Below are positions 1 to 64,000 of a stretch of DNA of 64,000 nt, piece by piece. Both the position numbers and the translations under genes were made by a program. Source of the DNA: Pseudorhizobium flavum (lineage in GTDB: Bacteria; Pseudomonadota; Alphaproteobacteria; Rhizobiales; Rhizobiaceae); assembly GCF_902502825.2 (NCBI RefSeq), contig NZ_LR723670.1:1054001-1118000 (forward strand). Reading direction: 5' to 3'. Positions within the stretch are counted from its first letter, which is position 1, and each line of letters begins with the position of its first letter. The notes under the pieces are model-generated. The model worked only from the letters and a program-made list of their open reading frames with translations. It was not told the DNA's origin and did no database searches.

Positions 1-420
1 AACATCGGCCAGGCATCCGACGCCTCGGGCGTATCCGCCAAGATGATCCGCTATTACGAGCAGATCGGCCTGATCCGGCCCATGGGCCGCACCGGCAACA
101 ACTACCGCGTCTATGGAGACGAGGAGGTGCACATCCTCCGCTTCATCAAGCGCGCCCGCAATCTCGGCTTCTCGCTGGAGGAGACGGAGACGCTCCTGAA
201 GCTCTGGCAGGACAAGGACCGCACCAGCGCCTCCGTCAAGGAGGTGGCCGAGGTTCACATCGTCGATCTGGAGCGGCGCATTGCTGAGATGCAGGGCATG
301 GTCAAGACGCTGAAGCATCTCTCCCATTGCTGCAGCGGCGACGACCGCCCCAACTGCCCGATCCTCGACGATCTGGCGGGTGCCGCTCCGGCTCCCGTCC
401 GCGCCAAGAAACGTGCTTGA
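1..420 (+). CDS. CueR/HmrR-type copper-responsive MerR regulator (start codon outside window)
   Basis: This is a MerR-family activator that senses cytoplasmic Cu(I) and switches on copper efflux and chaperone genes. The visible 139 residues begin inside the N-terminal winged helix (NIGQASDASGVSAKMIRYYE), so only about one codon is missing. A dimerisation helix follows at about residues 75-107. The metal loop CCSGDDRPNC then places cysteines at about positions 112 and 120 of the full protein, the pair that binds Cu(I) in E. coli CueR. The next gene is a CopZ-like chaperone, and a CueR-type operator lies between them. A copper P-type ATPase gene probably lies just upstream, outside the window (inference). 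Confidence 0.93.
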   Translation, partial: NIGQASDASGVSAKMIRYYEQIGLIRPMGRTGNNYRVYGDEEVHILRFIKRARNLGFSLEETETLLKLWQDKDRTSASVKEVAEVHIVDLERRIAEMQGMVKTLKHLSHCCSGDDRPNCPILDDLAGAAPAPVRAKKRA

Positions 421-447
421 CCCTCCCACTGTGGGAAGGTGCAGAAG
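417..447 (+). promoter_or_regulatory. CueR/HmrR-type promoter with dyad in a 19-bp spacer
   Basis: TTGACC at 417-422 overlaps the regulator's stop codon. It is followed by a 19-bp spacer holding the dyad CTCCCACTGTGGGAAGG and a weak -10 (CAGAAG). MerR-family activators act on promoters with overlong 19-20 bp spacers containing a dyad of this kind, and the E. coli copA promoter has the same TTGACC plus CCTTCC/GGAAGG layout. It would drive the CopZ-like gene at 475. Confidence 0.6.
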
Positions 448-474
448 GCAATGACAACAAAAGGAGACTGCTCG

Positions 475-672
475 ATGACCACCACTTTCAACGTCCCGGA
501 CATGACCTGCGGCCACTGCGAGAAGAGCGTCCGCTCCGCCCTTGGCGAGGCACTGCCGGGCGCTGCCGTGACCGTCGACCTCGACGCCAAGCGGGTCACC
601 GTCGAAGGCGATGCCGCCCGCGCCGAAGAAGCGATCCGGGATGCCGGCTATACGCCGGAAAAGGCTGCCTGA
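475..672 (+). CDS. CopZ-like heavy-metal-associated (HMA) copper chaperone
   Basis: This 65-residue single HMA domain carries MTCGHC (Cys12, Cys15) in the first loop, the Cu(I)-binding motif of CopZ/Atx1 chaperones and of P-type ATPase N-terminal domains. It probably shuttles Cu(I) in the cytoplasm to an exporter or to the CueR-type regulator. The ATG at 475 is preferred over an in-frame ATG at 451 because AAGGAG (461-466) sits 8 nt upstream of it. It lies 54 nt after the MerR-type gene, behind a CueR-type operator, so copper induction is expected. Confidence 0.9.
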   Translation: MTTTFNVPDMTCGHCEKSVRSALGEALPGAAVTVDLDAKRVTVEGDAARAEEAIRDAGYTPEKAA

Positions 673-748
673 GGCTCGCAAGGAGAAGCCGCCCTGCGGA
701 AGCGATCCGGCAGGGCCGTGGGGGATCGCCCCCTCTCTCTGCTCGGAC

Positions 749-1153
749 TTAGACCGGTGCGGCAGTTTTCAGGTGGGGGCGAAGGGCCTCCACGACCTCC
801 TCCGGCTCGAACGGCTTGCTGAGGCAGGGGCTGCCCTGGAACCGCTCGGGAAGGAAGTGGCACTCGTATCCGGTCAGGAAGACGAACGGGATTCCCTCTT
901 CTGCAAGACGCTCGGCGAGCGGGAAGACGTCTTCGCCGCCGAGTTTTACATCGAGTGTGGCAGCATCCACGCGAATGCGCTCGTTGTTCAGCAAGTCGAG
1001 TGCCATGCGCAGATCCGACACCGGCCCGACGATGTCCGCGCCGGCATCCTCGAAGGCATCCGTAATCATCGAAGCTACCAGATACTCATCCTCCACGACC
1101 AGGACCGCTTTTCCTGCGAAGGTGGTGTCGATCTTCTCTCGTCTCGTCTCCAT
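749..1153 (-). CDS. single-domain response regulator (CheY-like receiver)
   Basis: This stand-alone receiver domain of 134 residues has no output domain. The acidic pocket is Glu21-Asp22, the phosphoacceptor is Asp68 (in ATLDVKLGG), Thr/Tyr switch residues lie in LTGYE and the conserved Lys is in LSKPF. Such proteins act as phosphate shuttles or sinks in alphaproteobacterial phosphorelays. The start at 1153 has GGAGG 8 nt upstream on the minus strand. An EcfG-like promoter at 1210-1237 suggests general-stress control. The partner kinase is not adjacent. It converges with the CopZ-like gene, and I cannot assign a pathway. Confidence 0.9.
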   Translation of the reverse strand: METRREKIDTTFAGKAVLVVEDEYLVASMITDAFEDAGADIVGPVSDLRMALDLLNNERIRVDAATLDVKLGGEDVFPLAERLAEEGIPFVFLTGYECHFLPERFQGSPCLSKPFEPEEVVEALRPHLKTAAPV

Positions 1154-1515
1154 TTTCTTGCCTCCGGTCTCTCCGGTTGCAGCCCGCTATGACAACCTGC
1201 TTTTGCGAGGATACGCAGAGGGAAGGGAGATCGTTCCCGTACGTTAGCGAACGGAGATAACCATGGGGCCTTTGAAACCGGCTCAAATAGTTCCGCGAAC
1301 CGGAGGAGGTTTGCCTCCTTTCCGGCGTCAGTGGATTTTTTGATCCGTCAACCCATTGGAGCAACAACCTTCTTTGATGCGCAGGAGGCCCTGCGGCCAA
1401 AGCGGCCTTTCCTCCCGGTAGGTGACCTCTATATTCGCCCTATCGTCTGCAGACTAAAAAGGGCGCAGACGGCTGAGGGACCAAACGCGCTCTTGCCCCA
1501 ATTCGGAGGCGCGTG
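1154..1515. other. 362-bp divergent intergenic region between response regulator and Crp-type gene
   Basis: I see no convincing gene here: the short open frames lack ribosome binding sites. The left part holds the EcfG-like promoter of the minus-strand response regulator. A CGTTC...GAACG dyad overlaps that promoter near 1232-1253. The right part, before the Crp-type gene, contains GCGGCCAAAGCGGCC near 1393-1407, a short GC dyad that may be a regulator site or chance. Confidence 0.5.
1210..1237 (-). promoter_or_regulatory. EcfG-like (general stress sigma factor) promoter
   Basis: Read on the minus strand, GGAAC (1233-1237) and CGTAT (1211-1215) are separated by 17 nt. The alphaproteobacterial EcfG consensus is GGAAC-N16/17-CGTT. 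The site lies about 60 nt upstream of the response-regulator start codon at 1153. The last -10 base is a mismatch. Similar motifs precede several other small genes in this window. Confidence 0.5.
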
Positions 1516-2232
1516 ATGGAAACTCCGCTCCAAGCCACCATTTCCAACAAGCTGCTTTCGCTGCTGCCGCCCGATGACTTCGAGCAGATCAGCGGCAAGC
1601 TCGAGCATGTCCTGCTGCCGCGAGGAACTTCGATCGGCAAGTCGGGACAGCCGATCGACTACCTCTATTTCCTGACTTCTGGCATCGGTTCGATCGTTGT
1701 GGAAACGCCGGAGGGACACCGGGCCGAAGCGGGCATGTTCGGGTTTGACGGCTATGTTCCCACCTCGGCCGTGGCCGATGTGGAACTCCACGCCCATGAC
1801 GTGAGCATTCAGGTGGATGCTGAAGCCTACCGGATGAGCTTTGCCGATTTCCGGCATGCCATGGAGACCAACCGGAGCTTTTCCCGCGTCGTCATCCGCG
1901 CCATGGAAGCCTTCTCGATCCAATTATCCTATACGCTCGCCTCGAATGCCATTCATGACGTCACCGAGCGGCTCGCTCGATGGCTGCTGATGTGCCACGA
2001 TCGCGTTCCCGGCGACGAGATCGCCCTGACCCACGAATATCTGGCGGTAATGCTTGCTGTCCGCCGCCCGAGCGTCACGACCTCCCTCCATCTTCTGGAA
2101 GGCAGCGGCTTCATCAAATCGGAGAGAGGCAAGGTCATCGTCAGGAACAGACCCGGTCTCCAGGAGTTCGCACGGGATGCCTATGGGCGACCGGAAGAGG
2201 AATACCGGCGTCTGATGAAGGACTTGTTCTGA
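1516..2232 (+). CDS. Crp/Fnr-family transcription regulator
   Basis: This 238-residue regulator has an N-terminal cyclic-nucleotide-binding-like beta roll (about residues 20-140) and a C-terminal Crp-type winged helix (about 150-215, LAVMLAVRRPSVTTSLH). There is no Fnr-type N-terminal cysteine cluster, so oxygen sensing through Fe-S is unlikely. The ATG at 1516 is preferred over the GTG at 1513 because GGAGG (1505-1509) gives 6-nt spacing. A close paralogue is encoded on the minus strand at 2551-3273. The two share long stretches around the HTH and the C-terminal EEEYRRL. The ligand and targets are unknown. Confidence 0.9.
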   Translation: METPLQATISNKLLSLLPPDDFEQISGKLEHVLLPRGTSIGKSGQPIDYLYFLTSGIGSIVVETPEGHRAEAGMFGFDGYVPTSAVADVELHAHDVSIQVDAEAYRMSFADFRHAMETNRSFSRVVIRAMEAFSIQLSYTLASNAIHDVTERLARWLLMCHDRVPGDEIALTHEYLAVMLAVRRPSVTTSLHLLEGSGFIKSERGKVIVRNRPGLQEFARDAYGRPEEEYRRLMKDLF

Positions 2233-2295
2233 GCAGGATGGTGCAGCCGGCAGGTCCTCACCATCCATCAAGGGGGTCCCCGAAGGAGACGTCCC

Positions 2296-2547
2296 GTGTC
2301 GATGAAACGATACTACTTTCATATCCGCGATGAAGGCGGCACCGTGCTGGATGAAGAAGGGGAGGAACACCGGAGCCTTGAGGAGGCACGCCAGAGTGCT
2401 GTCGATGCCATCAAGGAACTCGCCGCCGCCCGGATCAGGACGGGCGAGGTGATCGGCAACACCTTCCTGGACGTCTGCGACGAAACCGACGCGGTGCTCA
2501 AGAGCATCTCGTTCCGGCAGGTGATTGAAGAGCAGTTGAAGCGCTGA
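2296..2547 (+). CDS. DUF6894-like small protein
   Basis: This 83-residue protein opens with YYFHIRDEGGTVLDEEG, the signature of the small rhizobial family I recognise as DUF6894, whose function is unknown. The fold is predicted alpha/beta, with no signal or membrane segment. The GTG at 2296 is chosen because AAGGAG (2283-2288) is 7 nt upstream; the ATG at 2302 is 13 nt away. It sits between two Crp/Fnr paralogues and may be cotranscribed with the first one. A link to stress or redox control is only inferred from that neighbourhood. Confidence 0.75.
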   Translation: MSMKRYYFHIRDEGGTVLDEEGEEHRSLEEARQSAVDAIKELAAARIRTGEVIGNTFLDVCDETDAVLKSISFRQVIEEQLKR

Positions 2548-2550
2548 GGG

Positions 2551-3273
2551 TCAGAACTCGCCGATCAGACGGCGGTACTCCTCTTCCGGCTTGCCATAGG
2601 CGGTTGCGGCGAATTCCTGCAGGCCCCGGCGGTCGCGGATGGTAATGCGTCCGCGCTCGGCCTGGATGAGCTTCCGGCCCTCCAGCACATGCAGTGCTGT
2701 CGTGACGCTCGGCCGCCGGACGCCGAGCATCAGCGAGATGAAGTCGTGGGTGAGCGCAATCTCGTCGCCGTCCACCCGGTCATGGCACATCAGCAACCAG
2801 CGCGCGAGCCGCTCGTCCACCTGGCAAGTTACATTGCACAATGCCGTAAACGAGATTTGGGAGGAGAAGGCTTGGATAAACCGCGCCAGCAGGTTGGAGA
2901 AGGTGGGGTGTTCCGGCAGCAGCGCCTTCGCCGCGTCGAGGGGCATCCGGAATCCGCGACCTTCCACCTGGATCAGCACCTGATGCACGCTGATCGTGCC
3001 GCCCACGCCGGCAGAGGTCGGTGCGAAGCCTTCGCGGCCGAACATGCCGGCCTCCGCGCGCTGCGCCTCGGCCGCGACGGTGACCACCGAACCGATGCCG
3101 CTGCACAGGAAGTAGACATGCTCGATCTGCCCATCGGCGCCGACGATCTCGAAGCCTCGCGGAAGCTCCACCGCCTCCAGGTGGTGCGATACCGCTCCGA
3201 ACTCGCGTTCGGGCAACAGGGCTAGCAGTCGGTTTTGCGCGGCCGGGTGGTATGCGATGGACATTTTTCTCAT
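2551..3273 (-). CDS. Crp/Fnr-family transcription regulator (paralogue of 1516-2232)
   Basis: This 240-residue regulator has the same layout as its neighbour: an effector beta roll, a dimer helix and a C-terminal winged helix containing LMLGVRRPSVTTALHVLEG. Strings such as ERLARWLLMCHDRV and the tail PEEEYRRLIGEF are nearly identical in both, which points to duplication followed by divergence. No Fe-S cysteine cluster is visible. The start at 3273 has only a weak SD, and an in-frame ATG nine bases further in (3264) is possible. It is convergent with the DUF6894 gene, so the two Crp genes have separate promoters. Confidence 0.9.
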   Translation of the reverse strand: MRKMSIAYHPAAQNRLLALLPEREFGAVSHHLEAVELPRGFEIVGADGQIEHVYFLCSGIGSVVTVAAEAQRAEAGMFGREGFAPTSAGVGGTISVHQVLIQVEGRGFRMPLDAAKALLPEHPTFSNLLARFIQAFSSQISFTALCNVTCQVDERLARWLLMCHDRVDGDEIALTHDFISLMLGVRRPSVTTALHVLEGRKLIQAERGRITIRDRRGLQEFAATAYGKPEEEYRRLIGEF

Positions 3274-3555
3274 TGATGTCGGGCGGAAGGTCCGGCCGCC
3301 ATGCCCATGAGTCCCCCGGCGGTTCAGAATCGTATAGCACCGCGATTTTGCTGCGGATTTTGGGTACGGTGGCGGACAATCATGGCACGTGCACGGCTGC
3401 TCTCCGGCGGCTTCCGGGGCTGGTGCGATCCTGACGATGCAGTTCTTGGTCCCCTAGCGTACAAAGCCACATCGCCCGATCATTTCCTGATAGCCTGTCA
3501 TAAGCGTCGAACGATCTTCTCGACGGGCTCCTGCAGACATGGAAGGAGGTGCGGC

Positions 3556-3810
3556 ATGTTGACGAGACAGGACGGGCTTCAGGTTGGTGTATTCACGCCT
3601 GATGATCTCGAACTGATGCGCAATGCCTTTCACCTTGCCTTGAGCTCGGAGAAAGGCCTGGATGGAAGCGACAAGGGCGAGGACCTAGGGCGCTCCATCA
3701 TCCGGCTCTACAGGATGGGCCTTCACGAGCCCCAGAAGCTTGGCGCGGTGGCCGCGCTCATGACCTCCACGAGGCTGGTTCGCAGTACCGGGCGCCTGCA
3801 TATCTCGTGA
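3556..3810 (+). CDS. small hypothetical protein
   Basis: This 84-residue protein of unknown function is predicted mostly helical and soluble, with no signal peptide. The ATG at 3556 has a near-perfect SD, AAGGAGGT (3543-3550), so the longer upstream open frame is not used. The region FTPDDLELMRNAFHLALSS followed by SIIRLYRMGLHEPQKL resembles small helical proteins common in Rhizobiales, but I cannot name the family. The 282-bp gap before it (3274-3555) shows no other gene. Confidence 0.65.
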   Translation: MLTRQDGLQVGVFTPDDLELMRNAFHLALSSEKGLDGSDKGEDLGRSIIRLYRMGLHEPQKLGAVAALMTSTRLVRSTGRLHIS

Positions 3811-3879
3811 CCGGTTCGGGCCCCACGAGACAGCAGCCTCGCCGGCTGCCGTCCGCTAGATCCGGCTGAGGGGGCAGCG

Positions 3880-4164
3880 ATGACCGACGACCAACGGATC
3901 CTGGGCGCACGCATTTCGGGAAGGGTGCAGGGGGTAGGCTTCCGTGCCTGGACACAGGGCCAGGCACGGAAGCTGGGTCTTGCCGGATGGGTGCGCAACG
4001 AACGGGACGGAACGGTCGCCGTCGTGTTCGCGGGTCCGCCCGCGGCGGTTGCCGCCATGGTGGAATGCCTGTGGCAGGGTCCGCCCGGCGCATTGGTTTC
4101 GGCCGTGGAGACCTGGGACGAGAAGCTGGCCGATCTGCCGCCGGAGTTCCGCGTCACGCGGTGA
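3880..4164 (+). CDS. acylphosphatase
   Basis: This 94-residue alpha/beta sandwich enzyme hydrolyses the carboxyl-phosphate bond of acyl phosphates. The signature GRVQGVGFRAW supplies the phosphate-binding loop with catalytic Arg22, and GWVRN supplies catalytic Asn40. Both match the essential Arg/Asn pair of the family (positions 23 and 41 in vertebrate enzymes), and the length is typical. It stands alone, 70 nt after the preceding small gene, so it may be cotranscribed with it. A housekeeping role is likely. Confidence 0.95.
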   Translation: MTDDQRILGARISGRVQGVGFRAWTQGQARKLGLAGWVRNERDGTVAVVFAGPPAAVAAMVECLWQGPPGALVSAVETWDEKLADLPPEFRVTR

Positions 4165-4287
4165 CGCTCCCGATGGGCGGAAGGCCGCATAGCTGATCTC
4201 CGCTGCCCTCGGCGCCTCTTCCGCGAAAGTGGAGTGGGAAGGTATTTTTACCCTCTTGTGCCGGGCCTATTTCTGGTTGAGTGAGTG

Positions 4288-4306
4288 AACTCGATAGTGT
4301 CGAGTT
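4288..4306 (+). promoter_or_regulatory. perfect 19-bp dyad upstream of LuxR-type gene
   Basis: AACTCGA and TCGAGTT form perfect 7-bp arms around TAGTG, just upstream of the ATG at 4318. LuxR-type regulators bind dyads of about 20 bp, so this could be an autoregulatory operator. If the GTG at 4285 is the true start, the dyad would instead lie inside the coding region. A GATTC (GANTC, CcrM) site overlaps its edge at 4308-4312. Confidence 0.4.
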
Positions 4307-4317
4307 CGATTCCTTTA

Positions 4318-4992
4318 ATGACGAGTGAAACCCCTTTTGCCGCCGTAAGCCGAATGATGCTCGACCGGTGGCTGAAGACGGATGGGCAGCATCCTGCGAC
4401 CCCCGACACGGTCTACCAGCCGGCGCTCGATCACCTGTCGATCAAGATGCGCCTGACGGTGTTCCACATCACCGGGCCGGACCCGCTGCAATGGGAAATG
4501 CGGGCGGTGCGGCATTCGGGCTTCACATCCCGGCTCCTCAACATCAACCAGCTCTTCGCGGATTGCCGCATCGGCGACTTCAAGGATCGCCGTTATATGG
4601 AGGAGGCAGTCATCCCGAGGCTGCTGGAGGTCTCCAGGATCCAGCAGCCGCGCATCGAGTTGGTGAAGACCCGCCTTCTGGGCGTCAGTCTCGGCTATGA
4701 CAGGATCCTTCTTCCGCAGAAGAATGCCGAGGCTCCCGAGTGGATCATATCCAGCTCCTATGCCCGCTTCCTGCTCAGCCGGCCGCAGGAGCAGGCGAAC
4801 CTGGATGTGGCTGACGAAGCCATCACCCAGCTTCTGGTCGAGGGCGCGACGGCGAAGGAGATCGCGGCCATGCTCGGCGTTTCACACCGGACCGTGGAGC
4901 ATCGCCTGAGCCGTCTGAAGGAGCGCATGGGCGCGCGCAACACGGTGCATCTCGTCGCCATGCTCATGGCGGGCCATATCGACCGCTCCTGA
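4318..4992 (+). CDS. LuxR-type helix-turn-helix regulator
   Basis: The protein has 224 residues from the ATG at 4318 (235 if the GTG at 4285 is used). The C-terminal ~60 residues form a LuxR/FixJ-type HTH: LLVEGATAKEIAAMLGVSHRTVEHRL spans the recognition helix, followed by LKERMGARNTVHLVA. The N-terminal ~150 residues include WEMRAVRHSGFTSRLLNINQ and look like a PAS-like or unknown sensor fold. There is no receiver domain and no autoinducer-domain signature that I can identify. It converges with the flagellin gene (6 bp apart), so a role in motility is possible but not shown. Confidence 0.85.
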   Translation: MTSETPFAAVSRMMLDRWLKTDGQHPATPDTVYQPALDHLSIKMRLTVFHITGPDPLQWEMRAVRHSGFTSRLLNINQLFADCRIGDFKDRRYMEEAVIPRLLEVSRIQQPRIELVKTRLLGVSLGYDRILLPQKNAEAPEWIISSSYARFLLSRPQEQANLDVADEAITQLLVEGATAKEIAAMLGVSHRTVEHRLSRLKERMGARNTVHLVAMLMAGHIDRS

Positions 4993-4998
4993 ACGGGC

Positions 4999-6786
4999 TC
5001 AGCGGAAGAGCTGGAGCATGTGCTCGGCATTGGCATTGGCGATGGAAAGCGCCTGGATCGCCAGCTGCTCCTGCGTCTGCAACGCCTTCAGCCGGGTCGA
5101 CGCCTCGTCCATGTCGGCATCGACGAGACGGCCCACCCCCTGGTCAAGCTTGGCCATGGACTGCTGCACGAACTCCGTCTGCATCCCGATGCGCATCTGC
5201 AGCGCTCCAAGCACCGACGCCCCCGCGATGACTTTGCTGGTCGCAGTGTCGACGTAGGTGATGTACTCGCCCAGCAGGTCTGGCCGCTTGACGATATCGA
5301 CATCGAGAAGCTTCATTGTCGCGAGCGGTTCGATGCTGACGACGACGTCAGACAGAACGACACGGGTCGAGGATCCGGAAAGACGATCGGTGAGAGGATT
5401 GGAGCGGATGCTCAGGCTCCAGGGTGAGGTGACTTCCACCACCACGTCCCAGTCCTGCTCCAGGACCGACTGGAGAAGGACAGCCATTTCCTCGGCCGTC
5501 TCCACCTTGCCCGTGTCCTTGCCCAGAACGGTATTCACATAGGTACGGTCGAAGGAGTGATGGGTGGCCGGCTGGCCGTTGATCGAGAAGTTGAAGTCGA
5601 TCTGTACACCGTCTGCGTTGTTTCCATCCTTGTGGAGGGTGAATGGTTCGAACGAGAGGCCCAGAGCTGCACGCTGTCCATAGCCGGAGAGGCCGTCAGA
5701 GACGCCGGTATCAGCAAACGAACTCGTCACGTTGGAAACGCCGACATAGGAGCCGGTGAGCCCGAGCGTGCGATCCTCCAGCGTCCCAATGCCCATCGTT
5801 ACAGGGTCATGGATCCAGTTGTTGGGGCCGACACGCATGCTCCAGTTGGAGTATACGTGTGCACCCGAGCCAGCGAGGAGGACATTCAGGATCTCGGCAT
5901 ACTTTTCGTTGGTGTCGATCACACCGTTCCAGCCCGGCTTAAGCGTGTCCAGCACGGCGCGGGTGATCGTGACCGTGGTTGTATGGCCCGCCTCGAGAGG
6001 AGCAGCAAACCCTGTGGCAGGGTCGTCGGCATCAACGGTAACGTCGAATTCTATGATGTCTGACGGATCATCGAAGACAAGCGGGCCCGGGAAATCAAAC
6101 GTCTTGAGCGGACGTCCTCCTGTTCCCTGTATCTGCGGTGCCCATTGCTCGATCCATTTGGCGTCGTTGTCCCAATAGCCGATCCGACGGATGCCGCCGA
6201 TGTTGCCAACGTCACGGGCATCTCCCTGAAGAAGGCCGCCGCCTGTGCTGTTGAAGAGCGAGACCTGCGACAGGTGGATCTTCATGCGTTCGACGGCCAC
6301 GCCGTCGGTCTTGCTTCGGGTGAAGCCTGCGACCACGGAGACCTGGTTGGTCTGGTCGTCGTAGATCTCGGGAACATCCGTGTTCAGCCAGTTCTGTCCG
6401 CTGAAGCTCGATGACCGGGCGATCTCCTGAATCTGCCGCTTGAATTGCTCCAGCTCCTCCTGGATCTTCGTCTTGTCGACGCCGTCCTCGGTGGCAGCCA
6501 CCAGGCGCGCCTTGAACTGGTGCATGACGTCCACGACGGCACTCATGCCCGTATAGGCCGTGTCGACCTTGGCCGCACCCAGCCCCAGCGCATCGACCAC
6601 GGCCGCCGTCGCCTTGTTGTCCGACTTCATCGTCGTCGAGATCGACCAGTAGGCGGCATTGTCGGTTGCCGTCTGGATCCGCAGTCCCGTACTGACCTGC
6701 GCCTGGCTCTGCTGCATGCTCGCGCCGATGGTGCGCAGCGTCTGGAGGGCCGCAATTGCCGTGTGGTTGGTGAGGATGCTTGTCAT
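4999..6786 (-). CDS. flagellin, unusually long (595 aa)
   Basis: This is a flagellar filament subunit. The conserved N-terminal D0/D1 region (about residues 1-140, with STGLRIQTATDNAAYWSIST) and C-terminal D1/D0 region (about 510-595, ending IANANAEHMLQLFR) are both intact. The ~370-residue middle, which would form surface-exposed D2/D3 domains, is far longer than in typical rhizobial flagellins of 320-400 residues and has no recognisable motif. It lies alone here, away from other flagellar genes. Upstream are a CtrA-type half site TTAACCAT and a TACCTG palindrome. A lone long flagellin may be a specialised minor filament protein. Confidence 0.9.
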   Translation of the reverse strand: MTSILTNHTAIAALQTLRTIGASMQQSQAQVSTGLRIQTATDNAAYWSISTTMKSDNKATAAVVDALGLGAAKVDTAYTGMSAVVDVMHQFKARLVAATEDGVDKTKIQEELEQFKRQIQEIARSSSFSGQNWLNTDVPEIYDDQTNQVSVVAGFTRSKTDGVAVERMKIHLSQVSLFNSTGGGLLQGDARDVGNIGGIRRIGYWDNDAKWIEQWAPQIQGTGGRPLKTFDFPGPLVFDDPSDIIEFDVTVDADDPATGFAAPLEAGHTTTVTITRAVLDTLKPGWNGVIDTNEKYAEILNVLLAGSGAHVYSNWSMRVGPNNWIHDPVTMGIGTLEDRTLGLTGSYVGVSNVTSSFADTGVSDGLSGYGQRAALGLSFEPFTLHKDGNNADGVQIDFNFSINGQPATHHSFDRTYVNTVLGKDTGKVETAEEMAVLLQSVLEQDWDVVVEVTSPWSLSIRSNPLTDRLSGSSTRVVLSDVVVSIEPLATMKLLDVDIVKRPDLLGEYITYVDTATSKVIAGASVLGALQMRIGMQTEFVQQSMAKLDQGVGRLVDADMDEASTRLKALQTQEQLAIQALSIANANAEHMLQLFR

Positions 6787-6789
6787 CTG

Positions 6790-6834
6790 TACCTGCCGCG
6801 CTGTTACCTGCAGGTATGCTTTACAAATGGTTAA
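6790..6834 (-). promoter_or_regulatory. flagellin upstream region with CtrA half site and TACCTG repeats
   Basis: On the minus strand TTAACCAT (6827-6834) matches the 8-mer CtrA motif reported for Rhizobiales, about 41 nt upstream of the flagellin start codon. Between it and the gene lie the perfect 12-bp palindrome TACCTGCAGGTA (6805-6816) and a third TACCTG half (6790-6795). CtrA control of flagellar genes is known in alphaproteobacteria. The palindrome could bind another regulator or shape the leader RNA. Confidence 0.5.
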
Positions 6835-6978
6835 CGGAAGTTACCCGGGACCTCCGTAGAATTACCGTCGCGGTGGAATTCTCGGCCCCCGGGAAGGCGA
6901 TGTAGGGAGAGGGTAAGTGCGCGTCGGTGCGACAGGGCGAGCCGGCAGATAATTTCGACGTCCTCGCGCTTCCAAATG

Positions 6979-7006
6979 AAAAAGGGCCCCTGACGGAGCC
7001 CTTTTT
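6979..7006 (-). terminator. rho-independent terminator after omp25-like gene
   Basis: AAAAAGGGC (6979-6987) and GCCCTTTTT (6998-7006) form a perfect 9-bp stem with a 10-nt loop. It is A/T-flanked on both sides, so it could work in both directions. It lies 20 nt past the stop codon of the outer-membrane protein gene. Confidence 0.85.
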
Positions 7007-7025
7007 GCATGCTTCTTGGGAAGGA

Positions 7026-7664
7026 TCAGAACTTCACACCGATACCGACCTGTACGACGTGCTGGTCGAAGTCAGCCTCGATGCCGGGGCCGAGATCAGC
7101 ATTGCTGTAGTCGTTATAGCGATATTCCAAACGACCGAACATGTTGTCGGTGAAGGCATGGTCGATACCAGCGCCGAGCGTCCAGCCATGTGCGGTGTCG
7201 CTTTCATCGAAGCCGCCGGGGCCCGTGAGTTCGACGTTGGTTGCGGTCCAGCCGCCTGCTGCGTAGATCAGCGTGCGGTCCATGGCGTAACCGACACGGC
7301 CACGAACGGAGCCGGAGAAGCCGGTTTCACCTTCAAAGCCGCCGCCGATTGCCTCGTCGTTCCAGTCGTAGTTCAGGTCACCTTCGATACCGGCAACGAA
7401 GCCGTTGGACATCTGCCAGTTGTAGCCGGCAAACGCACCAAAGCGACCGCCGTCGAAGCTGCCGTCATCGGCCAGGCCATCGATCGAACCATCGCCCCAG
7501 CCGTAGCCGCCGTGGACACCGAGATACGGGCCGCTCCAGCTGAATGCGGCCGGCATTTCAACGGCAGCCGGTGCTTCCGGAACATATTCCACGGCGTCGG
7601 CGGCAAGAGCCGAGGTGGATGCCAGCATTGCAACGCTTGCTGCCAGGATGAGAGTTCTCTTCAT
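7026..7664 (-). CDS. Omp25/RopB-type outer membrane beta-barrel protein
   Basis: This 212-residue porin-like protein has a clear signal peptide (MKRTLILAASVAMLASTSALA, cleaved near residue 21). The mature chain of alternating strands starts with SWSGPYLGVHGGYGWG and ends with aromatic-rich strands and a terminal Phe (QVGIGVKF), as in the eight-stranded Omp25/Omp31/RopB family of rhizobia and Brucella. The ATG at 7664 is chosen because AAGGAG lies 8-10 nt upstream; the frame opens 33 nt earlier without an SD. It is probably abundant in the outer membrane. A good terminator follows, and dyads lie upstream. Confidence 0.9.
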   Translation of the reverse strand: MKRTLILAASVAMLASTSALAADAVEYVPEAPAAVEMPAAFSWSGPYLGVHGGYGWGDGSIDGLADDGSFDGGRFGAFAGYNWQMSNGFVAGIEGDLNYDWNDEAIGGGFEGETGFSGSVRGRVGYAMDRTLIYAAGGWTATNVELTGPGGFDESDTAHGWTLGAGIDHAFTDNMFGRLEYRYNDYSNADLGPGIEADFDQHVVQVGIGVKF

Positions 7665-7718
7665 GATGCGTCTCCTTACTCGAATGCGGATGCCCAAGAT
7701 GTAGTCTATCTCACTGAT

Positions 7719-7752
7719 AAAGCTGTAGCTGAATTACAACAGCTTTTTGTAA
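7719..7752. promoter_or_regulatory. overlapping dyads in the omp25-like/selO divergent region
   Basis: AAAGCTGT (7719-7726) pairs with ACAGCTTT (7739-7746), and the overlapping TTACAA (7734-7739) pairs with TTGTAA (7747-7752). The block is AT-rich and about 55-90 nt upstream of the outer-membrane protein start, where its promoter should be. The rest of the 343-bp gap (7665-8007) shows nothing I can name. Confidence 0.4.
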
Positions 7753-8007
7753 ATGAGAAATGACAGTTTGTTGCCCCGGCCGTCCGTAGTTGATGATGGC
7801 GAAAGAACGAGCCGGAAGCCGCCGCGTTCCGCCGGTTCCGGCCCCTCGCATCAAACAAGTTCCGCTGTTGCGAAATTGCATCAGGCAGGTTGAGCCGCCA
7901 GGTCACCGCCGCACCGGCTCCGCCGACGGGAAACCAAGCAGCGCCCTTGTTTGTTGAACGGGCAGGAGTCCCCATATCCATGCCTGATGAGGCGAAGGAG
8001 TTTTCTC

Positions 8008-9471
8008 TTGTTCCAGTTCGATAATTCCTATGCGCGCCTGCCCGAGCGCTTCTACGCTTCGGTATATCCGGAGCCCGTGGAAGGGCCGGTCCTCCTGAAG
8101 TTCAACGAGGGCCTGGCTGAGGAGCTCGGCATCGAGGCGGACGTGACCGACCCACAGCGGCTGGCCGCGATCTTTGCCGGCAATGTCGTACCGCAGGGTG
8201 CCACCCCGCTCGCCATGGCCTATGCCGGCCACCAGTTCGGTTCCTTCGTCCCGCAGCTCGGCGACGGACGGGCGATTCTGATAGGCGAGGTCGTCGACCG
8301 GAACGGAACCCGCCGCGATATCCAGCTGAAGGGGGCAGGGCCGACGCCGTTCTCCCGCCGCGGCGATGGCCGTGCGGCACTCGGCCCGGTGCTGCGGGAA
8401 TATATCCTCTCGGAGGCAATGCATGCGCTCGGCGTCCGCGCTACACGCGCGCTGGCCGCCGTCGCGACAGGCGAACAGGTCTATCGCGAGACGCCGCAGC
8501 CGGGCGCCGTCTTCGTGCGGGTGGCGTCGAGCCATGTGCGCATCGGCACGTTCCAGTATTTCGCCGCCCGACAGGATGTCGACGGATTGAGGACACTGGC
8601 CGACTATGTGATCGAGCGCCACTATCCCGAGCTTCGCGAGGTGGAGAAACCCTATCTGGAGCTGCTGCGCGCCGTCGCATTCGCGCAGGCCGATCTCGTC
8701 GCCCGCTGGCTCGGCGTCGGCTTCATCCATGGCGTGATGAACACCGACAACATGACGCTCTCGGGCGAGACGATCGACTTCGGCCCCTGCGCCTTCCTGG
8801 ACGAATACGACCAGATGAAGGTCTTCTCCTCCATCGACCAGGGCGGCCGCTACGCCTATCGCAACCAGCCCGGCATCGCCCAGTGGAACATCGCCCGGCT
8901 CGCCGAATGCCTGCTGCCGCTGATCGACGAGGATCAGGACAAGGCGGTGCTGACCGCCAACCACGTGCTGAGCGAATTCGGCCAGCGCTTCCAGGCGGCA
9001 TGGCTTTCGGTCTTCCGCAACAAGACCGGCTTGTCATCGGAGGAGGAGGGAGACGGCGAACTCGTCCAGGCGCTGCTCGCCGCCATGCAGGACGGCGAGG
9101 CCGACTTCACGCTGACCTTCCGGCGGCTCTGCGACGTAGCAGCCGGCGCGGGTGAGGAGGCCTTCCTCTCGTCCTTCAAGGAAAAGGACAAGGCAACCAC
9201 CTGGCTCGAAACCTGGCGCCAGCGGCTCGAGCGGGAGAGGGCTTCGCAAGAGGAACGCGCTGCCGCCATGCGCGCCGTCAACCCGGCCATCATCCCGCGC
9301 AACCACAAGGTTGAGGAGGCGCTGGCTGCCGCCAACTACGGCGACCTCAGTTTCTTCAACAGGCTGCTGCAGGCGGTGGAACGGCCCTACGAGTACCGTC
9401 CTGAATTCGAGGCCTATACGGTCCCCCCGAAGCCGGAGGAACGGGTGCTGCAGACCTTCTGCGGCACGTGA
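8008..9471 (+). CDS. selO: SelO/YdiU-family protein adenylyltransferase (pseudokinase fold)
   Basis: This 487-residue SelO protein transfers AMP from ATP to Ser/Thr/Tyr side chains of target proteins. In E. coli it acts in the oxidative-stress response. Family motifs are clear: FDNSYARLPERFY at the N-terminus, AMAYAGHQFGSFVPQLGDGRA, QLKGAGPTPFSRRGDGRAALG (Lys and Arg of the inverted ATP site), GFIHGVMNTDNM and IDFGPCAFLDEY (metal Asp). No selenocysteine motif is present. The TTG at 8008 is chosen because AAGGAG (7995-8000) lies 7 nt upstream and because the family starts there; the ATG at 7987 has no SD. It ends back to back with the next gene. Confidence 0.93.
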   Translation: MFQFDNSYARLPERFYASVYPEPVEGPVLLKFNEGLAEELGIEADVTDPQRLAAIFAGNVVPQGATPLAMAYAGHQFGSFVPQLGDGRAILIGEVVDRNGTRRDIQLKGAGPTPFSRRGDGRAALGPVLREYILSEAMHALGVRATRALAAVATGEQVYRETPQPGAVFVRVASSHVRIGTFQYFAARQDVDGLRTLADYVIERHYPELREVEKPYLELLRAVAFAQADLVARWLGVGFIHGVMNTDNMTLSGETIDFGPCAFLDEYDQMKVFSSIDQGGRYAYRNQPGIAQWNIARLAECLLPLIDEDQDKAVLTANHVLSEFGQRFQAAWLSVFRNKTGLSSEEEGDGELVQALLAAMQDGEADFTLTFRRLCDVAAGAGEEAFLSSFKEKDKATTWLETWRQRLERERASQEERAAAMRAVNPAIIPRNHKVEEALAAANYGDLSFFNRLLQAVERPYEYRPEFEAYTVPPKPEERVLQTFCGT

Positions 9472-10086
9472 TCACGGCGTCGCGGTCGCGGTTTGAAAGC
9501 TTCCCTCGATCTTGCGCCCGACCGTGAGCGTCTGGACGAGGTTCGCCGGCAGCCGCTCGCGATAGGCTGCATCCGGCTCGGCACCCAGTGCGTCGAGCGT
9601 CTTGCTGAAGAAGCAGCGGACGGCGGCTGCCTCGGTGATGTCGAAGATTTCCGCATCGGTGAAGCCTTGCGCCTTCAGCCTGCCGACATCCTCTCGGGTT
9701 ATGGAGGTGGCGTCGCGCACGACCTTGGCTGCAAAGCGCATCATTTCCCGCTCCGCCTCGTCGAGCGGAGCGTGAGCGCCGTCGGTGGCGGTGTCGGCCA
9801 GCTGGGTCTCGCTGAAGCCTTCGCGCAGCAGCACGGAGCCGTGCGCCAGCATGCAGTAGGATGACTTCAGTTCCCTGGCCGCCGCCAGCGTCACCAGTTC
9901 GTAGCGGCGCAGGCTCATGTGCCCGCGGATGCTGGCGAGCAGCGCCCCCCATTTTTCCATCACCTCCGGCCGGTGGCCGAAGATGCGGTACATGTTGGGC
10001 AGGTAGCCATAGCTCTCTTCCGCCGAGACATACATGGCGGCGGTGGCGTCGCCCGCTTCGGGGCCGGGGGTGGAGATGAAGGCCAT
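9472..10086 (-). CDS. AhpD/carboxymuconolactone decarboxylase-like protein
   Basis: This 204-residue all-helical protein has a CMD/AhpD core: LRRYELVTLAAARELKSSYCMLAHGSVL. True AhpD peroxidase partners use CxxC plus His. Here the first Cys position is Ser (SSYC), leaving a single Cys and the His. This subgroup is often annotated peroxidase-related, but its chemistry is not settled. The start at 10086 is the ATG giving MAFISTPG; a much longer open frame upstream is a shadow of the permease gene. It lies 92 nt after the NCS2 permease and may be cotranscribed with it. Confidence 0.8.
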   Translation of the reverse strand: MAFISTPGPEAGDATAAMYVSAEESYGYLPNMYRIFGHRPEVMEKWGALLASIRGHMSLRRYELVTLAAARELKSSYCMLAHGSVLLREGFSETQLADTATDGAHAPLDEAEREMMRFAAKVVRDATSITREDVGRLKAQGFTDAEIFDITEAAAVRCFFSKTLDALGAEPDAAYRERLPANLVQTLTVGRKIEGSFQTATATP

Positions 10087-10178
10087 CGGAACTGCTCCCC
10101 AAAGCGGGAAGCATACCCTCAAAGCGCGGTTATGGGAATGCGGCCGGGGCTCTCCCCCGGCCGCGATCTTGTGCCCGC

Positions 10179-11498
10179 TTACGCCTTGCCCGGCTTCGCC
10201 CAGCCGAGCGCATGGTAAAGCGCGATTGCGCCGATGGTCGCCGTGCCGATGCCGTCGAGCGTGAAGCCGGCGACCTCGAGCTTGAAGTTGCCGGCGCCAA
10301 GCACCAGAGCCACGCCAACGGTGATGAGGTTGCGCGGCTCGGCGAAATCCACCCGGTTCTCGACCCAGATGCGCCCCGCCGTCGCGGCGATCAGGCCGAA
10401 GACGACGATCGACAAGCCGCCGAGGACCGGGCCGGGGATGGTCTGGATCAGCGCCCCGAACTTCGGCGAGAAGCCGAGCAGAATGGCGATTGCGGCCGCC
10501 ACGAGGAAGACGAGCGTGGAGAAGATACGCGTCACCGCCATCACCCCCATGTTCTCGGCATAGGTGGTCATGCCCGTGCCGCCGAAGGAGCCGGAGATCA
10601 TGGTGGCGACGCCGTCGCCGATGAAGGCGCGGCCGAGATAGGGATCGAGGTTGCGGTCGGTCATGGCGCCGATCGCCTTGATGTGTCCGAGGTTTTCCGC
10701 CACCAGGATGACGACGACGGGCGCAATCAGCGTGATCGCCGGAACCGAAAAGACCGGTGTCGTGAAGCTCGGCAGGCCGAACCAGGCGGCCGCCGCGACG
10801 CCGGAAAAGTCCACTGGCGTACCCATGCCGAAGCCGTTGGCGAGGACGAGATATAGAAGGTAGGCGAGCGCGCCGCCAATGAGGATCGGCAGGCGGCGGG
10901 TCATGCCGGGGGCATAGACCGCGATCAGACCGACCGCCGCGACCGTGAGGATGGCCACCCAGCGCGACAGCTGGCTGCCGTCCGGGCTGTCCGGGCCGGT
11001 TCCGGATGCGCTGGCGATGGCGATCGTCGCGAGAACGAGGCCGATGGCGGCGACGATCGCACCCGTCAGCACCGGCGGCATCAACCGCTCGATCCAGCGG
11101 TGGCCGGCTGCCATGACGATCACGCCGATCAGCGCATAGAGCGCGCCTGCGACGATGATGCCGCCGAGCGCCACGGCGATGTTCGGATTGGGCGCTCCGG
11201 CAGTCGCTGCGGTCGCGACCAGGACCGGGCCGATGAAGGCGAAGGAGGAGCCGAGATAGCTCGGCACCCGGCCGCCGACGGCAATGAAGAAGATCAGCGT
11301 TGAGATGCCGGAAAACAGGATCGAGACGTTCGGGTCGAAGCCCATCAGGATCGGCGCCAGCACCGTCGAGCCGAACATGGCGACGACATGCTGCAGGCCG
11401 AGCACCATGGTCTGCCCCGCCGGCAGCCGCTCGTCGGGCAGGATGCGCCCCTCCGTCTTCAGCCGCCACCGCGGAAAATAACCGCCACTCTCGCCCAT
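10179..11498 (-). CDS. NCS2-family nucleobase permease (uracil/xanthine type)
   Basis: This inner-membrane nucleobase:cation symporter has 439 residues with about 14 hydrophobic segments. It fits the NCS2 family: LGLQHVVAMFGSTVLAPILMG in the first segment, the signature VAENLGHIKAIG, and SFGGTGMTTYAENMG near the substrate site. The length agrees with UraA/RutG (about 430-440). The start at 11498 (MGESGGYF) is preferred; the frame extends 138 nt upstream without an SD. Uracil or a related pyrimidine is the likeliest substrate, but xanthine cannot be excluded. Confidence 0.9.
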   Translation of the reverse strand: MGESGGYFPRWRLKTEGRILPDERLPAGQTMVLGLQHVVAMFGSTVLAPILMGFDPNVSILFSGISTLIFFIAVGGRVPSYLGSSFAFIGPVLVATAATAGAPNPNIAVALGGIIVAGALYALIGVIVMAAGHRWIERLMPPVLTGAIVAAIGLVLATIAIASASGTGPDSPDGSQLSRWVAILTVAAVGLIAVYAPGMTRRLPILIGGALAYLLYLVLANGFGMGTPVDFSGVAAAAWFGLPSFTTPVFSVPAITLIAPVVVILVAENLGHIKAIGAMTDRNLDPYLGRAFIGDGVATMISGSFGGTGMTTYAENMGVMAVTRIFSTLVFLVAAAIAILLGFSPKFGALIQTIPGPVLGGLSIVVFGLIAATAGRIWVENRVDFAEPRNLITVGVALVLGAGNFKLEVAGFTLDGIGTATIGAIALYHALGWAKPGKA

Positions 11499-11723
11499 TG
11501 GTATTGCCCCATTCCATGAAAAGCCGCCGGCGCATCGAGCTCCAAAGGCAAAGTGCTTCACTGTCTTGATCCGGCGGTCGTATCGACCGCGCGTCGCGCC
11601 GTCGTTAGCGCCAACGGAGGTAGCTGTCATCGGCAACAGAGAGCTTACCCACAGCCGAGGGCGGTCGGTGACGTCGAAGCTCTATGCTGGCGCGGCGGCA
11701 GCCGACGGGGCCGGGTGCCGTGG

Positions 11724-12629
11724 TCAGGCCTGGCGGAGAGGCGCGATGGCCGCGTCGACCTTTGCCGTGATGTCGGGACCGAGCGGCAGGAGAGGCCGTG
11801 GGGGCAGGGCCGAGGACAGGCCCATGAGGTTCGCCGCGGCATACATGACCCGCAGGCTGCCATGTGCCTTGAACAGCTCCCAAAGTGGCGAGAACATCGC
11901 ATCCAGGCGGGCCGTCCCGCTCTCGTCTCCGGCCATCGCGGCCCTCGTCAGCGCGGCCATGGGCCGAGGGAAGAGCCCGCCCGCGACGCTGTAGAAGGAG
12001 TCGGTCCCCGCAAGCAGGGCCTCCGCCGCTCCCCAGTCGCCGCTGTAGCCGATGGCGAATTCCGGGGCCACGATGCGGCGCAGCCGGGCGATCTCGCCGG
12101 AGAAATCACCGTTGCCGGGCAGCGGCATCTTCACGGCCTGGATGGTGGGCAGCGCGGCGAGCCGGCCGATGAGGTCCTGGCTGAAGTTGAAATGGGTGGT
12201 CGACGGATTGTTGTAGACGCAGAGCGGCAGGTCCGTCGCCGCTGCAACGGTTTGATAATGCTGGAACGCTTCCTCCTGCGTGAGCGGCGTATAGGAAACG
12301 GGTGCAAGCAGAAGCGCGTCGGCGCCTGCCGCCGCCGCATCGCGGGCATGTGCGACCGCCTCGTCGGTGCGTAGCGCCCCCACGCCGACGATCACCGGCA
12401 GCCGGCTTCCGACGGATTCGATTGCGGCCTCCGTCGCACGGCGCCGCTCGGCTCGAGAGAGATACATGTAGGTGCCCGTGCTGCCGAGCAGCCCGATCGA
12501 ACGTGCCCCGCTGCCGACGATGCGCTGCAGGAGCCGCTGCAGGGCCTCGGCATCCACGTGGCCGTCCACATCAGCGGGCGTGAGCGGAAAGGCGGAGAGG
12601 CCGGTAAAGAGCGGCAGGGGCAGGGTCAT
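11724..12629 (-). CDS. DapA-family (dihydrodipicolinate synthase-like) aldolase/lyase
   Basis: This 301-residue TIM-barrel protein belongs to the class I aldolase superfamily that includes DapA, N-acetylneuraminate lyase and keto-deoxy sugar aldolases. The Schiff-base lysine is Lys167 (AVKMPLPG) and the catalytic Tyr is Tyr139 (CVYNNPS). GSTGTYMYLSRAER takes the place of the usual GTTGE loop, so the substrate is probably not that of lysine synthesis. The start at 12629 (MTLPLPLF) fits family lengths. No pathway genes are adjacent. The real substrate is unknown. Confidence 0.85.
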   Translation of the reverse strand: MTLPLPLFTGLSAFPLTPADVDGHVDAEALQRLLQRIVGSGARSIGLLGSTGTYMYLSRAERRRATEAAIESVGSRLPVIVGVGALRTDEAVAHARDAAAAGADALLLAPVSYTPLTQEEAFQHYQTVAAATDLPLCVYNNPSTTHFNFSQDLIGRLAALPTIQAVKMPLPGNGDFSGEIARLRRIVAPEFAIGYSGDWGAAEALLAGTDSFYSVAGGLFPRPMAALTRAAMAGDESGTARLDAMFSPLWELFKAHGSLRVMYAAANLMGLSSALPPRPLLPLGPDITAKVDAAIAPLRQA

Positions 12630-12809
12630 CGGCAACTCGCGGAAAAGCAGGAGGATCCGGGAGCGCCAGTATCGGGCTTTCTGCCTGCTTCGCAAGCGTG
12701 AAGAGGGCGGCATTTTTGTGGGTGCCGGTGTCGGGGCGACGGGAGTAGCCTCGTCCTTGGGCTATCGATCGCCGATGGGCGTGCGATCCAGCTTAGAGAG
12801 GAGAGCGAC

Positions 12810-13292
12810 ATGGCCAAGAACACGATCTGCATCTGGTACGACAAGGACGCCGAGGAAGCGGCCAACTTCTATGGGGCGACCTTTCCCGACAGCGCGGTCG
12901 GCGCCGTCACCCGTGCGCCCTCGGACTTTCCTTCCGGCAAGGCCGGAGACGTGATCGTCGTGGAGTTCACGGTCGCGGGCATCCCCTGCATCGGGCTGAA
13001 CGGCGGCCCCACCTTCAAGCACAGCGAAGCCTTCTCCTTCCAGATCATGACCGAAGACCAGGAGGAGACAGACCGCTACTGGAACGCCATTGTCGGCAAT
13101 GGCGGGCAGGAGAGCGAATGCGGCTGGTGCAAGGACAAGTGGGGCATCTCCTGGCAGATCACGCCGCGCGTGCTGACCGAGGCGCTGGCTGCCGGCGGCG
13201 CCGAAGCCAAGCGCGCCTTCGATGCGATGATGACCATGCAGAAGATCGACGTCGCCAAGATCGAGGCGGCGCGTCGCGGAGAGGCGGCATGA
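12810..13292 (+). CDS. VOC-superfamily protein, PhnB-like
   Basis: This 160-residue vicinal-oxygen-chelate fold protein resembles the PhnB/3-demethylubiquinone methyltransferase-like group (despite that name, most members have no shown methyltransferase activity). It has two beta-alpha-beta-beta-beta units, with CIWYDKDAEEAANFYGATFPDS at the first strand and GWCKDKWGISWQITPR near the end, a hallmark of the group. The SD GAGGAGAG lies just before the ATG. Its stop overlaps the start of the DUF4287 gene (ATGA), so the two are translationally coupled. Confidence 0.88.
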   Translation: MAKNTICIWYDKDAEEAANFYGATFPDSAVGAVTRAPSDFPSGKAGDVIVVEFTVAGIPCIGLNGGPTFKHSEAFSFQIMTEDQEETDRYWNAIVGNGGQESECGWCKDKWGISWQITPRVLTEALAAGGAEAKRAFDAMMTMQKIDVAKIEAARRGEAA

Positions 13293-13504
13293 CGGCGAGA
13301 CCCAAGGGCCCCGCCTCCTACTTCCCCTCGATCGAGAAGACCTATGGCCGGCCGATCGGCGAGTGGCAGGAGGTGGTACGAAAGCATTATCCGGCAACGC
13401 ACATGCAGCTCGTCGCAATCCTGAAGAACGAGCACGGGATGGGCCACGGCCATGCAAACGCGGTCGTGGCGCACACGCTGGCGGAGGACAGGCCGAAGGC
13501 TTGA
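13289..13504 (+). CDS. DUF4287-containing protein
   Basis: This 71-residue protein carries the DUF4287 pattern ASYFPSIEKTYGRPIGEWQE followed by HMQLVAILKNEHGMGHGHANAVVAHTL. The function is unknown. It is often found next to VOC/PhnB-like or activator-of-Hsp90-like proteins, as here. Its ATG overlaps the stop of the VOC gene by 4 nt, which fixes the start and implies cotranslation. Confidence 0.85.
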   Translation: MTARPKGPASYFPSIEKTYGRPIGEWQEVVRKHYPATHMQLVAILKNEHGMGHGHANAVVAHTLAEDRPKA

Positions 13505-13745
13505 CTGCCAGGACCGCGGTGCGACGGTCGACGGCCGCCCGGCGAAGGAGCGCCTTGTCCTCATTGTGATGGACTTGGCGTTCCCTCTCTGTCACAAGCC
13601 ACGCGGGACGCGACTGCCGTTATCTTTAGAACGGGGTCGGGCGACCGATTGACGTCACGTTGCTGCCGCGAGATCACGCTGGCCGTCCCGCTTCAATGCC
13701 TTGCATCGAACGGCTGCTAGCCTTGCGGGAACCACGCACGCCCCC

Positions 13746-13770
13746 GGAACCTCTTGCAGCAGCCATTGTT
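13746..13770 (+). promoter_or_regulatory. EcfG-like promoter of the small lipoprotein gene
   Basis: GGAAC (13746-13750), a 16-nt spacer and TGTT (13767-13770) match the EcfG consensus GGAAC-N16/17-CGTT except for one -10 base. The predicted transcript would start near 13778, about 20 nt before the lipoprotein ATG. The rest of the 292-bp gap from 13505 shows no gene. Confidence 0.45.
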
Positions 13771-13796
13771 GAAGCTCCGACCGACAGGAGAACACA

Positions 13797-14066
13797 ATGA
13801 TGCGCCTCTTGATACCCGCCCTGAGCCTTGGCCTCATCCTCGGATTGAGCGGCTGCACGAGCGCTGGCGAGCTGGAGCCGGTTCCCGGCAGCATCACCTA
13901 TGGCGGCCAGCCGGCAACGCGGCTGACCAAGGCACCGGTCGGCAGCACGGTTACCCATCGGTTCCGCGACCAGTTCAACCAGGAATGGGGCGAGCGCTAC
14001 GTCATCCAGCCCGACCGGTCGCTGCGGCTCGTCAGCCGCTACCGGATCGAATACCCCGACGACTGA
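13797..14066 (+). CDS. small lipoprotein
   Basis: This 89-residue lipoprotein has a hydrophobic signal ending in the lipobox LSGC (lipidated Cys20). The short mature domain reads PATRLTKAPVGSTVTHRF and ERYVIQPDRSLRLVSRYRIEYPD, which looks like a small beta domain. GGAGA precedes the ATG. It is probably anchored in the cell envelope; the function is unknown. An EcfG-like promoter suggests induction in general stress. The next tiny gene also has an EcfG promoter. Confidence 0.8.
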   Translation: MMRLLIPALSLGLILGLSGCTSAGELEPVPGSITYGGQPATRLTKAPVGSTVTHRFRDQFNQEWGERYVIQPDRSLRLVSRYRIEYPDD

Positions 14067-14141
14067 GCTTCTGCCGTCCGCAACCTTTCGCGCCGCGCGA
14101 ACCTACCTGGCGGAGCCGTAGCCGACCCGCTCAGGACGCGA

Positions 14142-14167
14142 GGAACTTCCGGCGCACTCGAGGCGTT
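14142..14167 (+). promoter_or_regulatory. EcfG promoter, perfect consensus
   Basis: GGAAC (14142-14146) and CGTT (14164-14167) are separated by 17 nt, an exact match to the EcfG consensus. It lies 28 nt upstream of the ATG of the 25-residue membrane protein gene at 14195. Confidence 0.65.
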
Positions 14168-14194
14168 GTGGGATCGAAACAAAGGAGAAAGAAG

Positions 14195-14272
14195 ATGCTT
14201 AAAGGTATCGTGTTGTGGGCGATGGGCGTGCCCATCTTCGTCATTATCCTGCTCTACTTGTTCATCTTCTAG
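14195..14272 (+). CDS. 25-residue membrane microprotein
   Basis: The tiny protein MLKGIVLWAMGVPIFVIILL (continuing YLFIF) is one transmembrane segment with a PIF kink. AAAGGAG (14181-14187) is well spaced before the ATG, and a perfect EcfG promoter precedes it. Similar micro-ORFs of the MLKGxxLWxxGxPIxIIILLxLF type recur in proteobacteria, from memory; none has a settled function. Membrane location is strongly suggested. Translation rests on the SD and promoter, not on homology I can check here. Confidence 0.65.
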   Translation: MLKGIVLWAMGVPIFVIILLYLFIF

Positions 14273-14344
14273 GATGAACCGCCGGGGCGACGTAGCACGG
14301 TCTGCGGTTGCCGCACCGGCCCAAGCAGGATGCCGACAAAAGGC

Positions 14345-14614
14345 TCAGTGCACGGACTCTTCGTCCGCGTCCTCGTCACCGATAAATGAGTGGATGCCAT
14401 CCTTCTCGGCGGTTGCGAGGAACTCTTCCCAGGCATCCTTGTCCGTCTCGAACGTCCCCTCCCAGGTGGTGACGTCTTCTTCCTGAGAAATGACTTCCAA
14501 CGTCCATCCGCCCGCACTTCCGACCGGCCGGTGGATATCGACGAGCACGGTGACGCCGTCGTCCTCGAATTCTCCTGAAAAATCCGAATATTCCAGCTTC
14601 GGCTCTTTGGCCAT
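14345..14614 (-). CDS. small acidic hypothetical protein
   Basis: This 89-residue soluble acidic protein starts MAKEPKLEYSDFSGEFEDDG and ends in the Asp/Glu-rich GDEDADEESVH. The middle, VTVLVDIHRPVGSAGGWTLEV, looks like beta strands. GAAGGAG 8 nt upstream supports the start at 14614. I do not recognise a characterised family; short acidic proteins like this are frequent in Rhizobiaceae. No operon partner is apparent. Confidence 0.65.
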   Translation of the reverse strand: MAKEPKLEYSDFSGEFEDDGVTVLVDIHRPVGSAGGWTLEVISQEEDVTTWEGTFETDKDAWEEFLATAEKDGIHSFIGDEDADEESVH

Positions 14615-14812
14615 CGGGCGCTCCTTCGTCGATCCCCGCCACGGCGCGGATGCCGCGATTCATGGCGCTACCATAGGATGATTATGTGCTTGCGCAATGA
14701 CGGCTGTCTTCGATCACGCGCCGGCCCTGCTGACGCTCGCCGTCGGGCTTGTCCGCCTCGAGCGTTTCGACGTCCGGCATATATCGGGCGGGGGTGATGG
14801 CCAGGCGGCTGA

Positions 14813-17065
14813 TCATATTGCAGGAAGTCCTTCCATGATCTTGTCGATGGTGATCGGGAAATGCCGGTGGCGGGTGCCGGTGGCGTGGAAGATGGCGTTG
14901 GCGACGGCGGCACCCACACCGATGATGCCGATCTCGCCGAGGCCCTTGACGCCGATCGGGCTCGCCATCCTGTCCTCCTCCTCGATGAAGATCACGTCGA
15001 TGTCGTGCACGTCTGCGTGGGCGGGAACGTGGTATTCGGCGATGTTGTGGTTCATGATCCGGCCGGTCCGGTGGTCGATCATGCCTTCTTCGTGGAGCGC
15101 CATGCCGAGCCCCATGACGACGCCGCCGAGGATCTGGCTGCGGGCGGTCTTCGGATTGATGATGCGGCCGGCATCGATGGCGCTGACCACCCGCGTCACC
15201 CGCGGCACGCCGAGCTCGACGTCGACCCTGACTTCCACGAAGACGGCGGAATGGGTGTAGCTCGTGAACTTCTTGGCCTGCTCCTGATCCGGCGCCACCT
15301 TGCCGTGGCCTTCCACGGAGGACATGCCGTGGTGGCCCAGGATATCGGCGATCGAGAGCCCCACCTGGTCGTTGCGGTCGAGCACGAGGCGGTTGTCGCG
15401 GATTGCCAGTTCCTCGACGGGAGCATTGCCGAAGGGATGATTGTCCATCTTCTGGGCCAGCGACAGGAGCGTCTTCCTGATCTCCAGGCAGCCGGCCTGG
15501 ACGGCGGAACCGGAGGAGGCGGCGGTCCAGGAACCGCCTTCGACGGAGGTCTTCGGCAGGCTGGAATCGCCGATCAACACGCTGACCCTTTCGGCGCCCC
15601 GGCCGAGTTCCTGCGCCGCGACCTGGGCGAGGATCGTATAGGTGCCGGTACCGATGTCGGAGGCCGCCGCCATGACGGTGATCTTGCCGTCGGGGAAGAG
15701 GCGGACCTTGGCTTCCGCCTGCGTCAGCGTCGCTTCCCAGACGCCGGTCGCGACACCCCAGCCGATCAGGTCGTTGCCGTCGCGCATGGAGCCCGGTTCG
15801 TGGCTGCGCTTGTCCCAGCCGAAGCGTTCGGCGCCGACGCGGTAGCAGGTATCGAGCTCCTTGGAGGTAATCTCCAGGTCGTCGTTCTGGTCGTAGCTGA
15901 CGAAGTTCCTCCCCCTGAATTCAAGGGGGTCCATGCCGACCGCATAGGCCAGTTCGTCCATCGCCGATTCCAGTGCGAGGAAGGCTGTGGCGGCACCGGG
16001 CGCGCGCATGTCGCCGGGCGTGGAAAGGGTTGTCTTTACAAGCTCGTAGGACAGCTTGACGTTGTCGCACTTGTAGGTGAGGCCGGACCAGTTGACGACG
16101 TTTTCCTGGTAGTCCTCGTGGAGCGAGGTGGTCTGGATCGCGTGGTGGCGGACCGACATCAGCTGGCCATCGGCACTTGCCGCAAGCTGCATGCGCTGGA
16201 TCGTCGCCGGCCGCCAGGTGAGGTAGAACATCTCGCTGCGGCTCATCTCCACCTTCACCGAGCGTTCAAGATCGAGGCTTGCCATCACCGCGAAGAACAG
16301 CTGGTGCTTGGGGCGAAGGCCGGAGCCGAAGGCGCCGCCGACATAGGCGTTGACGACGCGCACATCCTCCGGCTTCAGCCCGAAGACATTGCAGACATAG
16401 TCATGGCTGTTCTGCGAGCCCTGCGTCTTGTCGTAGACGGTCAGCGTTCCGTCCTCGTTGCGGATGGCGGTGGAGGCGAAGAGTTCCATAGGATTGTGGT
16501 GCTCGCCCTGCTGCAGGTATTCGACGTCGATCTTGAAGGGCGCGGCCTCGTACGCACGCTCTGCATCACCGCGCGGATCGGTGGGGCGCATCTCCTCCTT
16601 GCGCGCCTCCGGCGGCACGTAGCTTTTCGCCCGCTCCACCGTGATATCGGTATGCGGCTCGTCCGGATGATATTCGACGCGGATGAGGTCTGCCGCGTCG
16701 CGGGCGGCCTCGAAGCTTTCCGCCACCACGAGCGCGACCGGTTGGCCGTCGAAGAGAATGCGGTCGTTTTCCAGCGGACGGAACGGGTGGCCGGGAAGCG
16801 CGACCTCGTCCTTCCACTTCTTGTCGCTCCGGGCGGCCGAGGGACGGTTCTTGTAGGTATAGACCTTGACCACGCCCGGATAGGCTTCCGCTTCCATGGT
16901 GTCGATCGAGGCGATGCGGCCGCTCGCGATGGTCGCCTGGGCGGCATAGCCGAAGAGCATGCCGGGATCGTAGTATTCGGCGGCATAGGGGGCGGTGCCG
17001 GTGACTTTCAGCGGGCCGTCGATGCGCGGCAGCGGAAATCCGAAGACTGGTTTTTCGTTCAACAT
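14813..17065 (-). CDS. molybdenum cofactor-binding subunit of a PaoABC/YagTSR-like hydroxylase
   Basis: This 750-residue large subunit is of the xanthine oxidase type and would oxidise aldehydes or purine-like heterocycles at a Mo-cytosine-dinucleotide centre. It begins FGFPLPRIDGPLKVTGTAPYAAEY. It contains the Moco-domain signatures GGAFGSGLRP, DMRAPGAATAFLALESAMDELA and GSWTAASSGSAVQAG, and the C-terminal GVKGLGEIGIIGVGAAVANAI with the active-site Glu near the end. The length fits PaoC (about 730). AAGGAG precedes the ATG at 17065. It is the third gene of the operon, 11 nt after the FAD subunit. Confidence 0.93.
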   Translation of the reverse strand: MLNEKPVFGFPLPRIDGPLKVTGTAPYAAEYYDPGMLFGYAAQATIASGRIASIDTMEAEAYPGVVKVYTYKNRPSAARSDKKWKDEVALPGHPFRPLENDRILFDGQPVALVVAESFEAARDAADLIRVEYHPDEPHTDITVERAKSYVPPEARKEEMRPTDPRGDAERAYEAAPFKIDVEYLQQGEHHNPMELFASTAIRNEDGTLTVYDKTQGSQNSHDYVCNVFGLKPEDVRVVNAYVGGAFGSGLRPKHQLFFAVMASLDLERSVKVEMSRSEMFYLTWRPATIQRMQLAASADGQLMSVRHHAIQTTSLHEDYQENVVNWSGLTYKCDNVKLSYELVKTTLSTPGDMRAPGAATAFLALESAMDELAYAVGMDPLEFRGRNFVSYDQNDDLEITSKELDTCYRVGAERFGWDKRSHEPGSMRDGNDLIGWGVATGVWEATLTQAEAKVRLFPDGKITVMAAASDIGTGTYTILAQVAAQELGRGAERVSVLIGDSSLPKTSVEGGSWTAASSGSAVQAGCLEIRKTLLSLAQKMDNHPFGNAPVEELAIRDNRLVLDRNDQVGLSIADILGHHGMSSVEGHGKVAPDQEQAKKFTSYTHSAVFVEVRVDVELGVPRVTRVVSAIDAGRIINPKTARSQILGGVVMGLGMALHEEGMIDHRTGRIMNHNIAEYHVPAHADVHDIDVIFIEEEDRMASPIGVKGLGEIGIIGVGAAVANAIFHATGTRHRHFPITIDKIMEGLPAI

Positions 17066-17076
17066 CTGGAACTCCT

Positions 17077-18089
<1,013 letters not shown>

Positions 18090-18093
<4 letters not shown>

Positions 18094-18611
18094 TCCGCAG
18101 CCTCCCGCATGCCGACTTCCACTTCCTGGTCCATGACGTCCTGGATTGCATCGGCGATATTGGTATAGGCGCCGCAGCGACAGAGATTGCCGCTCATCAT
18201 CTCGCGGATCTCTTCGCGTGTGCGGGCATGACCCTCCCGAAGAAGGGCGACGGCGGAACAGATCTGGCCGGGCGTGCAATAGCCGCACTGGTAGGCGTCG
18301 TGCTCCACGAATGCCTTCTGCATCGGGTGCATCTCGTCCAGGGTGCCGAGGCCTTCGATGGTGGTGATGTTCGTGCCGTCGAGGGTGACGGCGAGCTTCA
18401 GGCAGGAATTGATGCGCTCGCCGTCGATCAGCACCGTGCAGGCGCCGCACTGGCCGTGGTCGCAGCCCTTCTTCGTGCCGTTGAGCTGCATGGGGCCGCG
18501 CAGCAGGTCGAGCAGCGTAACCCAGGGGTGGATTTCGAGGTCGTGTCGGTGGCCGTTGATGGTCAGCGCAACCCGCGTCTTCGGCTGCGCATGTGCCGTG
18601 GCGATGTCCAT
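18090..18611 (-). CDS. [2Fe-2S] subunit of the PaoABC-like hydroxylase
   Basis: This 173-residue small subunit has a plant-type ferredoxin domain with Cys50, Cys55, Cys58 and Cys70 (GTKKGCDHGQCGACTV) and a C-terminal helical [2Fe-2S] domain with Cys109, Cys112, Cys144 and Cys146 (CGYCTPGQ, CRCGAYT). Unlike E. coli PaoA it lacks an obvious twin-arginine signal, so the enzyme is probably cytoplasmic. It is first in the operon. No PaoD/XdhC-like maturation gene is visible nearby. Confidence 0.93.
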
Positions 18612-18768
18612 GGAGAGCCCTTTCCGGAAAGTGGTGCCGTGGTAACGGAAGGGCTTTGCGATTGTTCCGGCCCGGCCTGGATCATCCCAGCGGGCGGCAA
18701 CAGGAGACGTGGCGAGGGTAGCCGAATCGCTTTCGCGCCGGCGCCCGGGCGTTTCCAGAACTTTGCAG

Positions 18769-18793
18769 GGAACCTAGACTTTAGTATAGTGTT
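18769..18793 (+). promoter_or_regulatory. EcfG-like promoter, overlapping a sigma70-like alternative
   Basis: GGAAC (18769-18773), 16 nt and TGTT (18790-18793) resemble an EcfG promoter, about 38 nt before the small membrane protein gene. The same stretch also offers TTGCAG (18763-18768) - 16 nt - TATAGT (18785-18790), a fair sigma70-type promoter, so the sigma factor is uncertain. Confidence 0.4.
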
Positions 18794-18830
18794 AACTGCG
18801 GCATCACCCACTGCGACAAGGTGACCGATC

Positions 18831-19067
18831 ATGCTTCGATTGAGCCAACTCGGATTTTGTGCGCTGGCCTTCATCGCGCTTCAGCTTGCCATCGGCACCG
18901 GGCTTCGCGTCGGTGGCTGGACGGGGTTCTGGATGGCGGCGGTATCCATCTTCCTGCTGTTTCTGCTGGTCATCGAAGAGATGGCCGGGGTAGACCTCAA
19001 GAAATCGATGATATCGCAGCCGCAGGAAGAGCGACGAAGGCGGGAACGCAATCGCGACCGCTGGTGA
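18831..19067 (+). CDS. small membrane protein with two transmembrane helices
   Basis: This 78-residue protein has hydrophobic segments at about residues 8-24 and 32-49, then a short EEMAG link and a highly charged basic tail (QEERRRRERNRDRW). By charge, the tail is probably cytoplasmic. No family is recognised. AAGGTGA lies before the ATG. It sits between the divergent hydroxylase operon and the convergent glutaminase gene and has its own promoter. Confidence 0.7.
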   Translation: MLRLSQLGFCALAFIALQLAIGTGLRVGGWTGFWMAAVSIFLLFLLVIEEMAGVDLKKSMISQPQEERRRRERNRDRW

Positions 19068-19092
19068 GGTCGAAACCGTTTCTTGTTTGCTC

Positions 19093-20073
19093 TCAATGCC
19101 TTGCACGGCCGAAGACCGACCAGTCGGTTTTCTTCGACAGAAGCTCCAGCCCGAGTGTGCCGAGCCAGCTGTTGCCCATCGGATCGAGCGCCGGCGACCA
19201 GACGGCGATCGACGCCCGATGCGGCGCGATCGCCAGGATGCCGCCGCCGACGCCTGACTTGGCGGGAAGGCCGACGCGATAGGCGAAGTCTCCCGACCCG
19301 TCATACTGGCCGCAGAGCATCATCACCGCGAGGATGCGCCGTGCCCGGCGGGCGGCGGCGACCGTCACCTCGTCGCCATCGTCCGGATCGTCAAGCATCA
19401 GGAAGCAGCCGGCCTTCGCAAGCCCGCGGCAATCGAGCGTGATGGCGCATTGATGGATATAGGCGTCCAGCACCTTTTCCACCGGGTGGTTCAGGTTGCC
19501 GTAGTGGCGGGCCATGTACATCAGCGAACGGTTGAGATCGCCGCCGGTTCGGTCGCTCTCCAGCACAGTCTTGTCGAGATCGATCGACTGGTCCTCCAGC
19601 AGGTTCTCGAGGAGCCTGACCACGTGGCGGTTCGGCCCGGCATTGCCGCCGATGCCGACGAGGATGTCGCAGACCACCAGCGCGCCGGCATTGATGAAAG
19701 GGTTGCGCGGGATGCCGCGGTCGCGCTCCAGGTCGATGATCGAGTTGAAGGGATCGCCTGATGGCTCGCGGCCCATGCGCTTCCAGAGCTTTTCGCCGAC
19801 CGCCTCCAGCGCCACTTCCAACGCAAACACCTTGGAGATCGACTGGATGGGAAAGCCGACACCGGCATTGCCGGCCGAGACGAGTTCGCCCATGCGGGTA
19901 TAGACGGCAATGCCGAATTTCTCGAAGTCGGCCTTTTTCGGCGGCGGCTTGTCGCACTCCTCCGCTTGCCTGACCGCCTTCTCATAGATGCCGGGGGCGG
20001 CATTGCGGACATCCTCCACAACCTCCTCGAGGATCGCCTTCAGCGCCCTGGTGTCCTGCAAGGGGTTGTTCAT
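19093..20073 (-). CDS. glsA: glutaminase (serine-dependent, GlsA family)
   Basis: This 326-residue glutaminase hydrolyses L-glutamine to glutamate and ammonia. The beta-lactamase-like Ser-x-x-Lys catalytic pair is Ser78-Lys81 in GVGFPIQSISKVFAL. Other family segments are NPFINAGALVVCDI, RHYGNLNHPVEKVLDAYIHQCAI and AKSGVGGGILAI. The length fits E. coli GlsA (about 310). The start at 20073 (MNNPLQDT) is the first plausible ATG; the frame continues upstream with proline-rich sequence that is not credible protein. It may support acid resistance or nitrogen recycling. Confidence 0.95.
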   Translation of the reverse strand: MNNPLQDTRALKAILEEVVEDVRNAAPGIYEKAVRQAEECDKPPPKKADFEKFGIAVYTRMGELVSAGNAGVGFPIQSISKVFALEVALEAVGEKLWKRMGREPSGDPFNSIIDLERDRGIPRNPFINAGALVVCDILVGIGGNAGPNRHVVRLLENLLEDQSIDLDKTVLESDRTGGDLNRSLMYMARHYGNLNHPVEKVLDAYIHQCAITLDCRGLAKAGCFLMLDDPDDGDEVTVAAARRARRILAVMMLCGQYDGSGDFAYRVGLPAKSGVGGGILAIAPHRASIAVWSPALDPMGNSWLGTLGLELLSKKTDWSVFGRARH

Positions 20074-20184
20074 GCCATGCCCGCCTTTCGTTTCCGGCGG
20101 GCATTTAGGGCGGGGCTGGGGAGGGGGTAGTGGGTGCGGATGGATGGTGCTCCTCATAAAATCACTGTGATAGGAATTTAATCC

Positions 20185-20213
20185 TTGACGGCGTCACGGT
20201 CGTCTGGTAGGGT
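20185..20213 (+). promoter_or_regulatory. sigma70-like promoter upstream of the GTA-like cluster
   Basis: TTGACG (20185-20190) and TAGGGT (20208-20213) are separated by 17 nt; the -10 is weak. It lies 171 nt upstream of g1, with an intrinsic terminator in between. The small dyad ATCACTGTGAT (20161-20171) lies just upstream of the -35 and could be an operator. This is the only good promoter candidate I find before g1. Confidence 0.4.
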
Positions 20214-20219
20214 TCAGGC

Positions 20220-20306
20220 ATAGTCGAAGATCTGTAGCCGGCGGGCAGCCGGGTTGCAGGCCTTCCAGTCAAAGCTGGCCCGGCCCCCTGCGCCGGGCCT
20301 TTTTTT
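20220..20306 (+). ncRNA. candidate small RNA or attenuated leader upstream of GTA g1
   Basis: A transcript from the promoter at 20185-20213 would run about 87 nt and end at the GC-rich terminator at 20277-20306. It has no open frame with an SD. An internal CCAG...CTGG hairpin is possible before the terminator. It could be an independent sRNA, or a leader that must be read through for transcription of the GTA-like operon starting at 20384. I do not match it to a named RNA family. The rest of the 310-bp gap 20074-20383 has no gene. Confidence 0.35.
20277..20306 (+). terminator. rho-independent terminator between promoter-like sequence and GTA g1
   Basis: GGCCCGG (20277-20283) and CCGGGCC (20293-20299) form a 7-bp all-GC stem with a 9-nt loop, followed by seven T residues. 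The orientation is plus strand. No plus-strand protein gene ends upstream, so it must end a non-coding or leader transcript. Confidence 0.75.
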
Positions 20307-20383
20307 GTTCTGACGCCGGATGTCTTGTCGCCGGAGCCTTTTTTCGGGCTCGCCGGGCGCCGGCGCGTGGCGGGAGATTTGCC

Positions 20384-21088
20384 GTGGATCATGCCGATCA
20401 ACCCGAAGCCTTCGATCCGCTGGCGGTGGACCTTGCGCTGTTCGGCTGCTGGGAGGCTGCACCCGCCTATCGCGACGCGCTGCCGGACGGCGATGTGCTG
20501 GCCGGGGATGTGCGGGCACTGGTGCTTGAGACGAAGTCCGCGGAAGGGGCGCAGGTTTCCGCGGCGGACGAACTGCGGCGGCTCCTGAACGAGATGACGG
20601 TGGAGATGCGCGGGCAGTTCGACGCCTTCCGCAAGATGCGGATTGCGGCCGAGGGCCTGCTTGCCGGTGGCGACGAGACGGCGGGAAAGCTTGCCCGCGC
20701 CGATATCAAGGCGGCGACCGACGCCATGTCACTGATCGTCCGCACGCTGGAAAAGGTCGACAGCCTGCAGCGCCAGCTTGCCCGTGACCGCGAGGACGAG
20801 GCGGAGCGCGCGGCAGAGGCAAGCGGATATGGGCAGGCGAAGGAACGCTTCATTCAGATGATCAAGGACCGTGCCGATGAAGATGCCTTCCGTCTTTACG
20901 AGGCCTGGAAGCGGGATGGCCCGCCAGCCTGGGTATCGGAGCGTCTCGGCGACCAAGCCAGACAGCCAGCGGACGATCAGGCTGCGAAACGAGAAGCTTC
21001 TGGGCAAAACGGTGAAGGTGTCGTCCGACATGGGCCGGGGCTTCGAGAGGATTATTGTGGCCCGGGAAACGGCGAAGCGCACGGCTGA
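20384..21088 (+). CDS. GTA g1-like protein, putative small terminase subunit
   Basis: This 234-residue, largely helical protein lies directly before the large terminase gene, at the position of RcGTA g1 (rcc01682), which has been proposed to be the small terminase subunit that recognises DNA for packaging. A coiled-coil-like stretch spans roughly residues 60-165 (DELRRLLNEMTVEMRGQF... VDSLQRQLARDREDEAERAAEA). The start is GTG at 20384 with GGAG 7 nt upstream. Its C-terminal third overlaps the open frame that leads into g2. The assignment rests mainly on position and size. Confidence 0.7.
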   Translation: MDHADQPEAFDPLAVDLALFGCWEAAPAYRDALPDGDVLAGDVRALVLETKSAEGAQVSAADELRRLLNEMTVEMRGQFDAFRKMRIAAEGLLAGGDETAGKLARADIKAATDAMSLIVRTLEKVDSLQRQLARDREDEAERAAEASGYGQAKERFIQMIKDRADEDAFRLYEAWKRDGPPAWVSERLGDQARQPADDQAAKREASGQNGEGVVRHGPGLREDYCGPGNGEAHG

Positions 21089-21167
21089 CCTGGGTGCGGC
21101 GCTCGTCGGATCGATGCACGACGATGCGAAGTCAGTGTCGCCTGAGACCTCTACTCCTGAAGGTGAG

Positions 21168-22574
21168 ATGTCGCGGGAGACAAGAGAGCAGATTGTCTTC
21201 CCTAGCGGTTTGCAGGAGCTTAGCTCGGGCTACGCAGGGATACCCCCCTCTGCCCTGTCGGGCATCTCCCCCTCAAGGGGGGAGATCGAAGGACCGGGTG
21301 CGCCGCCTTTTCTCGCCTCCGGGAGCGAGGATCCGTACGAAGAGTTCCACATCGGGTTCGAACGCGAGTGGCGCTTTGCCGGTCGCCGCGAACAACGGCC
21401 GCCGCCGGGGGACTGGCGGACGTGGCTGGTCATGGGCGGGCGCGGTTCGGGCAAGACGAGGGCCGGGGCCGAATGGGTGCAGGCGCTGGTCTCTGCGGAT
21501 GGGAACCGCTCGGAGCTTCGGATTGCGCTGGTGGCGGAAACGCTGGGCGAGGCGCGCGAGGTGATGGTGGACGGGGTTTCCGGCATCTGCCGGATCGCCC
21601 GCGGGCGCCGCAGGCCGGAGTTCGAGATCTCGCGCCGACGGATCGTCTGGCCGAACGGCGCGGTAGCGCAGATCTTCTCCTCGGAGGATCCGGAGAGCCT
21701 GCGCGGGCCGCAGTTTCATTTTGCCTGGTGCGACGAGCTGGCGAAGTGGAAGCATGCGGAGGAGACCTTCGACATGCTGCAGTTCGGCTTAAGGCTCGGC
21801 CGCGACCCGCGGCAACTGGTGACGACGACGCCGCGGCCGGTGCTGCTCCTGAAGCGGCTGATGGCGGACGCCGGCACGCGGCTGGTGCGGATCGCGACCA
21901 GGGACAATGCCGGAAATCTGGCGCCCGGCTTCCTCGTCGAGCTGCAGAAGCGCTATGGCGGCACAAGGCTCGGGCGGCAGGAGATCGACGGCGAACTGAT
22001 CGAGGATCGCGAGGACGCGCTGTGGAAGCGCGCCGAGATCGAGGCCTGCACGGTGCGAGTGACCGACGCGCTGCGGCGCATCGTCGTGGCGGTCGATCCG
22101 CCGTCCGGTTCCGGGGAGCATTCCTGCTGCGGCATTGTCGTGGCGGGGCTGGATGCCGGCGGCCGGGCGGTGGTGCTGGCGGATTGTTCCGTGGGGGGCA
22201 TGACGCCAGCCGGCTGGGCGAAGGCCGTGGCCAATACCTACCGGCGGTTTGCCGCCGACCGGATCGTCGCCGAGGTGAACCAGGGCGGCGAGATGGTGGC
22301 GGCGATGCTGAGAAGCGTCGACGTGTCGCTACCGCTGACGCTGGTTCGGGCAACGCGCGGCAAATACCTGCGCGCCGAGCCGGTCGCGGCCCTCTACGAG
22401 CAGCGGCGGGTGGTGCATGCGGGGCGGTTCGTGGAACTGGAAGACCAGATGTGTGACTTCGGGCCGGAGGGCTTGTCCTCGGGCCGCTCGCCCGACCGGC
22501 TGGACGCGCTGGTCTGGGCGCTCACGGCTCTCCTGATCGAGGGGCAGGGAGAGCCGCAGGTGCGGGGAATCTAG
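21168..22574 (+). CDS. GTA g2: phage-type large terminase (packaging ATPase/nuclease)
   Basis: This large terminase translocates DNA into proheads and cuts it. The Walker A motif is GGRGSGKTRAG (about residues 89-98) and Walker B-like is FHFAWCDELAKWK. The RNase H-like nuclease acids appear in VAVDPPSGSGEH, IVAEVNQGGEM and SPDRLDALVWAL. The family core starts only near residue 45 (EDPYEEFHIGFEREW). Upstream residues are partly encoded by an intergenic-type repeat (21239-21290). ATG 21168 is chosen; ATG 21114 or earlier in-frame starts are possible. It lacks the usual ~30-residue N-terminal segment of GTA terminases. Confidence 0.92.
   Translation: MSRETREQIVFPSGLQELSSGYAGIPPSALSGISPSRGEIEGPGAPPFLASGSEDPYEEFHIGFEREWRFAGRREQRPPPGDWRTWLVMGGRGSGKTRAGAEWVQALVSADGNRSELRIALVAETLGEAREVMVDGVSGICRIARGRRRPEFEISRRRIVWPNGAVAQIFSSEDPESLRGPQFHFAWCDELAKWKHAEETFDMLQFGLRLGRDPRQLVTTTPRPVLLLKRLMADAGTRLVRIATRDNAGNLAPGFLVELQKRYGGTRLGRQEIDGELIEDREDALWKRAEIEACTVRVTDALRRIVVAVDPPSGSGEHSCCGIVVAGLDAGGRAVVLADCSVGGMTPAGWAKAVANTYRRFAADRIVAEVNQGGEMVAAMLRSVDVSLPLTLVRATRGKYLRAEPVAALYEQRRVVHAGRFVELEDQMCDFGPEGLSSGRSPDRLDALVWALTALLIEGQGEPQVRGI
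21239..21290 (+). repeat. rhizobial intergenic-type palindromic repeat inside g2
   Basis: This stretch contains a TGCCC-TGTC-GGGCA hairpin followed by ATCTCCCCCT / AGGGGGGAGAT, the C/G-rich paired-hairpin pattern I recognise from abundant rhizobial intergenic repeats (RIME-type). Here it is in frame and would be translated as part of the terminase N-terminus, before the conserved core begins. Confidence 0.55.
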
Positions 22575-22575
22575 A

Positions 22576-22716
22576 TTATTCGGCTGCAGCCAAGCGCGGC
22601 TGCGGAGCCGCGTTCTCGCGCATCTGGCGCCATTCGGATTCAAGACGATCGAGAACGTGCTGGGGAATCGGCTGCTGCTTGGGCTGCGGGGCCGGGGCTT
22701 GCGGGTTCATCATCAT
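22576..22716 (-). CDS. 46-residue micro-ORF, antisense in the GTA-like cluster
   Basis: The frame reads MMMNPQAPAPQPKQQPIPQH, then VLDRLESEWRQMRENA, and ends PQPRLAAAE. It is a Pro/Gln-rich head followed by a short charged helix. GGAGAG precedes three consecutive ATG codons (22716, 22713, 22710). It is transcribed against the GTA genes in the gap between g2 and the lysin gene. The helix looks like a real conserved peptide, but I do not recognise a family. No characterised function. Confidence 0.5.
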   Translation of the reverse strand: MMMNPQAPAPQPKQQPIPQHVLDRLESEWRQMRENAAPQPRLAAAE

Positions 22717-22803
22717 GATCTCTCCATCTCAAAGGCCGACCAAAACGTCCTGTGGCGCCGTTGGTTCCACAAGATGAAGGAATTGTAAATCTGGGTCTAA
22801 CCA

Positions 22804-22839
22804 CTTCAAACGATTTAGTTTTTCTAAACCGATTGAAAG
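22804..22839 (+). promoter_or_regulatory. AT-rich imperfect dyad upstream of the lysin gene
   Basis: CTTCAAACGATTTAG (22804-22818) and CTAAACCGATTGAAAG (22824-22839) form a long imperfect inverted repeat around TTTTT; the TTTAG/CTAAA core is perfect. It is the most AT-rich stretch for several kb and lies about 35 nt before the lysin ATG, so it probably holds its promoter and an operator. Confidence 0.45.
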
Positions 22840-22871
22840 ATCGCCGAATTTCTTCAACGGAGTTAACAGCC

Positions 22872-23504
22872 ATGGTTTCCAAGGCCATCGACCGCCCGTC
22901 CTTCTTCGCCAGGGCGCGGCAGAAGCCGTTCCGCGGTCGCCTGACGCAGAGGCAGGTCGAGGGGGTTTCCGCGATCCTCGACGGCTGGCGACAGCGCACC
23001 GGCGACGATGGCGCCGAGGCCGGCCGGCGGGAACTCGCCTATGTGCTGGCGACCGCCTTCCACGAGACGGCGGCGACCATGCAGCCGGTGCGCGAGACGC
23101 TGGCGCGGACGGATGCCGACGCGATCCGCAAGCTGGACGCCGCCTTCGCCGCCGGGCGGCTGGGCTCGGTCAGGACGCCGTATTGGCGGCGCGACGGCGA
23201 GGGCAAGTGCTGGCTCGGCCGCGGCCTGGTGCAGCTCACCCATCGGCGGAATTATGAGGTGATGTCGGAAGTGACGGGGGTGGACCTCGTCGCCGATCCG
23301 GGCCGGGCGATGGAGATGGACGTGTCGGTGGCAATCCTGATCGAGGGCATGCGCCGCGGCAGCTTCACCGGCCACCGGCTGGAGGACTATTTCGGTCCGG
23401 GCCGCGAGGACTGGGTGGGCGCGCGCAGGATCATCAACGGCCGCGATCGGGCCGACCTGGTGGCGGGGCATGCACGGGAGTTCGCGCGGGCACTGGGTTG
23501 TTGA
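22872..23504 (+). CDS. GH19-type lysozyme/endolysin-like protein
   Basis: This 210-residue lysozyme-superfamily domain is related to GH19 chitinases and phage endolysins. AYVLATAFHETAATMQPVRE carries the likely catalytic Glu65, and YWRRDGEGKCWLGRGLVQLTHRRNYEVM is the typical second motif. There is no signal peptide, so a holin or other export route would be needed. The ATG at 22872 follows CGGAG. The insertion between g2 and g3 is unusual, because RcGTA lysis genes are encoded elsewhere. It could release particles from the cell or act as a tail-associated muralytic enzyme. Confidence 0.8.
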   Translation: MVSKAIDRPSFFARARQKPFRGRLTQRQVEGVSAILDGWRQRTGDDGAEAGRRELAYVLATAFHETAATMQPVRETLARTDADAIRKLDAAFAAGRLGSVRTPYWRRDGEGKCWLGRGLVQLTHRRNYEVMSEVTGVDLVADPGRAMEMDVSVAILIEGMRRGSFTGHRLEDYFGPGREDWVGARRIINGRDRADLVAGHAREFARALGC

Positions 23505-23575
23505 TGTGCGCTTGAGCGGAACCTGATCTGCGGCCGCCTCGTTGCGTCCGCTGACGATGGCTAGGGATAAGCTGC

Positions 23576-24190
23576 ATGTGGACGTGGCTCAGCGAGAACT
23601 ACGGGGTGGTTTCGGCAGTGGCGAGCGTTGCGACGCTCGGCGTCTGGGTGGCCTATCTGCAGCTCTTCTACATGAGCTACCGGCACCAACTGCGGCCGAA
23701 GATCCTGATCACGCGCGGTGGCGGCCACAAGCTTTCCGCCCGCTGCATGCTGACCAACATGAGCCCGGAGATCGTCTTCATCCAGGGCCTGCTCGTCAGG
23801 CTCGCCTTCGACGACAGGGAGCTCTTCTGCTCATTAAGCGACATCGAGAAGGTGGCGAGCGAGGAGCGCGACCCGCGCAGCGAGCTGTTCCAGGGGCCGC
23901 TGTCGGTGGGGGAATATCTCGATCTCGGAACCTTCGAGGATATCGCCCGGGCGGCCATGGACAATTGCGGCGGGGCGGCTGAGCTCGACGAGCTGCGCGA
24001 ACTGGGACTGACGGCGGTCGGCATCTATCCCTGGAAGGACGGCATGGTGGCGGCGGAGCGGAGCTTCACGGTGCGCCACGAGCACGGGCGGCGCGCACTG
24101 GTTTCCGACAAGCCGACGGCGCGGCAGATCCGCTCGCGGCGCGAATTGCGGCGGATCGAACGGATCATGTGGGAAAAGGCGCAGGATTGA
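23576..24190 (+). CDS. hypothetical membrane-anchored protein
   Basis: This 204-residue protein has one N-terminal transmembrane helix (about residues 9-30, VSAVASVATLGVWVAYLQLFYM) and a cytoplasmic or periplasmic domain with LRPKILITRGGGHKLSARCMLTNMSPEIVFIQG and a basic C-terminus (RQIRSRRELRRIERIM). I do not recognise a characterised family. It sits between the lysin and the portal gene. Interference with peptidoglycan or membrane during particle release is speculation from position only. Confidence 0.65.
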   Translation: MWTWLSENYGVVSAVASVATLGVWVAYLQLFYMSYRHQLRPKILITRGGGHKLSARCMLTNMSPEIVFIQGLLVRLAFDDRELFCSLSDIEKVASEERDPRSELFQGPLSVGEYLDLGTFEDIARAAMDNCGGAAELDELRELGLTAVGIYPWKDGMVAAERSFTVRHEHGRRALVSDKPTARQIRSRRELRRIERIMWEKAQD

Positions 24191-24268
24191 GCAGCTCGCG
24201 CTCCCGCTCCGTGTGAACGGCAGGGCGGCGGCGAGGCTTTGGCCAGCGACGGGGAAAGGACCGATATC

Positions 24269-25444
24269 ATGAAATCTCCATTCACGCTGCCGTGGCGAGG
24301 CCCCGGCAGGAGAGAACCTGTGGCCGGCGCACCGGTTGTCGAAGCCAAGGCGGCGACTGCCTTTGCGCTCGTTGCCGGCGACGGCATCGCCCACTGGTCC
24401 GGCCGCTCCTATGGCGGGCTGGCACGCGCAGGCTTCATGAAGAACCCGGTGGCGCATCGGGCCGTGCGGCTGGTGGCGGTGGCCGCAGCCTCGGTGCCGT
24501 GGCTTGCCTATGAGGGCGAGGCGGAGGTGAGCGCACATCCGGCGCTGGCGCTGCTTTCGCAGCCGAACGGGCGGCAGGCGGGGCCGGACTTCTTCGAGGT
24601 GCTCTACGGCCACCTGATGCTCTCCGGCAATGCCAATGTCGAGCCGCTGGTGCTGGGCGACGCTCTGCGGGAACTGCATCTGTTGCGGCCGGACCGGGTG
24701 AGCGTGGTAGAGGGCCGCGACGGCTGGATCACCGCCTATGACTACCGGGCGGGCAGTGTGAGCCGTCGACTGCCGGCGGAGAGCGAGGGGCGGCTTTCGC
24801 TCCTGCACCTGAAACTCTTCCATCCGCTTGACGACCATCTGGGCTTTCCGCCGCTGGCGGCTGCCGGTGCTGCGCTCGACCTGCACAATGCGGCGGGCGA
24901 ATGGAACAAGGCGCTGCTCGACAATTCCGCCCGACCCTCCGGGGCGCTGGTCTACCAGCCGAAGGAGGGCGGCAATCTTTCCGCCGACCAGTACGAGCGG
25001 CTGAAGGCGGAGCTCGAAAGCGGCTATGCCGGCGCCGTCAATGCTGGCCGGCCGCTGCTGCTCGAAGGCGGGCTGGACTGGAAGTCGATGGGCCTGTCAC
25101 CAAAGGACATGGATTTCATCGAGGCGAAGAACGCCGCCGCCCGCGACATTGCGCTGTCGCTCGGCGTGCCGCCGATGCTGATGGGCATTCCAGGTGACAA
25201 TACCTATGCGAACTACCAGGAAGCCAACCGCGCCTTCTACCGGCTGACGGTGGTGCCGCTCCTGACGCGCACGGCGGCGAGCTTCTCCGCCTGGCTGTCG
25301 GAGGTTTATGGAGAGGCGATAAGGCTGGAGCCGGACCTCGACCCCATCGCGGGCTTGTCCGCAGAGCGGGATGCGCTCTGGGCAAGGGTGGGGGCGGCGG
25401 CGTTCTTGACGGAGGAGGAGAAGCGGCAGGCGGTGGGGTATTGA
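24269..25444 (+). CDS. GTA g3: HK97-type portal protein
   Basis: This 391-residue portal protein (rcc01684 homologue) would form the dodecameric ring at the head vertex through which DNA enters. Family segments include MKNPVAHRAVRLVAVAAASVP, LMLSGNANVEPL, the wing and stem helices around FHPLDDHLGFPPLAAAG, and the C-terminal LSLGVPPMLMGIPGDNTYANYQEANRAFYR. The ATG at 24269 has AAAGGA upstream; an in-frame ATG at 24239 is less likely. The length is typical. Confidence 0.93.
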   Translation: MKSPFTLPWRGPGRREPVAGAPVVEAKAATAFALVAGDGIAHWSGRSYGGLARAGFMKNPVAHRAVRLVAVAAASVPWLAYEGEAEVSAHPALALLSQPNGRQAGPDFFEVLYGHLMLSGNANVEPLVLGDALRELHLLRPDRVSVVEGRDGWITAYDYRAGSVSRRLPAESEGRLSLLHLKLFHPLDDHLGFPPLAAAGAALDLHNAAGEWNKALLDNSARPSGALVYQPKEGGNLSADQYERLKAELESGYAGAVNAGRPLLLEGGLDWKSMGLSPKDMDFIEAKNAAARDIALSLGVPPMLMGIPGDNTYANYQEANRAFYRLTVVPLLTRTAASFSAWLSEVYGEAIRLEPDLDPIAGLSAERDALWARVGAAAFLTEEEKRQAVGY

Positions 25445-25481
25445 GGGCGGGTTGCCGGAACCGGGGAAGGGGCGTAAGATT

Positions 25482-25500
25482 TGTAATACGTCGTATTACA
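25482..25500 (+). promoter_or_regulatory. perfect palindromic operator of the toxin-antitoxin pair
   Basis: TGTAATACG-T-CGTATTACA has perfect 9-bp arms and lies 13 nt before the antitoxin ATG, overlapping its promoter region. RHH antitoxins such as ParD bind palindromes of this sort, alone or with the toxin, to repress their own operon. Confidence 0.75.
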
Positions 25501-25513
25501 ACAGGAGCAGACC

Positions 25514-25777
25514 ATGGCCGATAAACCCGCTCTGTCCGATCCGATCACCCTGCGGCTGCCGCTGGATATTCTCGAGGATGTCGAAAAGATTGCCGAGACC
25601 GCGGATCGTAGCCGGTCCTGGGTGATCGTGCGGGCGCTGAAATATTATCTGATGGCGGAGGGCAATGACATTCTGCAGATCCGCAAGGGCGAAGAGCAAA
25701 TTGCACGCGGCGAAACCGTGGATGCAGAGGAGCTGTTTGCGGATTTGCTCGGTGAGGCAAAGAGTGATGCTGCCTGA
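25514..25777 (+). CDS. ParD-like RHH antitoxin
   Basis: This 87-residue antitoxin has an N-terminal ribbon-helix-helix DNA-binding fold (ITLRLPLDILEDVEKIAETADRSRSWVIVRALKYYL) and an acidic, probably disordered C-terminal half that would wrap the toxin. AGGAG precedes the ATG. Its stop overlaps the toxin start (TGATG), so the pair is translationally coupled. The module lies inside the GTA-like cluster between g3 and g3.5, which is not canonical. Confidence 0.88.
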   Translation: MADKPALSDPITLRLPLDILEDVEKIAETADRSRSWVIVRALKYYLMAEGNDILQIRKGEEQIARGETVDAEELFADLLGEAKSDAA

Positions 25778-26076
25778 TGCGCATCAAGCTTTCCAAGAAT
25801 GCGACGCTGTTTCTGAGGAATGAGCATCGGTACCTGAGTCAATTCAACCCACGGGCGGCGGATAATGTTCTGCGCCAATTGCGGGCAGCGTTGCGCATGC
25901 TTGCCGAATACCCGCAGGCGGGAAGCGCCGAAGGGCCGCTGGACGGCAGGCGACGCTTCGTCTCGGGAGATTATGTCATCGACTACCGATCTGCGAGCAG
26001 GCTCCTGGAGGTCTCACACATTCGCCACGGACGGCAGCTGCCTCCGCTCAAAAAGGGTGCCGATGTGGATCTGTGA
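25777..26076 (+). CDS. ParE/RelE-superfamily toxin
   Basis: This 99-residue toxin has the ParE-like pattern: helices in RYLSQFNPRAADNVLRQLRAALRMLAEYPQAGS, then the beta strands RRFVSGDYVIDYRSASRLLEVSHIRHGRQ. ParE toxins target DNA gyrase, whereas RelE relatives cut mRNA at the ribosome; which applies cannot be read from the sequence. The tail IRHGRQLPP is typical of the ParE branch. It is coupled to the antitoxin upstream. Confidence 0.88.
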   Translation: MRIKLSKNATLFLRNEHRYLSQFNPRAADNVLRQLRAALRMLAEYPQAGSAEGPLDGRRRFVSGDYVIDYRSASRLLEVSHIRHGRQLPPLKKGADVDL

Positions 26077-26160
26077 GAACCAGATCTGCGGATTTAACGA
26101 GATAAGCCCTTCATCCATCACGTGAAGAACCGGAATCGCTGCACGAACATCCCGGGCCAA

Positions 26161-26178
26161 CCGATTCAAATGAATCGG
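26161..26178 (+). promoter_or_regulatory. palindrome with two symmetric GANTC sites upstream of g3.5
   Basis: CCGATTCAAATGAATCGG has perfect 8-bp arms and contains GATTC and GAATC, both CcrM methylation sites. A third GANTC lies at 26133-26137. It is in the 180-bp gap between the toxin gene and g3.5. It could be an operator or a methylation-sensitive promoter element for the capsid and tail genes downstream. Confidence 0.4.
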
Positions 26179-26256
26179 CAATCGGATGCCGGGGCGGCGG
26201 GGCGGTGATCGCCGGCCGCTGGTCCATGCGTTCATCCTAATCAAGGAAGATTAACA

Positions 26257-26574
26257 ATGGCTGACCTTGGCAACGAGGCTGGCGTCCTGGCGGCGAAGGC
26301 GGCCGGGGCGGCGGCGGGTGCGGGTGTTTCGCTCATCTACCTGTTGCCGAAGAGCCGGCGCGAGGCGGCGAGCCGCTTCTTCACTGGGCTCTGCTGCGGG
26401 CTGATCTTCGGCAAGCCGGCCGGGCTGTGGCTCTCCGACCGGATGGGGATCGCGGACGAGCTGACCGGGCTGGAAATTTCACTTACCGGCTCAGCGGCGG
26501 CAAGCCTGCTCGCCTGGTGGGTGCTCGGCGCGCTCGTGCGCGTGGCGGAGCGATGGGGCAAGCGGGCGGGCTGA
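26257..26574 (+). CDS. GTA g3.5-like protein (DUF6107-like)
   Basis: This 105-residue protein sits between the portal and protease genes at the position of RcGTA g3.5. It starts with an Ala/Gly-rich helix (LAAKAAGAAAGAGVSLIYLLP), then RREAASRFFTGLCCGLIFG and a C-terminal hydrophobic stretch, so it is probably a small membrane protein with two or three helices. I associate it with DUF6107 of rhizobial GTA clusters. The function is unknown. AAGGAAG precedes the ATG. Confidence 0.75.
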   Translation: MADLGNEAGVLAAKAAGAAAGAGVSLIYLLPKSRREAASRFFTGLCCGLIFGKPAGLWLSDRMGIADELTGLEISLTGSAAASLLAWWVLGALVRVAERWGKRAG

Positions 26575-26621
26575 TCCTCCGCCGGCTCTCGAACAGACAA
26601 TCACGATCGCAGGAGACTTTC

Positions 26622-27239
26622 ATGCACGCTCACCGCGGGCCCCGCATTCCTATGGGCGCATCCACGCGCCCGATACTGCGCCCGAGTGCGCGGAAGTTCG
26701 CCAATCTGGAACTGGCGGGTGTTTCCGGCGACGGGACGTTCTCGGGCTATGCCTCGGTGTTCGGCGAGGTCGATCTCGGCAAGGACAGGATCGAGCGCGG
26801 CGCCTTTGCCAATTCGCTGGCGGAACGCGGCGCGCGCGGCGTGCGCATGCTCTATCAGCATGATCCGGCAGAGCCGATCGGCGCCTGGACGGTGATCCGA
26901 GAGGATGCCCGCGGGCTTTATGTCGAGGGGCGGCTTTCGCCGGGCGTCGGTCGCGCGGCTGAGGTCTTCTCGCTGATGAAGTCCGGGGCGCTCGACGGGC
27001 TGTCGATCGGCTTCCGGACGGTGAAGGCGCGTTCCGACCCGAAGAGCGGGGTGCGCCGCATCCTGGAGGCGGACCTCTGGGAAATCTCGGTGGTGACCTT
27101 CCCGATGCTGCCCTCGGCGCGCGTCTCCGACGTCAAGCATGCGCGGTTCTTCCGCGACCGGGAAACTGAACTCGTCCGCCAGATGCGGCGGGCGGCGAAG
27201 ATGATGTTGAAACCCAGCTTCAAAGGAAAAGCGACATGA
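26622..27239 (+). CDS. GTA g4: HK97-family prohead protease
   Basis: This 205-residue serine protease trims the capsid scaffold during head maturation. The herpes-assemblin/HK97-type catalytic pair is His80 (MLYQHDPAEPIG) and Ser128 (GALDGLSIGF), and the family opening FSGYASVFGEVDLGKDRIERGAF is intact. AGGAGA lies 5 nt before the ATG at 26622. The stop overlaps the capsid start (ATGA), fixing both ends. Confidence 0.93.
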   Translation: MHAHRGPRIPMGASTRPILRPSARKFANLELAGVSGDGTFSGYASVFGEVDLGKDRIERGAFANSLAERGARGVRMLYQHDPAEPIGAWTVIREDARGLYVEGRLSPGVGRAAEVFSLMKSGALDGLSIGFRTVKARSDPKSGVRRILEADLWEISVVTFPMLPSARVSDVKHARFFRDRETELVRQMRRAAKMMLKPSFKGKAT

Positions 27240-28507
27240 CGGACATGGCAAAGACGGCGCCCGAGGTGAAGGCCCCCGAAATCAAGGGAGTGCCGGAAAC
27301 GGTGACGGCGGCCTTCGACGAGTTCATGGAGGCCTTCGAGGCCTTCAAGGACGTCAACGACCGGCGGCTCGGCGAGATCGAGCAGAAGCTGTCGGCCGAC
27401 GTCGTGACGCGCGACAAGATGGACCGCATCAACCGGGCGATGGACGAGCAGAAGAAGGTGCTCGACCAGATGCTCCTGAAGAAGGCGCGGCCGGCGCTGG
27501 GGTCGGGGCAAGGATGCGAGCTTTCGCCCGAGGCCGAGGAGCACAAGGCCGCCTTCGACGCCTATGTGCGCCGGGGCGACGAGGCGGGGCTGCGCGAGCT
27601 GGAGGCAAAGGCATTTTCCGCGACGACCGGTGCCGATGGCGGATACCTGGTGCCGCCTGAGACGGACAACGAGATCGGCCGGCGGGTTTCGGTCGTCTCG
27701 CCCATGCGGGCGCTTTCCACCGTGCGAACCGTCTCCACGTCCGTCCTGAAGAAGCCGTTCGCCACCGCCGGACTCTCCACTGGTTGGGTGGCCGAGACGG
27801 CGGCGCGGCCGCAGACGAACACCCCGCAGCTTGCCGAACTCTCCTTCCCGACCATGGAGCTTTACGCCATGCCGGCGGCGACGCAGGCGCTGCTGGACGA
27901 TGCGGCCGTCGACATCGAGGCCTGGATTGCCGGCGAGGTGGATATCGTCTTCGCCGAGCAGGAGGGCGACGCCTTCATCCGCGGCGACGGGGTGAACAAG
28001 CCGAAGGGCTTCCTCACCTATACCGCGGTGGCGGAGAACACCTGGACCTGGGGCAATCTCGGTTACGTCGCGACCGGTGCGGCAGGCGCCTGGAAGACGA
28101 CGGGCCCATCCGACACGCTGGTGGACGTCATCTATGCGCTGAAGGCCGGGCACCGCCAGAACGGCACCTTCATGATGAACCGCAAGACGCAAGCTGACGT
28201 GCGCAAGTTCAAGGATGCCGACGGCAACTACCTCTGGCGGCCGCCAGCGAGTGCCGGGCAGCCGGCCTCGCTGATGTGCTTCCCGATCGCCGAGGCCGAG
28301 GAGATGCCGGATGTCGGCGCCAATGCGCTTGCGGTCGCCTTCGGCGACTTCCGTGCCGGCTATCTCGTGGTGGACAGGGCCGGCGTGCGCATCCTGCGCG
28401 ACCCGTATTCGGCCAAGCCCTACGTGCTGTTCTACACGACCAAGCGCGTCGGCGGCGGGGTGCAGAACTTCGAGGCAATCAAGCTGGTGAAGTTTGCGGC
28501 GAGCTAA
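27236..28507 (+). CDS. GTA g5: HK97-type major capsid protein
   Basis: This 423-residue capsid precursor would be processed by the protease upstream. The first ~110 residues are charged and helical (FDEFMEAFEAFKDVNDRRLGEIEQKL), the expected delta/scaffold domain. The mature shell begins around residue 120-130 (FSATTGADGGYLVPPETDNEIGR), followed by the HK97 fold with MELYAMPAATQALLDDAAVD, QEGDAFIRGDGVNKPKG and the C-terminal DRAGVRILRDPYSAKPYVLFYTTKRVGG. The length is typical for RcGTA gp5 relatives (about 400). Confidence 0.95.
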   Translation: MTDMAKTAPEVKAPEIKGVPETVTAAFDEFMEAFEAFKDVNDRRLGEIEQKLSADVVTRDKMDRINRAMDEQKKVLDQMLLKKARPALGSGQGCELSPEAEEHKAAFDAYVRRGDEAGLRELEAKAFSATTGADGGYLVPPETDNEIGRRVSVVSPMRALSTVRTVSTSVLKKPFATAGLSTGWVAETAARPQTNTPQLAELSFPTMELYAMPAATQALLDDAAVDIEAWIAGEVDIVFAEQEGDAFIRGDGVNKPKGFLTYTAVAENTWTWGNLGYVATGAAGAWKTTGPSDTLVDVIYALKAGHRQNGTFMMNRKTQADVRKFKDADGNYLWRPPASAGQPASLMCFPIAEAEEMPDVGANALAVAFGDFRAGYLVVDRAGVRILRDPYSAKPYVLFYTTKRVGGGVQNFEAIKLVKFAAS

Positions 28508-28517
28508 TCGCCGATAT

Positions 28518-28689
28518 CCCTCACCAAGTTCGCCCCGCCAATCGGCTTTGCCTCTTGGGGCGAACTATCCTCTCCCACCAAGGGAGAGGAACCAGTGCCG
28601 CGCCCTCGGCGCCTTCCCTCTCCCCTTGTGGGAGAGGTCACAAAATCATGTCCTTAGCACAGCTAAGTCATAGATTTTGTTGGTGAGGG
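28518..28689. repeat. 172-bp rhizobial repeat element with 10-bp terminal inverted repeats
   Basis: The ends CCCTCACCAA (28518-28527) and TTGGTGAGGG (28680-28689) are perfect inverted repeats. Inside are CCTCTCCCACCAAGGGAGAGG, a second CCTCTCC...GGAGAGG hairpin, and the palindromic block ACAAAATC (28640-28647) / GATTTTGT (28673-28680) around a GCTAAG core. There is no coding potential. It looks like a rhizobial mosaic or MITE-like element. It separates the capsid gene from g6, and its right end supplies a GAGGGG that could act as SD for a GTG at 28694. Confidence 0.7.
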
Positions 28690-28732
28690 GGCCGTGGCGA
28701 CGGACTTTCCCCAATCATTTTCGGACACCCCA

Positions 28733-29272
28733 ATGACCTATGCCCAGACCACTCCGCCCGCCGCGGAGCCGCTGACGCTTGCCGAGGTGAGGGCGCATCT
28801 GCGTCTTGATGACACGCAAGAGGATGCGCTGCTCTCCTCACTCATCGCCACGGCGCGCGAGCACCTGGAGCGCGAGACCGGGCTCTGCCTGATGGCACAG
28901 GCCTGGCGGCTCTATCTCGACGACTGGCCGACGGACGGCATCATCCGCATCGCGAAATCGCCGGTGCAAGCGATTCAGACTGTTACTGTTTTCGATGCGG
29001 ACGGTGCGCCGCTTCACGTTCCGCTTGAAGATCATCTTCTCGACGGGGCGGGGCGGCCGGCGCGGCTCTGGCTGCGCAATCCGCGGGCGCCGGGCCAGGC
29101 ACTGAACGGCATCGAGATCGAGTTTTCAGCCGGCTTCGGCGAGGCCGGAACCGACGTGCCGGATACGCTGAAGCGAGCGATGCTGATCCATATCGGCCAC
29201 ATGTTCGCCTTCCGCGGGGTGGTCTCGCCCGACAGCAGCCCGCAGGCGTTCCCGCCGGCTACGAGCGGCTGA
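28733..29272 (+). CDS. GTA g6: head-tail connector (apparent 3' frameshift)
   Basis: This homologue of the RcGTA g6/HK97 gp6 adaptor binds below the portal. Residues 1-165 are a normal family domain (LTLAEVRAHLRLDDTQEDALLSSLI, IEIEFSAGFGEAG). After SPD (to 29233) the frame runs into PPATSG and stops at 29272. Reading one base back instead continues QQPAGVPAGYERLIAPFRMR (then RL) and stops at 29301, overlapping the g7 ATG exactly as in a coupled operon. This implies a lost C near 29233/29234. GTG 28694 is an alternative start. The product may lack its C-terminal ~20 residues. Confidence 0.82.
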   Translation: MTYAQTTPPAAEPLTLAEVRAHLRLDDTQEDALLSSLIATAREHLERETGLCLMAQAWRLYLDDWPTDGIIRIAKSPVQAIQTVTVFDADGAPLHVPLEDHLLDGAGRPARLWLRNPRAPGQALNGIEIEFSAGFGEAGTDVPDTLKRAMLIHIGHMFAFRGVVSPDSSPQAFPPATSG

Positions 29273-29300
29273 TCGCGCCGTTTCGGATGCGGAGGCTGTG

Positions 29301-29633
29301 ATGACCCACATCTTCGATCCGGGACGAATGACCGCGCGGCTGGTGCTCGAGGCGCCGGTGGAGATGCCCGACGGGCAGGGCGGCGCGGCGGTGACCTGGC
29401 AGGCGGTGCGCTCGCTCTGGGCGCGGGTGGAGCCCGTGCGGGTTTCGGAGCGGCAGGAGGCGGGGGCGGAAAGCGCCACCATCAGCCACCGCATCTGGAT
29501 CTGGTTTCGCGAAGACGTCGTGGCGGGGCAGCGGTTCCGGAAGGGTGCGCGGCTGTTCGCCGTCAAGCTGGTGCGCGATCCGGACGAGACGCGGCGCTTT
29601 CTCGTCTGCCATTGCGAGGAGGCGGCAGGATGA
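29301..29633 (+). CDS. GTA g7: head-tail adaptor/closure protein
   Basis: This 110-residue protein resembles phage SPP1 gp16-type head completion proteins: GRMTARLVLEAPVEMPDGQGGAAVTWQ and VWARVEPVRVSERQEAG are typical openings of the family (the window has LWARV), and FREDVVAGQRFRKGARLFAVK follows. The ATG at 29301 has GGAGG (29291-29295) upstream. Its stop overlaps the g8 start (ATGA). It would seal the connector before tail joining. Confidence 0.88.
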   Translation: MTHIFDPGRMTARLVLEAPVEMPDGQGGAAVTWQAVRSLWARVEPVRVSERQEAGAESATISHRIWIWFREDVVAGQRFRKGARLFAVKLVRDPDETRRFLVCHCEEAAG

Positions 29634-30049
29634 GCGCGACAAATGCATTGCTGGTGGCGATCCATGCGCGGCTTGCCGCCGATCCCCAGCTTGTGGCGAT
29701 GATCGGCACGAATGGGATCCGCGACCGGCTGCTGCCGCGCCCGGTGCTGCCTGCGCTCGTCGTAGGCGAGATGGAGACGCGCGACTATTCCACCGCCACC
29801 GAGGCAGGCGAGGAGCATCGGCTGGTGCTGGAGGTCTGGTCTGAGGCGGCCGGACGGCGAGAGGCCGAGGAGCTTGCCGAACGGGTGCGGGTGCTGCTGC
29901 AGGATGCGGCGCTGACCCTGGCCGGCCACGCGCTGGTGAGCCTGGCGCATGAGCGGACACGCACGCGCCGGCAGGCGAATGCGAAGCTGTTTCTGGCCGA
30001 GCTGCGGTTCAGGGCGGTGACGGAGCCACTGGAGCCTGTCTCGCCATAG
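29630..30049 (+). CDS. GTA g8: DUF3168 tail-completion protein
   Basis: This 139-residue DUF3168 protein corresponds to rcc01690. It starts with a helical LLVAIHARLAADPQLVAMIG and then RDRLLPRPVLPALVVGEMETRDYSTA, characteristic of the family, whose members act as tail terminators that connect the tail tube to the head. The ATG at 29630 overlaps the g7 stop. The frame also opens at 29612, but that GTG has no separate support. Confidence 0.9.
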   Translation: MSATNALLVAIHARLAADPQLVAMIGTNGIRDRLLPRPVLPALVVGEMETRDYSTATEAGEEHRLVLEVWSEAAGRREAEELAERVRVLLQDAALTLAGHALVSLAHERTRTRRQANAKLFLAELRFRAVTEPLEPVSP

Positions 30050-30087
30050 GCATCGCGGGCTTACTCACACAGGAAAGGAACGGGATA

Positions 30088-30495
30088 ATGGTGGCGCAGA
30101 AGGGCAAGGACCTGCTCTTGAAGATCGACAGCGGCGGCAGCTATGTGACGGTGGCCGGCCTGAGGTCGCGGCGGCTGGCGTTCAATGCCGAGACAGTGGA
30201 TGTGACGGATGCCGAAAGCGCCGGGCGCTGGCGGGAACTTCTCGGCGGCGCCGGCGTGCAACGCGCCTCGCTGACGGGGGCGGGCCTGTTCAAGGACCAG
30301 GCGAGCGACGCGCTGGTCCGCCAAGCCTTCTTTGCCGGCTCGATCCTCTCCTGGCAGGTGCTGATCCCGGATTTCGGCACGGTGACCGGACCGTTCCAGA
30401 TCACGGCGCTGGAATATTCGGGCGAGCACAATGGCGAGCTGCGCTTCGAACTGGCGCTTGAATCGGCAGGCCAGTTAAGTTTTGGGGCGCTCTGA
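30088..30495 (+). CDS. GTA g9: major tail tube protein (TP901-1 type)
   Basis: This 135-residue major tail protein polymerises into the tail tube. Family features are the N-terminal QKGKDLLLKIDSGGSYVTVAGLRSRRLAFNAETVDVTDAESAGRW, GGAGVQRASLTGAGLFKD, and the C-terminal SGEHNGELRFELALESAG. AGGAAAGG precedes the ATG. Its stop overlaps the g10 start (TGATG). Confidence 0.93.
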   Translation: MVAQKGKDLLLKIDSGGSYVTVAGLRSRRLAFNAETVDVTDAESAGRWRELLGGAGVQRASLTGAGLFKDQASDALVRQAFFAGSILSWQVLIPDFGTVTGPFQITALEYSGEHNGELRFELALESAGQLSFGAL

Positions 30496-30845
30496 TGGGT
30501 GCGGGCGCAAGGGCGAACCGCAAGCGCGGCGAGGTGGAGGCGGTGATCGACGGAGAGCGGCGCGTGCTCTGCCTGACGCTCGGCAGCCTGGCGGAACTGG
30601 AAACGGCCTTCGGCGCCGGCGATCTCGGCGGCCTTGCCGAACGCTTCTCCTCGGGCCGGATGAAGGCGGCCGACATGATCCGCATCCTGGGCGCCGGGCT
30701 CAGGGGCGCCGGCAATCTTTATTCCGATGACGAGGTGGCGGCGATGAGCGTGGAAGGCGGTATTGCCGGCTGCGCAAGGGTGGTCGGCGAACTGCTGGTG
30801 GCGACGTTTGGGCCAGCGCAGGAGGCAGCCTCGCCGGACCCTTGA
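30495..30845 (+). CDS. GTA g10: tail assembly chaperone (GTA_gp10 family)
   Basis: This 116-residue member of the GTA gp10 family of tail-assembly chaperones is analogous to lambda gpG. KRGEVEAVIDGERRVLCLTLGSLAELETAFG is the family core. The start codon overlaps the g9 stop. The chaperone would keep the tape-measure protein soluble before tube assembly. Confidence 0.9.
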   Translation: MGAGARANRKRGEVEAVIDGERRVLCLTLGSLAELETAFGAGDLGGLAERFSSGRMKAADMIRILGAGLRGAGNLYSDDEVAAMSVEGGIAGCARVVGELLVATFGPAQEAASPDP

Positions 30846-31075
30846 GGGCCGCAGCCGGCGGGAGGGGTGCCGAACCGTTTCCCTGGGAGGCGGCGATGCA
30901 TGCCGGCCTCTGCCTGCTGCGGCTTTCTCCCGACATATTCTGGCGCCTGACGCCGGTGGAGTTTTTTGCGATGACCGGTGGGCTGCGGCCGAGGCGGCCG
31001 GAGATGGCGCGGGACGGGCTCGAGGGCTTGATGAGGCGGTTTCCGGATGGAGCGGCGTGTGGGCGAGGAGGGTGA
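30842..31075 (+). CDS. GTA g10.1: rcc01693-like tail assembly chaperone
   Basis: This 77-residue protein has the pattern FPWEAAMHAGLCLLRLSPDIFWRLTPVEF of the rcc01693 group, a phage tail chaperone of lambda gpT type. The predicted start is a TTG at 30842 overlapping the g10 stop. No ATG lies upstream of the conserved core, and ATG 30896 would cut into it. The end (GLMRRFPDGA) is typical. In a canonical cluster g11 follows directly; here a 2.9-kb insert does. Confidence 0.82.
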   Translation: MRAAAGGRGAEPFPWEAAMHAGLCLLRLSPDIFWRLTPVEFFAMTGGLRPRRPEMARDGLEGLMRRFPDGAACGRGG

Positions 31076-31219
31076 GGCCGTTTTCGCCGCTCGGGCTGAT
31101 CCGCTGTTTCGAGGGTGAGGCGAGCGTCTTATTTCGGCTCGAAGTGGACGTTGACAATCGAGTGTCGTTGAACTCCTTTGCCAGACGAATGCCCCGTTGT
31201 GTCAGCCTGACTAGATACC

Positions 31220-31576
31220 ATGAGCTATCAAGCCACGAAAATTCGGTTGACGTGCGATGAGCTGATAGTGCGAGCTTGGGCGAGCTTCATGAAGGAGCAT
31301 CTTGACGAAGTTTCAGCCGCCCTTCGCAGCGAGAACGTGCGACATGAAATGTGGTTCTTGGGCCGAGATACTTCCCTATACGTGATAGGCGTCATGGACG
31401 TGGACGATCATCGTGCGTCGCAAAAAGTCGCAGCCGACTCACGCTTGAAAGTGGACGACGTACATCGAGAGTTCAAGAAATTTTGGGACAGAGGAAGTGT
31501 CCTGCGGTTGTCCATCAATCCGGCTACCGCCCCTGATTTCGAGGAGTGCGAGTTGCTTTTCGAGGCACATAGCTGA
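31220..31576 (+). CDS. DUF6176-like hypothetical protein
   Basis: This 118-residue soluble protein reads IRLTCDELIVRAWASFMKEHLDEVSAALRSENVRHEMWFL, then YVIGVMDVDDH and FKKFWDRGSVLRLSINPAT, which I associate with DUF6176, a small ferredoxin-like alpha/beta family of unknown function. The local sequence is less GC-rich than the GTA genes on both sides, consistent with later acquisition. The SD is weak. It is the leftmost gene of the insert between g10.1 and g11. Confidence 0.65.
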   Translation: MSYQATKIRLTCDELIVRAWASFMKEHLDEVSAALRSENVRHEMWFLGRDTSLYVIGVMDVDDHRASQKVAADSRLKVDDVHREFKKFWDRGSVLRLSINPATAPDFEECELLFEAHS

Positions 31577-31667
31577 CGCCCGCCTTCGGCCCAAAGCGGA
31601 CCCAATGACCGAGAAGGTAGGGCAGCCTGCCGCCCGCATCTCGGTCATTGAGGTCGGTGACGAAGGA

Positions 31668-32015
31668 CTATTCCGCTTCGGCCCAGTGAGGATACGTAAC
31701 ATAGGCGGTGAGCGCGCCTTCCGAGTGAGAGCGGATCACGACCGCGTTGCCCTTTGGCATGTAGATGATCTCGCCGGGCACCGCGGTCAGGGTCTCCCCA
31801 TTGGCTTCCACCGAAACCCTTCCCTCCAGGACCACCATGACGTCGTCGACGACGATATTGGTTTCCATGACCTGGTCGGGGCCATACTTTCCATACCCGA
31901 CCGTGACCGGCCCCCCCTGCCGCTGATCCGCCAGGTTCGCGGCAAAGATGTCGGCGTCCTGCCCAGGCGAGCGTTCGAATATGGCATCAGCCGGTTCAAA
32001 TCTGAGGACTTTCAT
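31668..32015 (-). CDS. cupin-domain protein
   Basis: This 115-residue single cupin barrel starts KVLRFEPADAIFERSPGQDADIF. Its core strands are DVMVVLEGRVSVEANGETLTAVPGEIIYMPKGNAVVIRS, resembling EutQ-like cupins. The usual His metal ligands of cupin motif 1 are missing (Thr/Asn/Val-rich instead), so metal-dependent catalysis is doubtful. GAAAGGAAAG lies before the ATG. It overlaps the upstream TetR gene by 20 nt and is surely cotranscribed with it. Confidence 0.85.
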   Translation of the reverse strand: MKVLRFEPADAIFERSPGQDADIFAANLADQRQGGPVTVGYGKYGPDQVMETNIVVDDVMVVLEGRVSVEANGETLTAVPGEIIYMPKGNAVVIRSHSEGALTAYVTYPHWAEAE

Positions 32016-32661
32016 GTCTTTCCTTTCTAAGTTCCGGTGCAGTCAGATGGGCAAATCGTTCGAGACCCGTGCCGCCTGCGATGATGGCGGCGAACGTGGC
32101 GGTGGCGTCGGCGGACGAGCTCCTGCCAATGACGACATCTGCCGCCAGACATTCCCCAGCAGCAACGAAGGCTCGGCAACGCCTCTCGAGTTCGGAAGGA
32201 GCGAGAGCGACATGCGGACGGAGGACGGCGATGAACATCCGAACGCTGTTCTCAAGCAGATCGGCGAAGACCGAGGCTTTTTCCGGCGTGCCGCCGAGGG
32301 CCGCGCCGACCGCTTGAAACTCACCGGTGACGTCGCTCGCGCAATCGATATAGGCCCGCGACAGTTCCTCGACCGTTGCCAGAGTGCCAATCTTGCTGCC
32401 CGCCATGCGTTCGCGAAAGGCATCGATTTTCTCGATGTCGATCCAGCGATAGAGTTCAAGCAGGAGATCGATCCGCCTGCGGAAGTGATCATAGGCGACA
32501 GGCTTCGAGACACCTGCACGCTCGGCGAGGCGCGAAAGGGTGAGTCCGTCTGTTCCCTCTTCGCCGACCATGCCTCGTGCGATTTGGAGGAGTTGGCGAT
32601 GCCGGGCCTGGTAGGAAAGGCGCTCGGCTCGAGTCGATGTGTCGGGTCTCTTCGCAGCCAT
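31996..32661 (-). CDS. TetR-family repressor
   Basis: This 221-residue TetR-type regulator has an N-terminal HTH (about residues 38-60, LTLSRLAERAGVSKPVAYDHF) and a helical ligand domain. ATG 32661 is preferred over the TTG at 32679. It probably controls the cupin gene (20-nt overlap) and perhaps the hydrolase gene upstream on the same strand. TetR, cupin and alpha/beta hydrolase genes together often form small detoxification cassettes; the ligand is unknown. Confidence 0.9.
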   Translation of the reverse strand: MAAKRPDTSTRAERLSYQARHRQLLQIARGMVGEEGTDGLTLSRLAERAGVSKPVAYDHFRRRIDLLLELYRWIDIEKIDAFRERMAGSKIGTLATVEELSRAYIDCASDVTGEFQAVGAALGGTPEKASVFADLLENSVRMFIAVLRPHVALAPSELERRCRAFVAAGECLAADVVIGRSSSADATATFAAIIAGGTGLERFAHLTAPELRKERHESPQI

Positions 32662-32680
32662 ATTGAAGAAACCTACCAAA

Positions 32681-32707
32681 CGTAACTTCGTTCCCGTTTA
32701 TGTTACG
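32681..32707 (-). promoter_or_regulatory. candidate TetR operator
   Basis: CGTAAC (32681-32686) and GTTACG (32702-32707) form perfect 6-bp arms with a 15-nt spacer, immediately upstream of the TetR start. The position suits autoregulation. The short arms make chance possible. Confidence 0.35.
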
Positions 32708-32843
32708 GTGTCCGCTCCGTCTCCGGGCAGTGGGAGCCCGGATTGTCCAGTTCTCGGACATGAGGGACGGCTTCCCCATCCAGCGGATAGTGACCTCCTT
32801 CCGGCTCGCGCCACCGGTGCTCGAAACGAGTAAGGACGTCCCG

Positions 32844-33001
32844 GCAGCCGGACCACGCATCCGTCTACCAAAGCTAATCCCAATGGACGACGATGACATT
32901 TCGCTTGCCGATACGCTCGGCGAGGCGGAGGAGCTTTCGCGCGTGATGGCGGATCTGGAGGCGCGGTCGCAGCGGTTCGGGGCGGCGCTGACGGGAGCTT
33001 T
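32844..33001 (+). repeat. 158-bp direct repeat, copy A (5' end of g11)
   Basis: The stretch matches 33948-34105 without gaps and with about 10 substitutions (about 94% identity). It includes the g11 leader with its ribosome binding region and the first ~40 codons. It ends at the exact base where the hydrolase stop codon begins on the other strand, so the two repeats tightly bracket the hydrolase gene. Confidence 0.9.
32883..33001 (+). pseudogene. truncated 5' copy of GTA g11 (tape measure)
   Basis: The start ATG and about 40 codons of g11 (MDDDDISLADTLGEAEELSR and onwards to AALTGAL) are intact and in frame. The frame then runs into antisense sequence of the hydrolase gene and stops at 33212. 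The fusion product would have no tape-measure function. The complete gene lies at 33987-34523. The SD of this copy is degraded (AAGCTAAT instead of AAGGTGAT). Confidence 0.85.
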
Positions 33002-33884
33002 ATGGGTCTTTGACTTGGTCAAGCGCATGCTTGATGGCGGTGGCACAGCGGCCCGGATGTTCCCAGTGCGGATAGTGGCCGAGCCCGTCCAACTCATGGA
33101 TCTCGGCATCCGGCATGCGCTTGCGAACCTCGGCCAGCATGTGAGCGCCCGACACCGGATCCGCCGGTCCCCATACGAACGCGCTTCGGCTGGCGGCTGC
33201 CTCCATCGCTGATTCCCACGTCGCGCCGTGGCGGCGACGGTCGTCGATATAGTGGAGCAACTGAGGCAGGCGGGCGAGACCGTCGGCATGCGCGATCTCC
33301 CGCCAGTGCGCCTCGGCGTCCGCCTCGCTCCAGGCATCGTGCTCACCGGCCATCGCGTTCAGGGCGTTCCGGAGCGATGCAGACGTCATCCGGCGCGCGA
33401 CGATGGGACCAAGCATGGGCGTGCGCAGTATTGGCTGGATCAGCCGCTGCCGGTGCAGGCGAGCGTAGACGCCGCCGTTGAGGTACACGATCCGATCGAT
33501 GCAGAACGGTATCGCACCTTTCGCTTCCCGCGTCAGCAACTCTTGGGCGAGCGTAACCGCATAGTCGTGCGCCACCACGCGTACACGCTCGATCCCTAGC
33601 TGCTCAAGCAAGGTCGAGATCAGATCGGCCTGGAGCGGATAGCTGTAGCGGATGTTGGGCTTCTCCGACCGGCCGAACCCGAGAAGGTCGGGTGCTATCG
33701 CGCGATCCTCGTCAAGGTGCGGCAGAATATGCGTCCAATCAAGCGAACTGGTCGGGAAGCCGTGGAGGAAAAGGATAGCCGACGCGTTGGCGGCGCCTTG
33801 CTCCCGCATAAACAGGGAGTAGCTTCCGCCTTTGGTCTCAAGGGTGAGCCTTCGCGTGGACCCGCTCTGATTATCGCTCATCAT
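33000..33884 (-). CDS. alpha/beta hydrolase (haloalkane dehalogenase/epoxide hydrolase-like)
   Basis: This 294-residue alpha/beta hydrolase has the oxyanion motif HGFPTSSLDW (residues 41-50) and DLLGFGRSEKP. The nucleophile elbow VAHDYAV has Asp107 in place of Ser, and the catalytic His lies in GLGHYPHWEHP near the C-terminus. An Asp nucleophile points to the haloalkane dehalogenase/epoxide hydrolase branch, not to esterases. The elbow is HDYA, without the usual Trp-Gly. It is opposite to the GTA genes, bracketed by the two g11 repeats, and may belong with the TetR/cupin pair. Confidence 0.9.
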   Translation of the reverse strand: MMSDNQSGSTRRLTLETKGGSYSLFMREQGAANASAILFLHGFPTSSLDWTHILPHLDEDRAIAPDLLGFGRSEKPNIRYSYPLQADLISTLLEQLGIERVRVVAHDYAVTLAQELLTREAKGAIPFCIDRIVYLNGGVYARLHRQRLIQPILRTPMLGPIVARRMTSASLRNALNAMAGEHDAWSEADAEAHWREIAHADGLARLPQLLHYIDDRRRHGATWESAMEAAASRSAFVWGPADPVSGAHMLAEVRKRMPDAEIHELDGLGHYPHWEHPGRCATAIKHALDQVKDP

Positions 33885-33947
33885 GAGAGGTTAGCACCTA
33901 TGCCAGCTATAACAAGCGGTAGGCGATGACGGACAGAGCAGACAGCT

Positions 33948-34105
33948 GCAGCCGGATCACGCATCCGTCCACGAAAGGTGATCCCAATGGAAGACGGTGA
34001 CATTTCGCTTGCCGATACCCTCGGCGAGGCGGAGGAGCTTTCGCGCGTGATGGCGGATCTGGAGGCGCGGTCGCAGCGGTTCGGGGCCGCGCTGACGGGG
34101 GCTTT
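33948..34105 (+). repeat. 158-bp direct repeat, copy B (leader and 5' end of intact g11)
   Basis: This is the functional copy: the leader from GCAGCCGGA through AAAGGTGAT and the first ~40 codons of the complete g11 gene. It is about 94% identical to 32844-33001. Differences are spread evenly over the repeat, so the duplication is not very recent. Confidence 0.9.
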
Positions 34106-34523
34106 GCGCTCTGCGACGGCCGGCGGCAAGGGGCTGGAGGATGTGCTGCGGGGGCTCGGCAACCGGCTGACGGATATTGCGCTCTCGGCGGCGCTGAAGC
34201 CGCTGGAAGGCGCGCCCGGCAATGCGATCGGCGGCTTCATGGGGTCCGTGGTGCCCTTCGCGGACGGCGGCGTGGTGCGCAGCCCCAGCTTCTTTCCGAT
34301 GGGCGGCGATCTCGGCCTGATGGGCGAGGCGGGGGCGGAGGCGATCCTGCCGCTGAGGCGCGGGCCGGATGGCGCTCTTGGGGTTTCGGCGGGCGGTGGC
34401 GGGGCGGCGACACAGATCGTCTTCAACGTGACCGCGACGGATGCCGCGAGCTTTCGCAAGAGCGAAGGGCAGATCGCCGCCATGCTGGCCAGGAGTGTCG
34501 GGCGCGGGCAGCGCGGACTGTAG
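33987..34523 (+). CDS. GTA g11: tail tape-measure protein
   Basis: This 178-residue homologue of rcc01694 is a short tape measure, consistent with the short tails of GTAs. Features are SLADTLGEAEELSRVMADLE, GLEDVLRGLGNRLTDIALSAALKP, and the tail-protein motif GGFMGSVVPFADGGVVRSPSFFPMGGDLGLMGEAGAEAILPLRRG. ATG 33987 has AAAGG at 33974-33978; the GTG at 33978 lies within that SD. Its 5' end is duplicated at 32844-33001. The insert upstream separates it from g10.1. Confidence 0.9.
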   Translation: MEDGDISLADTLGEAEELSRVMADLEARSQRFGAALTGALRSATAGGKGLEDVLRGLGNRLTDIALSAALKPLEGAPGNAIGGFMGSVVPFADGGVVRSPSFFPMGGDLGLMGEAGAEAILPLRRGPDGALGVSAGGGGAATQIVFNVTATDAASFRKSEGQIAAMLARSVGRGQRGL

Positions 34524-34572
34524 CGGGCAGGGCGAGAGCGATCTGTCGGGCCCACGAAAATGAGGATCAGCG

Positions 34573-35211
34573 ATGACGGCATTTCACGAGGTGCAGTTTC
34601 CGCTGCGCTTGGCGCTCGGTACGAGCGGCGGGCCGGTACGGCGGACCGATATCGTCAACCTGTCCAACGGGCGGGAGAACCGCAATGCCCGCTGGCGGGA
34701 TTCGCGTCGCAGCTATGATGCGGGGTCGGGCATCAAGTCTGTCGCCGATCTCTACGCGGTGCTCGAATTCTTCGAGGCGCGCCGCGGGCGGCTGCACGGC
34801 TTTCGCTTCCGCGACCCGCTGGACTGGAAATCCTGTGCGCCAGGTGCGGCGGTCTCCGCCGGCGACCAGGAGATCGGCATCGGCGACGGAGTGACGGCGA
34901 GTTTTCCGCTGGTGAAGACCTATGGCGACGGGGGCACAGGCTGGGTGCGTCGGATCGCCAAGCCGGTGGCGGGGACGGTGCAGGTCTCGGTCGATGGCGC
35001 CGCGGTGGCGCCGGCGAACTATGCGGTGGATGCCGTGGCGGGCATGGTCACCTTCGTGCCCGGACAGGCACCGGCGACGGGTTCGGTGGTGCGGGCGGGG
35101 TTCGAGTTCGACGTGCCGGTCCGCTTCGACACCGACCGGATCGACGTCGACCTCAGTCACTTCGATGCCGGGCGCATTCCGACCATACCGCTGACGGAGA
35201 TCCTGCCATGA
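34573..35211 (+). CDS. GTA g12: DUF2460 distal tail protein
   Basis: This 212-residue DUF2460 protein (rcc01695) forms the distal tail ring. The family opening FHEVQFPLRLALGTSGGPVRRTDIV, then NARWRDSRRSYDAGSGIKSVADLYAVLEFFEARRGRLHGFRFRDP, and the C-terminal DVPVRFDTDRIDVDLSHFDAG are all present. GAGG precedes the ATG. Its stop overlaps the g13 start. Confidence 0.93.
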   Translation: MTAFHEVQFPLRLALGTSGGPVRRTDIVNLSNGRENRNARWRDSRRSYDAGSGIKSVADLYAVLEFFEARRGRLHGFRFRDPLDWKSCAPGAAVSAGDQEIGIGDGVTASFPLVKTYGDGGTGWVRRIAKPVAGTVQVSVDGAAVAPANYAVDAVAGMVTFVPGQAPATGSVVRAGFEFDVPVRFDTDRIDVDLSHFDAGRIPTIPLTEILP

Positions 35212-36095
35212 GGAGCATACCCGAGGAACTTGCCGCCCATCTTGCGGGCGAGGCCACCACCACCTGCCACTGCTGGCGGGTGACGCGGCGCGACGGCGCG
35301 ATGCTCGGCTTCACCGATCACGATCATGATCTTGCCTTCGACGGCACGCTCTTCTTGGCCGCCAGCGGCTTTGCGGGCAGCGAGGTGGAGGCCGCGACCG
35401 GGCTTGCGGCGAGTGTCGACGAGGTGGCGGGCGGCTTCTCCAGCGAGGTGATCCGCGAGGAGGACCTGACTGCCGGGCTCTATGACGGAGCGCGTGTGGA
35501 GCGTTTCCTCGTTAACTGGGATGCGCCCGAGGCTCACATGCTGCTCGACATGCGCGAGGTGGGAGAGGTGACCCGGTCGGGCGAGGCCTTTACCGCCGAG
35601 CTGCGCAGCATGGCCCATCGCCTCGCACAGCCGCAGGGGCGCGTCTACAACCGCCGCTGCGACGCGGAGTTCGGCGACGGGCGGTGCCGGGTCGATCTGT
35701 CTGCCTGGCAGGGGAGCGGCAGCGTTCTGGCGGTCACGGACGCGAGCACGATCAGCGTCGGCGGACTGGACGGATTCGCGGAAGGATTCTTCCGCCTCGG
35801 CGTCCTGTCGCTCGCCGACGGGCGGCGGATCGACGTCGAGGCCGATCACCGGCTGCCGGACGGCGCGCGGCAACTCTCCTTATGGCTGCCGCTGGAAGGG
35901 GCGCCCGGAGACGTGCTGACGCCGGGGCAGGCGTTCACCATCACCGCCGGCTGCGACAAGACCTTCGCCACCTGCCGCGGGCGCTTTGCCAACCAGGTGA
36001 ACTTCCGCGGCTTTCCGCATGTTCCCGGCAGTGACTTCGCCTACTCCTATGCGGCCGGGGAGGGACGTCATGATGGCGGGGCGATCTTTTCATGA
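35208..36095 (+). CDS. GTA g13: DUF2163 tail hub protein
   Basis: This 295-residue hub protein (rcc01696 family) has an N-terminal DUF2163 domain (TTTCHCWRVTRRDGAMLGFTDHDHDL) and a C-terminal BR0599-type domain. Four cysteines, in YNRRCDAEFGDGRCRVDL and ITAGCDKTFATCRGRF, match the set described as holding an iron-sulphur cluster in the RcGTA hub. The start and end overlap g12 and g14 (ATGA at both). Confidence 0.93.
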   Translation: MRSIPEELAAHLAGEATTTCHCWRVTRRDGAMLGFTDHDHDLAFDGTLFLAASGFAGSEVEAATGLAASVDEVAGGFSSEVIREEDLTAGLYDGARVERFLVNWDAPEAHMLLDMREVGEVTRSGEAFTAELRSMAHRLAQPQGRVYNRRCDAEFGDGRCRVDLSAWQGSGSVLAVTDASTISVGGLDGFAEGFFRLGVLSLADGRRIDVEADHRLPDGARQLSLWLPLEGAPGDVLTPGQAFTITAGCDKTFATCRGRFANQVNFRGFPHVPGSDFAYSYAAGEGRHDGGAIFS

Positions 36096-36535
36096 CCGGG
36101 CAGGGTGCGCGAATCGTAACGCTGGCGGAGAGTTGGCTCGGCACGCCCTATCGCCACCAGGGCGCCACGAAAGGGGTCGGCTGCGATTGCATCGGCCTCG
36201 TTCGCGGCATCTGGCGGGAACTCTATGGCAACGAACCGGAGGCCGTGCCGGCTTACGCGCCGGACTGGGCCGAGCGCAGCGGCGAGGAGCGGCTGCTGGA
36301 GGCGGGGCGGCGGCTGTTCGGCCCAGCGCTGCCGGTGGACGCCGCCGCACCGGGCGACCTGCTGCTCTTCCGCTGGCGGCCGGATTGCGCGGCAAAGCAT
36401 GCGGGCATCCAGGCAGGGCCACGGCATTTCATCCATGCCTATGAGCAGGCGGCGGTGATCCGCTCGGCGCTGGTGCCGTCATGGCGCCGGCGTATCGTGG
36501 CGGTGCACCGGTTTCCGCCCGACGCCCATGATTGA
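36092..36535 (+). CDS. GTA g14: NlpC/P60 cell-wall peptidase
   Basis: This 147-residue NlpC/P60 cysteine peptidase sits in the tail tip and cuts peptide cross-links when DNA enters the recipient. Catalytic Cys33 lies in GCDCIGLVRG and the catalytic His in AAKHAGIQAG, followed by the polar residue in GPRHFIHAYE. The length is typical for rcc01697. It is coupled to g13 by a 4-nt overlap. Confidence 0.93.
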   Translation: MTGQGARIVTLAESWLGTPYRHQGATKGVGCDCIGLVRGIWRELYGNEPEAVPAYAPDWAERSGEERLLEAGRRLFGPALPVDAAAPGDLLLFRWRPDCAAKHAGIQAGPRHFIHAYEQAAVIRSALVPSWRRRIVAVHRFPPDAHD

Positions 36536-36553
36536 AAAAGAAGGCGGGCTTCC

Positions 36554-39500
36554 ATGGCCACTATTCTCTTCCAGGCGGCGGGCGCGGCGCTCGGCGGTGT
36601 CTTCGGTCCTGTCGGCGCGATGCTTGGGCGCGCGGCGGGCGGGCTGGCCGGCAGCTATGTGGATCGCGCACTGATCAATGGTGGGCGGACAGTCTCCGGA
36701 GCGAGGCTGGCGACTGCACGCATTCCGGGTGCCGACGAGGGCGCGCCGGTCAGCCGCGTCTACGGGACAGCCCGGATCGGCGGCACGCTGATCTGGGCGA
36801 CGCGTTTCGAGGAAGAGGTGCGGCGGGAACGCTCCGGCGGCAAGGCGAGCGGTCCGCGCGTGGAGAGCTTCCGGTACTTCGCGAACCTCGCCATCGGGCT
36901 CTGCGAGGGCGAGATTGCAGGGATCAGGCGGGTGTGGGCGGACGGTCGCGAGATCGACCTGACGGACGTGGAGATGCGCGTCTATCGGGGCGGGGAGGAA
37001 CAGCTGCCCGATCCGCTGATCGAGGCAAAGCAGGGCATGGGCAACGCGTCTGCCTATCGCGGCCTCGCCTATGTCGTCTTCGATCGCCTGCCGCTCGATC
37101 CGTTCGGCAACCGTATTCCGCTGCTGCAGTTCGAGGTGCTGCGTCCGATCGGCGCGCTGGAGCGGCAGATCCGTGCGGTCACGATCATTCCCGGCGCGAC
37201 CGAACATGGCTATGCGAAGGTGCAGGTGACGGAGAAGACTGGCGAAGGCAGCGCCCGGATCATGAACCGCCATACCTTGACGGCGACGACCGACTGGGAG
37301 GCCTCGATCGACGAGCTGACGGCGCTCTGCCCGAACCTCGAGCGGGTGGCGCTGGTCGTCAGCTGGTTCGGGACGGACCTGCGGGCCGGCCACTGCCGCA
37401 TCCTGCCGGGTGTGGAGGTACCGCACCGGGACGACGAAAGCTCGCTCTGGTCGGTCGCCGGTTTCACGCGCGCCGATGCCCATGTCGTCAGCAGCCACGG
37501 GGGTGGCCCGGCCTATGGTGGCACGCCGAGCGACGATAGCGTGCTCCAGGCCATTGCGGACCTCAAGGCGCGGGGACTGGAGGTCTATCTCTACCCGTTC
37601 CTGATGATGGACGTTCCACAAGGCAACGGCCTTCCCGATCCGCATGGAGGAGCGGAGCAGGCGAGCTACCCCTGGCGCGGCCGCATCACCTGCCATCCCG
37701 CACCCGGCCTGCCCGGCACGACCGACCGGACGGCGGCGGCGCGAACCCAGGTGGCGGCCTTCGCCGAAGGCCCGGACGGTTACCGCCGCATGGTGCTGCA
37801 CTATGCCGGACTGGCGGCCGTAGCCGGCGGCATCGACGGCTTCCTCATAGGGTCGGAGCTGCGTGGGCTGACGCAGGTGCGCGACGAGGCCGGGCGGTTC
37901 CCCTTCGTCGATGAACTGGTACAGCTGGCGGAGGATGTCCGGACGATGCTTGGCTCGCAGGCGAAGCTGACCTACGGCGCCGACTGGAGCGAGTATTTCG
38001 GCTATCACCCGCAGGACGGCTCCGGCGACGTCTTCTTCCACCTCGACCCGCTCTGGGCGTCGCCGGCGATCGATGCGGTCGGCATCGACAACTACATGCC
38101 GCTCGCCGACTGGCGTGACGAGGATCTCGCGAGCGCCAATCCCGATGGTTTTCGTCTTGCCGAGGATGGCGAGGCAATGCGGGCGCAGATCGCGGCGGGG
38201 GAAGGCTTCGACTGGTACCATGCGAGCGATGCGGATCGAGCCGCACGCCTTCGGACGCCGATCACCGACGGGGCGGCGGGCAAGCCCTGGGTGTTCCGGC
38301 CCAAAGATCTGGCCGGCTGGTGGTCGAATTATCACCGTGATCGCCTCGGCGGTGAGGAGGTGACGCAGCCGACTGCCTGGCAACCGGAGATGAAGCCGAT
38401 CTGGTTCACCGAACTCGGCTGCCCGGCGGTAGACAAGGGGGCCAACCAGCCGAATGTCTTCATCGATCCGAAATCGGCCGAAAGTGCTGCCCCGCATTTT
38501 TCCAACTTGGCCCGATCCGACGCCATGGAGCGGCGCTTCCTGGAAGCGCATCACCGGCATTGGCAGGGGCAGGACACCGGTCCGGTCGACCCGGATCATG
38601 TCTTCGTCTGGACCTGGGACGCGCGCCCCTTTCCTGCCTTTCCCGCCGATCTTTCCGCCTGGAGCGACGGCGGCAACTGGCGAGGTGGACACTGGTTGAA
38701 CGGCAGGCTGGGCGCGGCGACGCTGGCCGACGCGATCGCTGCCATCCTGGCGGATCATGGTTTTCACGATTTCGACGTGTCGGAGGTGAGCGGCGACCTC
38801 ATCGGCTATGTGCAGGCGGAGGTGACCTCGGCGCGTGCCCTGCTCGCGCCGCTGCTCGACGTCTTCAGGATCGACGCGATCGAGGAAGCGGGGCGGCTCA
38901 GGTTCCGGTCGCGAGGCGCTGCGAGCCTTCCGCCAGCCGTCATCGATGTGCTCGCCGATGTGGAGGATCAGCCGCTGTGGAGCGAGACCCGCGGCCATGA
39001 CAGCGACTTCGCCGCCGAAGTGGTGATTGGCTCCTACAATCCGGCCTTGAACTACGAGCAGGCGAGCGCCCGGTCCCGGCGGACGAGGACGGCGAGCAAC
39101 CGGGTTCTTGGCTATGACCTGCCGGCCGTTCTGGCCGAGGAAGCAGCGCTTTCCGCAGCGGAGGCCGCCGTCCGCGACCAATGGGTGTCGCGACGGACGC
39201 TGAGCTTCGCGCTGTCCCCGGCCGACGTCGGCCTTCAGCCGGGCGATCCGATCACGTTGCCGCAGGCCGGCGGGACGTTTCTCGTTTCGCGCGTCGAGGA
39301 AGGGCCGGTGCGCCGGATAGATGCGCGCCAGCATGCCACCTCCGCGCCTGCCGCACCCGTGCGGGAGACGCCGGGGCCCGGAGGTGGGGACACCGGTTCG
39401 GACGCGTTTGCTCCGATCCTCCATCTTCTCGACCTGCCGCGCTTCGCTTCTGGTCCGGGGGAGAGCTTCGCCCGGGCGGCGGGCCATGCGCGTCCCTGGC

Positions 39501-40339
39501 AACGGATCATGCTGTCCTCGTCGCCGACAACGGAGGGATATGCGCCGCGTGCAGTGCTCGACCGGCCGGTCCGGATCGGACGGCTCACGGCGCCGCTTGC
39601 GTCCGGCACCATCTCGGGGCGCTTCGACCACGGGTCGACGGTAGAGCTCGACCTCTTCTTCGGCGGCCTGTCGTCCGCCTCATTGGAAGCGGTGCTGGCG
39701 GGCGAGAACCGGCTGGCGGTGAAGGCAGCGAGCGGGACATGGGAGATCGTCAGTTTCCTTGAGGCGCAGGAAGTCGCGCCTGCTCGCTGGCGGCTCGCAA
39801 GGCTGCTGCGCGGACTGGCAGGAACGGAGGACGCAATGTCCGAGGGCGCGCCGGCGGTGGCTCCGGTGGTGCTCCTGGACGAGGCGGTCGCGTCGCTCGG
39901 GCTGACCGCAGAGGAACGTGGCCGGGTGCTGAACTGGATTGCCGAAGGCAGCGGGTCCGCCGGCAGCCGTGTGGGGCCATTGCCCTTCCAGGGCGGGATC
40001 AGGGCGGAGACACCGCTCTCGCCCGTGCACCTGGGTGCCCGCCGACTGGCCAATGGCGACCTGCTGCTGTCTTGGATCCGTCGGGGCAGGGTGGAGGCGG
40101 ACGACTGGGATGCCGCCGATATTCCGCTCGACGAGCCGGAGGAGCGCTACCGCGTCGACATTCTCGACGGTTCCACCGTGCGGCGTTCGGCGGAGGTAGT
40201 GGCGCCGCAACTTCTCTACAGCCTCGACCAGCAAACCACCGATTTCGGTCAGCCGCTGCCGGCGGTGACTATCCGCGTTCGCCAGCTGGGCCGGGCGGTG
40301 CCGCTCGGGGTTGCGGCGACCGCCACCATTCAAACCTAG
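36554..40339 (+). CDS. GTA g15: tail-tip 'megatron'/host-specificity protein
   Basis: This 1261-residue tail-tip protein (rcc01698) has an N-terminal membrane-active glycine-rich region (AAGAALGGVFGPVGAMLGRAAGG). A GTA TIM-barrel-like domain is roughly residues 430-740 (FLIGSELRGLTQVRDE, KPIWFTELGCPAVDKGANQPN), then comes a phage-tail_3 domain (about 780-960), and the C-terminus is receptor-proximal. In RcGTA the homologue forms the channel crossing the recipient envelope. The frame is intact over the full length, which argues against simple decay of the cluster. AGGCGGGCTT is the only SD-like sequence. Confidence 0.93.
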   Translation: MATILFQAAGAALGGVFGPVGAMLGRAAGGLAGSYVDRALINGGRTVSGARLATARIPGADEGAPVSRVYGTARIGGTLIWATRFEEEVRRERSGGKASGPRVESFRYFANLAIGLCEGEIAGIRRVWADGREIDLTDVEMRVYRGGEEQLPDPLIEAKQGMGNASAYRGLAYVVFDRLPLDPFGNRIPLLQFEVLRPIGALERQIRAVTIIPGATEHGYAKVQVTEKTGEGSARIMNRHTLTATTDWEASIDELTALCPNLERVALVVSWFGTDLRAGHCRILPGVEVPHRDDESSLWSVAGFTRADAHVVSSHGGGPAYGGTPSDDSVLQAIADLKARGLEVYLYPFLMMDVPQGNGLPDPHGGAEQASYPWRGRITCHPAPGLPGTTDRTAAARTQVAAFAEGPDGYRRMVLHYAGLAAVAGGIDGFLIGSELRGLTQVRDEAGRFPFVDELVQLAEDVRTMLGSQAKLTYGADWSEYFGYHPQDGSGDVFFHLDPLWASPAIDAVGIDNYMPLADWRDEDLASANPDGFRLAEDGEAMRAQIAAGEGFDWYHASDADRAARLRTPITDGAAGKPWVFRPKDLAGWWSNYHRDRLGGEEVTQPTAWQPEMKPIWFTELGCPAVDKGANQPNVFIDPKSAESAAPHFSNLARSDAMERRFLEAHHRHWQGQDTGPVDPDHVFVWTWDARPFPAFPADLSAWSDGGNWRGGHWLNGRLGAATLADAIAAILADHGFHDFDVSEVSGDLIGYVQAEVTSARALLAPLLDVFRIDAIEEAGRLRFRSRGAASLPPAVIDVLADVEDQPLWSETRGHDSDFAAEVVIGSYNPALNYEQASARSRRTRTASNRVLGYDLPAVLAEEAALSAAEAAVRDQWVSRRTLSFALSPADVGLQPGDPITLPQAGGTFLVSRVEEGPVRRIDARQHATSAPAAPVRETPGPGGGDTGSDAFAPILHLLDLPRFASGPGESFARAAGHARPWQRIMLSSSPTTEGYAPRAVLDRPVRIGRLTAPLASGTISGRFDHGSTVELDLFFGGLSSASLEAVLAGENRLAVKAASGTWEIVSFLEAQEVAPARWRLARLLRGLAGTEDAMSEGAPAVAPVVLLDEAVASLGLTAEERGRVLNWIAEGSGSAGSRVGPLPFQGGIRAETPLSPVHLGARRLANGDLLLSWIRRGRVEADDWDAADIPLDEPEERYRVDILDGSTVRRSAEVVAPQLLYSLDQQTTDFGQPLPAVTIRVRQLGRAVPLGVAATATIQT

Positions 40340-40352
40340 AAGGAGACAGAGC

Positions 40353-40565
40353 ATGGACGGAATGAAGACCTGGTATCAGTCGAAGACGGTATGGGGCGCG
40401 CTGATCGCGGTTGCGGCTTCCATTGCACAGATGGCGGGGGTGGATCTGGCGCCTGACGTGCAGAACGACATTGCCGACCTCGCGATTGCGCTTGGCGGTG
40501 CGCTGGGCGGCGCCTTGTCGATCTATGGACGCATCTCCGCCAGCACTGCCATTGGGCGGCGATGA
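40353..40565 (+). CDS. holin-like small membrane protein
   Basis: This 70-residue protein, KTWYQSKTVWGALIAVAASIA..., has a hydrophobic helix at about 10-30 and a second Gly/Ala-rich helix at about 42-60 (IALGGALGGALSIYGRISA). The size, two short helices and basic end suit a class II-like phage holin, and it closes the GTA-like operon with AAGGAG before the ATG. With the GH19-type lysin upstream it could form a lysis pair. The function is inferred from structure and place. Confidence 0.65.
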   Translation: MDGMKTWYQSKTVWGALIAVAASIAQMAGVDLAPDVQNDIADLAIALGGALGGALSIYGRISASTAIGRR

Positions 40566-40574
40566 GCGCCATCG

Positions 40575-40621
40575 GCCCGGGAAGGTTATCAAAACCTTTC
40601 CGGGCTCCCCCCTGTTTTTTA
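40575..40621 (+). terminator. strong terminator at the end of the GTA-like cluster
   Basis: GCCCGGGAAGGTT (40575-40587) and AACCTTTCCGGGC (40593-40605) form a 13-bp stem with one G-T pair and a 5-nt loop, followed by a C-run and a seven-T tract ending at 40621. It marks the right end of the cluster. Confidence 0.88.
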
Positions 40622-40714
40622 CCCTTCCATAACCACAGGTCCACGACGCCTCCATAAGTTCGGACCCTTTCTCCAGATCCGGGGTTTGATGCCCGGACGA
40701 GAAAAGGGGGCTCG

Positions 40715-40978
40715 ATGGCGGAGCGGATGACAGCCTGGCTGGCCGAGGCTCGCGAGGCGCATAATTACCGGCGCATGTACGCGCTGGCACTCAAGATCGT
40801 GCGCGAAGCAGGCGCCGGACCTCTAGCACAGGCGGCGTCCTGCGTTGTCCTCTCCCTCTGCGACATCATCTATAATCCGGTGGCGGACGCATGGCGCCTG
40901 AAGCAGGCGCGGCGGTTCTTCCAGTGCCTTCTCGATCAGCTTGCAGCTGAAGTGGAAGCCCTTCGGCAGGCATCGTGA
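40715..40978 (+). CDS. small helical hypothetical protein
   Basis: This 87-residue, all-helical protein (MTAWLAEAREAHNYRRMYALALKIVREAGAG, FFQCLLDQLAAEVEAL) resembles a small TPR-like or repeat-free helical bundle. There is no signal peptide. AAAAGGGGG precedes the ATG. It follows the GTA terminator with its own upstream region and need not belong to the cluster. No characterised family is recognised. Confidence 0.65.
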   Translation: MAERMTAWLAEAREAHNYRRMYALALKIVREAGAGPLAQAASCVVLSLCDIIYNPVADAWRLKQARRFFQCLLDQLAAEVEALRQAS

Positions 40979-41091
40979 CGCTGCGTGCGGCAGGCCCGGA
41001 TCCATCCCTTTCTTCGCATTCATTTGCCATTCAGGCGTGCTTGGTTACATAATCCATCACATGCATTGGATCTGTTCGATCCGCCCTGACG

Positions 41092-41367
41092 ATGGATAGC
41101 AACACGATGGCGCGACTGCCGATACCTGCGATGCTCGTCGCCGGCCTTGCCGGTCTGACTGCCTTCGAAGCCCCGGCAGCGGGGGACTATTTCATCCTGG
41201 CCGCCGCCGATTGCGGCGCGGCAGCAAGCCGGGTGGTCAGCGAGACGGGCGGCCAGCTTCTATCGGCACAGCCATCCTCCGACGGCCAGACCTGCGTCGT
41301 CACCGTTCTTGTCCAGGGCAATGGCAATGAGAGGCCGCGCAAGGTAACAGTGCGGGTGCCGATGTAA
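41092..41367 (+). CDS. feuN: FeuN-like small periplasmic modulator
   Basis: This 91-residue exported protein has a signal peptide of about 30 residues (LPIPAMLVAGLAGLTAFEAPAAG). The short mature domain holds two cysteines (ADCGAAASRVV, DGQTCVVTVLV) that could form a disulfide. It lies directly upstream of the FeuP-type regulator. In S. meliloti the gene at this place is feuN, whose periplasmic product restrains FeuQ-FeuP signalling and is essential unless feuP is lost. ATG 41092 or 41107 may be used. The dyad GGATC-TGTTC-GATCC (41068-41082) lies upstream. The assignment rests on context. Confidence 0.65.
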   Translation: MDSNTMARLPIPAMLVAGLAGLTAFEAPAAGDYFILAAADCGAAASRVVSETGGQLLSAQPSSDGQTCVVTVLVQGNGNERPRKVTVRVPM

Positions 41368-41413
41368 TGACAGGGGCGGCGATCCGCGATCGTCGCATAG
41401 GGTGGGGCAGTCC

Positions 41414-42085
41414 ATGCGCATTCTCGTAGTTGAAGACGACGTCAATCTGAGCCGGCAGCTAACCGATGCGCTGAAGGAGGCGGGATACGTCGTCGACCAG
41501 GCGTTTGACGGCGAGGAAGGACATTTCCTCGGCGACACGGAACCCTATGATGCCGCCATCCTCGACATCGGCCTGCCCGTCATGGACGGAATAAGCGTAG
41601 TGGAGAAGTGGCGCACGGACGGCCGGCGGATGCCGGTCCTGATGCTCACGGCGCGCGATCGCTGGAGCGATAAGGTGGCCGGCATCGATGCGGGCGCCGA
41701 CGACTACGTTGCCAAGCCCTTCCATGTGGAGGAAGTGCTAGCTCGCGTGCGCGCCCTCATCCGCCGCGCCGCCGGACACGCGTCCTCCGAACTTATCTGC
41801 GGGCCGGTCCGTCTCGACACCAAGGCGTCGAAGGCGAGCGTCGATGGCATGCCGCTGAAGCTCACCTCCCACGAATTCCGGCTGCTCTCCTATCTGATGC
41901 ATCACATGGGCCAGGTGGTGTCGCGCACGGAACTCGTCGAGCACATGTATGATCAGGATTTCGACCGCGACTCCAACACCATCGAGGTGTTCATCGGGCG
42001 GCTGAGGAAGAAGCTCGGCGTGGACCTAATCGAGACGGTGCGCGGCCTCGGCTACAGGATGCAAGCCCCGACCGACGTCAGCTGA
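41414..42085 (+). CDS. feuP: FeuP: OmpR/PhoB-type response regulator
   Basis: This 223-residue regulator has a receiver domain (acid pocket Glu7-Asp8-Asp9, phosphoacceptor Asp51 in AILDIGLPVMDG, Lys in VAKPF) and a winged-helix DNA-binding domain (about 125-220, ending TVRGLGYRMQ). In S. meliloti FeuP responds to low osmolarity and turns on ndvA, the cyclic beta-glucan exporter required for symbiosis. The frame opens at a GTG 12 nt earlier; ATG 41414 gives the standard start MRILVVEDD. The kinase gene follows after 4 nt. Confidence 0.88.
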   Translation: MRILVVEDDVNLSRQLTDALKEAGYVVDQAFDGEEGHFLGDTEPYDAAILDIGLPVMDGISVVEKWRTDGRRMPVLMLTARDRWSDKVAGIDAGADDYVAKPFHVEEVLARVRALIRRAAGHASSELICGPVRLDTKASKASVDGMPLKLTSHEFRLLSYLMHHMGQVVSRTELVEHMYDQDFDRDSNTIEVFIGRLRKKLGVDLIETVRGLGYRMQAPTDVS

Positions 42086-42089
42086 CGCC

Positions 42090-43496
42090 ATGACCGGGCC
42101 GAGATCCCTTACCGCCCGCGTTCTCCTTCTCGCCACCCTCTGGTCTGGACTGGCCCTGGTGGTGATCGCGCTCGTGATTTCCGCCCTCTACCGTCAGTCT
42201 GCCGAACGGGCGTTCACCGACCTCTTGCGGGCGCAACTCTACAACGTCATCAATTCGGTTTCGATCGGCGAAGGCAACAACCTCGCCGGCAACCCGCAAC
42301 TGGGCGACCTGCGCTATTCCCAGCCGGAAACCGGCTGGTACTGGATCATCGAACCGCTCGGGACCTTCGCCGCCGCGCCGCTTTCCTCGCCGTCCCTGGG
42401 CGTCTCGAAGATTGCCGTACCAAGCATCCTGAACGTCCCCTTCAACAACCGCTATGAGCGCTTCTATCCGGTGGTCGACGCCTTCGGAAACAATGTTCTG
42501 GTGGCCGAGACGGAGGTCGTGCTCGACAGCCAGGGGCGGGCGGCACGCTTCCGCGTTGCCGGCAACCTCGATGCGATGGAAGAGGACATCGCCACCTTCA
42601 ACCGCAGTCTCTACATCGCCCTTGTGGTCTTCGGCCTCGGCAGCCTTGTCGTCAATGGCGGCGCCATCCTCTTCGGCCTGCAGCCGCTCGACCGGGCACG
42701 CCGCGCACTGGAGAGGATCCGCCGCGGCGACGCGGAACGTCTCGAAGGGGAGTTTCCGCGCGAGGTCCTGCCGCTCGTCAACGAGATCAATGCGCTGATC
42801 GAAAGCAACCGCCGTATCGTCGACCGTGCCCGCATGCAGGTCGGCAACCTCGCCCATTCGCTGAAGACCCCGCTTGCCGTCCTGCTGAACGAGGCCCGCT
42901 CGCTTGAGGCCTCGCAGGGCGAACTGATGAGGTCACAGGCGGAAGCCATGCAGGCGCAGGTGCAATCCTATCTTAACCGTGCACGCATTGCGGCACAGCG
43001 CGAATCGGTGCTGGTTCGCACGGAGGTCGAGCCCGTGCTGGAGAGGCTCGTCCGCGTGATGCGCCGCCTCAACCCGGAGAGGGAATTCAGCCTTTCGGTC
43101 TCTCCTGGCGCTGTTCTCGCGATGGAGCAGCAGGATGTCGAGGAGACAGTCGGCAACCTGCTGGAGAATGCCGCCCGCTTCTGCCGGACCGGCGTCTGGC
43201 TCAGTGTCGCTGTGGCAGCCGGACCTCCGGCCGGCGAACCGGCGGATACGATCCGCCGGACTTGGCTGGAAGTGGTGGTCGAGGACGATGGACCGGGACT
43301 GGAACCCGGCCAGCGCGGCGAGGCGATGAAGCGCGGCCGCCGCTTCGACGAGAGCCGGCCCGGTGCGGGCCTCGGGCTCTCCATCGTCAGCGAGATCGCC
43401 GGCGAATACCAGGGTAGCTTCGAGCTTCAGCGCAGCGAAAAGGGTGGCCTGCGCGCAACACTTCTGTTGCCGTCGGTGACGAAGGATGTTGCCTGA
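42090..43496 (+). CDS. feuQ: FeuQ: membrane sensor histidine kinase
   Basis: This 468-residue kinase has a transmembrane helix at about residues 10-32, a periplasmic domain to about 168, a second helix (LYIALVVFGLGSLVVNGGAILFGL) and a HAMP-like linker. The phosphoacceptor is His256 in NLAHSLKTPLAVL, and the ATPase boxes include NLLENAARFC, EDDGPGLEPG and GAGLGLSIVSEI. It is the partner of FeuP in osmosensing. It lies in the same operon as the regulator, and its periplasmic domain is the expected target of FeuN. Confidence 0.88.
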   Translation: MTGPRSLTARVLLLATLWSGLALVVIALVISALYRQSAERAFTDLLRAQLYNVINSVSIGEGNNLAGNPQLGDLRYSQPETGWYWIIEPLGTFAAAPLSSPSLGVSKIAVPSILNVPFNNRYERFYPVVDAFGNNVLVAETEVVLDSQGRAARFRVAGNLDAMEEDIATFNRSLYIALVVFGLGSLVVNGGAILFGLQPLDRARRALERIRRGDAERLEGEFPREVLPLVNEINALIESNRRIVDRARMQVGNLAHSLKTPLAVLLNEARSLEASQGELMRSQAEAMQAQVQSYLNRARIAAQRESVLVRTEVEPVLERLVRVMRRLNPEREFSLSVSPGAVLAMEQQDVEETVGNLLENAARFCRTGVWLSVAVAAGPPAGEPADTIRRTWLEVVVEDDGPGLEPGQRGEAMKRGRRFDESRPGAGLGLSIVSEIAGEYQGSFELQRSEKGGLRATLLLPSVTKDVA

Positions 43497-43588
43497 CGTG
43501 GACAAAGGCTCCATATCCCCTTGGCGGGTCCCGGCGAGCATCGCCGCCCTGCCTCGATGCGGGAAATACTCCAACCGGTGCTGAACAC

Positions 43589-44008
43589 ATGCGTCTCAGA
43601 AGTTTGCAGATTGGTGCGACGTTCCTTGCTCTGGCAGTCATTGCCGGATGTTCGACGACATCCGGAGGCGGCGGCAGCCTGCTTCCCGCCAGGTCCTCGG
43701 GTTCGACGCCCTATATCGCTGCATTGCAGGGCGGCATCGTCAGCCGCAGCGGCGTCGAGATCAGCAATAGCGACAGGGCAAGGGCACTGGAAGCCGAATA
43801 TCGCGCACTGGAAGCGGCGGCGGTCGGCCAGCCTGTCACCTGGAGCGGCAGGGATGTCAGCGGACAGGTTGTCGCGGCTGCTCCCTACCAGGTCGGTTCG
43901 CAGAACTGCCGGCAGTACAAGCACACGCTGACTGCCAGCGGACGGCAGGCAATCGCACGCGGTGCGGCCTGCCGGAACAAGGACGGCAGCTGGACTCCGC
44001 TCATCTGA
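43589..44008 (+). CDS. 17-kDa surface-antigen-like lipoprotein
   Basis: This 139-residue lipoprotein has a signal peptide and lipobox VIAGC (Cys21), a Gly/Ser-rich linker, and a C-terminal domain with GSQNCRQYKHTLTASGRQAIARGAACRNKDGSWTPL, the disulfide-bearing end typical of the Rickettsia 17-kDa antigen family. It would sit in the outer membrane facing the periplasm. The function is unknown. It is separated from feuQ by 92 nt and may be cotranscribed with it or with the cyc genes downstream. Confidence 0.82.
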   Translation: MRLRSLQIGATFLALAVIAGCSTTSGGGGSLLPARSSGSTPYIAALQGGIVSRSGVEISNSDRARALEAEYRALEAAAVGQPVTWSGRDVSGQVVAAAPYQVGSQNCRQYKHTLTASGRQAIARGAACRNKDGSWTPLI

Positions 44009-44147
44009 CAATTTGACATAAGTCATGGCCGGAATCGCGCTACGGGTGCATCTGGGGCACAAGCAACTTGCGGCCAAACGCCTCAAATCCGCGTCATGAC
44101 CGGCTTTGCCGTTGGAAAGGCAGCCCGGTTCCAGTATTTGGACCATT

Positions 44148-45287
44148 ATGTTCTTGTGGATCATCCTCGCCGTCCTGACCGCCGCCGTCGCGGCCGTCCT
44201 GCTCGTCACCCTGGCGCGCGGCGCCAAATCCGAGATTCCCGATCGCGCCGGAGAGATCGCCGTCTATAGAGACCAGATGGCCGAACTCGAGCGCGATCGC
44301 GAGCAGGGCCTGATCTCTGCGGAAGAGGCCGAGTATGCCAAGGCCGAGATCGGCCGCCGGCTGTTGTCGGCTGCCGGCGAGGCGGACAGCCAGAGCGAAG
44401 CTCCCGCCGGCCGTACCGGCTTGACCGCAACAGGCGTAGCGGTGACCCTTCTCGTCCCCGCTGTCGGACTGTCCCTCTACCTGTTGCTCGGTAATCCGCA
44501 GCTCCCGGACCAGCCGCTTGCCGCCCGACTTGAAAATCCCGGCCAGAACATGGCCTTGCTGGTCGCCAAGGCCGAACGGCACCTGGCGGAGAACCCGAAT
44601 GACGGTGCGGGCTGGGACCTGCTGGCGCCGATCTACTTCAAGGCCATGCGGCTGGGCGATGCGGAACTCGCATTCCGCAATGCCATGCGGCTGCTCGGGA
44701 CCAGTCCGGAGCGGCTTGACGGGCTGGGGGAAACCCTCGTTGCCGCCAATGACGGCATCGTCACCGAGGATGCGCGGCTCGCCTTCGAGGAGAGCCTGCG
44801 CCTTCAGCCGGACAATCCCCGCGCCCGCTTCTATGTTGGTCTCGGCCTGGAGCAGGCCGGCCGCCGCGACGAGGCACGCGCGGCATTCGAGGCGATTGCC
44901 AAGGCTTCGCCGCCCGACGCGCCGTGGATGGACCTGATCCGGCAGCATATCGCCGCGACCGGCGGTACGACCCCGCAGACGGCGGAAGCGCCGAATGGGC
45001 CATCCGCGGACGACATGGCTGCGGCGGGCCAGATGTCCGAAGGCGATCGCCAGGACATGATCCGCGGCATGGTGGAGAGCCTCGCCGCCCGCCTGCAGGA
45101 CGATCCGAACAACCTGGAAGGCTGGCTCCGACTGGTGCGCTCCTATTCCGTGCTCGGCGACAAAGAAAAGGCCGAGGAAGCGCTTAAGACCGGCCTGAAG
45201 ACATTCCCGGCGGAAGGCAGCGAGGGGCAGCAACTGATTGCGCTTGCCCGCGAGGTTGGCCTGGCCGTCGAAGGAGCGACGCAATGA
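44148..45287 (+). CDS. cycH: CycH/CcmI cytochrome c maturation protein
   Basis: This 379-residue bitopic protein of the c-type cytochrome maturation system presents apocytochrome to the haem lyase. Two N-terminal membrane helices (about 1-21 and 99-119) flank a leucine-zipper-like cytoplasmic stretch ([24 protein letters not shown]). The periplasmic C-terminal part holds TPR motifs ([54 protein letters not shown]). The start is set at 44148 (MFLWIILA). It overlaps cycJ by 4 nt as first gene of cycHJKL. Confidence 0.93.
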
Positions 45288-45739
45288 CACGCAAACAGAA
45301 ACGTCTCACCATCATCGCCGGCGGCATGAGCTTCATCCTCGCCGCGGTCCTCCTGGTCATGTTCGCCTTCAGCCAGTCGGTCGCCTATTTCTACATGCCG
45401 GCAGATCTCGCCAGCACGGAAGTTTCTCCGGGCACGCGCATCCGCCTTGGCGGCCTGGTGGCCGAGGGATCGGTCAAGCGTGGTGAGGGTTCGACCGTGA
45501 GCTTCTCGGTAACCGACGGCTCGAACACGGTGCCGGTCAGCTATACGGGCATCCTGCCCGACCTGTTCCGCGAGGGGCAGGGCGTGGTGACCGAAGGCGC
45601 GTTCGACGCTGCGACCCACTCCTTCGTTGCGGATTCGGTGCTGGCCAAGCATGATGAGAACTACATGCCGAAGGAAGTGGCCGACCGCCTGAAGGAGCAG
45701 GGGGTCTGGCAGCACGGCGGGGAGGCGGCGACGCAATGA
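45284..45739 (+). CDS. cycJ: CycJ/CcmE haem chaperone
   Basis: This 151-residue, membrane-anchored periplasmic protein binds haem covalently and hands it to the lyase. The N-terminal helix is at about 8-30, followed by an OB-fold ([28 protein letters not shown]). The haem-binding His123 lies in [10 protein letters not shown], with Tyr127 as iron ligand. The length is typical. It has 4-nt overlaps with cycH and cycK. Confidence 0.95.
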
Positions 45740-47724
45740 TCATCGAAGTCGGACATTATGCGCTCGTCCTTGCGCTCGCCACCGCGCTGATCGTGTCGAT
45801 CCTGCCGTTGATCGGCGCGCGCCGCAACGACGCGGCGATGATGGGGCTGGCGCCGGTCGGTTCGATCCTGATGTTCCTGCTGGTGCTGTTTGCCTTCGCG
45901 GCGCTGACCTGGGCTTATGTCGTCTCGGATTTCTCGGTGAAGAACGTCTTCGAGAATTCCCATTCGATGAAGCCGATGATCTACAAGTTCTCCGGTGTCT
46001 GGGGCAACCACGAAGGATCGATGCTGCTCTGGCTGCTGATCCTGGTCTTCTTCAGCGCACTCGTCGCCTTCTTCGGCCGCAACCTCCCCGACACGCTGCA
46101 TGCCAATGTGCTTGCGGTGCAGGCCTGGATTACAACCGCCTTCACGCTTTTCATCCTGCTGACCTCGAACCCATTCGCGCGCCTCAATCCCGCACCTGCC
46201 GAAGGCCAGGACCTCAACCCGATCCTCCAGGACCCGGGGCTGGCAGTGCATCCGCCGCTCCTCTATCTCGGCTATGTCGGCTTTTCCGTCTGCTTCTCCT
46301 TCGCCGTTGCTGCCCTGATCGACGGCCGTATCGATGCCGCCTGGGCGCGGTGGGTGCGTCCGTGGACGCTGGCCGCATGGACCTTCCTGACGGCCGGCAT
46401 CGCGATGGGCTCCTACTGGGCCTATTACGAGCTCGGCTGGGGCGGCTGGTGGTTCTGGGACCCGGTCGAAAACGCCTCCTTCATGCCCTGGCTCGCCGGG
46501 ACCGCGCTCCTCCACTCGGCACTCGTCATGGAGAAGCGCGAGGCGCTGAAAATCTGGACCGTGCTTCTGGCCATCATGACCTTCTCGCTGTCGCTGCTCG
46601 GCACGTTCCTCGTCCGCTCCGGCGTGCTGACCTCCGTCCATGCCTTCGCCACCGACCCATCGCGCGGCATCTTCATCCTGGCAATCCTCATGCTGTTCAT
46701 CGGCGGCGCCTTTGCGCTCTTTGCCTGGCGGGCGCCGATGCTGAAGTCGGGTGGCCTCTTCGCGCCGATCTCTCGCGAAGGTTCTCTTGTCCTCAACAAC
46801 CTGATCCTGACGGTCGCCACGGCAACGGTCCTGATCGGCACGCTCTATCCGCTGGTGCTGGAAACGCTGACCGGCGAGAAGATTTCTGTCGGGGCGCCGT
46901 TCTTCAACATGACCTTCGGGCTGCTGATGATCCCGCTGCTGATCGCCGTTCCCTTCGGGCCGATGCTCGCCTGGAAGCGGGGCGACCTGCTCGCCGCGCT
47001 GCAGCGCCTCTACGTTGCCGCCGGACTGGCGCTGGTGGCAGGCCTGACCCTCTACTACATCGAGAACGGCGGCCCGGTGATGGCTGTCTTCGGCCTCGCC
47101 ATCGCCTTCTGGGGCATGTTCGGGGCGCTCGCCGATCTGTGGCACAGGGCAAATTTCGGCAAGCTTCCGTTCAACGTCGCATGGCGTCGTCTGGTCGGCC
47201 TGCCGCGGTCGGCCTTCGGGACGGCGCTGGCGCATTTCGGCCTCGGCGTGACCGTCCTCGGCATCGTCATGGTGACGACCTACGAAACGGAAACGGTTGT
47301 CGAGATGAAGCAGGGCATGACGGCGGAAGCCGGCGGCTACTCGCTTGTCTTCGACGGCATGCGCGAGGCGGTCGGTCCGAACTATACCGAGGAACAGGGA
47401 CACTTCACCATCAGCCAAGGAGGCGTGGTGGTGGCAGATACGTGGTCGTCGAAGCGGCTCTACACCGCAAGGCGCATGCCGACGACGGAAGCCGGTATCG
47501 TCACCTTCGGATTCAGCCAGCTCTACGTCTCGCTGGGCGACCCGATCGCCGGTGGCGGCATGGTGGTGCGCATCTGGTGGAAGCCCTTCATCCTCTGCAT
47601 CTGGGGTGGATCGCTGATCATGATGATCGGCGGCTTCGTCTCGCTCTCCGACCGGCGGCTGCGGGTGGGCGCCCCGACACGCCGCGCCCGTGCCGTCCGC
47701 ACGGCGATGGAGGCGGCGGAATGA
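45736..47724 (+). CDS. cycK: CycK/CcmF haem lyase subunit
   Basis: This 662-residue polytopic inner-membrane protein with about 15 helices is the core of the cytochrome c haem lyase. The tryptophan-rich WWD signature is [20 protein letters not shown]. Conserved His residues in [15 protein letters not shown] and elsewhere are haem ligands in the family. The length is standard for CcmF (about 650). It has 4-nt overlaps with both neighbours. Confidence 0.95.
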
Positions 47725-48179
47725 TCCGCAAGTTTCTGCTCGTCCTCCTTATCCTGCTCGCACCCCTTCCGGCGCTTGCGGTCAATCCCGACGAGATCCT
47801 CGCCGATCCCGTGCTCGAGGAGCGGGCGAGGAACCTCTCGGTGAACCTGCGTTGCATGGTTTGCCAGAACCAGTCGATCGACGATTCCAACGCAGAACTG
47901 GCCCGGGACCTGAGGGTCCTCGTGCGCGAACGGCTGCAGCAGGGTGACACGGACGAGGAGGTGATCGACTACGTCGTTTCCCGCTATGGCGAGTTCGTGC
48001 TGCTGAAGCCGCGGTTCTCCCTCCGCACCATGCTTCTGTGGGCCGCTCCGGCTTTGCTGCTCGGCATTGGCGCGATCGTGCTCGTGCTGATGGCCCGCGG
48101 GCGCCTTCGGGCACGCGCGCCCGCTCCTCTTTCGGCCGAGGAGCAGGCCCGTATCGACGAGCTTCTCGACAGGCGCTGA
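47721..48179 (+). CDS. cycL: CycL/CcmH thioredoxin-like subunit of haem lyase
   Basis: This 152-residue protein has a signal peptide or anchor (to about residue 20), the redox motif [10 protein letters not shown] (Cys45, Cys48) that reduces apocytochrome CxxCH thiols, a helical domain, and a C-terminal membrane helix (about 108-128) with a short basic cytoplasmic tail. It ends the cycHJKL operon. No terminator is seen before degP, 135 nt downstream. Confidence 0.95.
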
Positions 48180-48313
48180 GCGGCCCCAACATTACGAAGT
48201 TTTCATCCGCCTGACACCTGCAGTTAAGGTGAGCCTTCCTATATCTCTTCGCATCCACCGCCTTCCGGGCGCCTCCCGGAACCAGACACAGTGAAGAGAA
48301 GAAGGTACTCACA

Positions 48314-49858
48314 ATGCTCAACAGCAAATTCGGACGCCCCTCGCTGAAGACCGTGCTGAAGACCTCGACGGTCGCCGGGCTGACCGCGGTGATGCTGTCG
48401 ACCGGCATCCCCGGACAGGTCATCGAGTCGTTCGCCGATCCCGTCAAGGTGCAGGCGCCGCAGGCGCCCAGCTTCGCCGACGTCGTCTCCGCCGTCTCGC
48501 CGGCCGTCGTATCGGTGCGCGTCCAGTCGGAAACCCAGACGGCCAGCGACAACAGCAATTTCTCCTTCAACTTCGGCGGCCAGGGCTTTGAGGACCTGCC
48601 GGACGATCACCCGTTGAAGCGGTTCTTCCGCGATTTCGGTGGCCCGCAGTTCCGCGGGGGTCCCGACAGCGACCGCAGCGAGCGCAACGGTCCGCGTCGC
48701 CTGCGCCCGACCTCCCAGGGCTCCGGCTTCTTCATCTCCGAGGACGGCTACCTCGTCACCAACAACCACGTCATCGCCGACGGTGCCGCCTATACGGTGG
48801 TACTGGATGACGGCACGGAACTCGACGCCAAGCTGATCGGCTCCGACAGCCGCACCGACCTTGCGGTGCTGAAGGTCGATGCCAATCGCGAATTCACCTA
48901 TGTCAACTTCGCGGACGACACGAAGGTGCGCGTCGGTGACTGGGTCGTGGCGGTCGGCAACCCGTTCGGCCTCGGCGGTTCTGTGACGGCGGGCATCATC
49001 TCGGCCCGCGGACGTGACATCGGCTCCGGTCCCTATGACGACTACATCCAGATCGATGCGGCCGTGAACCGCGGCAATTCCGGCGGTCCTGCCTTCAATC
49101 TCGAGGGTGAGGTCATCGGCATCAATACGGCGATCTTCTCGCCTTCGGGCGGCAATGTCGGCATCGCCTTCGCCATTCCCGCTTCGGTTGCCCGCGACGT
49201 GGTGACGGAGCTGATGAAGGACGGCAAGGTCGAGCGTGGCTGGCTCGGGGTGCAGATCCAGCCGGTCAACAAGGACATCGCCGAATCGCTTGGTCTCTCT
49301 GAGGCGCAGGGTGCCCTCGTCGTTGCCCCGCAGGAAGGTTCGCCTGGCCAGAAGGCCGGCATCAAGGAAGGCGACGTGATCACCGCCCTCAATGGCGATC
49401 CGATCAAGGATGCTCGTGACCTTGCCCGCAAGGTTGCCGCCATGAATCCGAACGCGAAGGTCGATATTGCCATCTGGCGTGACGGCAAATCCCAGAACCT
49501 CGAAGTGACACTGGGCAACCTGGCGAGCGAGCAATCCGCAAGCGCCGATACGGAGACATCGGAAGCTCCCGCTCCTTCGACGGAGCAGGCGCTTGCGAGC
49601 CTCGGCATCACGGTAGCGCCCGCCGAGGACGGCGCGGGTCTCTCGGTGGTCGAAGTCGATCCGGATTCGGAAGCGGCAGGTCGCGGCCTGCGTGCCGGCG
49701 AGAAGATCGTCTCGGTCAACAACCAGTCCGTAAAGACTGCGGGCGACATCGAGAAGGTCATCGAGCAGGCCCGCAACGATGGGCGCAGCCGCGCGCTGTT
49801 CCAGGTCGAGTCCGATCGTGGCAGCCGCTTCATCGCGCTCCCGATCAACGAAGGCTGA
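48314..49858 (+). CDS. degP: DegP/Do-family periplasmic serine protease
   Basis: This 514-residue HtrA-type protease and chaperone of the periplasm has an N-terminal signal-like helix (about 17-36) and a trypsin-like domain with catalytic His152 (TNNHVIADG), Asp182 (SDSRTDLAVL) and Ser256 (RGNSGGPAFN). Two PDZ domains follow (about 290-375 and 425-505). It degrades misfolded envelope proteins. The position after cycHJKL and before a two-component system is the arrangement of S. meliloti degP1. It has its own leader region and a strong terminator downstream. Confidence 0.95.
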   Translation: MLNSKFGRPSLKTVLKTSTVAGLTAVMLSTGIPGQVIESFADPVKVQAPQAPSFADVVSAVSPAVVSVRVQSETQTASDNSNFSFNFGGQGFEDLPDDHPLKRFFRDFGGPQFRGGPDSDRSERNGPRRLRPTSQGSGFFISEDGYLVTNNHVIADGAAYTVVLDDGTELDAKLIGSDSRTDLAVLKVDANREFTYVNFADDTKVRVGDWVVAVGNPFGLGGSVTAGIISARGRDIGSGPYDDYIQIDAAVNRGNSGGPAFNLEGEVIGINTAIFSPSGGNVGIAFAIPASVARDVVTELMKDGKVERGWLGVQIQPVNKDIAESLGLSEAQGALVVAPQEGSPGQKAGIKEGDVITALNGDPIKDARDLARKVAAMNPNAKVDIAIWRDGKSQNLEVTLGNLASEQSASADTETSEAPAPSTEQALASLGITVAPAEDGAGLSVVEVDPDSEAAGRGLRAGEKIVSVNNQSVKTAGDIEKVIEQARNDGRSRALFQVESDRGSRFIALPINEG

Positions 49859-49879
49859 TCCTCCCAATCACGATCAGGA

Positions 49880-49911
49880 GGGGCGCCGCCGGTCACGTCG
49901 GCGCCCCTTTT
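49880..49911 (+). terminator. terminator after degP
   Basis: GGGGCGCCG (49880-49888) and CGGCGCCCC (49899-49907) form a perfect 9-bp stem with a 10-nt loop, followed by TTTT. It separates degP from the two-component genes. Confidence 0.85.
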
Positions 49912-49947
49912 CATTTCCTCCGCCGGTCTGCAGTTGAAGGAGCGAAG

Positions 49948-50703
49948 ATGGACGCCCCCGCCCGCCACGCCGATACCCGTGAATCCGATGGTGCAAACGG
50001 CGCTGCCGACGCTATGGTGCCGCACATGAAGATTCTGGTGATTGAAGACGACCTCGAAGCGGCCGCCTACATGACGAAGGCCTTCCGCGAGGCGGGCATC
50101 GTCGTCGACCATGCAAGCGACGGCGAGAGCGGCCTCTTCATGGGCAGCGAGAACAGCTATGACGTGATGGTCATCGACCGCATGCTGCCGCGCCGCGACG
50201 GCCTGTCGGTGATCAGCGAATTGCGCAAGCGCGGCGTCGAGACGCCGGTGCTGATCCTCTCCGCCCTCGGCCAGGTGGATGACCGGGTGACCGGCCTGAG
50301 AGCCGGTGGCGACGACTACCTGCCCAAGCCCTATGCCTTCTCCGAACTCCTGGCACGCGTGGAGGTGCTCGGCCGCCGCAAGGGCAAGCCGGAGCAGGAC
50401 ATGGTCTATCGCGTCGGCGACCTGGAACTCGACCGGCTGTCGCATGAGGTGAAGCGCGCCGGCAGGGATATCCTGCTGCAACCGCGCGAATTCCGGCTTC
50501 TCGAATACCTGATGAAGAATGCCGGGCAGGTGGTGACCCGCACCATGCTGCTGGAACATGTCTGGGACTATCACTTCGATCCGCAGACCAATGTGATCGA
50601 CGTGCATGTGTCGCGGCTCCGCTCGAAGATCGAGAAGGACTTCGACAGGCCGCTCCTGAAGACGATCCGCGGCGCAGGCTACATGATCAAGGATGAGGCG
50701 TGA
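49948..50703 (+). CDS. OmpR/PhoB-type response regulator
   Basis: This 251-residue regulator has a receiver domain with phosphoacceptor Asp77 (VMVIDRMLPRRDG) and Lys in LPKPY, and a winged-helix output domain ending TIRGAGYMIK. A 26-residue N-terminal extension precedes MKILVIEDD. The long start at 49948 has a good SD (GAAGGAGCGAAG), whereas ATG 50026 does not, so the extension is probably real. It overlaps the kinase gene by 11 nt. The signal sensed is unknown; the position after degP suggests envelope stress (inference). Confidence 0.9.
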   Translation: MDAPARHADTRESDGANGAADAMVPHMKILVIEDDLEAAAYMTKAFREAGIVVDHASDGESGLFMGSENSYDVMVIDRMLPRRDGLSVISELRKRGVETPVLILSALGQVDDRVTGLRAGGDDYLPKPYAFSELLARVEVLGRRKGKPEQDMVYRVGDLELDRLSHEVKRAGRDILLQPREFRLLEYLMKNAGQVVTRTMLLEHVWDYHFDPQTNVIDVHVSRLRSKIEKDFDRPLLKTIRGAGYMIKDEA

Positions 50704-52120
50704 GCCCGTGCTGACCCGGCTTCGTCTCATGTTCCGTTCGACGGCCGTGCGGCTGTCGGCGCTTTACATCCTGCTTTTCGCGATCTGCGCCGCATTCCTC
50801 GTCGTCTACGTGACGGCGATGTCGGAGCGGATTCTGGCGCAGCAGACGAGGGAAAACCTGGTCCAGGAGGTGGCCGACATACAACGTTCCTACGAGCGCG
50901 GCGGACTGAACGGCATGCTGCGGCTCATGGAGCGGCGGGCGCGTCAGCCGGGCGCCAATCTCTACGTCGTCGCCGGGCCGAATGGCGAAATCCTCGCCGG
51001 CAACGTCGCCTCGCTGCAGCCGGGGGTGCTCGACGAGCAGGGCTGGACCCGCTTTCCCTTCGCCTACAAGCCCTTCTCCGAAGCGGGCGCGGAGCGCGAG
51101 CATATGGCAATCGCCAACGTCGTGGTGATGGAGAACGGCCTGCGGGTGATGGTTGGCCGGGATCTCGGCGAACCGGGCCGCTTCCGCGGCATTGTCCGCC
51201 GCGCGCTGATGCTGGCGCTGACGATCATGGGGATCGGTGCGCTGTTCATCTGGTTCGGGATCGGCCGCAATGCGCTGAAGCGCATCGACCGCATGTCGGC
51301 GGCTAGCCAGAAGATCATGGCCGGGGATCTTTCGCAGCGGCTTCCTGTCGGCCGCTCGGGCGACGAATTCGATCGGCTGTCGGAATCGCTGAACGCGATG
51401 CTGGGACGGATCGAGAAGCTGAACGAGGGCTTGAGGCAGGTCTCCGATAATATCGCCCATGACCTCAAGACGCCGCTGACGAGGCTGCGCAACAAGGCGG
51501 CGGATGCCCTGGGAGACGAGGAACCGGAAAGCCGCCGCGCAGCACTGGAAGGGATCATAGCGGAATCCGACCAGTTGATCCGAACCTTCAACGCGCTGCT
51601 GATGATCTCCCGCGTCGAGGCGGGATCGATCGCCGCCGAGATGAGCGAGGTCGACCTGTCCGCCATCTCCGCAGACAGCTGCGAACTCTACGAGCCCGTC
51701 GCCGAAGAAGCGGGCCTGAAGCTGGAAACCGCTATCGAACCGGGCGTGAGGGTCAAGGGAAATCGGGAACTGATCGGCCAAGCGATCTTCAACCTGCTCG
51801 ACAATGCCATCAAGTATGGTGGCGGGGGGAAGGCGGCAGGCGAGATCCGGCTGGTGCTGAGGCTCGAGGATGGCTCGCCGCGGCTTTCGGTCTGCGACAG
51901 CGGCCCCGGCGTGCCGGAGGACAAGCGCCATGAGGTGACGAAGCGCTTCGTACGCCTCGACGCCAGCCGATCGAAGCCCGGCACAGGGCTCGGGCTTTCG
52001 CTGGTGGAGGCGGTGATGGACCTGCATGGCGGATCGCTCAGGCTCTCTGCGACCCATCCTGAGAGGGAGAATGCGCCGGGGTTGACGGCCACCATGGTAT
52101 TCCCTCCCTTCAGGCCCTAA
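50693..52120 (+). CDS. membrane sensor histidine kinase
   Basis: This 475-residue kinase is the partner of the regulator just upstream. It has a transmembrane helix at about residues 21-42, a short periplasmic sensor, a second helix at about 170-190 and HAMP. The phosphoacceptor is His256 in DNIAHDLKTPLTRLR, and the ATPase boxes are NLLDNAIKYG, VCDSGPGVPE and GTGLGLSLVEAV. The start overlaps the end of the regulator gene. The layout resembles the small-sensor kinases of copper or envelope-stress systems, but the input is not evident. Confidence 0.9.
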   Translation: MRREPVLTRLRLMFRSTAVRLSALYILLFAICAAFLVVYVTAMSERILAQQTRENLVQEVADIQRSYERGGLNGMLRLMERRARQPGANLYVVAGPNGEILAGNVASLQPGVLDEQGWTRFPFAYKPFSEAGAEREHMAIANVVVMENGLRVMVGRDLGEPGRFRGIVRRALMLALTIMGIGALFIWFGIGRNALKRIDRMSAASQKIMAGDLSQRLPVGRSGDEFDRLSESLNAMLGRIEKLNEGLRQVSDNIAHDLKTPLTRLRNKAADALGDEEPESRRAALEGIIAESDQLIRTFNALLMISRVEAGSIAAEMSEVDLSAISADSCELYEPVAEEAGLKLETAIEPGVRVKGNRELIGQAIFNLLDNAIKYGGGGKAAGEIRLVLRLEDGSPRLSVCDSGPGVPEDKRHEVTKRFVRLDASRSKPGTGLGLSLVEAVMDLHGGSLRLSATHPERENAPGLTATMVFPPFRP

Positions 52121-52146
52121 GAAGAGGGTCGTCGAGGGAGGACGCC

Positions 52147-55095
52147 GTGGGAGAGACTGCAACCTATCTGAAGGACGTCGCCGCAGAGGTCATCCGGCCG
52201 CAGAGCCAGACCGAGGCGAAGACCGTCACGTCGCAATTGAAGGACCTTGCGAAGCAGGAGGCGGCGCTGGCGGAGATAATTGCCAGTGATGGCGCGCTGA
52301 AAGCGTTCCTCGTCGCGGCACTCTCACTCTCGCCCTATCTTCGTGAGGCCGCATCGGTCTCCCCGCATCTGCTGACGACTGCGGTGACGGAGCCTCTGGA
52401 GCCGACGCTGGAGCGGCTGGTTGCGGAAGCTCGCGACTGCTGGAAGCCGAGGGAGGGCAGGTTCCCGTCTGAAGCGGAGGTGATGACGGCACTTCGGACG
52501 CTGAAGCGGAGCGTCTCCTTCCTGGTGGCGCTGGCGGATCTCGCCAGGCTCTTCACCGCCCGCGACACGACCCGCTGGCTGACGCTCCTGGCGGATGCAG
52601 CGGTGGCGGCCGCGATCGACCACCTGCTGCTCGGCGGCCACGAGAGCGGCAAGCTGGCCTTGAAGGACCCAAAGCATCCGAGCGAGGGTTCCGGGTTGAT
52701 CGTGCTCGGCATGGGCAAGCTCGGCGGCTACGAGCTCAACTATTCCTCCGATATCGACCTCGTCATCTTCTTCGACCCGGAAAGCGGCATCCTGCCGGAC
52801 CCGCTGGACGGTTCGGAAATCTATGCCCGAATGATGCGCCGGCTGGTGCGCATCCTGCAGGAGCGCACCGCCGACGGTTATGTCTTCCGCACCGATCTTC
52901 GCCTCCGCCCTGACCCGGGCTCGACGCCCCTTGCCGTGCCGGTGGAGGCAGGGCTGCTCTACTATGAGAGCCGCGGCCAGAACTGGGAACGCGCCGCCTT
53001 CATCAAGGCGCGCGCCATAGCGGGCGACCTGGAGGCCGGCGAATGGTTCCTGCGCCAGCTGATGCCCTTCGTCTTCCGCAAATATCTCGACTATGCGGCG
53101 ATTGCCGATATCCATTCCATCAAGCGCCAGATCCACGTCCACAAGGGTCACGGCGCGATCGCCGTTAAGGGGCATGACGTCAAGCTCGGCCGCGGCGGCA
53201 TTCGCGAGATCGAATTCTTCGCGCAGACCCAGCAGCTGATCGCCGGCGGCCGCATGCCGCCGCTGAGGACCCGGCAGACCGAGGTCGCGCTGGAGATGCT
53301 GGCGGAGGCGAATTGGATCACCCCGGCAATCGCCGCCGAACTGACCGAAGCCTACTGGTTCCTGCGCGACATCGAGCATCGCATCCAGATGGTGCGCGAC
53401 GAGCAGGCGCACCGCCTGCCGGATAGCGAGGCAGAGCTGAAGCGCATCGCCTACATGCTGGGCTTTGCCGATACGGCGGCCTTCTCGGCAAGGCTGGAGA
53501 CGGTGCTGCGGACGGTCGAGAAGCGCTATGCGCGGCTGTTCGAGCAGGAAACCAAGCTCTCTGGCGTCGAGGGAAATCTCGTCTTCACCGGCCAGCAGGA
53601 CGATCCGGAGACGCTGAAGACGCTTGCCTCGCTCGGCTTCGAGCGGCCCGCGGACATCTCCCGCGTCATCCGCACCTGGCATTATGGCCGTTATCGCGCC
53701 ACCCAATCGGTGGAGGCGCGCGAGCGGCTGACGGAGCTGACACCGGATCTCCTGAAGGCGTTCGGGGAAAGCAGCCGCGCCGACGAGGCGCTGCTTCGCT
53801 TCGACAGCTTCCTCTCCGGCCTGCCCGCCGGCATCCAGCTCTTTTCCCTGATCGGCAACAATCCGGCGCTGCTCTCGCTGATCGTCACCGTCATGTCCTC
53901 GGCGCCGCGGCTGGCGGACATCATCTCGTCGCGCCCGCATGTCTTCGACGGCATGCTCGATCCCGGCCTGATGGCGGAACTGCCGACGCGAGAATATCTT
54001 TCCGAACGCCTGCGCACCTTTTTGACGGCAGCCCGCCACTACGAGGAACAGCTGGACCGGCTGCGGATATTCGCGGCCGAGCAGCGCTTCCTGATCGGCA
54101 TCCGCCTGCTCACCGGGGCGATTGACGGCATTCAGGCGGGGCGGACCTTCACCGATCTCGCCGACCTGCTGATCGAGCAGGCGCTGCTTGCTGTGGAGCG
54201 CGAGATCGAGGCGGCGCATGGCCGCTATCCGGGCGGCCGGGTGGCGCTGATGGGCATGGGCAAGCTCGGCAGCTTCGAGCTGACGGCAGCCTCCGACGTC
54301 GACCTGATCCTGCTCTACGACTACGACGACGAGGCCGGGGAATCCGACGGAGCAAAGCCGCTCGACAGCAGCCGGTACTTCACACGTCTCACACAGCGCC
54401 TGATCGCGGCGCTCTCGGCACCCATGGCCGAGGGCGTGCTCTTCGAGGTGGACATGCGGCTGAGGCCGTCCGGCAACAAGGGACCGGTCGCAACCCGTAT
54501 CCGGACCTTCCGGAAGTATCAGCAGGAGGAAGCCTGGACCTGGGAGCACATGGCGCTCACCCGGGCCCGCATGGTTTGCGGCGATCGCGGACTGGTGGAC
54601 GAAGCCTGCGCTGTCGTCGCCGAAACGCTCTCGCGGCAACGTGACGAACAGAAGATCGCGACGGATGTGCGCGAAATGCGCGACCTGATCGAACAGGAAA
54701 AGCCGCCGCGCGACATCTGGGACCTGAAGCTGATCCCCGGCGGGCTCATCGATATCGAATTCATCGCCCAGTACCTGCGGCTGGTTGCACCGGCTCGCGG
54801 GTTGACGATCGACACCAACGGGATGAGCACGATGCAGGCGCTGGAGGCACTCGGCAACGAGATGCTGCCGCCCGACGACCTGGCGACGGTACGAGAGGCG
54901 CTTCGCCTCTTTACCGAACTCTCGCAGATCATCCGGCTCTGCATCGACGGGCCATTCTCCCCAAAGGAGGCGCCTGCCGGACTGGTGGAGCGGGTTTCGA
55001 GGGCAGGGGACTGCCCCGATATCCGGACGCTGGAGGGAGAGGTGAAGCGGCTGTCGAAGGCGGGTCGCGGGATCTTCCGCAAGCTCGTCAGCTGA
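52147..55095 (+). CDS. glnE: GlnE: bifunctional glutamine synthetase adenylyltransferase
   Basis: This 982-residue two-headed enzyme adenylylates and deadenylylates glutamine synthetase in response to PII and glutamine. The deadenylylating nucleotidyltransferase domain has GMGKLGGYELNYSSDIDLVI (about residues 188-207) and the adenylylating one GMGKLGSFELTAASDVDLIL (about 702-721). The linker helices and C-terminal regulatory helices are present. The start is GTG 52147 with GGGAGG upstream. Its 3' end overlaps the convergent pleC-type gene by 8 bp. Confidence 0.95.
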   Translation: MGETATYLKDVAAEVIRPQSQTEAKTVTSQLKDLAKQEAALAEIIASDGALKAFLVAALSLSPYLREAASVSPHLLTTAVTEPLEPTLERLVAEARDCWKPREGRFPSEAEVMTALRTLKRSVSFLVALADLARLFTARDTTRWLTLLADAAVAAAIDHLLLGGHESGKLALKDPKHPSEGSGLIVLGMGKLGGYELNYSSDIDLVIFFDPESGILPDPLDGSEIYARMMRRLVRILQERTADGYVFRTDLRLRPDPGSTPLAVPVEAGLLYYESRGQNWERAAFIKARAIAGDLEAGEWFLRQLMPFVFRKYLDYAAIADIHSIKRQIHVHKGHGAIAVKGHDVKLGRGGIREIEFFAQTQQLIAGGRMPPLRTRQTEVALEMLAEANWITPAIAAELTEAYWFLRDIEHRIQMVRDEQAHRLPDSEAELKRIAYMLGFADTAAFSARLETVLRTVEKRYARLFEQETKLSGVEGNLVFTGQQDDPETLKTLASLGFERPADISRVIRTWHYGRYRATQSVEARERLTELTPDLLKAFGESSRADEALLRFDSFLSGLPAGIQLFSLIGNNPALLSLIVTVMSSAPRLADIISSRPHVFDGMLDPGLMAELPTREYLSERLRTFLTAARHYEEQLDRLRIFAAEQRFLIGIRLLTGAIDGIQAGRTFTDLADLLIEQALLAVEREIEAAHGRYPGGRVALMGMGKLGSFELTAASDVDLILLYDYDDEAGESDGAKPLDSSRYFTRLTQRLIAALSAPMAEGVLFEVDMRLRPSGNKGPVATRIRTFRKYQQEEAWTWEHMALTRARMVCGDRGLVDEACAVVAETLSRQRDEQKIATDVREMRDLIEQEKPPRDIWDLKLIPGGLIDIEFIAQYLRLVAPARGLTIDTNGMSTMQALEALGNEMLPPDDLATVREALRLFTELSQIIRLCIDGPFSPKEAPAGLVERVSRAGDCPDIRTLEGEVKRLSKAGRGIFRKLVS

Positions 55096-57448
55096 TCGCC
55101 GGGCGGGGGACTGCGAAGGTCGCGCATTCCGGAACGCTGAGCGACACCACCGTGCCCTTGCCGACGCAGGATCGGATCCGCATGCTGCCGCCGTGCAGCG
55201 CGACCAGGGAGCGGGAGATCGCGAGCCCGAGCCCCGAGCCACCCTTGCTCTTGGCATACTGGCTCTGCACCTGCTCGAAGGGCTGGCCGATCTTTGCAAG
55301 TGCCGTCTTAGGTATGCCTATGCCGGTATCCGCGATCGTCAGCAGGAAACCGGATTCGGAACGGCGGGCTCTCACGATGATCCTGCCGCCCTCGTCGGTG
55401 AATTTCACGGCGTTGGAGAGCAGGTTCAGCATAACCTGCTTCATGGCGCGGCGATCGCCGACCATTTCCAGATCGTCCGAGAGGCACTGCTCGATCGTGA
55501 TCTTCTTCTCCTGGGCGGAGATCGCGGTGAGGCGAAGGCTCTCTTCAATGAGCGGCACGAGGTCGATTGCCTCGCACTGGATCTTCATATGCCCGGCCTC
55601 GATCTTCGACATGTCGAGGATATCGCTGATCAGGTTAAGCAAGTGCTTGCCGCTGTCATGGATATCGCGGGCATATTCGCTGTACTTCGGCGAGCCGACC
55701 GGCCCGAACATCTCGTTGACGAGGATTTCCGAGAATCCAAGGATGGCGTTGAGCGGCGTGCGCAGTTCGTGCGACATGTTGGCGAGGAATTCCGACTTCG
55801 CCTTGTTGGCCGCCTGGGCGCGCTCCTTCTCCGCCTGATAATTGGCATTGGCGATCGACAGCTCTTCCTTCTGCTTCTCCAGCTTCTTCTGCGAAGCGGA
55901 AAGGTCGCCGACCGTCGCCATCAGGCGGCGTTCGGAATCGCGCAAACGGTCCTGCTGGCGCTTCATGAGGGTGATGTCGGTGCCGACCGAGACCATGCCA
56001 CCGTCGCGGGTACGACGCTCGTTGATCTGCAGCCAGCGATCGTCGGCAAGCTGAACTTCCGTCGTGCGCGACAGCCCGTTCTGGTCCGCATCCGCAATTC
56101 GCCGCTCGATCACCGGTCGCGCGGCGGCGGCCTTGACGACGGAGCGTTCGGTGCCCGGAACCAGCACCTTGTCCGGAAGCCCGTAGGCCTGCTGGAAGTG
56201 GGCATTGCACATCACCAGCCGGTCGTTCTTGTCCCAAAGCACGAAGGCCTCCGAGGTGCATTCGATGGCATCGGCCAAGCGCTGGTCGGCCTCCGCATAA
56301 CGCTGTGCCAGCCGGTGCTGTTCGGTGACGTCCATGGCAATGCCGATGACATGCGTGCGGCCGGCGGCGGTCCGCACCACCTGGGCGCGGGCGCGCATCC
56401 AGACATAGTGGCCGGCGGCATGGCGCATGCGGAAGATCTGGTCGACCTGCTTGGCATTGCCGCGGCTGATGGCGCGTGCGAGCGCATAGAGATTGCCGTC
56501 GGTCGGATGCATCATCCGCGCCGCATCCGCAAAGGACATGACATTGCCGGCGGGCGGATAGCCGAGCATCTCGTACATGGAGCCGGACCAGAACAGACGG
56601 CGGTTGGCGACGTCGAAATCCCACAGACCGCAGCGCCCGCGCGACAGCGCGGTCTCGATGCGCAGATTGGCCTCGACGAAGGTCTCGTCTGCCTCCCGCG
56701 CCCGCTTCACCTGCATGTAATAGGCATAGAGGATGACCAGCAGGATCACGGAGATGCAGGTGAACAGTGTCACGTTGAGCGACACTTCGTGCCGCCAGAA
56801 ATACTGTATCGGAGCAAGCGAACGGGCCACGACGATGAGCGCGCCATTGTCGCCAAGCGGCTGGATCGCCGCATAGTGTGCGTCCTCGCCTATGGTCGTC
56901 TCGATCAGCCCGGATCCGACGAACCGGCGCTGGGCCGCGGTTTCTGGAAGAAGCGACGTCAGCTGGCGCCCGACATAGGAGCCGGCGCTGATTCCGCCGA
57001 AGATCTTGCCGGAAGGATCGACCAGGAGAAGGAAGGCATCGGGATGAAGACGGTCGGCGGGCAGGAATTTCGCCAGCTGCGCCTCGGCAGCCGCGCGGTC
57101 GCCGGCGCTCAGCGCGGTGTCGTGCCCCGCAAAGGCCGCGACGGCGGTAGCCGCAATCAGTGCCGTTGCGTCCCGCGCGCCTTCCTGAAGCCGCTCGTAT
57201 TCGGAGACCAAGCCCAGGCTGCGCGAGGTTGCGACCACCGCCAGGAAGGCGAGGATGAGGAGCGGGATAGAGCGCTTCAGGACCAGTTCGACGCGCGGCA
57301 TCTGACGAGATATCGGCGTTACCGTCAGGTTGGGCCGGCCCGAGAAGAGCCGGGATGCCCCATCACGCCCCGGAATCTTGAGACGCAACCATCCATCGCC
57401 GGCGGTGTCCCGCCGCACGTCCGCCATCGTTTTCATAAGTCCCCTCAT
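55088..57448 (-). CDS. pleC: PleC-type PAS sensor histidine kinase/phosphatase
   Basis: This 786-residue kinase has two transmembrane helices (about 60-80 and 225-245) around a periplasmic sensor, PAS domains (about 270-400 and 400-515), a coiled coil, then HisKA with His560 in MSHELRTPLNAILGFSEIL and a HATPase domain (DTGIGIPKTALAKIGQPFEQ, GGSGLGLAISRSLVALHGG). The stretch EMFGPVGSPKYSEYARDIHDSGKHLL is diagnostic of the DivJ/PleC/PdhS group that acts on DivK and PleD. The position next to glnE matches S. meliloti PleC as I recall it. ATG 57436 is an alternative start, with AGGGG before it. The promoter has CtrA and CcrM sites. Confidence 0.82.
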   Translation of the reverse strand: MRGLMKTMADVRRDTAGDGWLRLKIPGRDGASRLFSGRPNLTVTPISRQMPRVELVLKRSIPLLILAFLAVVATSRSLGLVSEYERLQEGARDATALIAATAVAAFAGHDTALSAGDRAAAEAQLAKFLPADRLHPDAFLLLVDPSGKIFGGISAGSYVGRQLTSLLPETAAQRRFVGSGLIETTIGEDAHYAAIQPLGDNGALIVVARSLAPIQYFWRHEVSLNVTLFTCISVILLVILYAYYMQVKRAREADETFVEANLRIETALSRGRCGLWDFDVANRRLFWSGSMYEMLGYPPAGNVMSFADAARMMHPTDGNLYALARAISRGNAKQVDQIFRMRHAAGHYVWMRARAQVVRTAAGRTHVIGIAMDVTEQHRLAQRYAEADQRLADAIECTSEAFVLWDKNDRLVMCNAHFQQAYGLPDKVLVPGTERSVVKAAAARPVIERRIADADQNGLSRTTEVQLADDRWLQINERRTRDGGMVSVGTDITLMKRQQDRLRDSERRLMATVGDLSASQKKLEKQKEELSIANANYQAEKERAQAANKAKSEFLANMSHELRTPLNAILGFSEILVNEMFGPVGSPKYSEYARDIHDSGKHLLNLISDILDMSKIEAGHMKIQCEAIDLVPLIEESLRLTAISAQEKKITIEQCLSDDLEMVGDRRAMKQVMLNLLSNAVKFTDEGGRIIVRARRSESGFLLTIADTGIGIPKTALAKIGQPFEQVQSQYAKSKGGSGLGLAISRSLVALHGGSMRIRSCVGKGTVVSLSVPECATFAVPRPAIS

Positions 57449-57472
57449 GGAAATCCGGCGCGCCGCTCGCCC

Positions 57473-57568
57473 GAATCTGACCTAATGAATCACGAGTGAT
57501 TCGCCGTGTCCAGAGGTTGTTTAAGACATTTTTAAATCTTGGATTCGGCCGGATTCCCCGGCGGAATC
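57473..57568 (-). promoter_or_regulatory. pleC promoter region: CtrA box and six GANTC sites
   Basis: TTAA-GACATTT-TTAA (57521-57535) is a perfect CtrA full site, about 75 nt upstream of the pleC start. GANTC sites occur at 57473, 57487, 57498, 57542, 57552 and 57564 (first base of each). The pair at 57487 and 57498 forms the palindrome GAATCACGAGTGATTC. CcrM methylates GANTC and GcrA reads it. This would put the kinase under cell-cycle control. Confidence 0.6.
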
Positions 57569-57590
57569 AGAGGTTGTAGAGGGGAGAGGT

Positions 57591-60239
57591 TCAACCCTTC
57601 AGCATGCGGTCTACAATGTCGCGGACATCGCTGGAAAGCTCGACGCTGCGGTCGATTGTCAAGAGAGCCGCCCGGGCGTGATCGGCCCGTACGGGCTCCA
57701 GGGACCGCCAGGAACGCATGGATGTGAGGAGGCGAGCCGCGAGCTGCGGGTTCTTCGGATCGATTGCGAGGATCCGCTCCGCCAGGAACCGGTAGCCCTC
57801 GCCATCGGCCCGGTTGAATCCGGTCGGGTTGGAGAACGCGAAGCTGCCGACGAGCGCGCGCACGCGGTTTGGATTGCTGGCGACGAAGTGACGGTTTTCC
57901 ATCAGCGCCTTTACCCGATCGAGCGCGCCGGCGCCCGGTATGGTCGCCTGCACCGAAAGCCACTTGTCGATGACGAGCGGGTTGTCGTCAAAGCGCGTCA
58001 CGAATGCGCCCAGCGCGGCGTCGGCCTCCTCGGCGTCGGGGAAACGGTGGGCCAGCACGGACAAGGCCTGCACGAGATCCGTCATGTTATCGGCCGATGC
58101 AAAGGCCTCGGCTGCCCGGACCGGCGACTGTTCTGCATAGGTCAGGTAGCCGAGTGCGCTATTGCGAAGCGCGCGTCTGCCGGCGCTCGCAGCGTCGGGG
58201 CTGAAGCCGGCACTGTTCTTCATCGTCTCGAAGAGGTGCTGGAACACCGGTCTTCCGGCCTCGGCGACTGCGGTCAGGACGGTGGTGCGAGCCGTATGGA
58301 TGGCGTCTGGATCATTGTTGCTACCGAGTTCGCGGGCGATATCCGCCTCGCTCGGCAGCGCCAGGACCTGGGCCCTGAAGGCAGGCTCCAGCGCGTCGTT
58401 TCCGGCAATCTCGATCAGCGCGGATATAACGGCCGACGGGCAGGTGACCGTGCCGCCGTCGCGAACATCGCGGGCACCCTCCATGAGTACGGGGAGGATC
58501 AGGTCGTTCAGCGCCTGCCAACGGGCGAAGAGATCGCTGTCGTGGCGTGCGATATGGACCAGATCATCGGTACTGCGGTCGAGATGCAGGTTGATCGGCG
58601 CCGAGAAGCCACGGTTGAGCGACAGGACCGGCCGCGAGGAGACGCCCGAAAAGGTGAAGGTCTGCTTGCGCTCGGTCAGGTGCAGGACGTCGCCGGTCAC
58701 TTCACCGCCTGCCACGGCGGTGGGCGCGGCGGTGGACCCGTTGTCGAGGATCAGCGCGAAGGAGAGCGGAATGTGCATCGGCTCCTTGGCGGATTGGCCC
58801 GGTGTCGCCGGGATCATCTGCTCGAGCGACAGCGTGAACGTGGCGGCCGCGGGGTCATAGGCCCCCGAGGCGGAGACCATGGGCGTGCCAGCCTGGTGGT
58901 ACCAGAGCGAGAACTGCGACAGGTCGCGGCCGTTGGCGTCCTCGAAGCACTTGACGAAGTCTTCCACGGTGGCCGCGTCGCCGTCGTGGCGCTCGAAATA
59001 GAGATCCATGCCCTTCTTGAAGCCTTCCGCTCCGAGAAGCGTGGCGATCATGCGGGTGACTTCCGAGCCCTTCTCGTAGACCGTCGTCGTGTAGAAGTTG
59101 TTGATCTCGCGATACTTGGTCGGCCGCACCGGATGGGCAAGCGGTCCGGCATCCTCCGGGAACTGCTCCGACTTCAGGTGCCGCACCTCGGCTATGCGCT
59201 TGACCGCGCGCGAGCGCATGTCGGCGGAGAATTCATGGTCCCGGTAGACGGTCAGGCCCTCCTTCAGGCACAGCTGGAACCAATCGCGGCAGGTGATGCG
59301 GTTGCCGGTCCAGTTGTGGAAGTATTCGTGGGCGATGATCGCCTCGATATTGGCATAGTCCTGGTCGGTGGCCGTCTCCGGATCGGCAAGAACATACTTG
59401 TCGTTGAAGACGTTGAGACCCTTGTTCTCCATCGCTCCCATGTTGAAGTCGGAGACGGCGACGATCATGAAGATGTCGAGGTCGTATTCGCGGCCGAAGC
59501 GCTCCTCGTCCCACTTCATGGAGCGCTTGAGCGCATCCATGGCATAGGCGGCGCGCGGCTCCTTGCCGTGCTCCACATAGATCTTCAGCGCCACGTCGCG
59601 GCCGGACATGGTGGTAAACGTGTCTTCGACAACACCGAGATCACCGGCGACCAGCGCGAAGAGGTAGGAAGGCTTCGGATGCGGATCGAACCAGGCGGCG
59701 AAGTGCCGGCCTTCGTCATAATTGCCGCCGCCGAGGAAATTGCCGTTGGAGAGCAGCAGCGGGTTCGCGGCCTTGTCGGCAATGATGGTGATCGTATAGG
59801 GCGCCAGCACATCCGGGCGGTCGGGGAAATAGGTGATGCGGCGGAAGCCTTCAGCCTCGCACTGCGTGCAATAGACGCCGTTCGTCCGATAAAGCCCCAT
59901 CAACTGGGTATTGGCTTCGGGATTGATGAAGGTGGTGACGGTGATCTCGAAGGGCACTGCTTCCGGCAGGTTCCGGATCGTCAGGCTCTGCGGCGTGACA
60001 TCGTACTGACCTGCCGGAACCTCATTCTGGTCCAGAAGCAGGCCCGAAAGCGTCAGCTCGTCGCCATTGAGCACCAGAGGCGCGCGCGGGTCGGCGCCAT
60101 CGCGGCGATGGAAGATCAGCCTGGCATCAACCTTGGTGTTGGTCGGGTCGAGTTCGAAGGTGAGGTCGACGCGTTCCAGGACGAAATCGGTCGGGCGGTA
60201 GTTGGCAAGTTCAACCGTCTTGGTATCGGATGTACCCAT
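57591..60239 (-). CDS. pepN: PepN: aminopeptidase N (M1 family)
   Basis: This 882-residue cytoplasmic zinc aminopeptidase trims N-terminal residues from peptides. It carries the substrate-anchoring GAMENKGLNVF and the zinc site HEYFHNWTGNR (His304, Glu305, His308) with the third ligand Glu327 in CLKEGLTVYRD. The C-terminal alpha-solenoid is complete (to about residue 880), and the length matches E. coli PepN (870). Start at 60239 (MGTSDTK): the frame runs 96 nt further upstream without family similarity. Confidence 0.95.
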   Translation of the reverse strand: MGTSDTKTVELANYRPTDFVLERVDLTFELDPTNTKVDARLIFHRRDGADPRAPLVLNGDELTLSGLLLDQNEVPAGQYDVTPQSLTIRNLPEAVPFEITVTTFINPEANTQLMGLYRTNGVYCTQCEAEGFRRITYFPDRPDVLAPYTITIIADKAANPLLLSNGNFLGGGNYDEGRHFAAWFDPHPKPSYLFALVAGDLGVVEDTFTTMSGRDVALKIYVEHGKEPRAAYAMDALKRSMKWDEERFGREYDLDIFMIVAVSDFNMGAMENKGLNVFNDKYVLADPETATDQDYANIEAIIAHEYFHNWTGNRITCRDWFQLCLKEGLTVYRDHEFSADMRSRAVKRIAEVRHLKSEQFPEDAGPLAHPVRPTKYREINNFYTTTVYEKGSEVTRMIATLLGAEGFKKGMDLYFERHDGDAATVEDFVKCFEDANGRDLSQFSLWYHQAGTPMVSASGAYDPAAATFTLSLEQMIPATPGQSAKEPMHIPLSFALILDNGSTAAPTAVAGGEVTGDVLHLTERKQTFTFSGVSSRPVLSLNRGFSAPINLHLDRSTDDLVHIARHDSDLFARWQALNDLILPVLMEGARDVRDGGTVTCPSAVISALIEIAGNDALEPAFRAQVLALPSEADIARELGSNNDPDAIHTARTTVLTAVAEAGRPVFQHLFETMKNSAGFSPDAASAGRRALRNSALGYLTYAEQSPVRAAEAFASADNMTDLVQALSVLAHRFPDAEEADAALGAFVTRFDDNPLVIDKWLSVQATIPGAGALDRVKALMENRHFVASNPNRVRALVGSFAFSNPTGFNRADGEGYRFLAERILAIDPKNPQLAARLLTSMRSWRSLEPVRADHARAALLTIDRSVELSSDVRDIVDRMLKG

Positions 60240-60631
60240 AAGTACAGGGTTCCTATGCGTGCTTGAAAAACGAGAGGCCTGCGCAGCAGGCTTGCGAACG
60301 CGACCGAACCTGAACCGTCCCACAACCGGCCTCACCGCTCAAGGATTCCGCCGCGCGGTTCGGTAGGTCTGCAGAATAGGGCAAGCGCGGGTCCTTCGGT
60401 GAGCGAGACGGCGCCACGATATCAATGGGTTGCTAACACGATCCTAACGGCTGCAGCTTCTTTGAAGTGCAAGCGTGCCGAGACGAAGTCTATCCGGAAA
60501 TCGCCGTGAGCATTTGCTCTACCACCGGAAGGTTCCGGCAGCACTTGAGGTGGGGGAACCAACTACGCTCGGCAGCCGGAATGAACCCGCCGCCAGACGC
60601 CTCGTCTGGGGGCGGGTGAAATCTATTCGTA
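60240..60631. other. 392-bp intergenic region upstream of pepN
   Basis: I see no credible gene. Present are CTAA-N7-CTAA (60433-60447), a near-miss to a CtrA box about 195 nt before pepN, and a long hairpin (about 60586-60618, ACCCGCC/GGCGGGT and CAGACG/CGTCTG arms) between here and the stop of the small exported protein gene. The hairpin has no T-run, so it may not terminate efficiently. Confidence 0.45.
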
Positions 60632-60988
60632 TCAATCGCAGGCTTCCTGCGCCGCGGTGGCAGCGGCAGTTTTCTCGCCTTCCTGCTGGGCGGCGACATC
60701 TTGCCCGGACGTGGCGAGAGAGCTGCTTTCTCCCATCGGCATGTCCTTGCCGTCCTTTGCCGCCGTTTCCGGAAGAGCTTCTTTGCTGGTAGTCGTCGTG
60801 CCGGTCGAAGATTCCGTCTTCACCTGACCGGCATCACCCTCCAGGGGTGCATGGGTTCCGTCCTTTGCAATGCCCGCTTGTTGCTCCGTGCTGACCGAGC
60901 CGGTTGTTTCCGGGCAGTCGGCGAAGCTGGGGCTGTGAGTGGCAGCTATCAAAGCGATAGTTGCCGGGACCAAGACAATCATTTTCAT
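60632..60988 (-). CDS. small exported low-complexity protein
   Basis: This 118-residue protein has a signal peptide (MKMIVLVPATIALIAATHSPSFA, cleaved near 23). The mature chain is Thr/Ser/Ala/Glu-rich and probably disordered (TESSTGTTTTSKEALPETAAKDGK), with one Cys after the cleavage site and one at the penultimate residue. GGAGG is well placed before the ATG. An EcfG-like promoter suggests induction in general stress. No family is recognised. Confidence 0.7.
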   Translation of the reverse strand: MKMIVLVPATIALIAATHSPSFADCPETTGSVSTEQQAGIAKDGTHAPLEGDAGQVKTESSTGTTTTSKEALPETAAKDGKDMPMGESSSLATSGQDVAAQQEGEKTAAATAAQEACD

Positions 60989-61014
60989 GGCTCATCCTCC
61001 TTTGCCGACTGACG

Positions 61015-61040
61015 AACATCGAGGAAGAGGCCTTTGTTCC
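61015..61040 (-). promoter_or_regulatory. EcfG-like promoter of the small exported protein gene
   Basis: On the minus strand GGAAC (61036-61040) and TGTT (61015-61018) are 17 nt apart, one -10 base off the EcfG consensus. A second GGAAC lies 7 nt further upstream (61043-61047). The predicted start of transcription is about 20 nt before the ATG at 60988. Confidence 0.45.
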
Positions 61041-61270
61041 TTGTTCCCGGGGACCGCAGCGACTCGGGCAGTGTTCGTGCCACCTTCCGATCGGTCGGAG
61101 ACAGATGCGTCGCAGGGGCTGAGGCTTTACTGGGAGCGGCGGCGTAAGCACCCATCAGCAACATTGATGGGAATTCGGCATTATTCGCTTTGATCTCAGC
61201 CGTACTCCGATAGTTTCGGTTGCACCCGCCACCATGTCCCCGTCGAGTTTGCAATGCCCGAGAATGCCAG

Positions 61271-62209
61271 ATGACCGTTGATGCGGGCAATTCCCTGCGC
61301 GGGATCATGTTCAAGATCATTTCCGTAGCGATCTTCGTGCTGATGCAGACCTGCATCAAGGCTGCCGGAAGTGGCGTCCCGGCCGGGCAGATCACCTTCT
61401 ACCGTTCCGCCTTCGCGCTGATTCCGATCATCGCCTACCTTGCCTGGCGACGCGACCTGCGCACCGCCGTCCATACGGATCAGCCCTTCGGGCACTTCAA
61501 GCGCGGCCTGTTCGGCGTCATGTCCATGGTCTTCGGCTTTTACGGTCTTGTCCACCTGCCGCTGCCGGAGGCGATCGCGATCGGCTATGCCTCGCCGCTG
61601 ATGGCGGTGGTCTTTGCGGCACTGCTTCTGGGTGAGCAGGTGCGGCTTTACCGCTGGAGCGCCGTGGTTGCCGGTATGGTGGGCGTGCTGATCGTGTCCT
61701 GGCCGAAGCTGACGCTGTTCAGCGAGGGCGGTTTCGGCTCCACGCAGGCGCTCGGTGCGGCGGCAGTGCTGGCGGGCGCGGTCCTGAGCGGACTTGCCAT
61801 GGTGCAGGTGCGCCAATTGGTGAAGACGGAGCGGACGCCGACCATCGTCTTCTATTTCTCGCTGTCAGGCGCGCTGCTGTCGCTGCTGAGCCTGCCCTTC
61901 GGCTGGACGGCGCTGACGGGGGAACAGGCAATGCTGCTGATCGGGGCCGGCATCTGCGGCGGGATCGCCCAGATCTTCCTGACCGAGAGCTACAGGCATG
62001 CGGACGTGTCGGCGGTGGCGCCGTTCGAATACACGTCCTTCATCCTGGGGATTGCCATCGCCTTCGTCATCTTCGACGACGTGCCGACGGCACCGATGAT
62101 CATCGGTACGGCAATCACGGTGGCGGCCGGGATCTTCATCGTCTACCGGGAGCGGCGGCTCGGGCTGGAGCGCAAGGCGGCGCGCAAGGCTTCGGCGCCG
62201 CCCGGCTGA
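61271..62209 (+). CDS. EamA/DMT-superfamily permease
   Basis: This 312-residue inner-membrane protein has ten predicted helices in two EamA repeats. The first begins with FVLMQTCIKAAGSGVPAGQITFYRSAFALIPI, and the repeat boundary lies near residue 160. LTESYRHADVSAVAPFEYTSFILGIAIAF is typical of the second repeat. Substrates of this group are mostly unknown metabolites or riboflavin-like compounds. ATG 61271 is chosen; the frame opens 51 nt earlier without better SD. It is divergent from the small exported protein gene. Confidence 0.88.
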   Translation: MTVDAGNSLRGIMFKIISVAIFVLMQTCIKAAGSGVPAGQITFYRSAFALIPIIAYLAWRRDLRTAVHTDQPFGHFKRGLFGVMSMVFGFYGLVHLPLPEAIAIGYASPLMAVVFAALLLGEQVRLYRWSAVVAGMVGVLIVSWPKLTLFSEGGFGSTQALGAAAVLAGAVLSGLAMVQVRQLVKTERTPTIVFYFSLSGALLSLLSLPFGWTALTGEQAMLLIGAGICGGIAQIFLTESYRHADVSAVAPFEYTSFILGIAIAFVIFDDVPTAPMIIGTAITVAAGIFIVYRERRLGLERKAARKASAPPG

Positions 62210-62216
62210 TCGCCGG

Positions 62217-62369
62217 TTAAAGCGGGATGTAGGCCGTCGCCGCATTGGCAGGGCGCGCGTCGCCGCGGCGGACGGCACCGGCATGGCGGTACTCGCGGGC
62301 GGCTCTGACGGCGGTGCTGATGCCCTCGACCGTTTCGCGCAACGCGCGGATAGGGTGAAGCTGGCTCAT
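62217..62369 (-). CDS. 50-residue basic protein
   Basis: This 50-residue protein starts MSQLHPIRALRETVEGISTA. An Arg-rich middle (VRAAREYRHAGAVRRGDARP) and a short neutral tail (TAYIPL) follow. GGAAGGA precedes the ATG at 62369. It lies in tandem with another small basic protein gene upstream; the spacing (26 nt) suggests one transcript. I recognise it as a recurring type of rhizobial small ORF but no function is known. Confidence 0.55.
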   Translation of the reverse strand: MSQLHPIRALRETVEGISTAVRAAREYRHAGAVRRGDARPANAATAYIPL

Positions 62370-62395
62370 GATCCTGGGTCCTTCCTCGGCTCGGT

Positions 62396-62587
62396 TCAGC
62401 GCTCGCGGAAATCCGTGAAAATTGCGGACTGCCGAGTGATCTTGTCCATCCGGCCGATGGCACGCGCCGTCAGCTGCTCGTTGGTGGCGGAGCCGAAGCG
62501 ATGGTAGCCCTGCGAAGAGCGCTGCGGCATGCCGGCAGCGCGGAGGCTTTCGAAGCCGGAATGGATGGGGCGGGCACGAGTCATCAT
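62396..62587 (-). CDS. 63-residue small basic protein
   Basis: The protein starts MMTRARPIHSGFESLRAAGM, continues QRSSQGYHRFGSATNEQLTA and ends TRQSAIFTDFRER. It is basic and soluble, with no signal. Two consecutive ATG codons (62587, 62584) follow AAGGC, and an SD fits either. The upstream gap contains TTAACATTGATTA near 62714, a weak CtrA-like site. Function unknown; it pairs with the 50-residue gene downstream. Confidence 0.6.
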   Translation of the reverse strand: MMTRARPIHSGFESLRAAGMPQRSSQGYHRFGSATNEQLTARAIGRMDKITRQSAIFTDFRER

Positions 62588-62737
62588 TGCCTTGGTTCCT
62601 AAATCTGTGGTTCCTCCCAAGACAATCCCAATATTGCGGTGCAGCATCGATTCGGCAATGCGACATAAAGGAGCGCTGCCATGCGCAAATTGCATGGCAG
62701 ATTTCATAATCTGTTAACATTGATTATTCCCGCGGCA

Positions 62738-63592
62738 TCAGCCGCGCGTGATCGCCTGCGAAAACATGAGCAGGTCGCGCCATGCGAGCGCCTTCGTGGC
62801 CGGGGCGCCCAAGAGGTCCTGCGGATGCAGCGTTGCCAGTGCGCGGACGGAGCGGCCGCCGACCGTCACCTCCCGCCATTCGCCCCGCAGGCTGTGGATC
62901 GTGCCCGTTTCCCCGAAGAAGAAGCGGGCAGAAAAATTCCCGAGCAGCAGTAGGTGATCGGGTTCGGCCAAGGCGATCTGACGGTCGATGAAGGGCTTGC
63001 AGATCGCGGTTTCGGCAGGCGAGGGCATGCGGTTGCCCGGCGGGCGCCACGGAATGATGTTGGTGAGCAGCACCGCCTCCCGCGACAGTCCGATGGCTGC
63101 CAGCATCCGGTCGAGCAACTGGCCCGTACGGCCGGAAAAGGGCAGGCCATCGCGATCATCGTCGGCATTCGGCATGGGGCCGATGACCATGATCCGCGTG
63201 GCGGGGTCGCCGCTGGCGAAGACGGTGGAACGGGCGCCGTTCTTCAGGTTGCAGCTGTCGAAGCTCTCGATCGCCGCCTTCAGGTCTGCAAGCGAGGAAG
63301 CACTTTCCGCTGCCCGCTGCGCGGCGGCTACCGCATCGACGTTCGGCATGGCGACGGGTGGCGGATTGAGCGGCTGGGTCGCTGCGGCAGCGCGTGCTGG
63401 CTGTTGCCGGTCGGCCCGTTGCTGGGGAGCGAGCTGCGAAGCGCTGGTCTGCTCGTGGGCCACCTTCTGCGCCGCAAATTCCGCAACGCGGTCAATCGGC
63501 GCATCCTCCAGCAGCCATTCCACGCCGCTATCTGCATAGAAATGCAGAAGTGCGGAGAGTTCCTGTGGCTGGAGGTCTTTCGCCTGGATCAT
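62738..63592 (-). CDS. uracil-DNA glycosylase (family 4-like)
   Basis: This 284-residue base-excision repair enzyme has motif 1 GPMPNADDDRDGLPFSGRTGQLLDRML and the catalytic-loop region ALATLHPQDLL, as in family 4/5 glycosylases. The Pro/Ala-rich N-terminal ~100 residues are an extension. Classical family 4 has four cysteines for a [4Fe-4S] cluster. Here only Cys in FDSCNLK and AETAICKPF are in place, the others being Lys/Asp-like and Trp (IIPWRPPGNR), as in other alphaproteobacterial members. An intact cluster is therefore doubtful. Confidence 0.88.
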   Translation of the reverse strand: MIQAKDLQPQELSALLHFYADSGVEWLLEDAPIDRVAEFAAQKVAHEQTSASQLAPQQRADRQQPARAAAATQPLNPPPVAMPNVDAVAAAQRAAESASSLADLKAAIESFDSCNLKNGARSTVFASGDPATRIMVIGPMPNADDDRDGLPFSGRTGQLLDRMLAAIGLSREAVLLTNIIPWRPPGNRMPSPAETAICKPFIDRQIALAEPDHLLLLGNFSARFFFGETGTIHSLRGEWREVTVGGRSVRALATLHPQDLLGAPATKALAWRDLLMFSQAITRG

Positions 63593-63630
63593 AAGACCAC
63601 TCTAGCGAAGCGGAAGGGGCGGGGGAAGCA

Positions 63631-64000
63631 TCAAGCGGCCCACCGTGCCATCTCGCCGCTCTCTCCGATCAGCGCCAGGCCGTGGGCGATCGACAGAAGC
63701 TCGCCGCCGCTTTCGATACGGCCTGCATCGAAACGCCGGTTGAAGATGTCGCGCACGGCCGGCACGAAGGAGGTGCCGCCGGTGAGGAAGACCTTATCGA
63801 TGGCCGCAGGCGCCGTGTTTGTCTCGACCAGGACCTGGTCGAGGGCAGCCTCGATGCGGGACAGGTCGTCGGCGATCCAGCTCTCGAAGTCGCGGCGCCG
63901 GACGGTCTTGCGGGCGGCCTTGCCGAGGGGCGCAAAGCTGAATTCCGCCTCTTCCGTCCCCGACAGCGCCATCTTCGTCGCCGACACCGCCTGGTAGAGC
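63631..64000 (-). CDS. Hsp70-like protein (YegD type), 3' end only
   Basis: Only the C-terminal ~122 residues are in the window; the gene continues past its right edge. The fragment carries the actin-fold nucleotide motif KVFLTGGTSFVPAVRDIFNRRF and ends shortly after AHGLALIGESGEMARWAA. There is no substrate-binding domain after the ATPase, so it resembles YegD-like Hsp70 relatives and not DnaK. The codons before 63987 remain open (LYQAVSATK), confirming truncation by the window and not by mutation. Confidence 0.82.
   Translation of the reverse strand, partial: LYQAVSATKMALSGTEEAEFSFAPLGKAARKTVRRRDFESWIADDLSRIEAALDQVLVETNTAPAAIDKVFLTGGTSFVPAVRDIFNRRFDAGRIESGGELLSIAHGLALIGESGEMARWAA

Follow-up and report, generated by a model that had tools for sequence, protein, structure and literature searches.

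Gene transfer agents (GTAs) are phage-like particles that move bacterial DNA; the cells producing them die, and why bacteria keep GTAs is an open question. The closest described systems are RcGTA (Rhodobacter capsulatus) and the RcGTA-like clusters of Hyphomicrobiales, with a reference order that we take to be g1-g15 including g3.5 and g10.1. A lysozyme gene between terL and portal is described in five Agrobacterium/Rhizobium genomes (PMC11409702); the main text of that paper mentions neither a toxin-antitoxin (TA) slot nor cassette exchange, and the word “toxin” is absent from it. The other relevant systems are ParDE-type TA loci, in which RHH lies directly upstream of ParE with a palindrome in front; solved relatives are 3kxe (toxin parE-1), 5cw7, 5czf and 6x0a.

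The window (the whole 64-kb stretch of DNA analysed) carries a cluster with the genes of RcGTA, the “megatron” tail tip included, and, as in RcGTA, no replication or integration genes are seen in it. It differs from RcGTA in an internal lysin, a TA slot and cargo between g10.1 and g11. With the Agrobacterium/Rhizobium clusters it shares a lysis gene at the same junction. Its RHH antitoxin adjoins a ParE toxin (Pfam), as in ParDE; unlike ParDE-type loci, its RHH lineage is tied to the GTA junction, and the locus keeps the DNA-binding half while the antitoxin tail and the toxin are exchanged.

The cluster and its chromosomal place

The block is a complete, intact RcGTA-like head-tail cluster of the Rhizobiaceae type in a Pseudorhizobium-like bacterium (Table 1). 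Pfam matches cover the terminase, portal, DUF6107 (g3.5), S78 protease, capsid, connectors, tail tube, g10, g10.1 (PF09550) and g12-g15, and the sequence g2-g15 along the window follows the RcGTA order (Pfam, PHROGs). The sequence-only reading stated that g1-g15 are all in order, which Pfam, PHROGs and NCBIfam bear out, with g1 as a candidate lacking a family match. It was also right that the 1261-residue tail-tip gene is intact: g15 is open and scores 1643.6 bits against NCBIfam NF048004 “megatron” (cut-off 800). The first 166 residues of g2 have a match in only 16 of 82 loci. In two relatives the stretch aligned to g6 is interrupted by a stop at residue 7, and the true start of g6 is probably later than 28694. 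As for the “strong terminator” at the cluster end, a hairpin is present that may act as one, with the T-run 9 bases off, a fold z of -2.15 (equally good folding in 6 of 200 shuffles) and no call by the terminator consensus scan. No RNA family reached the gathering score within 18000-43500.

Table 1. Features of the GTA cluster in the window
Feature	Position	Strand	Evidence and remarks
g1 candidate (terminase small subunit position)	20384..21088	+	no family match; homologs in 67/82 loci incl. window, 59 stop-free
g2 terminase large subunit	20871..22574	+	PF03237, PF17289; start uncertain, domain from residue 187
GH19-like endolysin	22752..23504	+	PF00182 below cut-off; phrog_181 endolysin
204-aa gene	23576..24190	+	no family match; only in four Pseudorhizobium-type loci (G001, L001, L002, window)
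g3 portal	24239..25444	+	PF04860
candidate palindromic operator TTGTAATACGTCGTATTACAA	25481..25501		upstream of RHH antitoxin
RHH antitoxin, GTA-linked lineage	25514..25777	+	PF01402; N-terminal conserved, C-terminal variable
exchanged cassette (antitoxin tail + toxin)	25650..26140		vs R. halophilum and P. endolithicum; borders resolved to within about 50 bp
ParE toxin, class A	25777..26076	+	PF05016
g3.5 (DUF6107)	26257..26574	+	PF19602
g4 prohead protease	26427..27239	+	PF04586
g5 major capsid	27236..28507	+	PF05065
g6 connector	28694..29272	+	PF05135
g7 head completion	29298..29633	+	PF05521
g8 tail completion	29612..30049	+	PF11367
g9 tail tube	30088..30495	+	PF06199
g10	30495..30845	+	PF11836
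g10.1 tail assembly chaperone	30842..31075	+	PF09550; homologs in 70/82 loci
DUF6176 cargo	31220..31576	+	PF19673; not named in the sequence-only reading
EutQ-like cupin cargo	31668..32042	-	PF06249; dN/dS 0.12 vs G001
TetR regulator cargo	31996..32697	-	PF00440; dN/dS 0.24 vs G001
partial second copy of g11 start	32844..33001	+	148/158 identical to 33948-34105
alpha/beta-hydrolase cargo	33000..33884	-	PF12697; dN/dS 0.20
g11 tail tape measure, intact	33978..34523	+	PHROGs tape-measure families; dN/dS 0.10-0.12
g12	34573..35211	+	PF09343
g13	35208..36095	+	PF09931, PF09356
g14 NlpC/P60 peptidase	36092..36535	+	PF00877
g15 tail-tip “megatron”, 1261 aa, intact	36554..40339	+	PF13547, PF13550, PF23666, NF048004
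holin-like gene	40311..40565	+	phrog_4712 holin, phrog_29088 unknown
hairpin, possible terminator	40575..40605	+	13-pair stem; T-run begins 9 bases past stem

The 82 loci compared are 80 named ones (80 of 87; mostly Rhizobiaceae), that of the sister genome G001, and the window. The lysin is family-typical and not peculiar to the window: it is found in 67 of the 80 related loci, always between g2 and g3, so that recent gain of a lysis module by the GTA is not supported. Nor do GTA clusters “resist insertion” in Rhizobiaceae, where an antisense gene separates g8 from g9 in 55/82 loci and a gene lies between lysin and g3 in 50/82 (both by clustering; the single members scanned were MFS and a Dabb domain, respectively). 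The description of the cluster as inflated by foreign cargo is correct in that accessory genes are present, and incorrect in treating the lysin and the TA pair, both typical of the family, as recent gains. The parts specific to the window's lineage are the 204-aa gene and the g10.1-g11 insert. The cluster thus described has two exchange slots, portal|g3.5 (slot 1) and g10.1|g11 (slot 2). Cargo in the role of defence genes was considered and ruled out: PADLOC gave no defence match among the ten cargo and TA proteins. DUF6456, which we take to be GafZ-like, is located upstream of the cluster, at a distance of about 28-38 kb, in the 3/3 relatives examined.

Synteny between the window and G001 extends over 57 kb, and distant loci have the same two-component gene downstream of the cluster; the cluster is at a fixed chromosomal place, and its flanks are chromosomal. 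Pairwise dN/dS (Nei-Gojobori; some alignments partial) was computed for g2-g15, the lysin and the holin against three relatives; the 51 values ranged from 0.02 to 0.55, and 49 were below 0.42. Neutral dN/dS had been named as a sign of lost selection; the values are low and indicate purifying selection. That the cluster is in decay and filling with foreign genes, an alternative raised by the sequence-only reading, appears very improbable to us. Loss does occur in the family (L025, L030 and L037 have no match to g10-g14); in the window, however, the structural genes are open with low dN/dS, and g11 is intact next to its partial copy. We give still less credence, indeed hardly any, to a temperate prophage. 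Two “phage” records contain similar clusters (portal identity 61-63%), but in both the cluster is followed by the two-component genes that occupy this position in bacterial genomes. The possibility that the whole block resembles a temperate phage with an integrase nearby was also checked directly: none of 50,697 phage records gave a megablast match to the block, and the nearest chromosomal PF00589 genes of G001 (PF00589 only) are about 0.43-0.5 Mb off, i.e., at least about 0.43 Mb away. The family matches of the scanned cluster ORFs (Pfam, PHROGs) include no integrase, and the earlier “no integrase” also agrees with the syntenic sister G001, where no PF00589 integrase is near the cluster. In our reading, the cluster is vertically placed, neither prophage nor decaying.

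The toxin-antitoxin locus and its exchanged cassette

The “toxin-antitoxin pair” noted earlier between portal and g3.5 is real (PF01402 and PF05016; PF05016 matched 35 of the 36 ParE proteins scanned) and not peculiar to the window, an RHH/ParE-type locus being found in 39/82 loci. In G001, slot 1 holds HicAB instead of RHH-ParE. All 125 TA matches at GTA junctions, from several TA families, are on the GTA strand. The survey covered junctions with both neighbours found and a gap >250 bp (portal and g3.5 were both found in 74/82 loci); its HMMs were built from the same ORFs that were surveyed, single members were Pfam-scanned per family, and the HMM RHH_HicB mixes HicB- and TacA-like proteins. 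None of the surveyed families is present in 38/82 loci; therefore, the GTA does not need one. The toxin is broken or missing with the antitoxin kept in L042 and G028, and internal stops are found in G068 and G081.

The operator sequence is the sole match in 64 kb at ≤3 mismatches (0 in 100 shuffles); it occurs in one copy in each of 38/82 loci and once per genome in 5/6 genomes. Regulation of other GTA genes by RHH was considered and ruled out, as neither the window nor the 82 loci contain a second operator copy. A promoter scan around the TA locus gave no site on the + strand.

Antitoxins of this RHH lineage occur almost exclusively in GTA clusters. Among the best 38 RHH matches in 57 genomes, 34 are located 5.8-10.8 kb from g11, two are on a contig other than that of g11, and two are in genomes without g11; all matches beyond the best 38 have E ≥ 1e-20. 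ParE genes are common in these genomes (616 matches, about 0.04 per 20 kb). RHH-bearing genomes keep g11 more often than RHH-less ones (36/38 vs 12/19, Fisher p 0.004), but this comparison is confounded, since a genome that loses the whole cluster loses RHH and g11 together. In the class as a whole, GTA_TIM is found in 30/289 genomes; one locus (L152) has a TA-like pair, DUF4258 + HTH, picked by eye in a sample of 20 of the 29 GTA_TIM genomes other than G001 (four <20 kb; 3 of 100 gap ORFs scanned). In the literature searched, which lay outside subscription journals, we found no earlier description of a TA locus within a GTA cluster.

ParE together with the antitoxin tail has been replaced between species as a cassette. 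In a 50-bp profile, identity to R. halophilum starts at >90%, drops to about 50% across a stretch of roughly 490 bp, and then rises again. Between toxin classes, the N-terminal blocks of RHH are 0.73-0.89 identical and the blocks behind them 0.38-0.66. The capsid tree joins the window with its genus mates L001 and L002 (100/99); the ParE tree, which has long branches and from which rows L003, L006 and L014 were left out, rejects this grouping (p-AU 3e-35). ParE classes (cut at 45% distance) change 15 times on the capsid tree vs 5 if each class arose once; the observed number lies only slightly under the 16-23 changes of the shuffles, with the classes cut on the same data. The word “stabilising”, applied earlier to the TA pair, stands as the best lead, a GTA-linked locus with a replaced toxin half, and falls as a fresh gain.

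Possible role of the locus in GTA retention

Our preferred reading, held with somewhat less than even confidence, is that of an intact GTA with two exchange slots whose slot-1 RHH-ParE is an addiction or allele-guard locus aiding GTA retention. The architecture, dN/dS, slots, cassette borders, tree conflict and operator confinement (in what was searched) are observed; the addiction function we infer. The locus would be self-contained, with its own operator, which RHH is predicted to repress. Judging by its family, unneutralised ParE would act on gyrase; ParE-family toxins need not target gyrase. A cell losing the TA region would be poisoned by leftover toxin, as would a recipient in which a GTA-borne fragment replaced the allele with a mismatched one. 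Such poisoning of losers and mismatches would help the cluster to persist despite its cost and would maintain allelic diversity. The operon may tolerate cargo owing to a GafZ-like protein that would let polymerase pass internal terminators, as GafZ is described to do in Caulobacter (PMC13236601).

It is possible, though doubtful, that the TA cassette is a passenger: a selfish element which sits in a tolerated intergenic gap, recombines via GTA homology on either side and does not affect maintenance of the GTA. The many other accessory genes at GTA junctions, some plainly metabolic, and the abundance of ParE in the genomes speak for it; the near confinement of the RHH lineage to slot 1 speaks against it. 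The presence of several TA families at GTA junctions, 125/125 on the GTA strand, is expected if the benefit is tied to place, but shared descent weakens this argument. Another proposal is a part for ParE in GTA biology, where toxin released in recipients (or producers) would inhibit gyrase and either promote GTA-mediated allele replacement or restrain growth during transfer. Sub-inhibitory gyrase inhibitors are described to raise RcGTA-mediated transfer via recipients (PMC9690577); nevertheless, the operator is found only upstream of RHH, with no link to GTA control seen, and gyrase is the target by family only. We regard this proposal as quite unlikely.

The addiction reading can be extended to Rhizobiaceae GTAs in general, which would be held by multi-allele addiction loci, a mismatch after replacement poisoning the recipient or, via gyrase inhibition, raising recombination. 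The DNA-binding half of the antitoxin would anchor the locus, with the toxin and the antitoxin tail swapped. We consider this extension unlikely. If true, GTAs would be partly selfish and self-protecting, which would answer why costly GTAs persist. Linkage of a TA locus to the GTA would offer a simple, testable retention mechanism, and the sharp-bordered cassette is a natural marker for recombination at GTA loci.

The insert between g10.1 and g11

The “TetR/cupin/hydrolase insert” reported earlier is real (PF00440, PF06249, PF12697). The “172-bp repeat” exists as well, with another length: it is a 158-bp direct repeat (32844-33001 / 33948-34105). Slot 2 carries accessory genes, mostly antisense, in combinations that vary among Pseudorhizobium-type genomes; three relatives have other genes at this junction, and DUF6176 has no match in the stretches of G001, G065 and G029 examined. 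The partial g11 copy may be the scar of one such event. Its origin from two parents (G001-like and G065-like) was rejected, as the copies share states absent from both G001 and G065; therefore, the event took place in the window's own lineage or in a close relative of it.

A plasmid origin of the hydrolase was likewise rejected, the best plasmid match reaching 31% (best 10 of 562 records). A hydrolase of 87% identity is located at the same junction of L001/G065, and the named close relatives among the best 120 of 828 proteins are those of R. halophilum (87%) and Pseudorhizobium marinum (83%).

Composition of the cluster and its relatives

Family scans identified in the window the terminase, portal, g3.5 (DUF6107), protease, capsid, g6-g10 and g12-g15, and likewise gave family names to g10.1 and the tape measure g11; the NCBIfam 'megatron' match of g15 scored twice the cut-off. 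The g1 candidate had no family match in these scans, and its homologs occur in 67 of 82 loci (80 named loci, the syntenic sister genome G001 and the window). In g6, the stretch ahead of the probable true start contains a stop codon in two relatives. The strong terminator proposed for the cluster end can be accepted in part: a 13-pair hairpin stands 3' of the holin-like gene, but its T-run begins 9 bases further on, and a consensus terminator scan did not call it.

Searching named genomes with the capsid yielded 87 confirmed loci, of which 80, mostly Rhizobiaceae, were kept; the top matches were Rhizobium halophilum at 95% and Pseudorhizobium endolithicum at 94%. Synteny with G001 extends into both flanks; the matching pieces share 89-96% of their nucleotides, and indels occur within the cluster. 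Downstream of the cluster lies a two-component pair, whose regulator gene is also found 3' of g15 in 8 of the 80 named loci (many others end sooner), as well as in three relatives and in two phage-filed records. Since this gene follows their g15, the latter records (L168, MW091529.1; L169, MW462191.1), in which the GTA cluster is followed by bacterial flanking two-component genes, are apparently misfiled chromosomal contigs carrying a GTA.

A prophage, for which the whole block should resemble a phage with an integrase nearby, is rejected: megablast against phage records gave no match of the block, and on the G001 chromosome, where the GTA occupies about 897-920 kb, the nearest PF00589 integrases (the only type considered) are found at 392 kb on one side and 1347 kb on the other. 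Decay through lost selection is rejected as well, since dN/dS against G001, R. halophilum (G065) and P. endolithicum (G029) was 0.02-0.55 rather than neutral over 51 comparisons that covered g2-g15, the lysin and the holin, g8 and g6 being highest. The hydrolase, cupin and TetR cargo gave 0.12-0.24, and flanking genes 0.05-0.25, except for an unreliable 5.7 from one partial 65-codon alignment; P. endolithicum has two stops in one flank stretch. In three other loci (L025, L030, L037) g10-g14 were unmatched and portal, protease and capsid are kept, in L025 together with an RHH/ParE pair.

The sequence-only reading regarded GTA clusters as compact and the additions as foreign. Compactness is no rule here: a lysin is present in 67/80 loci, always at the g2-g3 junction, an antisense gene in 55/82 at g8-g9 (by clustering; MFS transporter in one scanned member) and an accessory gene in 50/82 between lysin and g3 (by clustering; Dabb in one scanned member). 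PMC11409702 reports a lysozyme at the g2-g3 junction for five Agrobacterium and Rhizobium genomes. The lysin is thus family-typical, and of the supposed foreign cargo the g10.1-g11 insert is specific to the lineage. The g8-g9 gene is missing from the window, G001, L001 (R. halophilum) and L002. Beyond the Rhizobiaceae-type set, GTA loci likewise have gaps holding extra ORFs. The earlier finding as written is mostly ordinary: the GTA cluster is a normal one, bearing additions typical of its family plus an insert specific to the lineage.

Positions and gene orders of features (window-based unless a locus is named)
Feature	Position	Remarks
Synteny with G001	4005-60879	
Upstream flank	14813-20157	Molybdenum hydroxylase subunits (PaoC-like, below cut-off) and glutaminase, all antisense to GTA
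204-aa gene between lysin and portal	23576-24190	No family match; in four Pseudorhizobium-type clusters only
RHH antitoxin	25514..25777	Between portal (g3) and g3.5
ParE toxin	25777..26076	
153-aa ORF, G001	L142:2973-3434	Overlaps HicB end; no Pfam match; SecB-like by eye only
S8 subtilase, G001	L142:8820-11261	Autotransporter-like by eye
ParA-like ATPase (by eye)	L166:7777-8661	Terminase-portal junction of GTA locus outside family
g10.1-g11 junction, window		DUF6176, cupin, TetR, partial g11, hydrolase, g11
Same, G001		S8 subtilase, cupin, TetR, g11
Same, R. halophilum		Hydrolase, subtilase homologous to G001's, g11
Same, P. endolithicum		A different 1.8 kb

Toxin-antitoxin genes at the junctions

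At the portal-g3.5 junction, RHH occurs in 39 of 82 loci and ParE in 38, PF05016 being matched by 35 of the 36 ParE proteins scanned. The lysin-g3 junction carries TumE (7 loci), HVO_A0114 (8), HicB-like (7) and HicA (3) genes, and g8-g9 a GNAT gene (10) with a TacA-like partner; L032 has an additional pair, Gp49-like and HTH. G001 has HicAB in the g3 slot; the 153-aa ORF there is possibly a chaperone-type third gene. At least one of seven toxin-antitoxin (TA) HMMs is matched in 44/82 loci, and all 125 matches are on the GTA strand; about 0.04 ParE per 20 kb is expected by chance (616 matches, 57 genomes), the loci being non-independent through inheritance. Some loci retain the antitoxin although the toxin gene is broken or absent (L042 and G028, and G068 and G081, where it has internal stops), and no locus among the 82 has ParE without RHH.

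This RHH lineage is linked to GTA loci. The 38 best RHH matches in 57 genomes (E <= 5e-24, at least 61% identical) include 34 at 5.8-10.8 kb from g11, two on a contig other than that of g11 and two in genomes without g11, in one of which (G079) the match shares a contig with the partly deleted locus L025; all further matches have E >= 1e-20 and at most 53% identity. The palindrome TTGTAATACnnnGTATTACAA between portal and RHH has a single mismatch-free occurrence in the window. It is found once each in 38/82 loci, all with RHH, and in none of the other 44, including the RHH-bearing L042; genome-wide it occurs once in five of six genomes and is absent from G001, which is without this RHH lineage. 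From this distribution, the TA locus appears to regulate itself and to stand apart from GTA control.

The comparisons that follow point to exchange of the toxin together with the antitoxin tail as one cassette. In 50-bp identity, the window and R. halophilum agree at 80-100% over 25000-25650, 38-72% to ~26150 and 88-98% thereafter; the corresponding stretches of P. endolithicum give 76-92%, 34-70% and 76-98%, and G001 diverges at ~25450 to rejoin at ~26100. Between toxin classes, N-terminal RHH blocks are 0.73-0.89 identical and the following ones 0.38-0.66 (0.11 in one gappy block). Distances correlate at 0.88 for portal-capsid, 0.65 for RHH-ParE and 0.21 for portal-ParE. The capsid tree groups the window with L001 and L002 (support 100/99); forcing this group on the ParE tree, which has long branches, costs 98.6 log units (p-AU 3e-35). 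Mapped onto the capsid tree, the six ParE classes require 15 changes; a single origin of each would need 5, and 300 label shuffles gave 16-23.

Judged from sequence, the TA locus fits an addiction or allele-guard locus, and a well-placed passenger fits nearly as well. Retention of g11 in 36/38 RHH-bearing genomes versus 12/19 others is confounded, because loss of the whole cluster removes both. A DUF6456 protein, which we take to be GafZ-like, is encoded ~28-38 kb upstream of the cluster in three relatives. In Caulobacter, according to PMC13236601, GafZ lets polymerase read past internal terminators of the core cluster. By analogy, such passage may allow cargo to be tolerated in a GTA cluster. 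As far as the literature searched shows, the TA slot is undescribed in GTA clusters; through it, GTA maintenance becomes a testable question. The ParE family has a reputation for inhibiting gyrase. A direct role of the toxin in GTA transfer is possible: RcGTA-mediated transfer is raised by gyrase inhibitors acting on recipients (PMC9690577).

The g10.1-g11 insert and mosaic divergence

The cupin/TetR stretch is 93% identical between the window and G001; in the remaining 65 loci with both genes found, g10 and g11 are 187-941 bp apart. The repeat described as 172 bp is real; the copies compared span 158 bp (148 identical) and represent the start of g11. As both copies share states present in neither G001 nor R. 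halophilum, the duplication must stem from the lineage of the window itself or from a donor very close to it. We infer homology-assisted illegitimate recombination of two junction versions, which left g11 intact.

Against R. halophilum, the lower dS values are those of g2-g9 and g11 (0.13-0.40), the hydrolase (0.34) and the lysin (0.61); higher ones belong to g10 and g12-g15 (0.69-0.95), the flanking downstream kinase (1.19) and the holin (1.46). This mosaic, noted over 20871-36535, suggests that much of the front half was exchanged between species. An exception within the front half is the 204-aa gene, whose dS is 1.11.
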